34,140 nucleotides of DNA from a virus (IMGVR_UViG_3300000385_000016:1-34140); one strand, 5' to 3'; counted from the stretch's first letter, positions 1-34,140 are shown. Numbers and translations: made by a program. The notes: a model not told the origin generated them from the sequence alone.

Positions 1-399
1 ACAACACAGAAGTTACAGCCAGATTTTGAACATTGGCTCAACACTCAAGACAGAATACATGTTACCTTTTCGTGTTCACCAAAGCTCACCGTTTCGGGAG
101 AACGTTGGGATCGTGCTATTAAGCCTGAGATTGCTCGGCAATACTATGATGCTCCTCGCAGTGACCAGTACTTTAAGTTTGTGGTTGCTGACGAAAGGGA
201 TGTCAACGAAGTTACTGAAGCTACGCGACTATTTAGAGAAGCGGGCGTTGAGTGTCCGGTCTATATCATGCCGCTCGGCGGACGATCTGAGGAGTACGAG
301 TTTAACACAGAACGAGTTGCCAAACTCGCAATGCAGAGAGGATGGAGATACACGCCGCGACTACACATTGACCTCTTCGGCAATGCATGGGGAACATGA
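1..399 (+). CDS. queE: 7-carboxy-7-deazaguanine synthase QueE, C-terminal part (cut by window edge)
   Basis: The frame is open from base 1 to a TGA at 397-399, so the start and the radical SAM CxxxCxxC half lie outside the window. The visible 132 residues match the end of QueE: SCSPK, KFVVADERDV, a VYIMPLGG stretch, and the closing RLHIDLFGNAWGT, which is the family's typical R-x-H-x-x-x-F-G-N-x-x-G-T terminus. QueE converts 6-carboxytetrahydropterin to 7-carboxy-7-deazaguanine, the precursor of queuosine and of deazaguanine DNA modifications. T4-like marine phages often carry queE with folE, queD and queC, so those genes may lie upstream. The next gene starts 46 bases downstream on the same strand. 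The family call is firm. Whether the product goes to tRNA or to DNA cannot be told here. Confidence 0.9.
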   Translation, partial: TTQKLQPDFEHWLNTQDRIHVTFSCSPKLTVSGERWDRAIKPEIARQYYDAPRSDQYFKFVVADERDVNEVTEATRLFREAGVECPVYIMPLGGRSEEYEFNTERVAKLAMQRGWRYTPRLHIDLFGNAWGT

Positions 400-445
400 A
401 GACCCTACTGATAGATTAAGAAAAAACGGATTCTAAGGAGAAAAA

Positions 446-778
446 ATGACACATTATTTCAATTTCAAAGGACTTGCTAAACGTCAGGAGTATTGGGCTG
501 TTATCGTTATAGCATTTGCACTTGCATTTACAGCAGGATTTTTTACAGAAGTACTAATACTGTTTAATACAGAAGGTGCTCTATTCGGACTTTTGTTTTT
601 GGTAGTAGGGTGTATTGCTCTTATTTGGCTACAATTTGCTACAGCAGCCCGGCGATGTAGAGATGCAGGTATATCTCCATGGTGGGTACTGCTTCTCGTA
701 ATCCCCTACATCAATTTCGTAGTTACTATTGTTTTTGGTGTACTACCCTCAAAGACTGTAGGAGAGGACGATGTTTAA
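446..778 (+). CDS. DUF805-family small membrane protein
   Basis: This 110-residue protein has the DUF805 layout: an N-terminal F-K-G-x-x-x-R-x-E-Y-W signature (residues 7-17), then three hydrophobic segments at roughly 18-38, 45-68 and 80-100. The ARRCRDAG-x-S-x-WW motif lies between the second and third segments. DUF805 proteins are small inner-membrane proteins of bacteria and phages with no agreed biochemical role. The ATG follows a good ribosome binding site (AAGGAG at 436-441). The last bases overlap the start of the next gene by 8 nt, so the two are probably translated together. The family assignment is confident and the function is unknown. Confidence 0.85.
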   Translation: MTHYFNFKGLAKRQEYWAVIVIAFALAFTAGFFTEVLILFNTEGALFGLLFLVVGCIALIWLQFATAARRCRDAGISPWWVLLLVIPYINFVVTIVFGVLPSKTVGEDDV

Positions 779-1157
779 CCTTTGGAAGAAATTTTCTAAA
801 AAAGAAGAACCACTAGAACAGGAAGAGCCAAAGACAGAAGAAGACATTCGTCGAGAAGCACTTGAACGAGAAAAAGAAGAAGCGAACAAGAAAGGCGAGC
901 CCTGGGTTGCAGTTCTTGATACACAGGTAAATCCTGAAAATATTCGAAATGGTTTCTTTGAACTCGATTGGAACAACGAGTTTATTGAAAGACTGCTTGA
1001 CGCAGGTTACAAAGGTGAAACTCAGGAGGAAATAGTAGATGCTTGGTTTAGAACTATTGTCACTCAGATGCTTGCAGAAGAAGGTGCAGACACAGAAAGA
1101 GGCATGGGTTATATCAATGTAAATCCCATTGACGAAGGCAGATCAGAAGTATCATAA
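771..1157 (+). CDS. Conserved phage hypothetical protein with acidic coiled-coil N terminus
   Basis: The product has 128 residues. After a short basic start (MFNLWKKFSKK) residues 12-45 are very rich in Glu and Lys, consistent with a charged helix. The rest looks like a small folded domain (WVAVLDTQVNPENIRNG, then a helical ERLLDAGY segment). No catalytic motif is visible. The start overlaps the DUF805 gene by 8 nt and the stop TAA shares a base with the next ATG (TAATG), so the gene sits in a translationally coupled chain leading to RNase H. I recognise the style of a T4-like phage accessory gene but no characterised family. Confidence 0.75.
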   Translation: MFNLWKKFSKKEEPLEQEEPKTEEDIRREALEREKEEANKKGEPWVAVLDTQVNPENIRNGFFELDWNNEFIERLLDAGYKGETQEEIVDAWFRTIVTQMLAEEGADTERGMGYINVNPIDEGRSEVS

Positions 1158-1279
1158 TGCATCTTTACCTTCTCGACAATGAACTCTTGATAATGTCACC
1201 CAAAGATGCTATCGTGTTTTACATACAAGGTAGAGATATCTTTGACTTTACGGAACATTTTGGATTAGAAGAAGCATGA
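1157..1279 (+). CDS. Micro-ORF (40 aa) coupled to RNase H
   Basis: A 40-codon frame starts at an ATG overlapping the previous stop (TAATG at 1155-1159) and ends in a TGA overlapping the RNase H start (ATGA at 1276-1279). Without it there would be an otherwise unexplained gap of about 120 bases in a tightly packed operon. The peptide begins MHLYLLDNELLIM, contains VFYIQGRDIF and ends GLEEA, a balanced, protein-like composition. No function can be inferred. The two perfect junctions are the main evidence that it is translated. Confidence 0.6.
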   Translation: MHLYLLDNELLIMSPKDAIVFYIQGRDIFDFTEHFGLEEA

Positions 1280-2280
1280 GCACATATATTTTACTAGACA
1301 CTGCTAATGTGTTTTTTCGCGCTCGACACGTTGTTCGCGGCGACATTGACACTAAAGTAGGCATGGCAATCCATATTACCCTAAATTCGCTTAAGAAAGC
1401 TTGGGATGATTTTGGAGGAGATCATGTAGTAGTCTGTCTTGAAGGTCGTTCATGGCGTAAAGATTTTTACGAGCCATACAAGCGCAATAGAAAAGAAGCT
1501 CGCGCTGCAATGACAGCAAAAGAAGAAGAAGAGGATAGAGTCTTTTGGGAAATCTTTGATGAGCTAAAGACTTTTCTTATTGAGAAGACCAATGTAACCG
1601 TTCTTCGTCATGAAAGACTGGAAGCAGACGATCTTATCGCAGGTTGGTGTCAAAATCATCCCAGCGACGATCATGTTATTATCTCGACAGACGGAGATTT
1701 TGCTCAGTTGATTGCTCCTAATGTTCGTCAGTATAATGGTGTTACTTCTACTACTATCACACACGAAGGCTACTTTGACGACAAGGGCAATCCTGTTGTA
1801 GACAAAAAGACTGGCAAGCCAAAGCCTGCTCCTAATCCGGAATGGATGCTGTTTGAAAAGTGTATTAGAGGTGACACATCAGACAATGTGTTTTCTGCTT
1901 ATCCTGGTGTAAGGAAGAAGGGCACGAAGAACAAGGTAGGCCTGTTTGAAGCGTTTGACGACAAAGATACAAAAGGCTTCAACTGGAACAATCTCATGCT
2001 GCAACGCTGGGTTGATCACAAGGGCGAAGAACACAGAGTCATTGATGACTACAATAGAAATGTGACTCTGTGCGATTTAACTGCACAACCGCCTGAGATC
2101 AGAGAAATCATAGACAACGAAACGCAAAATGTAGAGTCTAAAAATGTATCACAGGTAGGTTTAAGACTTATGAAGTTCTGTGCTAAATGGGACATGCAGC
2201 GTATAGCAGATCAAGCAGCTTCTTATGCTAAACCGCTGTCAGCGAGGTATCCAAATGAACAAAAAGAAATGTCCGTTTGA
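1276..2280 (+). CDS. rnh: T4 RNase H-type 5'-3' exonuclease / flap nuclease
   Basis: This 334-residue protein belongs to the FEN-1/T4 RNase H family, which removes RNA primers and 5' flaps during lagging-strand synthesis. The acidic metal-binding residues are visible in order: D8 in ILLDTAN, E116/D118/D119 in LEADDLIAG, D139/D141 in ISTDGDFAQL, and D200/D203 in RGDTSDN. The helical-clamp region with YKRNRKEAR at 68-76 is also present. The length is close to the T4 protein (305 aa). The start ATG overlaps the upstream micro-ORF stop. It is a cytoplasmic replication enzyme and the strongest T4-like marker in the window. Confidence 0.92.
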   Translation: MSTYILLDTANVFFRARHVVRGDIDTKVGMAIHITLNSLKKAWDDFGGDHVVVCLEGRSWRKDFYEPYKRNRKEARAAMTAKEEEEDRVFWEIFDELKTFLIEKTNVTVLRHERLEADDLIAGWCQNHPSDDHVIISTDGDFAQLIAPNVRQYNGVTSTTITHEGYFDDKGNPVVDKKTGKPKPAPNPEWMLFEKCIRGDTSDNVFSAYPGVRKKGTKNKVGLFEAFDDKDTKGFNWNNLMLQRWVDHKGEEHRVIDDYNRNVTLCDLTAQPPEIREIIDNETQNVESKNVSQVGLRLMKFCAKWDMQRIADQAASYAKPLSARYPNEQKEMSV

Positions 2281-2794
2281 AGAAACGTGCGAACACAAAA
2301 CAGACGACTGTTATGAGGAGACTATGAAAGATAGCATTACAGCAAAAGAGATTCTTGAGAACAAGTTTTGGATTGTAGAAAACAAGGGCGTAAGAATAGG
2401 AACTCTTACTCTTGACGAAGAAAAATATATCTTAAGTGATAAGCAAGGAACACACTTTTTTAACTCTGAGAGGCAGTTAAAGAAAACGCTGGGAGATATT
2501 TCTTGGGGTCATAAGCAGCTAGAAGACTCGATCTCCTACGAAGTTCATGGTTATCCTACTTCTTACAAGCCTTACAATCCTATGTATGATGTTCGCAAGC
2601 ACATTCCGCTTTTTACAAAGTCTCCTAAAAGCAAGAGTGTGTATTGCGCAGGTCATTATGTTATTCGTTTTGACAAAGGTTGGGTTAAGAGCTTTTGTCC
2701 TAAACTGATTACTGTAGAAGCTAACGACTTCAAAGGTCCTTTCAAAACAGACTTTGAAGCAAGACAGGAGTTGTCCCGTGTCAAATCGCAGTGA
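2255..2794 (+). CDS. Conserved phage hypothetical protein with Cys-rich N terminus
   Basis: The chosen ATG at 2255 follows GAGG at 2244-2247 and overlaps the RNase H end by 26 nt. It gives a 179-residue protein whose first 20 residues carry three cysteines (CPFEETCEHKTDDC), a possible small metal site. An alternative ATG at 2324, after GAGGAG, would remove that segment and start at MKDSITAKEIL. The body reads FWIVENKGVRIGTL...YILSDKQGTHFF, typical of a small beta-rich phage protein. A CAGGAG near the end (2765-2770) serves the next gene. No function is recognised. The position after RNase H suggests an early or replication-period role, which is inference. Confidence 0.7.
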   Translation: MNKKKCPFEETCEHKTDDCYEETMKDSITAKEILENKFWIVENKGVRIGTLTLDEEKYILSDKQGTHFFNSERQLKKTLGDISWGHKQLEDSISYEVHGYPTSYKPYNPMYDVRKHIPLFTKSPKSKSVYCAGHYVIRFDKGWVKSFCPKLITVEANDFKGPFKTDFEARQELSRVKSQ

Positions 2795-3023
2795 GCCGCT
2801 TAACACAGCACCTATACAGCAGTTTTTGCAACAAGTGCGCTCTGCTGATGCAGGTAAGGCAAAAGAAGTAAAACTAGACCTACAAAATGCCAAGAGACTT
2901 GCTTTTTGTTTAGGGGAAGTGATGACTCGCCTAGAAGGCGATTTAGAGAAAATCCTCTCAAACAAATCTGCAGGCACAGATGAAGTAATCGAAGTGAAAA
3001 TGGACGGCGGCTCAAGCTGGTAA
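2778..3023 (+). CDS. Small conserved phage protein (81 aa), GTG start
   Basis: The preferred start is GTG 2778, seven bases after CAGGAG (2765-2770). An in-frame TTG at 2754 lies before that site and is less likely. The product has a helical centre (FLQQVRSADAGKAKEVKL, then NAKRLAFCLGEVMTRLEGDL) and ends VIEVKMDGGSSW. It overlaps the previous gene by 17 nt. I recognise this as the sort of short helical protein conserved among marine T4-like phages, but no function is known to me. The gene is followed by a late-promoter-like octamer. Confidence 0.7.
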   Translation: MSNRSEPLNTAPIQQFLQQVRSADAGKAKEVKLDLQNAKRLAFCLGEVMTRLEGDLEKILSNKSAGTDEVIEVKMDGGSSW

Positions 3024-3026
3024 AGA

Positions 3027-3034
3027 GATAAATA
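3027..3034 (+). promoter_or_regulatory. T4-late-type promoter octamer GATAAATA
   Basis: GATAAATA differs from the T4 late consensus TATAAATA only at the first base. It lies 33 bases before the ATG at 3067, leaving room for a leader with an AAAGGA ribosome site (3051-3056). The same octamer recurs at 7687-7694 before the fibre gene. Assignment rests on sequence and position only. Confidence 0.5.
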
Positions 3035-3066
3035 AGTGCGTAGTTAACTTAAAGGATACACGCACT

Positions 3067-3363
3067 ATGAGTCGCCCTAAACCTGAAGTAATCTTGGAAC
3101 ATATTGACAAAAAAACCTATAAGACAGAGCAGGTTCTCAAAGCAGAAGCTATCTGGGCGGTATTCTATCAAGGTGCTCCTTTCAATCTAAAGTCGGCTAA
3201 CATGCTGACAAACTATCCTGGTCCTAAGTATCCTAAGGTAAGTTTTTCAAACCCTGGACACGCAATTAATCTTGCAAAAAAGTTGAACTCTCTGTTTAAT
3301 ACGGATGAGTTTGAGGTTGTAAAACTCACACAGGGCGAAATCATACCTCTTGACGAAGAATGA
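3067..3363 (+). CDS. Conserved phage hypothetical protein (98 aa)
   Basis: This basic protein starts MSRPKPEVILEHIDKKTYK and contains IWAVFYQGAPFNLKSAN and a YPGPKYPKVSFSNPGHA segment that looks like a surface loop rich in Pro and Gly. It has no membrane segment and no enzyme motif. The ribosome site is AAAGGA at 3051-3056, and a late-type octamer lies upstream. Its TGA overlaps the next ATG (ATGA), so the pair 3067-3752 is likely co-translated. It resembles small genes conserved in cyanophage-like myoviruses. The function is unknown. Confidence 0.75.
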   Translation: MSRPKPEVILEHIDKKTYKTEQVLKAEAIWAVFYQGAPFNLKSANMLTNYPGPKYPKVSFSNPGHAINLAKKLNSLFNTDEFEVVKLTQGEIIPLDEE

Positions 3364-3752
3364 CTTCAAAAGAAACATATACCAAAGTCTTTCTCAAACA
3401 GTTAGATCAACCTGTGAATAACCTTTCTGTTCGTTCTGCTCTTGCGGAATGGTGGAGAAATCCTCGCACTAAAGAAAAAGGCGGCATGCGTCTCACTGAA
3501 GAAGGCTTCAGAATGATGACAGAAGATTTGGATATATCATTCTACGAAGTGCCATATGCTCCTGACATGAATTTTACCACTCAAATAATCATATGGCTTG
3601 ACAACTTTATTGACTGCCCTTACTATCTTGACAAGAGAAGCATGTTTGTCACAGATGACAAAAAAGCACTTGAACTTCACATGTTTTCAGGAGATATCAA
3701 AAAATATGGTATCTCCAAAGCTTTAGCAAGACAGGATGCCAAAAACGATTGA
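3360..3752 (+). CDS. Conserved phage hypothetical protein (130 aa)
   Basis: The start is fixed by the ATGA overlap with the preceding gene. The protein opens MTSKETYTKVFLKQLDQPV, followed by RSALAEWWRNPRTKEKGG and LTEEGFRMM. The second half reads YYLDKRSMFVTDDKKALELHMFSGDIKKYG, suggesting a small alpha/beta fold that may bind protein or nucleic acid, but nothing diagnostic is visible. Its stop codon lies inside the -35 element of the promoter for the AAA+ gene, so transcription appears to be re-initiated here. The function is unknown. Confidence 0.75.
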   Translation: MTSKETYTKVFLKQLDQPVNNLSVRSALAEWWRNPRTKEKGGMRLTEEGFRMMTEDLDISFYEVPYAPDMNFTTQIIIWLDNFIDCPYYLDKRSMFVTDDKKALELHMFSGDIKKYGISKALARQDAKND

Positions 3753-3776
3753 CATATCACCTTATTCCTGTATAAT
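3749..3776 (+). promoter_or_regulatory. Consensus sigma70 promoter for the AAA+ ATPase gene
   Basis: TTGACA at 3749-3754 and TATAAT at 3771-3776 are both perfect six-base matches, separated by 16 bp. The AAA+ ATG lies 40 bases after the -10 element. Such a host-type promoter is expected for early expression by unmodified host RNA polymerase. Confidence 0.85.
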
Positions 3777-3815
3777 AACACTTGTACTTAAACACAACTG
3801 CAACTAGAGGTACTT

Positions 3816-4898
3816 ATGGATACTGCAACTCGTCAGCTAACTCCTAATTCTGCGAAAGCATCAATCAACCACGCTATTCGCCGCAAGCGTCCTATCTTTC
3901 TTTGGGGACCTCCCGGCATTGGCAAGTCAGACATTGTTCATCAGATTGGCGAATCTATGAACGCTAAGGTAATTGATGTTCGTCTTTCGCTTTGGGAGCC
4001 AACTGACATCAAGGGTATTCCTTACTTTGATTCCAATCTTTCAAAGATGGTTTGGGCTCCGCCGCTTGAACTGCCTGACGAAGAGATGGCTGCACAGCAT
4101 GAGAACATTGTGCTGTTTCTTGATGAGATGAACTCTGCGGCTCCTGCTGTGCAGGCTGCTGCTTATCAGCTTATTCTTAACCGCAAGGTTGGTACTTACA
4201 CACTGCCTGACAATGTTTACATTGTTGCTGCTGGTAACCGTGAGGCAGACAAGGGCGTAACCTATCGCATGCCTGCTCCGTTGGCTAATCGTTTTGTTCA
4301 CTTAGAAATGACTGTGAACTTTGATGATTGGTTTGAGTGGGCTGTTGAAAACAACATTCATCAGGATGTTGTAGGTTACTTGACCTTCTCTAAGAAGGAT
4401 CTCTACGACTTTGACCCTAAGTCTCCGTCGCGTTCATTTGCAACGCCTCGTTCTTGGTCGTTTGTGTCAGAGCTGCTTGAAGACGGCATTGACGAAAGCA
4501 CTACTACTGATCTTGTGTCGGGTGCTGTTGGCGAAGGTCTTGCTGTTAAGTTTATGGCACATCGCAAGGTTGCTTCGCAGATGCCTAATCCTGCAGACAT
4601 TCTTGAAGGCAAGGTATCAGAGCTCAATACCAAGGAGATTTCCGCGATGTATTCGCTGACTGTGTCTCTCTGCTACGAGCTAAAAGAAGCAAACGATGCG
4701 AACGACAAGAAGTTCAACGACAAGGTTAATAACTTCCTTCGCTTTGCGATGGATAACTTTGAGACTGAACTGGTTGTCATGGGCATCAAGCTGGCACTGA
4801 CGCAGTATAGCCTGCCTATTGATCCTGACGAGATTGAGTGCTTTGACGAGTTCCACGAGCGCTTTGGCAAGTATATCACTGCTGCACAGCAGGCCTAA
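3816..4898 (+). CDS. MoxR-type AAA+ ATPase
   Basis: This is a 360-residue single-domain AAA+ protein of the MoxR/AAA_5 group. Walker A is GPPGIGKS (residues 31-38) and Walker B is IVLFLDE (98-104). A sensor-1 Asn sits in VAAGNRE (N141), with an arginine-finger-like Arg in LANRF (R160). MoxR ATPases act with VWA-domain partners as remodelling chaperones or metal-insertion machines. The next gene but one element downstream encodes exactly such a VWA protein. The gene has its own sigma70 promoter, an AGAGG ribosome site and a terminator directly after it. The related phage CobS/CobT pair is an alternative label, but the compact length and SLWEPTDIKG region look more like MoxR. Confidence 0.88.
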   Translation: MDTATRQLTPNSAKASINHAIRRKRPIFLWGPPGIGKSDIVHQIGESMNAKVIDVRLSLWEPTDIKGIPYFDSNLSKMVWAPPLELPDEEMAAQHENIVLFLDEMNSAAPAVQAAAYQLILNRKVGTYTLPDNVYIVAAGNREADKGVTYRMPAPLANRFVHLEMTVNFDDWFEWAVENNIHQDVVGYLTFSKKDLYDFDPKSPSRSFATPRSWSFVSELLEDGIDESTTTDLVSGAVGEGLAVKFMAHRKVASQMPNPADILEGKVSELNTKEISAMYSLTVSLCYELKEANDANDKKFNDKVNNFLRFAMDNFETELVVMGIKLALTQYSLPIDPDEIECFDEFHERFGKYITAAQQA

Positions 4899-4903
4899 CA
4901 TTT

Positions 4904-4929
4904 GGGGCGACAAGATCGCCCCTTTCCTT
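4904..4929 (+). terminator. Rho-independent terminator after the AAA+ gene
   Basis: A perfect 7-bp stem, GGGGCGA (4904-4910) and TCGCCCC (4916-4922), encloses a 5-base loop and is followed by TTTCCTT. It begins five bases after the AAA+ stop and touches the -35 element of the next promoter. Confidence 0.85.
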
Positions 4930-4956
4930 GACTTATTCACTAATCTATCGTATTAT
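4928..4956 (+). promoter_or_regulatory. Sigma70 promoter for the metallopeptidase/VWA gene
   Basis: TTGACT (4928-4933) and TATTAT (4951-4956) are separated by 17 bp, each one base away from consensus. The transcript would start near 4963, upstream of AAGGAG (4973-4978) and the ATG at 4985. Confidence 0.75.
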
Positions 4957-4984
4957 ATACATACTGATAGAGAAGGAGCCGGAT

Positions 4985-6241
4985 ATGACCGTTGAACAGA
5001 ATGTGTTGGAACACGAAGAGCTTTCTGAAGAGGCACTGAAAGAACTACAGGAAGAAGTCAAAGAGAAGGTGATTACTGCTCGTGTTGGCTTGCTCCTTCG
5101 TCATCCCTGGTTTGGTAATATGGCAACTCGTCTGCGCGTTCAACCCTGCGACGGTTGGTGCCCTACTGCTGCTACAGATGGTAGAAATCTGTTTTACAAC
5201 TCCCAGTTCTTTGACAAGCTCACTACCAAGCAGATTGAATTTGTAATCGCACACGAGATTCTCCATTGCGTGTTTGACCATATTATTCGCAGAGAAGACC
5301 GTGATCCTCAGTTGTATAATGTAGCCTGTGACTACAAGGTCAATAACACTCTTGTTCGCGATCGTATTGGCGAAAAGCCTGACATTCAAATTTATCAAGA
5401 CTACAAGTACGATGGCTGGACTTCTGAAGAGATCTATGACGAACTCTACGAGCAGGCTGACAAAATTGATCTCGACGAACTTGGCAAGATGCTAGACGAA
5501 CACGTTGACTGGGAGAAAGAAAACGGTTCCGGCGGCGGCGACAGCGAAGACGGTGAAGGCAAAGGTCGTCCTAGCTACACTCGCGAAGAACTTGAAAAGA
5601 TTCGTGACGAGATCAAAGAGAACATGATCTCTGCTGCACAGAGTGCTGGTGCAGGTAATGTTCCTGGCGAAATAGAACGCATGGTAAAAGATCTTACCGA
5701 ACCCAAGATGGACTGGCGTGAGATTCTTCAGCAGCAGATTCAGAGCACAATCCGTAACGATTTTACTTTTGCTCGGCCGTCACGAAAGGGTTGGCATATG
5801 GGTGCTGTCCTGCCTGGACAGAACTTTGACGAGACAATTGATATCTGTATTGCTCTTGATATGAGTGGTTCAATTGGAGATGAACAAGCTCGCGTATTCC
5901 TAAGCGAAGTCAAAGGAATCATGGACCAGTACGAAGACTACAATATCAAAGTTTGGTGCTTTGATACAGAAGTATATAACGAAGACTCCTTTACTGCTGA
6001 CGACGGTAGAGAAATCACTGATTACGAAATCAAAGGCGGTGGCGGCACTGACTTCATAGCGAACTGGAATTACATGAAAGAACAGGACATTGTTCCCAAG
6101 AAGTTCCTTGTTTTTACAGACGGTATGCCGTGGGGTGAGTGGGGCGATCCTGACTATTGCGATACAGTATTTGTTATTCACTCTGTATATGGCAGAGCGC
6201 CCGAAGCACCATTTGGAGTGACTACATACTACGATGATTAA
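4985..6241 (+). CDS. Putative metallopeptidase-fold / VWA-domain protein (DUF2201-like), MoxR partner
   Basis: The ATG at 4985 is preceded by AAGGAG with 6-nt spacing. Longer in-frame starts would fall inside the promoter. The 418-residue product has an N-terminal metallopeptidase-like domain with FVIAHEILH (HExxH-type HEILH at 90-94) and a Gly/Ser/Asp-rich acidic linker around 180-197. A C-terminal VWA-like domain carries the MIDAS motif DMSGS (292-296), followed by GGGGTDF and FTDG. This two-domain arrangement is known in bacterial proteins encoded beside MoxR ATPases. VWA domains bind Mg2+ and partner proteins. Together with the AAA+ gene it probably forms a chaperone or metal-handling pair in the infected cell. 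Whether the HEILH site is catalytic is not known. Confidence 0.85.
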   Translation: MTVEQNVLEHEELSEEALKELQEEVKEKVITARVGLLLRHPWFGNMATRLRVQPCDGWCPTAATDGRNLFYNSQFFDKLTTKQIEFVIAHEILHCVFDHIIRREDRDPQLYNVACDYKVNNTLVRDRIGEKPDIQIYQDYKYDGWTSEEIYDELYEQADKIDLDELGKMLDEHVDWEKENGSGGGDSEDGEGKGRPSYTREELEKIRDEIKENMISAAQSAGAGNVPGEIERMVKDLTEPKMDWREILQQQIQSTIRNDFTFARPSRKGWHMGAVLPGQNFDETIDICIALDMSGSIGDEQARVFLSEVKGIMDQYEDYNIKVWCFDTEVYNEDSFTADDGREITDYEIKGGGGTDFIANWNYMKEQDIVPKKFLVFTDGMPWGEWGDPDYCDTVFVIHSVYGRAPEAPFGVTTYYDD

Positions 6242-6521
6242 TTCAGTGCCAGAGAAGATTAATCCACTAAACTTCTACGGTATTAGGCAGTTGAAGGTTC
6301 CACCTCCGCATTTTGAGTATGTTACTATCGAAATGCGGAGGTATAACCTTGAGCAGACAATCGTCAAGTGGATCGAAAAGAACACAAAAGGCCGTTTTTA
6401 CGTGGGCACAATACACGAATTAGATAAAAACAACAAACAGGCTAAAGTGATCAAGATCGGTTTTGAAGACCCAAAGGAACTTTCTTTATTCACTTTGGGT
6501 TGTCCTTATTTGAAGTATTAG
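6234..6521 (+). CDS. Conserved phage hypothetical protein (95 aa)
   Basis: It starts 8 nt before the end of the VWA gene, so it is probably translationally coupled to it. The sequence is basic and aromatic: YGIRQLKVPPPHFEYVTIE, then TIVKWIEKNTKGRFYVG, and it closes with CPYLKY. The composition would fit a small nucleic-acid-associated or virion-associated protein, but no motif proves it. A weak late-type element (AGTAAATA, about 6530-6537) lies just after it. The function is not recognised. Confidence 0.7.
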   Translation: MINSVPEKINPLNFYGIRQLKVPPPHFEYVTIEMRRYNLEQTIVKWIEKNTKGRFYVGTIHELDKNNKQAKVIKIGFEDPKELSLFTLGCPYLKY

Positions 6522-6556
6522 TAAATAAACAGAGCATTTAATTTAGGAGGTTATTG

Positions 6557-6790
6557 ATGTCTGAAGAACAGAAGCAAGAAGAAGTTGCTGCATCTGAAGC
6601 AGAAGCACAGCAAAACAACGAAGCAGAACTTACGGTGCAAGACCTAAACGCACTAAAGCAGATTATTGACGTAGCAAGTCAGCGAGGTGCATTTAGGCCA
6701 AACGAAATGATGACCGTAGGTCAAATCTACACCAAGCTGGAAACTTTCTTAAACGCAGTAAGTGCCCAGCAGTCCGCACAAGGAGAATAA
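6557..6790 (+). CDS. Small acidic conserved phage protein (77 aa)
   Basis: The ATG at 6557 follows a very strong ribosome site (TAGGAGG, 6544-6550). The nearby TTG at 6554 is not needed. Residues 1-25 are a Glu/Gln/Ala-rich disordered tail. The conserved part reads LTVQDLNALKQIIDVASQRG, then AFRPNEMMTVGQIYTKLETF, a helical pattern I associate with cyanophage-type T4-like phages. The strong translation signal suggests an abundant product. It is followed after one base by the next gene, whose AGGAG lies inside this coding end. The function is unknown. Confidence 0.75.
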   Translation: MSEEQKQEEVAASEAEAQQNNEAELTVQDLNALKQIIDVASQRGAFRPNEMMTVGQIYTKLETFLNAVSAQQSAQGE

Positions 6791-6791
6791 A

Positions 6792-7388
6792 ATGGCATTG
6801 AAGCATGTAGGAAGAGTAAAAAAGAATCAAAGAAAGGTGGTTGTAGCTTATCGCACCGTTCCCAATGATCCGCAAAGCTGTGTAGTCGTTACCACAGAAA
6901 ATCTAATGGCAGACGAACACGATGCTCTAATGAAGACTGTAGAAAGCGACGCAGGACAAAGTGCATACGAGTTCGCTGAAGCAATGAGTAGAACTTCGCT
7001 ACCAGATGGCCGTAACATGCTTGCAGGTCTTCATACCACAGGTAAAATGGTTAAAATGCCTACTGCAGAAGTAGAAATGATTCCTGATAGAAACACTGCT
7101 ATCTCTCTCGACGAGTTGAACAGACAAATAGCTGAACAGAAAGGTGTTTCTATTGAAGATCTTGCTCTTACAGACAGCAATCAAACTGCAAAAGCAGAAA
7201 CACAATCTCGATCATTGCCGGAAGTCGAGTCTGAAACTCTTGCTACCGCAGAACCTGCACTTTCAGACGAAGAACTTGCTGCTAAATACAGAAGCGACGC
7301 AGATCGCCTGTATAAGGAAGCCAAGGCTCTTAGAGAAAAAGCCGAAGAGCTTTCTCCAACTAAGAAGTCAAAGGCAAAGAGTGCATAA
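6792..7388 (+). CDS. Conserved phage protein (198 aa), probable structural or virion-associated
   Basis: The ATG at 6792 is preceded by AGGAG (6781-6785). The first 120 residues form the conserved part (MALKHVGRVKKNQRKVVVAY, SCVVVTTENLMADEHDALMK, LPDGRNMLAGLHTTGKMVKM). The tail after residue 120 is low-complexity, rich in Glu, Ala, Ser and Lys, with a predicted coiled coil near 165-190 (YKEAKALREKAEEL). I recognise the N-terminal pattern as widespread in marine T4-like phages. A virion role is an inference from position near fibre genes and strong translation signals, not from a motif. Confidence 0.7.
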   Translation: MALKHVGRVKKNQRKVVVAYRTVPNDPQSCVVVTTENLMADEHDALMKTVESDAGQSAYEFAEAMSRTSLPDGRNMLAGLHTTGKMVKMPTAEVEMIPDRNTAISLDELNRQIAEQKGVSIEDLALTDSNQTAKAETQSRSLPEVESETLATAEPALSDEELAAKYRSDADRLYKEAKALREKAEELSPTKKSKAKSA

Positions 7389-7683
7389 TAAAAAATTACC
7401 AAAAGAAGTAATTGATCATTGGCCCGAAGTATTCGAAGATGTCGAAGTTGAAGTTGTTCCGATTGAGTATCTTCACTCAATTAGAGTCAGCTTCGACGAC
7501 GGCATTACTTGGGACATAGATGTAAAAAAAGATGCTGACGATTATGATATAGAATCATCAGTAGCCGATCTGTTCGAAACCTACCAAGACTCGATCACAC
7601 ACATAGACTTCCGCTTGGATACGGAAAAAGTAAAGCGAGATGTTTCTAAGCGTACTCATCTCTTTATGAAAAAGCGTAGATAA
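7381..7683 (+). CDS. Conserved phage hypothetical protein (100 aa), GTG start
   Basis: The GTG at 7381 overlaps the upstream stop by 8 nt, which fits the coupling pattern of this block. The frame is open further upstream, but that part runs inside the previous gene. The product is acidic in the middle (WPEVFEDVEVEVVPIEYL, DGITWDIDVKKDADDYDIES) and basic at the end (KRDVSKRTHLFMKKRR). It ends just before a late-type promoter octamer. No domain is recognised. Confidence 0.65.
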   Translation: MHNKKLPKEVIDHWPEVFEDVEVEVVPIEYLHSIRVSFDDGITWDIDVKKDADDYDIESSVADLFETYQDSITHIDFRLDTEKVKRDVSKRTHLFMKKRR

Positions 7684-7686
7684 ATT

Positions 7687-7694
7687 GATAAATA
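7687..7694 (+). promoter_or_regulatory. T4-late-type promoter octamer GATAAATA before the fibre gene
   Basis: GATAAATA, identical to the element at 3027-3034, lies 25 bases before the fibre ATG with a TAGGAG ribosome site (7706-7711) between them. The spacing is right for a late transcript of a structural gene. Confidence 0.55.
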
Positions 7695-7719
7695 CTCTTA
7701 GTAGCTAGGAGCAAGATTA

Positions 7720-8838
7720 ATGTCGCTTAGAATAAGAAGAGGTTTAAGCACCGATATACCTACCCCTGTTGAAGGCGAGTTATTATATACCACCGACGAA
7801 GGTAAATTATATGTAGGATACAACGATCCTATAGAGGGAGAAGTAATACCTAAATTAACGGGTGCTAGACTAACAGACGATGATACTCCTACACTATCGG
7901 CAGATCTAAATCTAGCAGGAAATAACATAGTTGGAACCGGTAATATTAATATAGACGGTACTATAAATGCTACTGGTAATATTAATTTAGGCGACGAAGA
8001 TAGCGACACAATTAATATAAACGGGCAAATCAATACATCATTAATTCCTACATCGACAAATTTGTATGACTTAGGTGATATTACAGCAAGATGGAGAAAT
8101 GGATATTTTCAATCTCTTATAGCAAATAGTTACATAGAATCTTCCGACTTTGTTGTAGGTAATTCTATTGTATCTAGTGATAGCACCGTTATCTATGATA
8201 ATTTATCTAACAGTATCAACATAGAATCAATCACTGCAAATATCGTAGAAGGCAATTTGATAGGAAATGTCTATAATGAAAATTCTAGTTTAATTATAGA
8301 TAACGAAGAGGGTTCATTTAATACTCCGTCTCTAAAGATTATCGATGAAAAAATCGAAAGTAAAATTTCTGAGCCGTTAAGAGTTTTTTCCGATAAAGGT
8401 TTAAGGAATTTTGGTTCTTCCTCTCAGTCTATAACAGACTCAAACGCATTTGTGCTTAATTCAATAGGCGATAGTGATACTAGTCCTTTAGCAATTGGAG
8501 ATATAGTAGGAGCATTTGCTTACAGCGGCTATGACGGCTCCGATTATATACCAACAAATGTAATACTCTCTGAAGTTGATTCCGATGCAAGCGGTTCTAT
8601 ACTACCTGGAAAGTTAGTCGTTTATTCTGCAGATGTTACAGGCAGTTTGAATCCTACAATGACCATAGATTCTGCGGGAACAATAAGTGGAGGCATTTTC
8701 AAAACCGGCACCTATAACAACACAACAGAAAGAGATAATCAAATACCTAATCCAGAAGCAGGAATGATTATCTTTCTAAACGATGTATCTCCAAAATTTC
8801 AAGGGTATGACGGAACACAGTGGGTTGATTTTAATTAG
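7720..8838 (+). CDS. Phage fibre / adhesin-like structural protein
   Basis: The 372-residue protein starts MSLRIRRGLSTDIPTPVEGE followed by LLYTTDEGKLYVG, the N-terminal module common in phage fibre and tropism proteins. Residues 60-230 consist of short repeating Asn/Gly/Ile/Ser-rich strands (NIVGTGNINIDG, ATGNINLGDED, TININGQIN), as expected for a beta-helical or trimeric fibre shaft. The C terminus (GMIIFLNDVSPKFQGYDGTQ) resembles a small receptor-side or capping domain. A late-type promoter and TAGGAG precede it. It is the last gene of the core block, and its stop overlaps the oppositely oriented oxygenase by 4 bp. No chaperone or protease domain is visible. Confidence 0.75.
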   Translation: MSLRIRRGLSTDIPTPVEGELLYTTDEGKLYVGYNDPIEGEVIPKLTGARLTDDDTPTLSADLNLAGNNIVGTGNINIDGTINATGNINLGDEDSDTININGQINTSLIPTSTNLYDLGDITARWRNGYFQSLIANSYIESSDFVVGNSIVSSDSTVIYDNLSNSINIESITANIVEGNLIGNVYNENSSLIIDNEEGSFNTPSLKIIDEKIESKISEPLRVFSDKGLRNFGSSSQSITDSNAFVLNSIGDSDTSPLAIGDIVGAFAYSGYDGSDYIPTNVILSEVDSDASGSILPGKLVVYSADVTGSLNPTMTIDSAGTISGGIFKTGTYNNTTERDNQIPNPEAGMIIFLNDVSPKFQGYDGTQWVDFN

Positions 8839-9650
8839 TAAGATTGTAGATTATCAATTCCTAGTGTCTTTCTAAAACTTTCTGTAAAAACACAATCTAT
8901 ACGAACACCATATTCCTGCTCTTTAGAAGATTCTCCGCCGTGCCAGTCTTGATCGTTCCAGAAGGCAGCATGACAATTTAGATAATACTTATTTTGTTCG
9001 TCAGGATCCCATATATAGAATCCTCTTTTGGTTCTAGGCCTAATATGTATAAATTCATTTCTATGGTTAGAATAATAGTCATTTTCAAAAACACCATTTT
9101 TCGCATCTAAATCTCTATGTTCAAATGCCTTACCATTATGATCGCAATGAAAGATAATGACACGACCGATCTGTTCTATAATATCATTTTCTATAAGATT
9201 ATATACCCACTGAACTAGTCCAGGAAAATATTTGGATTCTTCAGTTGGCTTTCTTTTAGCATTTCGTTCATTCCAGTCGCCTTCTTCCCATATAAAATAA
9301 TAAACATATGGATCGTTAGCACCTAATGTAGTTTTTAAATATCTTGTAAAGATATTTCTTTGTTTATAATCGCCAAAATCCTCAGGTAAAATTTTATCAC
9401 CTTCAATCTTGATAGGATTATCATCTGGTAAATCTTGGTATTCTTCCCAAGCCTTATAGATAGGCTTCCAGTCTAAAATGTAACTCGCGTGTTTCCATTC
9501 AAATCCAGGTTTCATCCAAGTTCCTTCTTTTGCATAATCTCTAGCAAGAGCCATGCCTTTAGAAATTTCGGGATGTAAATTTTTAAAACCTTCGATGTCT
9601 AAAAAAGGATCTAAGTTTAGATATTTTTGTCCGCCTATTCCTCTTATCAT
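8835..9650 (-). CDS. Predicted Fe(II)/2-oxoglutarate-dependent oxygenase
   Basis: The 271-residue product carries a double-stranded beta-helix metal triad. H178-x-D180 sits in AFEHRDLDA and the distal H237 in QDWHGG. An Arg suited to 2-oxoglutarate binding lies 13 residues later (R250 in YGVRIDCVF). FIHIRPRTKRGF resembles the R-x-H strand of aspartyl-hydroxylase-like enzymes. Such enzymes hydroxylate or desaturate protein side chains or small molecules. The minus-strand start has a good ribosome site (TTAGGAG) and a late-type octamer. It sits beside the fibre gene in opposite orientation. The substrate is unknown. Confidence 0.72.
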   Translation of the reverse strand: MIRGIGGQKYLNLDPFLDIEGFKNLHPEISKGMALARDYAKEGTWMKPGFEWKHASYILDWKPIYKAWEEYQDLPDDNPIKIEGDKILPEDFGDYKQRNIFTRYLKTTLGANDPYVYYFIWEEGDWNERNAKRKPTEESKYFPGLVQWVYNLIENDIIEQIGRVIIFHCDHNGKAFEHRDLDAKNGVFENDYYSNHRNEFIHIRPRTKRGFYIWDPDEQNKYYLNCHAAFWNDQDWHGGESSKEQEYGVRIDCVFTESFRKTLGIDNLQSY

Positions 9651-9672
9651 TCAAAACTCCTAATCTTAAAAA

Positions 9673-9680
9673 TATTTATT
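9673..9680 (-). promoter_or_regulatory. Late-type promoter octamer AATAAATA (minus strand)
   Basis: Read on the minus strand, 9680-9673 is AATAAATA, one base from the T4 late consensus. It lies 23 bases before the ATG at 9650, with TTAGGAG between them. On the plus strand the adjacent AGTAAATAAA (9681-9690) is a weaker match, only a few bases before the ATG at 9694. Confidence 0.5.
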
Positions 9681-9693
9681 AGTAAATAAAATT

Positions 9694-10389
9694 ATGTCTA
9701 ATGGCTTTGAATATTATTATAATAATGTTCCCGGAAAGGGTCTGTGTAGAAACAATTTGATATACACAAGTTTGATTAGCAAAGACAGAAAAACATTTTG
9801 TCAATGGTATTACAATGACAAAACTTATCACAGTGGGATGAATAAGGTTGTTGACCCTACCCTTATGTTGGAAAAATGGCAGAGAGAAAAACATTATCTT
9901 TTGCTAATGCATGAAAACTTCCCCCAGCACATTCCTGAAATTTTAGATATCGATGATAAAAATCAAAAAATTTATTTAAGAATAGACGGAGATGATTTTT
10001 GGGAAAGAGCAAAAACAGACATAAACAGATACAACGACGTTCTTCCTAATTGGGAAGAACAGATGCTAGAAATAATAGAAAGTCATAAAAAATTAAATTT
10101 CTATAAAATTTCTATGCACCCTTCTAGTTATTTTGTAGTAGACGGAAAATTAAAAAGTATTAATTATTTTTTTTGTTATAATTTCAGTGAAGAGACGATA
10201 AGATTTTCAGATGTTTTTAGTCACATAAGCGACGACAGATTAGAAAAACTTTATCCTCTCATGAAAAAAATGAATATTGATTATAATAACCAAGAACCCT
10301 TAGAAAAAATACAGAATTTAGCATTTGAGACATTTAAATTTAATTTTCCTCATAGCACTATGGAAAAAGCAAAGAGAATCTATGTTTAG
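9694..10389 (+). CDS. Truncated kinase-like (phosphotransferase-fold) protein
   Basis: The 231-residue protein looks like a reduced kinase-like fold. It has an ATP-lobe-like start, a helix with MLEKWQREKHYLLLM, then HIPEILDIDDKNQKIYLRID and a catalytic-loop-like KISMHPSSYFVVDGKLKSI. A paralogue on the minus strand at 12061-12732 shares ILEID-x-K-x-KKI-x-x-R-x-DGD and KISMH. In true kinases the loop would read HxD...N and DFG/IDF. Here the acidic residues are partly replaced (INYFFCY), so activity is doubtful. No Shine-Dalgarno is visible. The next gene overlaps by 8 nt. I have seen this family only in marine phages. The function is unknown. Confidence 0.55.
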   Translation: MSNGFEYYYNNVPGKGLCRNNLIYTSLISKDRKTFCQWYYNDKTYHSGMNKVVDPTLMLEKWQREKHYLLLMHENFPQHIPEILDIDDKNQKIYLRIDGDDFWERAKTDINRYNDVLPNWEEQMLEIIESHKKLNFYKISMHPSSYFVVDGKLKSINYFFCYNFSEETIRFSDVFSHISDDRLEKLYPLMKKMNIDYNNQEPLEKIQNLAFETFKFNFPHSTMEKAKRIYV

Positions 10390-10948
10390 TATTAAAGAAT
10401 GGAATCCAGATTTGGATTTATCTTTTTTTTACAAAGAATGCAAAAAAAGAGGGCACATTAATAACTCCTCAAAAAAACAAATGATAGATTGTTTCAAAAA
10501 TGAAAAACACTGGAATGTTTGGATTTTGTATCACTATAACACCCCTATAGGCAGCGTAGCAGCACACTCATTCGACGATGTTATGGGAGAGAATTCATAT
10601 AGAATTTTGACTAGAACGTGTGCTTTATCAAAATATGCGCCTATTACAGGCTTATTAACCAAAAATAAAATGATATTAGAACACCAACACTTTACGGCGC
10701 AATTTTTTTTAGAAACTTGCGTTAAATGGTGCAAATCAGACAGATTATATTCTACATCGAACTATAGCGATTGCGCAAGTCAAAAAATTGTGAATAGACT
10801 TTATTTTCCTACACTTGCAAAAAAAAATTTAGTAGAATTTGTTAAAACACAGAATTATAGAGGACTACCACAAAACATTTGGAAAATAAATCATGAAGCT
10901 TTTTTGGCAGATCTTAATCGTTATCCGCGATGGAAATTAAATAATTAA
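10382..10948 (+). CDS. GNAT-like acyltransferase-fold protein
   Basis: The ATG at 10382 overlaps the previous stop by 8 nt and gives 188 residues. The section HWNVWILYHYNTPIGSVAAH resembles the central strand-loop-strand of GNAT acyltransferases. SYRILTRTCALSKY and HFTAQFFLETCVKW follow as strand and helix, and the end is NIWKINHEAFLADL. The acyl-CoA pyrophosphate-binding Q/R-x-x-G-x-G/A loop is not clear, so enzyme activity is not certain. It is paired with the kinase-like gene in a two-gene plus-strand block whose end overlaps the SDR gene on the other strand by 35 bp. GNAT fold is my best reading and unknown function is the fallback. Confidence 0.5.
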   Translation: MFSIKEWNPDLDLSFFYKECKKRGHINNSSKKQMIDCFKNEKHWNVWILYHYNTPIGSVAAHSFDDVMGENSYRILTRTCALSKYAPITGLLTKNKMILEHQHFTAQFFLETCVKWCKSDRLYSTSNYSDCASQKIVNRLYFPTLAKKNLVEFVKTQNYRGLPQNIWKINHEAFLADLNRYPRWKLNN

Positions 10949-11528
10949 CTTTTTCGCATTTTTTGTCTAAATCTTTGTCTTTACCTCCTAAAGATTCAAT
11001 AACAAACGAAGTAAGTTTTAAATTAAATTCTACATTCCAAAAATAAGGATTAGATAACCAAATATCAATGATTGATACTATGGATTCTAAGGGTATTTCT
11101 TCGTCCGAATTATATCTATCGTCTCCTATTGTTGACTTAATAAAAGAAAAGTCAAGGTATAATATTTTTGCTACATTATATTGGGTAGGAATAGAAGATA
11201 GTAAATTGCAAAATTCATAAAGTTCTGATTTGATAAATGATAATTCAGGTTTTATATTTGTGTAATTCCGTATTACGCCTCCTGATACAATTATAAATGA
11301 AACATGTTTATAAATCTTCTCTAAAATTTCTTTCTGATATTCTTTATAACATAGATTATTAAAAACAATATCAGCATCTTTGCAAATTGAAACTATCTCA
11401 TCGAAATTGCGTTCTATATCATAACCACGAGTTCTAGAAATACCAATAACTTCAAAATTTTGATTAACGAAATAATCTTTTACTGCCTTCCCTATACCGA
11501 AAGTGTCTCCTATAACCACTGCCTTCAT
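10914..11528 (-). CDS. Short-chain dehydrogenase/reductase-like protein
   Basis: The ATG at 11528 overlaps the upstream stop (ATGA) and gives 204 residues. The start MKAVVIGDTFGIGKAV is a Rossmann nucleotide-binding turn of the SDR type (G-x-x-x-G-I-G). ADIVFNN is the usual second NAD(P) strand region and FIIVSGG matches the strand bearing the catalytic Ser. The expected Y-x-x-x-K is not in its standard place: around PELSFIKSEL the Tyr is missing, while a YNVAK occurs later at 117-121. The protein is therefore either divergent or catalytically altered. It is the last gene of a four-gene minus-strand block with two oxygenases and a kinase-like protein. The substrate is unknown. Confidence 0.65.
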   Translation of the reverse strand: MKAVVIGDTFGIGKAVKDYFVNQNFEVIGISRTRGYDIERNFDEIVSICKDADIVFNNLCYKEYQKEILEKIYKHVSFIIVSGGVIRNYTNIKPELSFIKSELYEFCNLLSSIPTQYNVAKILYLDFSFIKSTIGDDRYNSDEEIPLESIVSIIDIWLSNPYFWNVEFNLKLTSFVIESLGGKDKDLDKKCEKVNYLISIADND

Positions 11529-12073
11529 AGCTTTACACCTAAGCAATGATAAAGGAAAAAGGGCTGCAAACCACAATTTGCTGCAGAATGATAATTTCTA
11601 TAATCTTTCCACTTAACGATTGTTCCTATGTCGCAAGCAGAGACATCTTTACCTTCTAACGCTAAAAAATGAGATAAATTTTTTTCGCCTAGAAAAATAG
11701 AATATCTCATTAATTTACCTTCTTGGAGCCATTGTTCATGCTTATCGTCAACGTCCCAATGCCAAGGTGCTGTTTTACCTGGCATAATTAAACTCACCCA
11801 GTCTCTTTTCGGATTTATATTTACATATTCGGCAAATTGATTTGTAAATTGAGCATTATAATGTTCATTTGGGTAATAGTTATACCACTCTATGCTGGAT
11901 AAAAAATATCCTGCGTTTATCCAATTATCGATCATTTCTTGATAGTAATTTTTAATTTTGGTATTTTTAGATTTTGAAGCATCTAGTATAGAATTGAAAT
12001 CTAAACGCTTAGGCTGAGTTTTTTGACATTCACCAACAAGATCTTTGCATTTTTTTCTAATTATTTTATACAT
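11525..12073 (-). CDS. Predicted Fe(II)/2-oxoglutarate oxygenase-like protein, possibly altered active site
   Basis: I prefer the ATG at 12073 (182 aa, 13-nt overlap with the upstream gene). An ATG at 12118 would add 15 residues inside that gene. The beta-helix core shows H105-x-D107 in APWHWDVDD and a distal H162 in RNYHSAANCG. SIFLGEKNLSHFLALEGKDV and DIGTIVKWKDY match strands of the oxygenase at 26007-26504. The usual 2-oxoglutarate-binding Arg after the distal His is not evident (LQPFFLYHCL instead), so cofactor use may differ. The stop overlaps the SDR start (ATGA). It is probably a hydroxylase of unknown substrate. Confidence 0.65.
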   Translation of the reverse strand: MYKIIRKKCKDLVGECQKTQPKRLDFNSILDASKSKNTKIKNYYQEMIDNWINAGYFLSSIEWYNYYPNEHYNAQFTNQFAEYVNINPKRDWVSLIMPGKTAPWHWDVDDKHEQWLQEGKLMRYSIFLGEKNLSHFLALEGKDVSACDIGTIVKWKDYRNYHSAANCGLQPFFLYHCLGVKL

Positions 12074-12732
12074 GATTCCAAATCGTCCAATTTCAAATTT
12101 AGTTTTTGGTTGTGCCATTTATCATTTAACAATAAAAATTTATAGATTTCAAAAAAGTTATAATTGTTGCGTTCACTAAAAGGTTCTGTACAAATCCATT
12201 TTTTACTATCTTGCGAAAGTATCTCATCTACTATTGTTTTGTTGACCAATGGCGTATTAAGACCAAAACAACTAAAAAAGTCTATAGTTTTTATTACATT
12301 ATTTCTGTTTTCAAAAAAACAATGTGAATGCATAGAAATTTTTCCTAAGCCAATTCGATATAAATCAGACAAGACATTTTGTGCTTTGTTCATGAAGTAA
12401 ACCTGCTTTTCTGGTTGATGATATATAACATGATTGATTAAATCTCCATCGTAGCGAATGAAAATCTTTTTTGATTTTTTATCGATTTCTAAAATATCTG
12501 GACACCACTGATAGTTTCTCAATTTGTCTAAGTAATACAATTCATTTTCAAAAAAATAATCAAGAGTTTTTTGACTTAAATTATTTTTTGAATAGGCATT
12601 CTTTTTACAAAAGTGATAACAAAATATTTTGTTATCCGGACTTATTAATGGCTCGTAAGTGTGTTGCGATACGCAACTCCTTCCTTGATTATCCAGTTTG
12701 TATAGATATTTCCAATTTTTAACAGATATCAA
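12061..12732 (-). CDS. Truncated kinase-like protein, paralogue of 9694-10389
   Basis: The product has 223 residues. It shares with the plus-strand paralogue the order FFENELYYLDKL, CPDILEIDKKSKKIFIRYDG and GLGKISMHSHCFFE, then VIKTIDFFSCFG. In this copy the IDF segment keeps the Asp that is Asn in the other copy, so it is closer to a working kinase-type catalytic loop. It overlaps its upstream gene by 14 nt and its downstream gene by 13 nt. Low GC and long A/T runs are evident. A phosphotransferase role is a fold-level guess, with unknown function as the alternative. Confidence 0.5.
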   Translation of the reverse strand: MISVKNWKYLYKLDNQGRSCVSQHTYEPLISPDNKIFCYHFCKKNAYSKNNLSQKTLDYFFENELYYLDKLRNYQWCPDILEIDKKSKKIFIRYDGDLINHVIYHQPEKQVYFMNKAQNVLSDLYRIGLGKISMHSHCFFENRNNVIKTIDFFSCFGLNTPLVNKTIVDEILSQDSKKWICTEPFSERNNYNFFEIYKFLLLNDKWHNQKLNLKLDDLESCIK

Positions 12733-13381
12733 TTTTAAATTCTCTAGGTGTAATATACTCTAAATCAATCAAATTATTTTCTTCGAGTTCAAAACTACAA
12801 CCTTTTTCTTCGATCTTGAAATTAGTTAATAGCCCTTTTTTGTTAGCATAATTTAACCAAGAACTAAGGGTATTATCAAATTTATATCTAGGATTAGAAC
12901 CAGCTAAACGTATTTTAACGGTTTTTGATTTGTTAAGTTGATTATTTTGTAAAAGTTTTCTTACGACTAGTTGATATCTAGAAGTTTCACCGCAAGAAAT
13001 AGCTGTATGAACTTTACTCGTATCCATTTCATACCAGATAGCATCTGCATAAGTAGGATATATTACATTATCATCTAGGTCTAATAAGTACCCTCCGTCG
13101 CCTGCAAGATTAATATGAAATCTATCATCTATGTCTGCATGTTGTGTGTAACAACGCATTGATTCAAGAATTATCAGTCGTGCTTCGCCTATCGGAAAAT
13201 CTAATGTCGAAAGTATGTTACCTAACGGAGTATCTTTGACTTCTTCTTTTAAAGACCACTCGTCGTAAAAAAAATTTCCAGTAGGGAAATTGAGCACATT
13301 TTTCATTTGGTCGAAATGGTAAATTTGTGACTGAGAATCCTCTAGGAGTTTTTTATCTATAGAATGCAACGGTGCTAGCAT
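12719..13381 (-). CDS. Aspartyl/asparaginyl beta-hydroxylase-like Fe(II)/2OG oxygenase
   Basis: The 220-residue protein has the clearest oxygenase motifs of the set. H81-x-D83 and R87-x-H89 lie in TQHADIDDRFHINLAG, W116 in ADAIWYEMD, the distal H125 in KVHTAISCG, and R135 in TSRYQLVVR. This H-x-D...R-x-H...H-T-A...R order is typical of aspartyl/asparaginyl beta-hydroxylase-like enzymes, which hydroxylate protein side chains. The C-terminal 75 residues form an extra domain I do not recognise. It is the first gene of the minus-strand block and divergent from the QueC-like gene. The target could be a phage or host protein or a small molecule. Confidence 0.75.
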   Translation of the reverse strand: MLAPLHSIDKKLLEDSQSQIYHFDQMKNVLNFPTGNFFYDEWSLKEEVKDTPLGNILSTLDFPIGEARLIILESMRCYTQHADIDDRFHINLAGDGGYLLDLDDNVIYPTYADAIWYEMDTSKVHTAISCGETSRYQLVVRKLLQNNQLNKSKTVKIRLAGSNPRYKFDNTLSSWLNYANKKGLLTNFKIEEKGCSFELEENNLIDLEYITPREFKIDIC

Positions 13382-13434
13382 CAGATATTTACCAAGATCT
13401 ATAACTTACATATAATTTATTGGTAAGTAATTTT
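13382..13434. promoter_or_regulatory. Divergent intergenic region with a 7-bp inverted repeat
   Basis: This 53-bp A/T-rich gap separates the starts of the minus-strand oxygenase block and the plus-strand QueC/radical SAM block. TTACCAA (13389-13395) and TTGGTAA (13420-13426) form an inverted repeat that brackets TATAAT (13411-13416). No convincing -35 element or ribosome site is seen for either gene. A shared regulatory site is possible but unproven. Confidence 0.35.
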
Positions 13435-14172
13435 ATGCAACCTTATAACCTACTTGAAGTAGATGGTGTAAAAATACCTTTTTCACATAATTGGACTAAC
13501 ATAGGAATAAGTTTAAGTGGCGGAGCAGATAGTGCATTACTGCTATATATCCTAAGTAATTATTTTACATGCAACATACACGTTATCACCCAAATAAGAT
13601 GTTGGAAAACAAGACCCTGGCAAGAATACCATAGTTTACAAGTTTTTGAGTGGTTTCAAACTAATTTTCCAAAAAAAAATTTTACAAGGCATGAAGGTTT
13701 CATTCCGCCCGACTTAGAATGGGGGAGAATCGGACCTACAATAACGGATGAGTACGGAAAACTAAAAAGCGGAAATCAAATTATATTGCGATCCCATAAC
13801 GAGTATATCTGTCACAAAGAAAAAATCAACGCATGGTTTGCAGCAGTTAATCGTAACCCTAATATTAAATTAGACGGAGCCTTAAAAGACAGAGACGATG
13901 GACACATACTTCCCATTTTTAATCATATGAACACGGTTATTTGCCATCCGTTTATTAAAACACGAAAGGATTGGATTATACAACAATATTATAATTTTGA
14001 TATTTTAGATCTGTTAGATCTAACAAGAAGTTGCGAAGGAGATAAAATCGACTATCCTGAAATTTTTGGTGATTTAGACTTTACTACTTATATTCCAGGA
14101 CAATATGTGCCTGAGTGCGGAAAATGTTTCTGGTGCAATGAACGTGAATGGGCATTGAATCGTGTTAAATAA
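13435..14172 (+). CDS. QueC-like PP-loop ATPase
   Basis: The ATG at 13435 gives 245 residues. An upstream in-frame TTG at 13420 is unlikely. The ATP-pyrophosphatase P-loop is SLSGGADSA (SGGADS at 28-33). Four cysteines near the end, C200 and C228/C231/C234 in ECGKCFWC, reproduce the zinc-site spacing of QueC, which makes 7-cyano-7-deazaguanine (preQ0) from the QueE product. A queE end lies in this window, but 13 kb away. This gene is instead coupled by 11 nt to a radical SAM gene, and the middle of the protein differs from standard QueC. It could be a true QueC or a PP-loop enzyme adenylating another carboxylate or amide. Confidence 0.7.
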   Translation: MQPYNLLEVDGVKIPFSHNWTNIGISLSGGADSALLLYILSNYFTCNIHVITQIRCWKTRPWQEYHSLQVFEWFQTNFPKKNFTRHEGFIPPDLEWGRIGPTITDEYGKLKSGNQIILRSHNEYICHKEKINAWFAAVNRNPNIKLDGALKDRDDGHILPIFNHMNTVICHPFIKTRKDWIIQQYYNFDILDLLDLTRSCEGDKIDYPEIFGDLDFTTYIPGQYVPECGKCFWCNEREWALNRVK

Positions 14173-15433
14173 TAAATCTTGCACATTTTGTATGCATCCC
14201 TTTACTGGTCTAGCAACTAGAGAAGATGGTGCTATTAAAATCTGTTGCAGAAGTCAACCAGTAGGATGGATACAAGAACAAAGTCTTGAAGAAGTCTGGA
14301 ACTCCGACAAAATGAAGGAAGTTCGCAAGCAAGTTCTCAATGGTAAACGTCCTGATGTTTGTATGCCCTGCTTTAATCTTGAAGATCAGGGTGTAGAGAG
14401 CTTACGACAGCGTCATATACGCGGTTTAATACCAGAAGCCAGGGTTAACCTTTATCCTGATGCTTTAGACGCGCTAGAAGACGATTATTCCATGCCTTTT
14501 GAATTTCCAACTATGGAGATTAAGATTAACAATCTGTGTAATCTTAAATGTCGCATGTGTAACCCTTTGGATTCTACTTCATGGACGGATTGGAAAGAAG
14601 TAGAAGAATTTTACGAAAGAGAAAACAACTACCTTGTTCCTACCGTTAGAAAACTTACAAAAAGACCAGGACAATATATCGGACCATTTGACAATTCCGA
14701 TAATTGGTGGCAAGATTTTGAAAAACTTCTACCTCACTTTCGCAGAGTAGAGTTTGCAGGAGGGGAGCCCCTAATGGATCCTAACCACTACAAAATTCTA
14801 GACATGCTTAAACCACACGCAGATAAAATTGAAATCAAATATGCCACTAACGGAACAAAACTCGGCATATCAGATGGCAGGACTATATTTGACTATTGGC
14901 CTTACTTTAAGTCTGTTGCTGTAAATATAAGCATTGACGGTATACATGATGTCTATGAATACATAAGAGGTAATGGCGATTTTTCACTAATAGAAGAAAA
15001 TATAAAACAAATTAAAACTTTACCTAACATCTCAAGAATTGTAGGTGCTTTTACGGTCCAATCTAACAACATCATGCAAATTGATAAAGTAATAGAATAC
15101 TTTTTAGAAGATATGGGTATAATCTTTTATAGTCATAGAGTAAACTATCCTAGAGCTTTGTCTGCACAGGTTCTTCCTCAGAAACTAAAGGCAGATATCA
15201 TAGGCAAATTAGAAAAAATGAACAACAAGATAGAAAAGTTTACTTTGATTAAATCTAATCCTACAATTAAAAAAGTGACTTTACAGCAAATAAAAGACAA
15301 TATAAACTTTTTACAAGCCGAAGATCTTAGCCAATACTGGAAAGAATGCCTAGAATTTAATCGAAAATTAGATTTCAGTCGAAAGCAAGGTCCTATAGAA
15401 AAAATTATTCCTGAATTTAAACCATATGTATAA
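14162..15433 (+). CDS. Radical SAM protein with N-terminal twitch-like domain (copy 1)
   Basis: The GTG at 14162 overlaps the PP-loop gene by 11 nt and gives 423 residues. The N-terminal 75 residues hold C7/C10, C28/C29 and C67/C70, the arrangement of an auxiliary-cluster twitch domain placed before the core. The radical SAM site is CNLKCRMC (C126, C130, C133), and SAM-binding GGEP lies at 200-203, with YATNGT and SIDGI strands after it. The protein would bind one core [4Fe-4S] cluster and probably an auxiliary one, cleaving SAM for radical chemistry on an unknown substrate. It pairs with 15426-16310 (8-nt overlap). A mirror-image pair lies at 16294-18698. Confidence 0.88.
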   Translation: MLNNKSCTFCMHPFTGLATREDGAIKICCRSQPVGWIQEQSLEEVWNSDKMKEVRKQVLNGKRPDVCMPCFNLEDQGVESLRQRHIRGLIPEARVNLYPDALDALEDDYSMPFEFPTMEIKINNLCNLKCRMCNPLDSTSWTDWKEVEEFYERENNYLVPTVRKLTKRPGQYIGPFDNSDNWWQDFEKLLPHFRRVEFAGGEPLMDPNHYKILDMLKPHADKIEIKYATNGTKLGISDGRTIFDYWPYFKSVAVNISIDGIHDVYEYIRGNGDFSLIEENIKQIKTLPNISRIVGAFTVQSNNIMQIDKVIEYFLEDMGIIFYSHRVNYPRALSAQVLPQKLKADIIGKLEKMNNKIEKFTLIKSNPTIKKVTLQQIKDNINFLQAEDLSQYWKECLEFNRKLDFSRKQGPIEKIIPEFKPYV

Positions 15434-16310
15434 AATAACAAGTAGATGGCCGCATCAAAATTGTTTAAAAATAGAGTGGAACCTTGGAAAAAGATGTAAT
15501 TTTGATTGTTCATATTGTCCTCCAGAAATACATGACAATTATTCACCGCACACCAATATAGCAGTGCTGAAGAGATGTGTTGATAAATTGTCTGAGATAG
15601 AAAAGCCTCTAAGAATAAGTTTTACAGGAGGAGAACCCTGCGTTCATCCTAAAATATCAAAACTATTCAACTATATAAGACCGTACGCTGATTGGATAAA
15701 TGTTACCACTAACGGAACTAGAAAACCAGAATGGTATGCAGATCAACCTCTAGATCATATAGTTTTTTCTCTACATTTTGAAACAGAAGATTGGCATAGA
15801 TGTCTATTAAACATTATAGATACTGATAAATTAGTTGATATTCCTATACAGGTAAACATAATGGCACATCATCAACACATGGAAGATGTAAAAACTGCTA
15901 CAATGCTATTAGCAAACGAAAAAATTAAATATGTTATACGTCGTATTCGTTGGACAGAAAAGCACGACTGGTTCAATGATATGCGTTACAAGGATGAAGA
16001 CTTGGATTGGATTTTGAAAAATGAAGCAACTTCTTTACCTAACTGCGATGTAGACGGAGAATATTACATTCATGCTAATGATATTATAAAAAAACATCAA
16101 AACCAATTTAAAGGTTGGCGATGTAATATCGGATTAGAAAGTTTAATGATAAATTGGGACGGTGAAGTTCATAGAGCAACATGTAGAGTAGGCGGGAGTT
16201 TAGGTAATATTTACAAAGGAAATTTCAAGCTTCCTACAGACCCTGTAACATGCACAAGAGATTGGTGTACATGTGCAGCAGACATTCCTATCACTAAATT
16301 TTCTGCTTAG
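15426..16310 (+). CDS. Radical SAM protein with C-terminal auxiliary Cys region (type B, copy 1)
   Basis: The 294-residue product has CNFDCSYC (C24, C28, C31), FTGGEP (67-71) and VTTNGT in the barrel. Its last 65 residues carry FKGWRCNIGLESL, INWDG, ATC and TCTRDWCTC, a SPASM-like auxiliary-cluster pattern. The same tail (FKGW-x-C...DG...C...C-x-C...K) occurs in the genes at 16294 and 19277, so the three are paralogues. SPASM-type enzymes often modify peptides or oxidise small molecules. The start overlaps the twitch-domain gene by 8 nt. The stop overlaps that of 16294-17292 on the other strand by 17 bp. Confidence 0.87.
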   Translation: MYKITSRWPHQNCLKIEWNLGKRCNFDCSYCPPEIHDNYSPHTNIAVLKRCVDKLSEIEKPLRISFTGGEPCVHPKISKLFNYIRPYADWINVTTNGTRKPEWYADQPLDHIVFSLHFETEDWHRCLLNIIDTDKLVDIPIQVNIMAHHQHMEDVKTATMLLANEKIKYVIRRIRWTEKHDWFNDMRYKDEDLDWILKNEATSLPNCDVDGEYYIHANDIIKKHQNQFKGWRCNIGLESLMINWDGEVHRATCRVGGSLGNIYKGNFKLPTDPVTCTRDWCTCAADIPITKFSA

Positions 16311-17292
16311 ATACATGCGTGTCTGGCTGACAAGAACAGCAATTTCTCGGGCATATAATCGGTTTTAAATCTAACTTTGACCTGTTAAATTTTTCTTCAA
16401 AATCTTCAGCAAAAAGATTAAGATTTGCATCAGCAAAAATTTCTTCTTGGCACGATCCTGTAATTTTTCCATCGTGTGTAATTACTAAATTTTCAATTGC
16501 TACTGAACATTCCCATCCTTTAAAATGATTCAGATTATTAGAAATATAATAATTTGGTGCCACAGGTTTAATTTCATCATTTTCAAACATTGCTACAGAT
16601 TGATAATAATCAAACTCATTAAGATTACGTAATATCCATTCGCTCTCTGGTATTCTCTTTAGTGAATTATGGAAAAAATCTTTCTGCTCTTCAGTGTAGG
16701 AATTCCAGTCATGCCCGGGAGAATCTACCACTTCTTTTGCTTGAATTGGCCAATTATAAACGCTAGATTTCATTTTTTCAATATATTCTAAACAGGTATT
16801 CCAGGCAGAAGCATCCATAAGCATTAATGCACCAACATGCTTTCCTTTTTGCCATAAAAAATCACAATTTTTTACAAACAGATCTATGTCTACTTCTTTG
16901 TAATGACAACTCATTGTAAACTTGTCTATATCTACGCTATTTTCTTCAAACCATTTAGTTTTTCTTGAACCATTAGTTGTCAATTTTAATTGAACATGAT
17001 GGTGTTTTTTAATTTCTTTACAAAATTGTGCTAGATAAGGCCATAATGACGGTTCTCCTCCACCTGCGATATTAATACGAAAGAAATTTTTTCCGTGCGT
17101 TTTTTGATATTCATCTAACAGTATTCTAAAATTTTTAACAACCGTATCAATGTTTTTTGGAAATTTGTTTATATTTAAAACAGATCCAGGAAAACAATAT
17201 TCGCAATTAAAATTACAAATATCAGTTGGCCAAAACCGTATGTCCAATACATTATTAGACGTTGTGCTAATTACCCTTGTTAATTCATTCAT
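16294..17292 (-). CDS. Radical SAM protein with C-terminal auxiliary Cys region (type B, copy 2)
   Basis: The 332-residue protein has CNFNCEYC (C26, C30, C33), IAGGGEP near 75-81 and LTTNGS. The tail NHFKGWECSVAIENL, THDGK, GSCQ and CPRNCCSC corresponds piece by piece to the tail of the plus-strand neighbour at 15426-16310. Its start overlaps the stop of the twitch-domain gene at 17289 (ATGA), giving the same two-gene order as the plus-strand pair, but inverted. The protein identity between the copies is clearly low, so any duplication is old or each pair was acquired separately. The substrate is unknown. Confidence 0.87.
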   Translation of the reverse strand: MNELTRVISTTSNNVLDIRFWPTDICNFNCEYCFPGSVLNINKFPKNIDTVVKNFRILLDEYQKTHGKNFFRINIAGGGEPSLWPYLAQFCKEIKKHHHVQLKLTTNGSRKTKWFEENSVDIDKFTMSCHYKEVDIDLFVKNCDFLWQKGKHVGALMLMDASAWNTCLEYIEKMKSSVYNWPIQAKEVVDSPGHDWNSYTEEQKDFFHNSLKRIPESEWILRNLNEFDYYQSVAMFENDEIKPVAPNYYISNNLNHFKGWECSVAIENLVITHDGKITGSCQEEIFADANLNLFAEDFEEKFNRSKLDLKPIICPRNCCSCQPDTHVSKQKI

Positions 17293-18698
17293 AATAGATG
17301 TGCTAATTCAGGAAACACTTTTTGTGCTTGAATTCCTCTTATACTATCTAACTCGGTGATGTATTCTCGAAAACCCTTTAATTCGTTTGACTTATCTTCC
17401 GCTTCCATATGATTCATTACAGCTTCCCAGCGTTTCCAACCGTAAGGGTTATTCTTCCAAAAATCATCATCCTGTCTATAATTATTCCAAAGCCAGTCTT
17501 TAAATTCTCTATATCTTTCTCTTACTTCTTGTTTATCTTCTTTCGGAAGACACTGAATACTTAAAAATGTAGGTATGTATAACAGGTGCATATTAACTAG
17601 GCCGCCGCCCATTTGCACACCGCCCGGAACTTTTGAAAAATTAAGTTTTTTGAAGCCAGACTCTACTTTCCATTTCATAAAATCAGGCAAATGTTTTACA
17701 TTCAAAATTTGTATTGCAGTAGCAAGACTGGTTGTAATATTATCAGGAGTGTTGTCTAACATGTGTAAATTACGTTCCACCGTTGCCCATTCTGTAGGAT
17801 ACCTAATGTATTCATCTCTCTCATAACAGGCATCCATAGATATGGCAAATTTAACCTTTTTAAAACGCGACCACATTTCGATTAAATCGTCATCTACTAA
17901 TAAGCCGTTAGAATTATATCGTAATAGAATCTGATCTTCATAACCTTGGCGAAGTATTTCTTCTATAAACTGCTTATGCTCTTTTATCATCAGAGGCTCG
18001 CCGCCTGCAAAGTACACCTGTTTTAAATTAGGAATTTGTGCATTCATTTCTTCCCAAAACGAAGATTTTTCATGCCATTTATTGTCAAAGGAGGCAGCGT
18101 CAAACTGCATTTGACGTTTTACGTTCGAATCTTTTAGTTTGTTCATCAACTTTGAATGATCTTGCAACCAGCGAGACGAATCATGGGGAGAACACATAAC
18201 ACACTTGATATTGCAGGTATGTCCTAATCTTAAATCTAGATATTTCAGTTTTTCAGGAACTGATCCATCTTGTTCTGTCTGTCTGATTAATTCTGGTATA
18301 TCTACATCATCGTAGTGCCAGGTGAGCGTTTCCCAAATTCTTTTAGAAACTACACCTTTAGATTCTTCATGAAAGCATTTTGTACAAGATTTAGGCACTT
18401 CACCTCTCATCATGCTTCGGCGAACACTTTTCATATAATCGTTATTCCAGGCACTCATAGGAGTATCTTCGCCAAAGTTAGCAGGGCGGCCGCTTTCATT
18501 TTTTACCAAACCTACTTCATGATCATTTCCTGCACCGCTAGCATTTGCCGAACAACAAAGTCTCATATCGCCGTTTGGTCTAGTAGCAAAATGTATCCAA
18601 GGCAATACACAATAAGTAGAAGATCCAGATACCTGTTTTATCTTATCTTGTAAATCCACAATTTCTAAGTTTTTTAATTCTTCTGTTTTATCAGGCAT
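17289..18698 (-). CDS. Radical SAM protein with N-terminal twitch-like domain (copy 2)
   Basis: This 469-residue protein opens with about 110 residues containing C30, C48/C49 and C105/C108 (TYCVLPWIHFATRPNGDMRL, then TKCFHEE). The radical SAM core follows: CNIKCVMC (C162, C166, C169), AGGEPL (231-236), RYNSNGL and FAISMDA. The order and spacing match the proteins at 14162 and 29665. A longer C-terminal helical part extends beyond the barrel. GC content here looks higher than in the flanking small genes. It overlaps the upstream methyltransferase gene by 8 nt and the downstream type B radical SAM gene by 4 nt. Confidence 0.88.
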   Translation of the reverse strand: MPDKTEELKNLEIVDLQDKIKQVSGSSTYCVLPWIHFATRPNGDMRLCCSANASGAGNDHEVGLVKNESGRPANFGEDTPMSAWNNDYMKSVRRSMMRGEVPKSCTKCFHEESKGVVSKRIWETLTWHYDDVDIPELIRQTEQDGSVPEKLKYLDLRLGHTCNIKCVMCSPHDSSRWLQDHSKLMNKLKDSNVKRQMQFDAASFDNKWHEKSSFWEEMNAQIPNLKQVYFAGGEPLMIKEHKQFIEEILRQGYEDQILLRYNSNGLLVDDDLIEMWSRFKKVKFAISMDACYERDEYIRYPTEWATVERNLHMLDNTPDNITTSLATAIQILNVKHLPDFMKWKVESGFKKLNFSKVPGGVQMGGGLVNMHLLYIPTFLSIQCLPKEDKQEVRERYREFKDWLWNNYRQDDDFWKNNPYGWKRWEAVMNHMEAEDKSNELKGFREYITELDSIRGIQAQKVFPELAHLL

Positions 18699-19287
18699 GT
18701 CCTATAACCATAAATCTTTTATATTTTGGTGTAGTAAAAACATATTCTTGAAAAGTATTTAATTGTAAAATATCTGACAATTCCTTTACCGAGTTAACAC
18801 AATTTATATGTTCCTCTAAACTAAAGAAATCATTATTTTGTGCTGCAACTAACGTTCCCTGAGGAATGTTCTCTTTCCATATTCTTAAATTTGATTTTTT
18901 TATATGCTCAGTGCTTGTATTAATTACAACATCTGCTTCCTTAGTATATTCACACATATCTGCTGTGACTGCAGAAAACCTTCCTTCCATTTCATATCTC
19001 TTGTTTATAGTATTTGCAATTTCTTTACAAGTTGGGTCGATATCTACGCTGATGATATGCTCTACTTTTATTGAGCTATTAAAAAGAAGACTAGCTAAAA
19101 CTCCGTTCCATCCTCCGTGAATCACAATTTTATTAGGATTGTCGGCAACAAAGTGTTTTAACTTTTCTATCAGCCATAGTTTAGAATGGACTTGTCCTTT
19201 CCAAAAGCTTTCAAGGGTTCTGTATCTATCCTCGGAGTTGCGAATAGCGTCCATCCAAAAAAGAACGTCTTCTATATCAACTTTCAT
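18691..19287 (-). CDS. Class I SAM-dependent methyltransferase-like protein
   Basis: The 198-residue product contains a Rossmann methyltransferase motif I in VIHGGWNGVLASLLF (about 55-69), followed by IISVDIDPTC with the ribose-binding acidic residues (D82, D84). A motif resembling the substrate strand follows in ADVVINTSTEH. The N-terminal helices (EDVLFWMDAIRNSEDRYRTL) are longer than in minimal methyltransferases. It is embedded among radical SAM genes, overlapping the upstream one by 11 nt and the downstream one by 8 nt, which suggests it acts on the same product or substrate. The methyl acceptor is unknown. I recognise this form from other marine phages but know of no characterised member. 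Confidence 0.75.
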   Translation of the reverse strand: MKVDIEDVLFWMDAIRNSEDRYRTLESFWKGQVHSKLWLIEKLKHFVADNPNKIVIHGGWNGVLASLLFNSSIKVEHIISVDIDPTCKEIANTINKRYEMEGRFSAVTADMCEYTKEADVVINTSTEHIKKSNLRIWKENIPQGTLVAAQNNDFFSLEEHINCVNSVKELSDILQLNTFQEYVFTTPKYKRFMVIGHA

Positions 19288-20272
19288 ACTTAGCCTTTGG
19301 TATTTTAGAATCTGCTGAACTTACGCAGGTAGATGTAATGCAAGGCATAGGTTTTTGAAACAATTCAAACCCATTGTCTATCGTACCGAGAGGTTCATCA
19401 TGACAGGAATATGATCTTTTGATCTCTCCTCCTGGTTCTCTTACTATACAACTTTGATAACCTGCGCTACACTGCCAGCCATGAAATTTATTAAAATCGA
19501 ATGCATTTAATCTCTCTGCTTGATCAACATCGTACCAATTTCCTTGATCGTCCTGCATAGCCATTTGATTTTGATATTCGCCGTCAATGTGCTGCGGAAA
19601 TCCTGTTTGCATTTTGTCTATCTGTGCCTGAGTATAGTCTCCCACAATAAAACTTGCTGTAGGGTCGCTTTGAGGCTTTAGCGTGACGTTTATCCCCCGT
19701 TCTGCAAATCTAGAACACCTATCATAGTATGCATCAAAAAATTCTGGCACCATTACTTGATTGATTGTTAGTAACACACCTCTCTTCATTAACTGCAGAC
19801 ACTTGTCACTGAATTCCTGTTCTTTTGCAAACTCTGCATGAAAACTTGCTGTGATACTTCTACGTTGAAGACACTCTGTAACATCTAACCACTCTGCCCA
19901 CCATTTTGATCCCGGAGACAGATTTGTTGTCATGTGAATACTTTGGTAATCTGGATTAGGATCATCGGCATAATGCTCTACAAGTTTAAGAAAATGCTTG
20001 TATGCTGTAGGTTCGCCTCCTGAAAACGAAAAGTGAAAATTTGTAAAACCATTGTCTTCTGCTTGGGACTTAATTTCGTCCATTACTTCGCAATAGGTTT
20101 TCAAAGGACGATGATCAGGTTTTGACGATCTAGCATATGGCCAACAATATGAACAAGAGTAATTACAAAAACGGGCTAGGATCCAAGACACGCTAAAGAG
20201 GTCAGTGTTCAAAAGAGTTTTTTGTCCTAGTTTTACTATCCTATCAAAGGGAATATGCTGAAAATTATACAT
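19277..20272 (-). CDS. Radical SAM protein with C-terminal auxiliary Cys region (type B, copy 3)
   Basis: I place the start at ATG 20272 (331 aa, 8-nt overlap with the upstream gene). ATGs at 20284 and 20287 are also in frame. The core motif is CNYSCSYC (C36, C40, C43), SGGEP lies at 84-88 and MTTNLS follows. The tail FHGWQCSAGYQSC, YSCHDEPLG and CITSTCVSS with a final IPKAK matches the tails at 15426 and 16294. This copy lacks a twitch-domain partner directly upstream. Instead it follows a SPASM-like radical SAM gene. It probably binds one core and one auxiliary [4Fe-4S] cluster. The substrate is unknown. Confidence 0.86.
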   Translation of the reverse strand: MYNFQHIPFDRIVKLGQKTLLNTDLFSVSWILARFCNYSCSYCWPYARSSKPDHRPLKTYCEVMDEIKSQAEDNGFTNFHFSFSGGEPTAYKHFLKLVEHYADDPNPDYQSIHMTTNLSPGSKWWAEWLDVTECLQRRSITASFHAEFAKEQEFSDKCLQLMKRGVLLTINQVMVPEFFDAYYDRCSRFAERGINVTLKPQSDPTASFIVGDYTQAQIDKMQTGFPQHIDGEYQNQMAMQDDQGNWYDVDQAERLNAFDFNKFHGWQCSAGYQSCIVREPGGEIKRSYSCHDEPLGTIDNGFELFQKPMPCITSTCVSSADSKIPKAKYES

Positions 20273-21332
20273 ACTTCCCAACATCATAAATCATTGTAGA
20301 ACATTGTCTTGCGCATGTAAAACATTTATTTTCTCCTTGCCAGTAAGAAGGTAATTCATCCCATAAAACATCGTTATTATAAAAAATTTTATCTTTACAA
20401 TTTGGTACACCTATATCATTTAGAATCTGCTTGGTTTGTTCCACCGTTATATTACGTAGAAAATGTATAGGAAGTCTTTCTTCAATTGGACTTTCTAGAT
20501 ATTCTCCTGCAAGCCAACAGCACGGAAAAATATTACCATAAGGATCTACATATATAGATTTATCTGTTTTACACTTAGGTTGAATTACAGAATCCTGTAT
20601 TGCTTTTTTTCTGACATCTTTGTTAAGCAGAGTATTTAATTCGTAGTTAGGATTCATTTTATATTGATTTTGTTTAGCAGGCTTCAGATAATATTCGAAA
20701 TTTCCTGCTTTATCAATTACTTCAAATTTTTTCATTTCGTAAAAACGAGTCGTTCGTACAAAATTAACCGAATGGACTCCTAAATCTAACAAGTATTCTT
20801 CTAATTCAAAGATGTCTTGCTCGTTATGTTCAAATACAAGACTATCAACTCTTGCTTTCCCACCGGCCTCTATGAAAGCTGTCATATTTTCTATTACTTT
20901 ATCGAAATCTGTATTTCTCCTATATAATTCGTGTTTACCTTTGAATCCATCAACAGCGAAAATAACTTCAGAATTGGATTGCGTGCCTATAACTTTTGCA
21001 AACTTATCCCACCATTTTTTATTTCTCATCCCGCCGTTAGTATGTATAGCTAACCTAGTATTTGGATTGCATTGTCTAACGTAATCATATATTTCTAAAC
21101 AATCTCTAGCAAAAGCTGGATCACCGTAGTTGCCACAACTATAAAAATTTCTTATTTGGCTTAAGAAACTGCTGGGAAACCAATTTTTAAATTCTTCTAA
21201 TGATATATCACCGCCTTTTATAAAAGGTCGTAAGGGACCACCATGAAAATTCCTAGCACACATAGGACATTGCGCTTGACATTTGTCTGTTAATTCTATG
21301 TGGATTTCAGAAATTTCTTTTACGTTAATCAT
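20265..21332 (-). CDS. Radical SAM protein, SPASM-like
   Basis: The 355-residue protein has CQAQCPMC (C18, C22, C25). Instead of GGEP it has SCGNYGDPAFA, the GDP variant typical of one SPASM subgroup. HTNGGM and FAVDGF complete the barrel signatures. The C-terminal part holds PKC, YVDPYGNIFPCCWLAGEYL and KCFTCARQC, consistent with one or two auxiliary clusters. It overlaps the next gene by 8 nt and the upstream glycosyltransferase-like gene by 8 nt. This enzyme is the most conventional SPASM protein of the set. Peptide modification, aminosugar chemistry and tRNA-like targets all remain possible. Confidence 0.86.
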   Translation of the reverse strand: MINVKEISEIHIELTDKCQAQCPMCARNFHGGPLRPFIKGGDISLEEFKNWFPSSFLSQIRNFYSCGNYGDPAFARDCLEIYDYVRQCNPNTRLAIHTNGGMRNKKWWDKFAKVIGTQSNSEVIFAVDGFKGKHELYRRNTDFDKVIENMTAFIEAGGKARVDSLVFEHNEQDIFELEEYLLDLGVHSVNFVRTTRFYEMKKFEVIDKAGNFEYYLKPAKQNQYKMNPNYELNTLLNKDVRKKAIQDSVIQPKCKTDKSIYVDPYGNIFPCCWLAGEYLESPIEERLPIHFLRNITVEQTKQILNDIGVPNCKDKIFYNNDVLWDELPSYWQGENKCFTCARQCSTMIYDVGKYV

Positions 21333-21999
21333 TGTAAATTGTTTTTAACCAATCAAAATCATTTATTTTGAATAGTTCTTCTAAATTGTTTTTATTTTGT
21401 TCGCCGAACTTCTTCCCTGCCTTTGCACCCTTTATTGTGTCAATACCAAATGGTCTATTTGTTCCTTTGTTACACCAGATATCAAGTCTCTCTGCTGTTT
21501 CAATGTCCTGCTGCCTATCTATAATCCGACTTGCTAATTTAGCACACTCTCTAAATCCGCTTTTCCAGGCATTAAAAGAATCGGTGTTGAATGCTGTAAT
21601 ATTTGATACTTCTTTTATTGCTTTAAAATTAAAACTTATTGAAGTTGTCATGTCAGGTTTAGAAGTATCCATTTTTTTGGTTAATCGAGTAGGCAATAAT
21701 TTTACGCCTCCGTAACCATAAATCAAATCATTTACAGGATTTTTAGATCGCCAAACATGGACAGTTTCTAAATTATATTCGTCTACTTCATAATCAAAAG
21801 AAAAATCATCTAGAAGTTCAGCATCTGCGTCTACTACCCAGAACATTTTTGTGAAACACTTTTTTGCTGCTTGAATGTGGGCTTGATGTATTCCGTCTAC
21901 ACCGTCAATTCTTTTTGCAGAAGGGTATCTTGATTTCAATAAGTCCCAATTTTTATCTGCGTTTGGTTCATTATACGAAATAAAAACAATATCATACAT
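21325..21999 (-). CDS. GT-A-like glycosyltransferase (DAD motif), short copy
   Basis: The 224-residue protein begins MYDIVFISYNEPNADKNWDL and has a D-x-D-type metal/sugar-nucleotide motif in FWVVDADAELL (57-59). The order YNEPNADKN, AKRIDGVDG, DADA, then YGYGGVKLL and FNAWKSGFRECAKLA is repeated in the 300-residue gene at 31038-31940. The two are therefore paralogues. The fold resembles GT-A glycosyltransferases acting on nucleotide sugars at the cytoplasmic face of the membrane, though no transmembrane helix is visible. No ribosome site is evident in the 18-base gap upstream. The sugar and acceptor are unknown. Confidence 0.65.
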   Translation of the reverse strand: MYDIVFISYNEPNADKNWDLLKSRYPSAKRIDGVDGIHQAHIQAAKKCFTKMFWVVDADAELLDDFSFDYEVDEYNLETVHVWRSKNPVNDLIYGYGGVKLLPTRLTKKMDTSKPDMTTSISFNFKAIKEVSNITAFNTDSFNAWKSGFRECAKLASRIIDRQQDIETAERLDIWCNKGTNRPFGIDTIKGAKAGKKFGEQNKNNLEELFKINDFDWLKTIYND

Positions 22000-22017
22000 T
22001 GTATTATGTTATATAAA

Positions 22018-22794
22018 TCATAGTAATTTGTCAACCAAAGGAGAAAGTTTGTCTGCGACTTGTCTATGTATATCAGGACCGTCGTGCATTAAATCTCTCG
22101 CACGCCCTGTGTCGATAGTATCTATAATATGTAGGTCTTGGTACTGCCTATCAAAATCGCCTTCCCAAGTCCAGTTTAATACAGGGACTCCCACATGTTG
22201 CCATAACATATTTGCAGAAAAATAACAATTATAGTTATTTGCTATCATTTCTCCTTTTTCTATGCAATATCTTTTCAAAAACCAATCAGTATCTTTTTTT
22301 TGATATTTTGTAGTTACATTGTAATGTTTGAAAACGACTGAATTAGATTTTTCATAAGCAAAACTTTTTCTAAAAGTTTGAGGCCATTGATAAATTACAA
22401 GCGAAGGAACAGGATATGCGTTTTTAATCCACTGCAAGCTATTAAAATACTGGATGTCAGGACCTGTGCCTGCTTTTCCTAGGTTTAAAAAATCTATACC
22501 TTTAGGATTTAGTAATTGAGAACACCAAATATGTTCTTCAAAATTTCCTACTCCTTCTGTGTGCGAGCATCCAAAAACTAAAACAAATTGTTTATCTAGA
22601 TTCTTTATTTCTTTTGTTCTATATCCCTCTTGATTAAATTCATAAATTATATCATCTTCTAGATATATAGGATTTACATTTTTTTTATGCCTTAAAAAAA
22701 TATCATATTCTTCTGAATCCCAGCCTTTTAAACAAGCATTCTTTCTTTCTTTGTCTATTAATATTTCTTTCTCATTAAATTCAAGATCAGGCAT
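22018..22794 (-). CDS. SGNH/GDSL-type hydrolase-like protein
   Basis: The 258-residue protein has a block I nucleophile in LVFGCSHTEG (S77; GDS is replaced by GCS), a block II Gly in LNLGKAGTGP, and a block V D-x-x-H in HDGPDIHRQVA near the C terminus. The first 65 residues form an extra region (YEFNQEGYRTKEI) often seen before SGNH domains that act on glycans. SGNH enzymes remove or transfer acyl groups from sugars and lipids. The gene overlaps the nucleotide-sugar dehydrogenase upstream by 8 nt. It is strikingly A/T-rich: 13 of 60 bases are G or C in the line at 22261. O-acyl esterase of a surface sugar is a reasonable guess. Confidence 0.68.
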   Translation of the reverse strand: MPDLEFNEKEILIDKERKNACLKGWDSEEYDIFLRHKKNVNPIYLEDDIIYEFNQEGYRTKEIKNLDKQFVLVFGCSHTEGVGNFEEHIWCSQLLNPKGIDFLNLGKAGTGPDIQYFNSLQWIKNAYPVPSLVIYQWPQTFRKSFAYEKSNSVVFKHYNVTTKYQKKDTDWFLKRYCIEKGEMIANNYNCYFSANMLWQHVGVPVLNWTWEGDFDRQYQDLHIIDTIDTGRARDLMHDGPDIHRQVADKLSPLVDKLL

Positions 22795-24010
22795 TTCTAG
22801 TATTTCCGTAATGAATTACCTTGCTTACAGAACTTGTAAATTTTCTCCACGGATCGATTACAATGCTTTCAGGAGGTATAACGCAATAAATTTCATCTTG
22901 AGATTTATCTTTGGTATAATCATATGTAATACTAGCAGAATGTGCCATTAAAAATACGCCAGGTTCTTGAGGTTGATACAAATCTCCTGTATAAGGATCA
23001 ATGTAGGTAGGTGTAATTCCCATCTGTTGTAAATAGTATCCGATTAGAAGAGAATAGGAACCGTCTGTATAAGGCACTTTTGGTTTATAAGATTTGCCGT
23101 GAATATATACAGGCATGTCGTTTTCTTCTGCTAACCTGTGTAATTCTTTTGCAATATTTTCTGCCTGTACTTCTCTTGCTCGCATAATTGAGTCAAAAAG
23201 ATCGTAGCCTAGGTCTAGTTCTTGGGCCATGTATCTTAGTGCAATATTATCTCTTGGGTGACAGGATCCACCGTCCCCCATTCCTGCTGTCATATATTGT
23301 GGGCTCATTATTCTCTTAGAAGAATGTGCAAGTGCATTTGTTACAACATCAACATTAATATTGCCCTGCTTTTGTGCGACGTCTTGAATCATGTTTACAA
23401 GAGAAATTTTTGCAGAAATAAATGTGTTATAGAAAACCTTAATACACTCGCACTCGTCATATGTGCCTACAACATAACGTGGGTTATTTTCCATTATAGT
23501 GTCATAAAAGTCTCGTAGCCGCTTTGCATCTCCTGTTTCGGTGCCGTCTTCTGTTCCTATCATTACCATTTCAGGATTTACCATATCCCATGCTACTGAA
23601 CCCATTGCTATTAAATACGGATTATAAACAAATCTTGTGTTGTTGACAAGTGGTACAAATTCTCTTCTTGTAGTACCTGGCAGTACTGTAGAAATCAAAA
23701 CCAAAAGCTGATTCTCGTTCATATGTTTATCGGCTTCTTGTAATACCTGTTTTACAACATCGTAAGAGAAGTCCTTTGGAGGTAAATGGCAAGTAGGATG
23801 TTTTCCGTCGTAGTCGGAATTATGAGGTGTGGGCACAGCTACAAACACAATGTCGCAGTTTTGCACACAATCTTTAATAGATGTTTCAAATTCTACTAGA
23901 TCACTAGGTAAAGGTTCTAAATCATATCCTTTTACAGTATGGCCTTTTTTAACAATTTCCTCAGCACAAGGCAAGCCTAACTTGCCTACTCCAATGTATC
24001 CAATCTGCAT
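22787..24010 (-). CDS. UDP-glucose/GDP-mannose-type nucleotide-sugar dehydrogenase
   Basis: The 407-residue enzyme has a Rossmann start IGYIGVGKLGLP (G7/G9/G12) and FVAVPTP near 56-62. The catalytic-base region is NTFISAKIS (K201), the catalytic Cys is in GDGGSCHPRDN (C250), and HGKSYKP lies near 304-310. The family oxidises the C6 hydroxyl of a UDP-hexose to a uronic acid with 2 NAD+. The usual NPEFLREG stretch reads NPYLIAMG (130-137), losing a conserved Glu, so the substrate may differ from UDP-glucose. The ATG follows AAAGGA with 6-nt spacing. Its GC is high compared with neighbours (30 of 60 in the line at 23221). It heads the largest minus-strand block. Confidence 0.88.
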   Translation of the reverse strand: MQIGYIGVGKLGLPCAEEIVKKGHTVKGYDLEPLPSDLVEFETSIKDCVQNCDIVFVAVPTPHNSDYDGKHPTCHLPPKDFSYDVVKQVLQEADKHMNENQLLVLISTVLPGTTRREFVPLVNNTRFVYNPYLIAMGSVAWDMVNPEMVMIGTEDGTETGDAKRLRDFYDTIMENNPRYVVGTYDECECIKVFYNTFISAKISLVNMIQDVAQKQGNINVDVVTNALAHSSKRIMSPQYMTAGMGDGGSCHPRDNIALRYMAQELDLGYDLFDSIMRAREVQAENIAKELHRLAEENDMPVYIHGKSYKPKVPYTDGSYSLLIGYYLQQMGITPTYIDPYTGDLYQPQEPGVFLMAHSASITYDYTKDKSQDEIYCVIPPESIVIDPWRKFTSSVSKVIHYGNTRNA

Positions 24011-24117
24011 ACAGCGTCCTTTATAAGTTTATTAACGTATTTAAAATTCCAAGCTATTTCAGAGATGCCTTCTTGATTCCTTACAATTCCTAGGGCATAT
24101 TTTTGTTGTATTTGAAT
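23986..24117 (-). pseudogene. Possible C-terminal remnant of a deleted upstream gene
   Basis: On the minus strand a 43-codon frame without any ATG runs from just after a TAA (24118-24120) to a TAG 25 bases inside the dehydrogenase gene, the same kind of end overlap as intact junctions here. It contains EGISEIAWNFKYVN, which faintly resembles the E-x-IAW-x-x-x-(Y/W)-(V/I) end of sugar-nucleotide thymidylyltransferases. A gene tail left after loss of its front part would explain it. Chance is a real alternative. Confidence 0.25.
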
Positions 24118-24240
24118 TTAAGTTTTTTATTTTTTTGAGACTATAGATTGTATAGTTCTTGTCCTAATTTTTCTTCTGCCCATCCGTGATATATTTTCAA
24201 AGTCATAATTTTTTCTATATCTTTAGGATATATATTTACA
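24011..24240. other. Longest non-coding stretch: divergent region between two blocks
   Basis: These 230 bases separate divergent starts at 24010 and 24241 and are T-rich on the plus strand. They hold the dehydrogenase ribosome site (AAAGGA on the minus strand, 24022-24017) and a possible gene-tail remnant. A second short minus-strand frame ends at 24141. No sigma70 or clean late-type promoter is convincing. An AGGA about 13 bases before the ATG at 24241 is a poor ribosome site. Confidence 0.4.
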
Positions 24241-24828
24241 ATGTCTTTTGAAAATATTGCTAAACTAGAAAGTAAGATTGCTGACTTTTTTAGATCTGAG
24301 TATGCGGTAGCAACAGATTGTTGCACACATGCTATAGAACTTTGTTTGCGGTATACAAATGCAAAAAAAGCAGTATCACCTTTTCATACTTATATTTCGA
24401 TTCCTTTTACATTCGAAAAACTAGAAATAGAATGGAGTTTTGTCAGTCTGAAATGGAACGACTATTATTACATAACAGATAGAATTATTGATGCCGCTGT
24501 TTACTGGAAAGAAAATGGTTATATAAAAAATACTTTTATGTGTTTAAGCTTTCAATACAAAAAGCATTTTAGTTTAGGTCGGGGCGGGGCTATATTAACA
24601 GATAATTATAATGATTATGTTGAACTTAAAAAAATGAGTTACGATGGTAGAATTCCTCAAATACCTTGGGCAGAACAAAATATAAAGTCTATAGGATACC
24701 ACTATTACATGACACCCGAAACCGCAGAATTGGGTCTACAAAAAATAGATGATGCTTGTCAGATACCGCCAAATCTTTGGAGTTATAAAGATTATCCTGA
24801 TCTTTCCACTATGGATGTATTTAAATGA
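24241..24828 (+). CDS. Short DegT/DnrJ/EryC1-type aminotransferase
   Basis: The family is recognised from LESKIADFFRSEYAVATD and CTHAIELCLRY at the start, then SPFHTYISIP. The PLP-ring Asp is in IIDAAVYW (D84), the Schiff-base Lys region is FQYKKHFSLGRGGAIL (K108 by alignment to the Gly run), and YHYYMTPETAELGLQKID follows. With 195 residues it is about half the usual 370-400 and lacks the C-terminal domain. Either compact phage forms suffice, or it is an inactive or partner-dependent version. Full enzymes transfer an amino group to a keto sugar or keto cyclitol. It overlaps the next gene by 4 nt (ATGA) and sits two genes before an amidinotransferase. Confidence 0.75.
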   Translation: MSFENIAKLESKIADFFRSEYAVATDCCTHAIELCLRYTNAKKAVSPFHTYISIPFTFEKLEIEWSFVSLKWNDYYYITDRIIDAAVYWKENGYIKNTFMCLSFQYKKHFSLGRGGAILTDNYNDYVELKKMSYDGRIPQIPWAEQNIKSIGYHYYMTPETAELGLQKIDDACQIPPNLWSYKDYPDLSTMDVFK

Positions 24829-25055
24829 AAATTATAACCTTCGGAGACAGTTGGGCAGTCGGACATGGATTAGGAATAGGCGAAAACAACTTTACAGATT
24901 TTTTAAGCTCTGCTCTAAATTGCGATAATAAAAATTTTGGAGTAAGTGGCGCTAGCTTGGGTCATATTTTTCGCGATTTTACTAGAGAGATAAAACTAAT
25001 TAACGGACACAAACTTATAGCTAACCTGTTATTGGAAAAATATGAGAAATTGTAA
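24825..25055 (+). CDS. Internally deleted SGNH hydrolase (76 aa remnant)
   Basis: The frame keeps SGNH block I at the start (MKIITFGDSWAVGHGLG, GDS Ser at residue 9) and a block II-like NFGVSGASLG. After DFTREIKL it jumps directly to INGHKLIANLLLEKYEKL, which looks like the block V His and last helix of the same family. More than 100 residues that should lie between are missing, yet the frame is intact and both junctions are coupled (ATGA at the start, 14-nt overlap at the end). This indicates an in-frame internal deletion rather than a frameshift. Catalysis is unlikely. Its translation may be kept only to couple the flanking genes. Confidence 0.65.
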   Translation: MKIITFGDSWAVGHGLGIGENNFTDFLSSALNCDNKNFGVSGASLGHIFRDFTREIKLINGHKLIANLLLEKYEKL

Positions 25056-26010
25056 CGAATGGGGATCACTTAAAAAAGTTATTGTAGGTATATCGGACAA
25101 TGCAAAAATGCCGTCTGTAGATATTTCAGTAAGGACTGTAAATCATGCAGATAAATCGGATAAAAAATCTATTATAAAAGGAAATTACCCCCAAAAAGTA
25201 TTAGAAGAAGCAGCCGAAGACCTTGAAATTTTTTGTGATTTTTTAAAATCTCAAAATATTGAAGTTTGCAGGCCTAGTGATAATAATCCAAAATATTATA
25301 ATTATTGTCCTAGAGATAGTGTATTTGTATACAATGACAAATCATATGCCACACCTATGCCTATGATATGCAGACAAAAAGAATACACTGCATTTCAAAA
25401 ATACTGCAAAAATTTAACAGTGTTAGATTGTTATGTAGATAACGACTTATACAATCTAAATTGTATAGGTAATCCTAATATTCTGGCATTAAATGAAATA
25501 GCACCGTCCTTTGATGCTGCAAACATTATAAGGGCAAACAAAGATATATTATATCTAGTTAGTAATAGTGGAAATAAAAAAGGTGCAGAATTATTACAAG
25601 ATTTATTAGGCGCAGAAGTCGAAGTACATACACTAGAAAATGTTTACTCGTACATGCATATTGATTCAACAATTGCTTTTCTCAGAGAAGGTTTACTATT
25701 AGCAAATCCAGAAAGAATTAAGGATAAAAGCTTTTTGCCAAAACCTTTTTGCAATTGGGATATAATTTGGTGTCCAGAACCTTATGATATAGGACATTAT
25801 CCTAATATCTGCAATGCGAGTACTTGGATAAATATGAATCTATTTTCCATAAATGCTAAACTTGTTGTTTTGGAAGAACATCAACATAGTTTAAGAAAAG
25901 AATTAGAAAAAAAAGGGATTGACTGTGCAATGCTGCCGATGAGACATCAAAGGACACTAGGCGGCGGCTTTCACTGTGTAACATTAGACATTGAGAGAGA
26001 AAAAGAATGA
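25042..26010 (+). CDS. Glycine/inosamine-type amidinotransferase
   Basis: This 322-residue protein aligns by eye with the arginine:glycine and StrB-type amidinotransferases. It shows NEWGSLKKVIVG at the start, YNYCPRDSVFVYND near 86-99, FDAANIIRANKDIL with catalytic D158, YMHIDSTIAFLREGLLLANP with H206, and LGGGFHCVTLDI with the nucleophile C312. All three catalytic residues are present, so it should be active, transferring the amidino group of arginine to an amine acceptor. It follows an aminotransferase and precedes an oxygenase (4-nt overlap), suggesting that the amine made first becomes guanidinylated. Glycine is a possible acceptor too. The acceptor is not readable from the sequence. Confidence 0.9.
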   Translation: MRNCNEWGSLKKVIVGISDNAKMPSVDISVRTVNHADKSDKKSIIKGNYPQKVLEEAAEDLEIFCDFLKSQNIEVCRPSDNNPKYYNYCPRDSVFVYNDKSYATPMPMICRQKEYTAFQKYCKNLTVLDCYVDNDLYNLNCIGNPNILALNEIAPSFDAANIIRANKDILYLVSNSGNKKGAELLQDLLGAEVEVHTLENVYSYMHIDSTIAFLREGLLLANPERIKDKSFLPKPFCNWDIIWCPEPYDIGHYPNICNASTWINMNLFSINAKLVVLEEHQHSLRKELEKKGIDCAMLPMRHQRTLGGGFHCVTLDIEREKE

Positions 26011-26504
26011 CTATAAAAACCGGAAAGCTAGAAAATATATACTGGAACGACAGTTTTAAAAGTTTCGATTACATAAAGCAACCTGTAAGTGAAGAAGAAA
26101 TCACAAAGTGGAGAGAAGCAGGATATAATCATAAAAGCTTCACCGGAGAAATGTATGATAGTAAAAACCCAATGCCGGACTACGCTGATAAAATTGCTAA
26201 GGACTTGGGATTAAAAAATTGCGGTTTTGTTTTTTACAGAATGAATACTAATGACATAATGCCTACGCATGTAGATCACTTTTCTCGTTACTGTGAAATT
26301 TTTAACGTTGACAGATATGATGTATTTAGAGCGGTAGTTTTTTTAGAAGATTGGAAAATAGGACATTATTTTGACATAGGAAATAGGGCAATAATGAATT
26401 ATACCGCAGGTGAATGGATCATGTGGAGCTGTGACGAACCTCACTTTGCAGCTAACATAGGAACAGAGCCTAGATATACTCTGCAAATTACAGGAATTTT
26501 GTAA
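26007..26504 (+). CDS. Predicted Fe(II)/2-oxoglutarate oxygenase (small)
   Basis: The 165-residue protein has H88-x-D90 in MPTHVDHFSRY, the distal H146 in DEPHFAANIG, and R156 in EPRYTLQITG, a complete Fe and 2-oxoglutarate set in a beta-helix frame. FRAVVFLEDWKIGHYFDIGN and MNYTAGEWIMWS match strands of the protein at 11525-12073, so the two are related. It overlaps the amidinotransferase by 4 nt, and its stop shares a base with the next start (TAATG). Hydroxylation of a guanidino compound, a sugar or a protein residue would all fit. The substrate is not known. Confidence 0.75.
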   Translation: MTIKTGKLENIYWNDSFKSFDYIKQPVSEEEITKWREAGYNHKSFTGEMYDSKNPMPDYADKIAKDLGLKNCGFVFYRMNTNDIMPTHVDHFSRYCEIFNVDRYDVFRAVVFLEDWKIGHYFDIGNRAIMNYTAGEWIMWSCDEPHFAANIGTEPRYTLQITGIL

Positions 26505-27685
26505 TGGATTTTGTTCAAGACATATACTGGAACAATCTTCCCTCTAAAATATTAAAAAGTAAGAAAAAAAGTCATATTCTTAATAATTTAATAAAAAACA
26601 CGTTCCTAAATTCAATCAAAGAACCGTTTTTTTTGTTTACAGGAACCAATGATATAGATTTTTCTTTTTTGTCTAAGGATACAAAAATATTAAAAAAACT
26701 TTCTAAAAGAAAAATAAAATTTTTTTTATACGAACCGGTATCATATTATTTTGAAGGTTATAATTTTAATTTAGGCTACTATTCTGAATTTCATTCAGCT
26801 CATAATAATTCAAAGAAATTAAGAGCAGAAGAATTAGATTACCTTAACGAATTAGGAAAAAAAATAAACGGAATTGTAGTTAATCATGGGGATTATGGTT
26901 TACAAAAGTTTTTAGGAGAGAAGTACCCTTATATCACTTTTAAATGCAGAGACATTTTTATCAGGCAAGCTGCCTTAAGCTATATGCCTTTAGATACAGA
27001 ATTTATTCCAAAAATAACCAAAAGATTTTGGTGCGGCAACGGAAGATACACCATCCATAGGCACATTATAATGTGCTACTTAGCAGATAAATTAGGAAAT
27101 TATAGCTGGTGGTTTAAGGGAAACACTGATTGGGAATCTGTCATTGATTGGATAGAAGATTTACCTAGAGAATACCTTAAAAAAAATAATAAAATACTTA
27201 ACGATAACAATTGGGAGTTAGATTTTTGCTCAGATAAAATCAATATAGATGAAAAACACTCTTTATATCTGCCCGAAGGACCATTTTCTCAGCCTAACAT
27301 AAAATACAAAAAAACTTTTGACGAATGTTTTGTGTGTATTATAAATGAAACTCGCTTTGCTCAACCTACTGCTAACTTTTCAGAAAAAGTAATAGATGCT
27401 ATTAACTATAGAAAACCTTTTATTGTAGTGGCACCGCCTAAAACTTTAGAATACATAAGAAAACTAGGTTTCAAAACTTTTTCTAACTATTGGGATGAGT
27501 CATATGACCAAATTGAAAATCATAACGATCGAATGTTAGCTATTTTTAAACTAATAGACGAAATAAATTCTAAAAGTTTGAATGAACTTAATGACCTAAA
27601 TGTAAACATGCAAGAATTATTAGAGCATAATAGGAATCTAGTAAAAAAACTACCAAAAAATAATACAGTCATAAATGATAATTAA
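26504..27685 (+). CDS. Large phage protein with GT-B-like C-terminal motif (copy 1)
   Basis: The 393-residue product begins MDFVQDIYWNNLPSKILKSK. Its C-terminal third contains CIINETRFAQPTANFSEKVI, then DAINYRKPFIVVAPPKTLEY and GFKTFSNYWDESYD. The same order (NET...SEK-x...PF-x-x-x-x-P...LGF-x-x-F) occurs in the following gene, so they are tandem paralogues. SEK...PF...GF is the kind of motif found in the nucleotide-sugar half of GT-B fold enzymes such as fucosyltransferases, which suggests but does not prove glycosyl transfer. Very A-rich sequence with several A runs. It overlaps the next gene by 11 nt. Confidence 0.55.
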   Translation: MDFVQDIYWNNLPSKILKSKKKSHILNNLIKNTFLNSIKEPFFLFTGTNDIDFSFLSKDTKILKKLSKRKIKFFLYEPVSYYFEGYNFNLGYYSEFHSAHNNSKKLRAEELDYLNELGKKINGIVVNHGDYGLQKFLGEKYPYITFKCRDIFIRQAALSYMPLDTEFIPKITKRFWCGNGRYTIHRHIIMCYLADKLGNYSWWFKGNTDWESVIDWIEDLPREYLKKNNKILNDNNWELDFCSDKINIDEKHSLYLPEGPFSQPNIKYKKTFDECFVCIINETRFAQPTANFSEKVIDAINYRKPFIVVAPPKTLEYIRKLGFKTFSNYWDESYDQIENHNDRMLAIFKLIDEINSKSLNELNDLNVNMQELLEHNRNLVKKLPKNNTVINDN

Positions 27686-28829
27686 AAATCCATACATCGA
27701 CTCGTGCGAAAGTTCTACATTTTCAGTATTATTTGATTACTTTAATTGGCGCGACGATATACAATTAATACATGGGCTAATGAAATATCCTGAATGGAAG
27801 CCTAATGTAAATATCCTTAATTTTATAAAAAATCTAGAAGAGCTAAGATACAATGCCAATTGTTATTTTGTTTTTGATGCTTCTACAGAAGGATTTTCAC
27901 CTTTCAAAAACTTCTTCTTTCATAACCTATACGAATCATGTAGATTACATAATATTAAGCCTAACAAGATTATATTTGTTTCAACAAATATGAAAGATTT
28001 AACCAATATTGAAAGATATAATAAAGAAAATAGAATACAAGAAAGTATAAGAGTTTTTCCTTTCTTAAGTTTCAAAAAAATGATTCAAGATTTGATAGAG
28101 GACAATTACGGCTTTAATTTTAACAGCAATTCTGCATTTGAATATTTCAAATCTGAATGTGACAGAAAATTTAGCGGAGATTTTGGATTAAGTTTAAGCA
28201 GAGTAAATCGATCACATAGAACTCTTGCTCATTATCTTCTACACTCTACCAACCTAGACAGACATTTTAAATTAAGTCAAGATAGAATTTCTGAAGATGA
28301 CATAAGATACACTGCACAACATTATTTGCTTGATAAAAATTTTTTAAAATGGTGTTCTACTCTACCAAAGGTTGTCGACACAGAAGATTTTGAAACTAAT
28401 CATGCTTTATCTATTAATAGTCATCTTCACAATTCAACTCTATTTCAGATTGTAAATGAAACTCACGTAAAAAACTGGCAAAATACGAGTTTATTTTATT
28501 CAGAAAAAACATTTAGATCCATGGCTCACATGCAACCGTTCCTGATATTTGGACAGCCAGGCTGTAATAGAAAATTAGAACAATTAGGTTTTAGACTTTT
28601 TAGAGAAGATTTTGATTACTCCTTTGATGATATTCAAGACACAAAAAAACGTTACCTTGCAATAATAGATACTATTAGACAGGTAGTTAAACAACTGAAC
28701 GAGATGAATAGAGACGAACAAATAAAATGGAGATTTAGGAGAGAAGAAACACTCAAACACAATTTTGATTTAGTAATGGACATTAACTATTTTAGACAGG
28801 ATTTTGAAAAACTGATAGAGGCATTATGA
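27675..28829 (+). CDS. Large phage protein with GT-B-like C-terminal motif (copy 2)
   Basis: The 384-residue protein opens MIIKNPYIDSCESSTFSVLF, and its C-terminal part has IVNETHVKNWQNTSLFYSEK followed by TFRSMAHMQPFLIFGQPG and LEQLGFRLFREDFDYSFDD, matching the preceding gene in order and spacing. The N-terminal halves differ, with a short Rossmann-like CYFVFDASTEGFSPF and KIIFVSTNMKDL here. A glycosyltransferase-like role is inferred only from the conserved tail. The start overlaps copy 1 by 11 nt and the stop overlaps the SGNH gene (ATGA). No membrane segment is seen. Confidence 0.55.
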   Translation: MIIKNPYIDSCESSTFSVLFDYFNWRDDIQLIHGLMKYPEWKPNVNILNFIKNLEELRYNANCYFVFDASTEGFSPFKNFFFHNLYESCRLHNIKPNKIIFVSTNMKDLTNIERYNKENRIQESIRVFPFLSFKKMIQDLIEDNYGFNFNSNSAFEYFKSECDRKFSGDFGLSLSRVNRSHRTLAHYLLHSTNLDRHFKLSQDRISEDDIRYTAQHYLLDKNFLKWCSTLPKVVDTEDFETNHALSINSHLHNSTLFQIVNETHVKNWQNTSLFYSEKTFRSMAHMQPFLIFGQPGCNRKLEQLGFRLFREDFDYSFDDIQDTKKRYLAIIDTIRQVVKQLNEMNRDEQIKWRFRREETLKHNFDLVMDINYFRQDFEKLIEAL

Positions 28830-29671
28830 AAAGATACAAAAGATTTTTTGCTTTCGGATGTTCTTTTACTCATTATAAATGGGCGACATGGGCGAATATT
28901 CTAGCATACGAATTAGATTGCGAATTTTTTAATTTGGGGAAAAGCGGTGCAGGGAACAGTTTTATCGCTAATCAAATTTCTCAAGCGGATGCATATTTCA
29001 ATTTTACACAAGAAGATTTAGTTGTAGTAAGTTGGACTAATATCTCACGCGAGGATAGATATAGAGACACAGGATGGATCACGCCAGGTAATATTTACTC
29101 GCAACATGATTATGATGAAAACTTTGTCTCTAATTACGCAAACGATACCCATTTTGCATTGCGAGATTTTTCTTACATTCATTTTGTAAAAAACCTGTTA
29201 GAAAGTAAAACCAACTGGCATTTTTTACAAATGTGTAACATAGTTAATGTAATTAATCAATGGGAATCAAACAGAAGATCGAACTCTGACATCAAAAATA
29301 TTTCAGACTTATATACTGATTCTTTACAACACATTGTTCCGAGTTTTTATGATGTTTTATGGAGAGGAAACATTGATAATAAATGGAAAAGTGATTGGAG
29401 AGAAATACACCCGAACTATTCTGACGGACATCCTACACCATTAGAGCATTTGCAATATCTAGAAAGAACAATCATGCCCAACATATCAGAAAAAACAAAA
29501 CAAGCTGTATATTCTTTACAAGAACAATGGCGAGATTATATTCGAGAAGGATATAAAAACACTTCTATAGATTGCGGGCTACACGACATGCCAAACAATT
29601 GGGTAGATAAAATGCATAATTTATTTAGACTGAGGGAAGAAAAGCCTATTCCCAGTGTGCTGTATCATTGA
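28826..29671 (+). CDS. SGNH/GDSL-type hydrolase-like protein
   Basis: The 281-residue protein has block I AFGCSFTHYKWATW (S13), block II FFNLGKSGAGNSF, a block III-like VVSWTNISRED with the oxyanion Asn, and block V SDGHPTPLEHLQYL with D-x-H. All four SGNH blocks are present, so it is likely active, unlike the remnant at 24825. A C-terminal extension of about 70 residues follows (KQAVYSLQEQWRDYIREGY). It may de- or trans-acylate a sugar made by the same operon. Its stop overlaps that of a minus-strand radical SAM gene by 7 bp. Confidence 0.7.
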   Translation: MKRYKRFFAFGCSFTHYKWATWANILAYELDCEFFNLGKSGAGNSFIANQISQADAYFNFTQEDLVVVSWTNISREDRYRDTGWITPGNIYSQHDYDENFVSNYANDTHFALRDFSYIHFVKNLLESKTNWHFLQMCNIVNVINQWESNRRSNSDIKNISDLYTDSLQHIVPSFYDVLWRGNIDNKWKSDWREIHPNYSDGHPTPLEHLQYLERTIMPNISEKTKQAVYSLQEQWRDYIREGYKNTSIDCGLHDMPNNWVDKMHNLFRLREEKPIPSVLYH

Positions 29672-31041
29672 CTCTGGCACAAGTCCCAAAAACTTTGCAT
29701 TTCTGGAAATGTGTCAGTAAAATTTGAATTTCTTCTTCTATCGTGCTCGGAAAACCAAGCATAAAAGTTTTTTCTTGCTACTATTAACTTATCTTCTTCA
29801 TAAAAAGTAGATGCCATGTAATCAACTACTCTTTTGAACTTTTCATACTCTAGATCTGTGAATTTAGTTCTATCACTATTGTCTTGATTGCGTTTTATAA
29901 AATCTAAATGAGAATACATATAGAGCATGTATTCTTCTTTCGGTAGAATATTCATGTCAAATATAGTAGGTTCTTTCAAATGAGGTGTATCAAAACGAAT
30001 TCTTTGCCATTGTGTTTCGTTTTTGTTCGAATTGTATCTTTCGCGCCATTCTAGTATCTTTTCTAGCAATAAATTAAAACTTGTAACGCAAAATATATTG
30101 AACGTAATCATAAATGTTACAGGCAATCCTGTATTTGAGAGATAATAGTCTAGATTACGCTCCCATAATTTGATATCTAGACCGTGACGAGCGTATTCTG
30201 CTCTTTCCCCCCAGGTATCAATTGAAGTATATAATTTAAAACTTTTAATTGCGTTTATAGAACGCAGATAACTGATCCTTTCTACTAGACGTTCTACGAG
30301 TTTGGGTTTGACCCCAAGATTTGAGTTAATTTCTATCTGTATATGCGGTTTCGGATCTTCCTCCAGTTTATCAAACAAATCCCATGTACTTTTATGCATC
30401 AAAGGCTCGCCGCCTGTTATTCGCAGTATGTTAAGAGTCTTTGAAACTTCGGGCCACCATTCCCACCATGCTTTTACATATGGATTTTCTTCTTCTCTGT
30501 GATAGACTTTGAACCAATCTATGTCCTGTCTATGATCTGTAGCAGTATCATAAGGTCCATGTTCGTCAATTTCTTTCCAATACCTAGAACTTGCTTTAGG
30601 ATGACAATAGCCACACTTGAAGTTACACTCATTTGAGAAAGAAATTTCAATATACTCCGGATTTACGTTGTATTCTGCACCGCCTTGTTTTATTTCTTCC
30701 AATCTTTCTGGTGTATATATTGAAGCAGTTTTGATATGACGATCGGAAACATAGTCTTTGCCCATTGCTTCTATTTTCCAGCAGTAGGAACATCCTGCAG
30801 GCTGCTGTCCTTTCATCATAAATTCTCGTTCCTGCTTTTTTTGACGAGTATTATGAAGTGCAGATGGGTTGTTTTCAAGTTCTTCCAACGGAATAGGATG
30901 CGGAGCAGGATGATAGCAAGAGTGAGTTTCGCCTGTTTGTAGATAAATCGTGGTATGATGCCACTTTGCCATACAGAAAGTAGGAGAAATTTCTCTATCT
31001 GTATGAGGAATAATCTGTTTTATCTCTTCAAGTTCGCTCAT
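29665..31041 (-). CDS. Radical SAM protein with N-terminal twitch-like domain (copy 3)
   Basis: The 458-residue product has N-terminal cysteines C23, C42, C84 and C87 (PTFCMAKWHHTTIYLQTG, CSYCWKIEAMGK), the core CNFKCGYC (C139, C143, C146), ITGGEPL (208-214) and IEINSNLG. It matches the twitch-first layout of the proteins at 14162 and 17289 but has no type B partner next to it. Instead it follows a run of glycosyltransferase-like genes on the minus strand (4-nt overlap). This may mean it acts on the same glycan. GC here is higher than in the adjoining plus-strand block. Confidence 0.87.
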   Translation of the reverse strand: MSELEEIKQIIPHTDREISPTFCMAKWHHTTIYLQTGETHSCYHPAPHPIPLEELENNPSALHNTRQKKQEREFMMKGQQPAGCSYCWKIEAMGKDYVSDRHIKTASIYTPERLEEIKQGGAEYNVNPEYIEISFSNECNFKCGYCHPKASSRYWKEIDEHGPYDTATDHRQDIDWFKVYHREEENPYVKAWWEWWPEVSKTLNILRITGGEPLMHKSTWDLFDKLEEDPKPHIQIEINSNLGVKPKLVERLVERISYLRSINAIKSFKLYTSIDTWGERAEYARHGLDIKLWERNLDYYLSNTGLPVTFMITFNIFCVTSFNLLLEKILEWRERYNSNKNETQWQRIRFDTPHLKEPTIFDMNILPKEEYMLYMYSHLDFIKRNQDNSDRTKFTDLEYEKFKRVVDYMASTFYEEDKLIVARKNFYAWFSEHDRRRNSNFTDTFPEMQSFWDLCQSQ

Positions 31042-31940
31042 TTCTGCCTTTTAATAATTCTTGGCGTGTTTCTATAGGTTGATTTGAAGAATCTACTTCC
31101 TGCTTCGTCTAATAGTGCAATCTCAATACCTAATTTGCTTGTAAGACCGTGTTCTAATTCGTTAACTTCTTCTATTACAGCATTTTCGTCTTTGGTTTTG
31201 TGATTGTCGTTCCAATATTCTGTAAGATACTCAAAATCTCTAACTTGTTTATATTCCCAGTCTGTGCAGTTTGTAAGATAACAGCCTTCTCTTGCTCCGT
31301 ATATGCTCCATAAACCATTTTCTACGTCTGCTCCTACAGAACACCATATTTTAAGACGTTCTAGATTTTGCCACCATACTGTTTTAATGTCATTGACAGG
31401 GGATCCTTGGTCAAGACTCATTTTTACACCTTCTCTAAATCCTGCTCTCCAGGCTTGAAAAGGAGATCCGTTCGTGTATGATGTGGAATAGTTGTCATTA
31501 AATTGATAATACTTGTCATCGAAACAGAATTCTACGAGAGATCGTTCGTCTGCGTCATTTGCTGCTTCGTGAGTTTTCATATTTTGAACAAAATCTTTGT
31601 TCCATAGTTTTAAACCGCCATTTCCATACATTAACCCATTTACATAGACTCGTCCGCACCAAGAAAAAACGTGATCGCGTGTTAATCCAAGCTCGTCAAT
31701 GTCAATAACTACGTTTAGAAATGATTGATCTACAATATTGTCCGCATCTACGGTTACAAAATAGTCTGTGTCCGAAATATCAGCACAGGCTTTGTGAGCA
31801 GCGTCAGATCCCTTTACACCGTGAACTCTTTTTGCCCACGGAATTTTTTGACATAGGTCAGCATAATTCTTTTCTGCGTTAGGTTCGTCAAAAGAAAGAA
31901 ATATCACATCCTGTTCTGCTACAACTATTTTGTTTGACAC
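31038..31940 (-). CDS. GT-A-like glycosyltransferase (DAD motif), long copy
   Basis: The 300-residue protein has FLSFDEPNAEKNYADL, AKRVHGVKGSDAAHKA, VTVDADNIVD (DAD at 65-67), MYGNGGLKLWNKD and FQAWRAGFREGVKMS, which follow the same order as the shorter paralogue at 21325-21999. Downstream of the shared part it has about 70 extra C-terminal residues. A metal-dependent GT-A transferase role is likely from the DAD motif and the context of two further glycosyltransferase-like genes upstream. It overlaps both neighbours (16 nt upstream, 4 nt downstream). Confidence 0.65.
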   Translation of the reverse strand: MSNKIVVAEQDVIFLSFDEPNAEKNYADLCQKIPWAKRVHGVKGSDAAHKACADISDTDYFVTVDADNIVDQSFLNVVIDIDELGLTRDHVFSWCGRVYVNGLMYGNGGLKLWNKDFVQNMKTHEAANDADERSLVEFCFDDKYYQFNDNYSTSYTNGSPFQAWRAGFREGVKMSLDQGSPVNDIKTVWWQNLERLKIWCSVGADVENGLWSIYGAREGCYLTNCTDWEYKQVRDFEYLTEYWNDNHKTKDENAVIEEVNELEHGLTSKLGIEIALLDEAGSRFFKSTYRNTPRIIKRQK

Positions 31941-32512
31941 TGGGTTATCCTTTGAAAGCTATATTTTTCGAACATTTTTGCTGTAAAAACGGAAATGTCC
32001 TGTATTTCTTCTTCAAATTTCATATCGAAAGGTACTACAGCATAGTTATCTCTTACTACTCGTGAAAAATCAACAGAAAGAGTTTTGTAAAGCACATTAG
32101 GATCGTGTTTTGCTGTGACGGAAAATGTAATTTCTCTGTTTAGTCGAACTCCCTGCTGTTTTAGGTTTTGATTAAGAGACTTTCCTAATAGAATCTTCCA
32201 ACAGGAATTTGGTATGTCCTGTAAAACCGTTATGTCAGCGTTGTCGTCGTTGTTTTCTGGTAATTCGTATATAAAGTCATTTACAGAAGCACCATCAAAC
32301 TGCATTTCATGAACATTTACAAGTGCCAGCTGTTTCTTTTTAGGATCATACTCTACTCTGTAGTTTCTTCGTCTTTCTTTTCCTTGTAGAATGCCTACAA
32401 CTTCTTCTAAATCAACAGCTATATCGTGATGATTCGCACTTGGTTTAGGAGATATTCCTATGATTTTGCCTGTGTCTTCTTCAAATCTCACATACATTAT
32501 GTCTGAAGACAT
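31925..32512 (-). CDS. Conserved phage hypothetical protein (195 aa)
   Basis: I choose ATG 32512 because AAGGAAG lies about nine bases before it. ATG 32497, which shares a base with the upstream stop, would shorten the protein by five residues. The sequence starts MSSDIMYVRFEEDTGKIIGI, then has VVGILQGKERRRNYRVEYDP and a beta-rich body (KILLGKSLNQNLKQQGVRLN, ITFSVTAKHDPNVLY). The pattern suggests a structural or assembly protein of T4-like marine phages rather than an enzyme, and no catalytic motif is visible. Its place between glycosyltransferase-like genes is unexplained. Confidence 0.6.
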   Translation of the reverse strand: MSSDIMYVRFEEDTGKIIGISPKPSANHHDIAVDLEEVVGILQGKERRRNYRVEYDPKKKQLALVNVHEMQFDGASVNDFIYELPENNDDNADITVLQDIPNSCWKILLGKSLNQNLKQQGVRLNREITFSVTAKHDPNVLYKTLSVDFSRVVRDNYAVVPFDMKFEEEIQDISVFTAKMFEKYSFQRITQCQTK

Positions 32513-33327
32513 TTTTCAAACTTCCTTATCTTGTCTTCTGTTACAAAATCGTTTTCTGTATAATGAAATACACCGTTTTGATGAAAATTTCCAATTTTTA
32601 GCGTTGCTTGTTCTGTAAGATACACACCTACTTTATCCTGCCAGCGGGAAGTTGGCATTTTCCAGTTCTGTATTTGTGATTTCATATGAATAACGGAAAC
32701 AATGTCGCTTGTTTGGTTGGATATTTCTGTGTCGCAATCCGTAATTTTAGCAGCAATTGCTGTAGTGATGTCCATTGACGGTTCTTTAGGGTAGAAATTC
32801 GAACAGAAATGCCCGTAAAACAATTCCCAGTTGTTAGATATTAATTCTACCCATTCAAAAAACTGTTTTGCTTTGTTGGATTTTTTAAAATAGTGCAAGC
32901 AGTTGTAGAAGTTTGGTAAATCATTAGCAGTAAATGCTTTTCTGTAATAATCAGACTCTACAAGTTCTTGTCTATACGTAAAAACTCTTGTAGGAAAATA
33001 TACTTCGTAATTTTTTAATAGATTCCAAGCATAATTTAAATTTTGTAACACAAGAACATCAGAATCTATAACGATAGTTTCATCATAGGGCGTTGCGTGA
33101 TAGATTTTCCATCTATTTTGAGTTTTTAATCTGGTTTCGTCCGATTTATACCACGGAATTTCTACGATCTTATCAAAAACGTGTGTGTATTGCTGGGGGA
33201 TAGTGTTATTTGTTATTATACTAACGGGTAAATCGTTGCCAGATGCCTTCAAACTTAAAGCAGCAAGGTAAGATTGCTGTATATATTCTTCTCCGTCGGC
33301 AAAAACGCAGTATCCTTTGCTATTCAT
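32497..33327 (-). CDS. GT8-like glycosyltransferase
   Basis: The ATG at 33327 overlaps the previous stop (ATGA) and follows AGGTG. An in-frame GTG three codons earlier is less likely. The 276-residue protein has YCVFADGEEYIQQSYLAALS, a strand LPVSIITNN, and the metal-binding D-x-D in DETIVIDSDVLVL. NFYNCLHYFKKSNKAKQFFE follows. The layout corresponds to GT-A fold family 8-like transferases. It shares the HATPYDET...DSD region with its upstream neighbour (ASPYDET...DSD), so the two are tandem paralogues. The donor sugar and acceptor are unknown. Confidence 0.7.
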   Translation of the reverse strand: MNSKGYCVFADGEEYIQQSYLAALSLKASGNDLPVSIITNNTIPQQYTHVFDKIVEIPWYKSDETRLKTQNRWKIYHATPYDETIVIDSDVLVLQNLNYAWNLLKNYEVYFPTRVFTYRQELVESDYYRKAFTANDLPNFYNCLHYFKKSNKAKQFFEWVELISNNWELFYGHFCSNFYPKEPSMDITTAIAAKITDCDTEISNQTSDIVSVIHMKSQIQNWKMPTSRWQDKVGVYLTEQATLKIGNFHQNGVFHYTENDFVTEDKIRKFEKCLQT

Positions 33328-34140
33328 ACAATACACCTATTTAAACTAAACTTGTTCATACAGTGTAAATTAGAATTTTTTAGAGATAATAGTGTGTATT
33401 CGCCTGTATATTTGGGCTTTTCAAGCAAAATTGTTAATTTTTCTCTGTCAATATCCCATAAAATGCTTTTATCTGTGATGTAATAGAGTTTTCCAGGCAT
33501 TGATTTTGCAAAATCTCCTTGTTCATAGCCGTTCATAATGTGAATTGCTATAGAAAATGCATAATCATTGCGAAAATACGGGGTGTTAATCTGAAAAATT
33601 GAGCAATAATGATTCCAATTTTCCTGTATGTGCGCTACTAAATCAAAAAATATGCGGTTTTGCTCCGTTTTTCTAAAGAAAACAGCGGTTGCCCAGTAAA
33701 AATCTACGGAAGTTTCCGAAACTCTTTCAAAAACATCGCCTCTATCCAAGTCTAAAAGATCTACACAGTCTTTATAAACAAGAAAATCGTGCGATTGCTC
33801 AAAACATTTCTTCCAAAATCCATTAGAAATTACAACATCACTGTCTAATAGCAGTGTTTCGTCATAAGGAGATGCTCGAAAAGCAGTTGATCGTAGGTTG
33901 TTTTTCCAATCCAACTTTTTTTCTACTAGAGTTCCGTCGTAAAATTTCTTAACAGCGTGATTTTCTGACGGAGAATATACTGTGTTTTCTTTTAGATCTT
34001 TTTCTTTCCATACAACAGAAATTACTTGATCAAAAACAGATTCGTAATCAGGATATTCGTGTTCGAGATAAGATAGGCTATCTGTAACTATTGACGTAGG
34101 AAGATCAAGATATTTGCGCACTCTCTTAGCAAGAAAATAG
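33324..34140 (-). CDS. GT8-like glycosyltransferase, N terminus outside the window
   Basis: The frame stays open to the window edge (codons to 34139 read YFLAKRVRK), and the family normally has 20-30 more residues before this, so the true start is outside. The GTG at 34121 is internal. Visible parts are DLPTSIVTDSLSYL, FRASPYDETLLLDSDVVIS with D-x-D, and FYWATAVFFRKTEQNRIFFD. It is a paralogue of the next gene downstream, with which it overlaps by 4 nt. The last 40 residues (WDIDREKLTILLEKPKY) lie beyond the shared part. It is probably a nucleotide-sugar-dependent transferase. Confidence 0.68.
   Translation of the reverse strand, partial: YFLAKRVRKYLDLPTSIVTDSLSYLEHEYPDYESVFDQVISVVWKEKDLKENTVYSPSENHAVKKFYDGTLVEKKLDWKNNLRSTAFRASPYDETLLLDSDVVISNGFWKKCFEQSHDFLVYKDCVDLLDLDRGDVFERVSETSVDFYWATAVFFRKTEQNRIFFDLVAHIQENWNHYCSIFQINTPYFRNDYAFSIAIHIMNGYEQGDFAKSMPGKLYYITDKSILWDIDREKLTILLEKPKYTGEYTLLSLKNSNLHCMNKFSLNRCIV

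Follow-up and report, generated by a model that had tools for sequence, protein, structure and literature searches.

The stretch of viral DNA analysed here, referred to as the window, comprises the 34,140 nucleotides of IMGVR_UViG_3300000385_000016:1-34140, of which positions 7,720-34,140 are shown. Between positions 8835 and 34121 lies an island encoding seven intact radical SAM enzymes and four 2OG-oxygenase-type proteins. Several glycosyltransferases are encoded there as well, alongside an amidinotransferase of the StrB1 type, a UDP-glucose dehydrogenase, an ATPase resembling QueC and a DegT enzyme of miniature size. Neither intergenic space nor a convincing transmembrane protein was found in the island. 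A contig of 79,180 b, whose proteins are 100% identical, overlaps the window from position ~2149 onward and extends past it with genes for a T4-like tail, baseplate and portal, which bears out the view of the initial annotation that all of the genes belong to one phage. This phage is a T4-related jumbo phage and not an ordinary marine T4-like phage; a nucleotide-level search of cultured phages returned no match. The baseplate gene gp6 is located approximately 20-35 kb from the island, with tail-fibre genes between them, in 11 of the 12 contigs showing both. The genes are arranged as follows:

7720..8838, +, tail-fibre-like protein forming the left border of the island (PF18454, Mtd_N)
8835..9650, -, 2OGa, Fe(II)/2OG oxygenase and core anchor of the module (H178xD180..H237..R250 invariant)
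9694..10389, +, KINa, protein-kinase-fold protein, predicted pseudokinase (profile match to kinase TTK, E 3e-4)
10325..10948, +, conserved protein, GNAT-like by eye only (no Pfam or PDB match)
10914..11576, -, SDR-like NAD(P)-binding protein (weak PF00106/PF02826)
11525..12118, -, 2OGb, 2OG-oxygenase-like (HWD..H kept in alignment, no conserved Arg)
12061..12732, -, KINb, KINa paralogue (26% identity to 9694+)
12719..13381, -, 2OGc, beta-hydroxylase-type 2OG oxygenase (alignment; profile match to 7v4f, E 2.8e-15)
13420..14172, +, QueC/ExsB-like PP-loop ATPase (SGGADS and four QueC-like Cys invariant; phrog_1550, E 1.8e-6)
14162..15433, +, rS1, N-twitch radical SAM (PF04055, PF13186; NF033640, E 1e-97)
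15426..16310, +, rS2, short radical SAM with C-terminal Cys cluster motif (PF04055)
16294..17292, -, rS3, short radical SAM (PF04055)
17289..18698, -, rS4, N-twitch radical SAM (PF04055; NF033640, E 5e-115)
18691..19287, -, putative class I methyltransferase (weak Pfam/NCBIfam matches only)
19277..20287, -, rS5, short radical SAM (PF04055)
20265..21332, -, rS6, radical SAM with C-terminal SPASM-like region (PF04055)
21325..21999, -, GTa, GT-A fold glycosyltransferase-like (32% identity to 31038-, sharing its fold)
22018..22794, -, SGNH-hydrolase-like protein (GCSHTEG motif by eye; conserved in 14 other contigs)
22787..24010, -, UDP-glucose 6-dehydrogenase (PF00984/PF03721; phrog_9148, E 3e-93)
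24241..24828, +, mini-DegT PLP enzyme, 195 aa (PF01041; PLP lysine K108 and D84 invariant in 17/17)
24825..25055, +, SGNH hydrolase remnant with internal deletion (aligned to an intact 215-aa relative)
25042..26010, +, StrB1-like amidinotransferase (1bwd, StrB1, E 2.3e-80; C312, H206, D208, D158 invariant)
26007..26504, +, 2OGd, 2OG oxygenase-like (HxD..H..R in 5/5 aligned sequences)
26504..27685, +, GTx, putative glycosyltransferase-like, by eye (paralogue of 27675; relatives in 18 contigs)
27675..28829, +, GTy, putative glycosyltransferase-like, by eye (paralogue of 26504)
28826..29671, +, SGNH-hydrolase-like protein (FGCSFTH motif by eye; relatives in 16 contigs)
29665..31041, -, rS7, N-twitch radical SAM, the most widely conserved (PF04055; NF033640, E 4e-94)
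31038..31940, -, GTb, GT-A fold glycosyltransferase-like (pLDDT 88 model matches GlyE, SunS, SpsA and others)
31925..32512, -, conserved protein always flanked by glycosyltransferase genes (13 aligned relatives, 27-69% identity)
32497..33336, -, GT8-like glycosyltransferase (PF11051 over cut-off; phrog_1903)
33324..34121, -, GT8-like glycosyltransferase paralogue (26% identity to 32497-)

The seven radical SAM proteins were initially annotated as full-length, and each was found to exceed the Pfam PF04055 cut-off with its CxxxCxxC motif intact. The curated cut-off of 170 bits for NF033640 ('twitch domain-containing radical SAM', N_Twi_rSAM) is passed by rS1 (328 bits), rS4 (385) and rS7 (316); the remaining four fall below it. 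Pairwise identity among the seven is mostly only 19-26% over the longer alignments, while identity between contigs is 57-80% for rS2, which has at least 538 viral relatives, and 60-88% for rS7. Related contigs encode up to 25 radical SAM proteins, and a comparison of 194 of them yielded 15 orthologous groups present in three or more contigs, with a maximum of one copy per contig. With at least 15 such groups, each single-copy per phage, the enzymes would thus represent distinct steps of a pathway and not amplified copies; amplification of one radical SAM gene is ruled out by the divergence of these single-copy groups from each other. In two records of 357-364 kb, the listed radical SAM genes are confined to 18-23 kb (P <=5e-6 under uniform placement), a density beyond chance. 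Because a viral scan with exact peptides of rS5 matched solely its own near-identical contig, profile-based anchors were used. Relatives of the methyltransferase and of rS2, rS5 and rS6 adjoin family-2 glycosyltransferases in MAGs of Bdellovibrionales.

Four 2OG oxygenases had also been predicted. 2OGa is identified by fold, its AlphaFold model matching 2OG oxygenases with a probability of 1.00, and 2OGc by profile; 2OGd and 2OGb are recognized by motif. The HxD/E...H motif with a 2OG-binding Arg, as expected of the double-stranded beta-helix family, was found in 2OGa, 2OGc and (by motif) 2OGd, and 2OGb is the weakest of the four assignments because it has no conserved Arg. None of the four gave a match in Pfam, and PDB profile searches with 2OGa, 2OGb, the PP-loop protein and the protein at 10325 gave none either. 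A total of 405 viral relatives of 2OGa were found; none was confirmed among 84,980 bacterial and archaeal species genomes, and a bacterial origin was rejected at the sensitivity of that scan. In the adjacent KINa, the positions of the catalytic D, K and N and of the DFG-D are occupied by invariant S140/H142/S145/N157, and hence it is predicted to be a pseudokinase. The assignment of the PP-loop ATPase stands on its invariant SGGADS and QueC-like cysteines, but its match to PF06508 (QueC) is under the Pfam cut-off (15.6 versus 22 bits). The 2OGa-centred half of the island encodes no recognisable glycosyltransferase.

The amidinotransferase and aminotransferase of the initial annotation were both upheld, the former confirmed as a member of the inosamine-phosphate/arginine amidinotransferase family by its full-length profile match, catalytic Cys and His-x-Asp, and the latter as the miniature DegT enzyme; their genes are usually no more than two genes apart in the mapped contigs. 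The SDR and methyltransferase calls found weak matches only. As for the approximately six glycosyltransferases proposed, that at 32497 is supported by PF11051, GTb and GTa by the GT-A model, and that at 33324 as a paralogue, with GTx and GTy recognized by eye only; a PDB profile search with GTa and GTb returned only two marginal matches to ammonium transporters.

In at least hundreds of uncultured environmental phage contigs, where the search and co-occurrence mapping initially suggested were carried out, these genes recur together as one block and keep their order. A 2OGa-anchored survey with a 10-kb flank covered 49 non-redundant (dereplicated) phage loci, in which the neighbours of 2OGa are retained in 65-98% with order and strand conserved: KINa in 98%, the protein at 10325 in 86% and the SDR-like protein in 73%. 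The amidinotransferase is present in only 47%, a gene that a 10-kb flank would often miss, and the methyltransferase is present in 79% of rS2-anchored loci. Scattered, single and random carriage of these genes is thereby contradicted, and a random accumulation of accessory genes is ruled out by co-occurrence, order and single-copy orthology. Values of dN/dS in the conserved members are 0.03-0.09, comparable to replication genes, with dS near saturation. The island enzymes are intact, travel together under strong purifying selection and in fixed order beside tail-fibre and baseplate genes.

The description of the system as undescribed holds only in part. Campylobacter phages CP220 and CPt10 were reported to carry 11-12 radical SAM genes and an amidinotransferase in a cassette regarded as a metabolic module that is interchangeable and probably not essential (PMC2853527, 2010), and acquisition of radical SAM cassettes by the host recognition cluster of pelagimyophages was remarked upon in passing (PMC7029224, 2020); a literature search returned no account of the conserved module. 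Like the island, the CP220/CPt10 cassette (NC_027997) belongs to a T4-like phage, groups an amidinotransferase and GT-fold proteins with five clustered radical SAM genes, and has baseplate genes upstream and a tail-fibre gene downstream. However, its amidinotransferase is 24-28% identical to that of the island, its radical SAM proteins score only 16-36 bits against those of the island and are not orthologous, and the 2OGa/KINa/PP-loop module is absent. The pelagimyophage cluster resembles the island as a structural-region, glycosyltransferase-rich locus with tail fibres, but it occurs in a phage lineage other than the jumbo one of the island, and is described as hypervariable and non-syntenic, whereas the core of the island is syntenic and single-copy across contigs. 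That cluster lies between VrlC and gp14; the island is flanked by a giant structural protein and baseplate genes on one side and exonuclease and MoxR genes on the other. In the cultured Synechococcus phage S-SCSM2R (PQ898602), genes for a mini-DegT, a radical SAM enzyme, a 2OG enzyme, a StrB1-like amidinotransferase (60.5% identical to that of the island) and glycosyltransferases are adjacent, but only this sub-module is present, and the whole genome has two radical SAM genes.

The enzyme identities and the tail-adjacent position suggest, in keeping with the initial annotation, synthesis of an unusual sugar or other modification destined for the virion or for the surface of the host. The reading preferred, tentatively, is that of a soluble pathway for a heavily tailored guanidinylated sugar or glycan, attached most likely to virion tail proteins; the island would then encode a conserved cytoplasmic biosynthesis and attachment pathway of T4-related jumbo phages. 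The UDP-glucose dehydrogenase, the SDR and the mini-DegT would first generate an oxidised amino-sugar or cyclitol, whose amine the amidinotransferase would turn into a guanidino group, a conversion known from streptomycin biosynthesis. The likeness to the latter lies in the StrB1 profile match and the adjoining DegT-family enzyme; the mini-DegT, however, is half the usual length, no aminocyclitol synthase was seen in the island, and the N-twitch radical SAM series has no counterpart there. Successive C-H oxidations, epimerisations or cross-links may then fall to the radical SAM series and to the 2OG oxygenases, with further tailoring by the QueC-like ATPase and the methyltransferase, before the GT8-like and GT-A enzymes would move the product onto an acceptor. 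A virion tail or fibre protein would be the likeliest acceptor, judging by position, since the genes lie among fibre genes and membrane export machinery is absent. Mycobacteriophage virion glycosylation, as cited in PMC12619734, offers a precedent for phage glycosyltransferases acting on virion proteins, although radical SAM or 2OG tailoring is not part of the account given there. Against a sugar pathway, peptides are the substrates of most radical SAM/SPASM enzymes with known function; the lack of a recognisable glycosyltransferase in the 2OGa-centred half, and an amidinotransferase in only 47% of the 2OGa-anchored loci, likewise weigh against it. Doubtful, though conceivable, is the bolder version in which jumbo phages run over ten radical and oxidative reactions as a dedicated assembly line, with 2OGa confined to phages at the present sensitivity, to produce a new class of virion-attached guanidinylated, radically tailored glycan or glycan-peptide hybrid for host recognition.

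The same enzymes might instead build or remodel host LPS or capsule in the infected cell so as to block superinfection or change adsorption, a role proposed for the glycosyltransferases of the pelagimyophage host recognition cluster (PMC7029224). The resemblance to that cluster in type of location and glycosyltransferase content, the UDP-glucose dehydrogenase and the GT2 genes adjoining the chromosomal bacterial relatives are all in keeping with this, but the island lacks a flippase, polymerase, transporter, lipid-carrier enzyme or membrane protein, and conservation so strong would be unusual for a surface arms race; such a role is considered unlikely. Somewhat more unlikely is RiPP-like maturation, with radical SAM and 2OG enzymes installing cross-links, D-residues or hydroxylations directly on fibre proteins and the sugar genes serving separately. 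SPASM/twitch architecture and beta-hydroxylase-type 2OG enzymes are consistent with it and, at the matching site of two cultured relatives, Sinorhizobium phage Phosso and Agrobacterium phage Atu_ph07, radical SAM genes flank a protein ending in CHxSCHxSCHxSRSRR. Yet the Phosso enzymes are not close homologues of those of the island, every RiPP-maturase model scored below its cut-off, and the island has no precursor peptide gene beside a maturase nor room for one; CHxS or similar repeats were not found in the flanking proteins of island contigs, and a search of the fibre proteins of island phages for C-terminal Cys or HxS tails found none.

Synthesis of a modified base on phage DNA is improbable. 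Known phage DNA-modification pathways do include QueC-like ATPases, 2OG enzymes and glycosyltransferases, but the island adjoins tail genes and not replication genes, and the thymidylate synthase/hydroxymethylase family was found in only two of 10 records (which may be incomplete), being absent from a 364-kb record with 10 radical SAM genes; a Tet_JBP search without a match was uninformative, as its control was equally silent. More improbable still are auxiliary metabolic genes that boost host metabolism, the interpretation given for the Campylobacter phages in 2010 (PMC2853527), as the UDP-glucose dehydrogenase catalyses the sole recognisable reaction of central metabolism, and at least 15 distinct single-copy orthologues in maintained order point to one dedicated product. 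Least probable is viperin-like antiviral nucleotide chemistry: the PADLOC and NCBIfam viperin matches are weak, occur for all but one of the seven enzymes and lie mainly over the radical SAM core. The best of them, 52 bits, is to that core at the N-terminus of rS3, and the top NF038283 score is far below the viperin cut-off (47.8 versus 180 bits).

Glycosyltransferase-bearing phage islands close to tail genes, and unexplained radical SAM cassettes (2010, 2020), were known previously; what is new is that the phage radical SAM enzymes form a constant set of orthologues, each single-copy and kept in order across at least hundreds of environmental contigs, by which a curiosity becomes a defined, testable pathway. 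Viral auxiliary metabolic genes reported in PMC9301287 include ahbD, queC, prolyl-4-hydroxylase and ugd, which may in part belong to such islands. The island is conserved in a family of very large aquatic phages, and its product is probably an unusual chemical group that decorates the virion or the surface of the host. It offers the prospect of new radical SAM and 2OG chemistry and possibly of a new virion modification, for which cultured entry points exist.

The island at 8835-34121 of the 34,140-base window (IMG/VR record) comprises 30 genes lying head to tail or overlapping, with 25,374 coding bases per 25,287 bases and a G+C fraction of 0.332, compared with 0.418 to its left. Its widest intergenic gap, 230 bases at 24011-24240, is likely a divergent promoter. 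One gene is degenerate; its relative in G002 is intact, at 215 aa:

24825-25055, SGNH hydrolase remnant, N- and C-terminal ends fused by an internal deletion (aligned to relative)

Contigs recovered through the amidinotransferase carried homologues of nearly every island protein. Since recurrence is biased by this anchor, 2OGa (the 2-oxoglutarate (2OG) oxygenase-type gene at 8835) and rS2 (the radical SAM gene at 15426) served as two independent ones, with 405 and at least 538 relatives in viral contigs, respectively; the best 80 of each set were analyzed. In 49 dereplicated 2OGa loci (from the best 80 of 405), the neighbors were KINa (98%), rS1 (94%), the conserved protein at 10325 (86%), 2OGc (84%), 2OGb (80%), the PP-loop gene (76%), SDR (73%), rS2 (73%), and KINb (65%), co-occurrence farther than 10 kb from the anchor being under-counted. 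The order rS4, rS3, rS2, rS1, PP-loop, 2OGc, KINb, 2OGb, SDR, 10325, KINa, 2OGa recurs among these loci with strands conserved. The initial annotation had suggested looking for a shared gene set across uncultured marine phage contigs, and such a set was recovered; that the genes occur singly and at random, with no recurring combination, is contradicted by the common order, strands, and neighbor frequencies of 65-98%. Each rS2-anchored locus of at least 18 kb (best 80 of at least 538) encodes 5-9 radical SAM genes (mean 6.8); ORFs of other contigs were called with a simple ORF caller, and some records are fragments.

All seven radical SAM proteins claimed for the window scored above the Pfam cut-off with CxxxCxxC intact, and three are members of the curated N-twitch subfamily NF033640. 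Grouping at 45% identity of the 194 radical SAM proteins encoded by 18 contigs gave 15 orthologous groups present in at least three contigs, none with two copies in one contig, these counts being partly non-independent because some contigs are closely related. The window's seven proteins mostly share only 19-26% pairwise identity (longer alignments), and dN/dS in conserved members is 0.03-0.09, with dS near saturation. These ratios resemble those of the replication genes. Together, single-copy groups, mutual divergence, and low dN/dS suggest the signature of a multi-step pathway rather than of drifting cargo or gene amplification. Whole records contain up to 25 radical SAM genes, and those listed for the 357- and 364-kb records fit within 18-23 kb (P ≤ 5e-6, uniform placement). 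Vibrio phages K566, K567, 6E35-1b, and others (~250 kb) carry distant radical SAM relatives of rS1 (about 25% identity).

None of the four 2OG proteins searched had a Pfam match. Fold or profile evidence confirms two of them: the 8835 protein has a complete ligand set, and its structural model is closest to 2OG oxygenases, and the 12719 protein matches a beta-hydroxylase structure by profile. At the motif level, the 26007 protein retains HxD..H..R; the 11525 protein retains HxD..H and lacks the Arg. The predicted amidinotransferase was borne out, with StrB1 as its best solved relative (E 2.3e-80, vs about 1e-47 or weaker for others) and catalytic residues invariant. The presumed aminotransferase is a miniature DegT protein (24241-24828, 195 aa, about half length) in which the PLP Lys and Asp are kept, invariant in 17/17 relatives; it recurs in 17 other contigs and in Synechococcus phage S-SCSM2R. 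Among the glycosyltransferase-like genes, 31038 and 21325 have support for a GT-A fold and 32497 for PF11051, the others being assigned by paralogy or eye. Between glycosyltransferase genes, a small conserved protein (31925-32512) accompanies the GT8a/GT8b/GTb/rS7 block in mapped contigs and is a candidate acceptor or adaptor. KINa (9694-10389) and KINb (12061-12732) belong to the protein-kinase-fold family; in the KINa family other, invariant residues occupy every one of the catalytic Asp, Lys, Asn, and DFG-Asp positions, and the pair possibly serves as a scaffold or binding subunit.

A 79-kb contig with proteins 100% identical to those of the window continues rightward into genes for large fibre-like proteins and a 5,182-aa structural protein, together with baseplate genes of gp6/gp25/gp5 type, gp46/47-type genes, and the portal (names assigned by eye from translations). 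To the left of the island lie an Mtd_N tail-fibre-like protein, a MoxR/DUF2201 pair, and a 5'-3' exonuclease. The closest portal relatives (48-54% identity) are from the T4-related jumbo phages Phosso, PA5oct, Atu_ph07, and GAP32. Twelve of the 18 records that carry the island encode gp6 relatives (48-65%), within about 20-35 kb of the radical SAM genes in 11 (coordinate comparison); the exception is a 363,943-base record, at about 120 kb.

At the sensitivity of the scan, none of 84,980 bacterial and archaeal species genomes yielded a confirmed 2OGa relative. For rS2, eight weak relatives were found, mainly in Bdellovibrionales MAGs, one of them evidently chromosomal, lying with HerA and sigma-54 activator genes, and two near family-2 glycosyltransferases. 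The phage-type island also occurs in contigs filed as bacterial MAGs, namely L263 (Gammaproteobacteria MED685), L266 (Rickettsiales MED657; about a dozen radical SAM genes in a row), and L264 (Bdellovibrionales SI034_bin15), of which at least L263 and L266 look like phage sequence placed in bacterial bins.

The data show the classes of the enzymes and their intact residues, together with synteny, selection, and location. As for mechanism, the DegT-amidinotransferase pair would equip a sugar or cyclitol with a guanidino group, tailoring by the radical SAM and 2OG series would follow, and the glycosyltransferases would attach the product. The island encodes no membrane, export or lipid-carrier protein, which makes a cytoplasmic acceptor, for example a fibre protein, likelier than autonomous assembly of a surface polysaccharide; host machinery could substitute for the missing proteins.

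For Campylobacter phages CP220 and CPt10, Timms et al. (2010; PMC2853527) reported 11-12 radical SAM genes, five of which share a cassette of 10-12 genes with an amidinotransferase, a finding read as metabolic boosting. The pelagimyophage host recognition cluster includes glycosyltransferases, with radical SAM cassettes mentioned (PMC7029224). Neither describes the conserved module or the single-copy orthologues, and no other description of the module was found in the open-licence papers searched. The module is therefore placed as a variant among phage tail-adjacent surface-chemistry islands.

In two cultured jumbo phages, at a site matching the island beside the giant virion structural protein, radical SAM genes flank a protein of ~300 aa with a C-terminal tail:

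L271:25415-26335, Sinorhizobium phage Phosso
L273:15119-16009, Agrobacterium phage Atu_ph07

Both end in CH[TS]SCHASCH[SN]SRSRR, the Cys-His-x-Ser tail being kept on bodies 38% identical, and the tail resembles a RiPP-type core carried by a phage protein; PA5oct is without this cluster. In the cultured cyanophage S-SCSM2R (L101:17293-20960), genes for mini-DegT, radical SAM, glycosyltransferase, 2OG enzyme, and a StrB1-like amidinotransferase are consecutive, near psbA/psbD, making this phage a tractable isolate for the mini-DegT/amidinotransferase sub-module.
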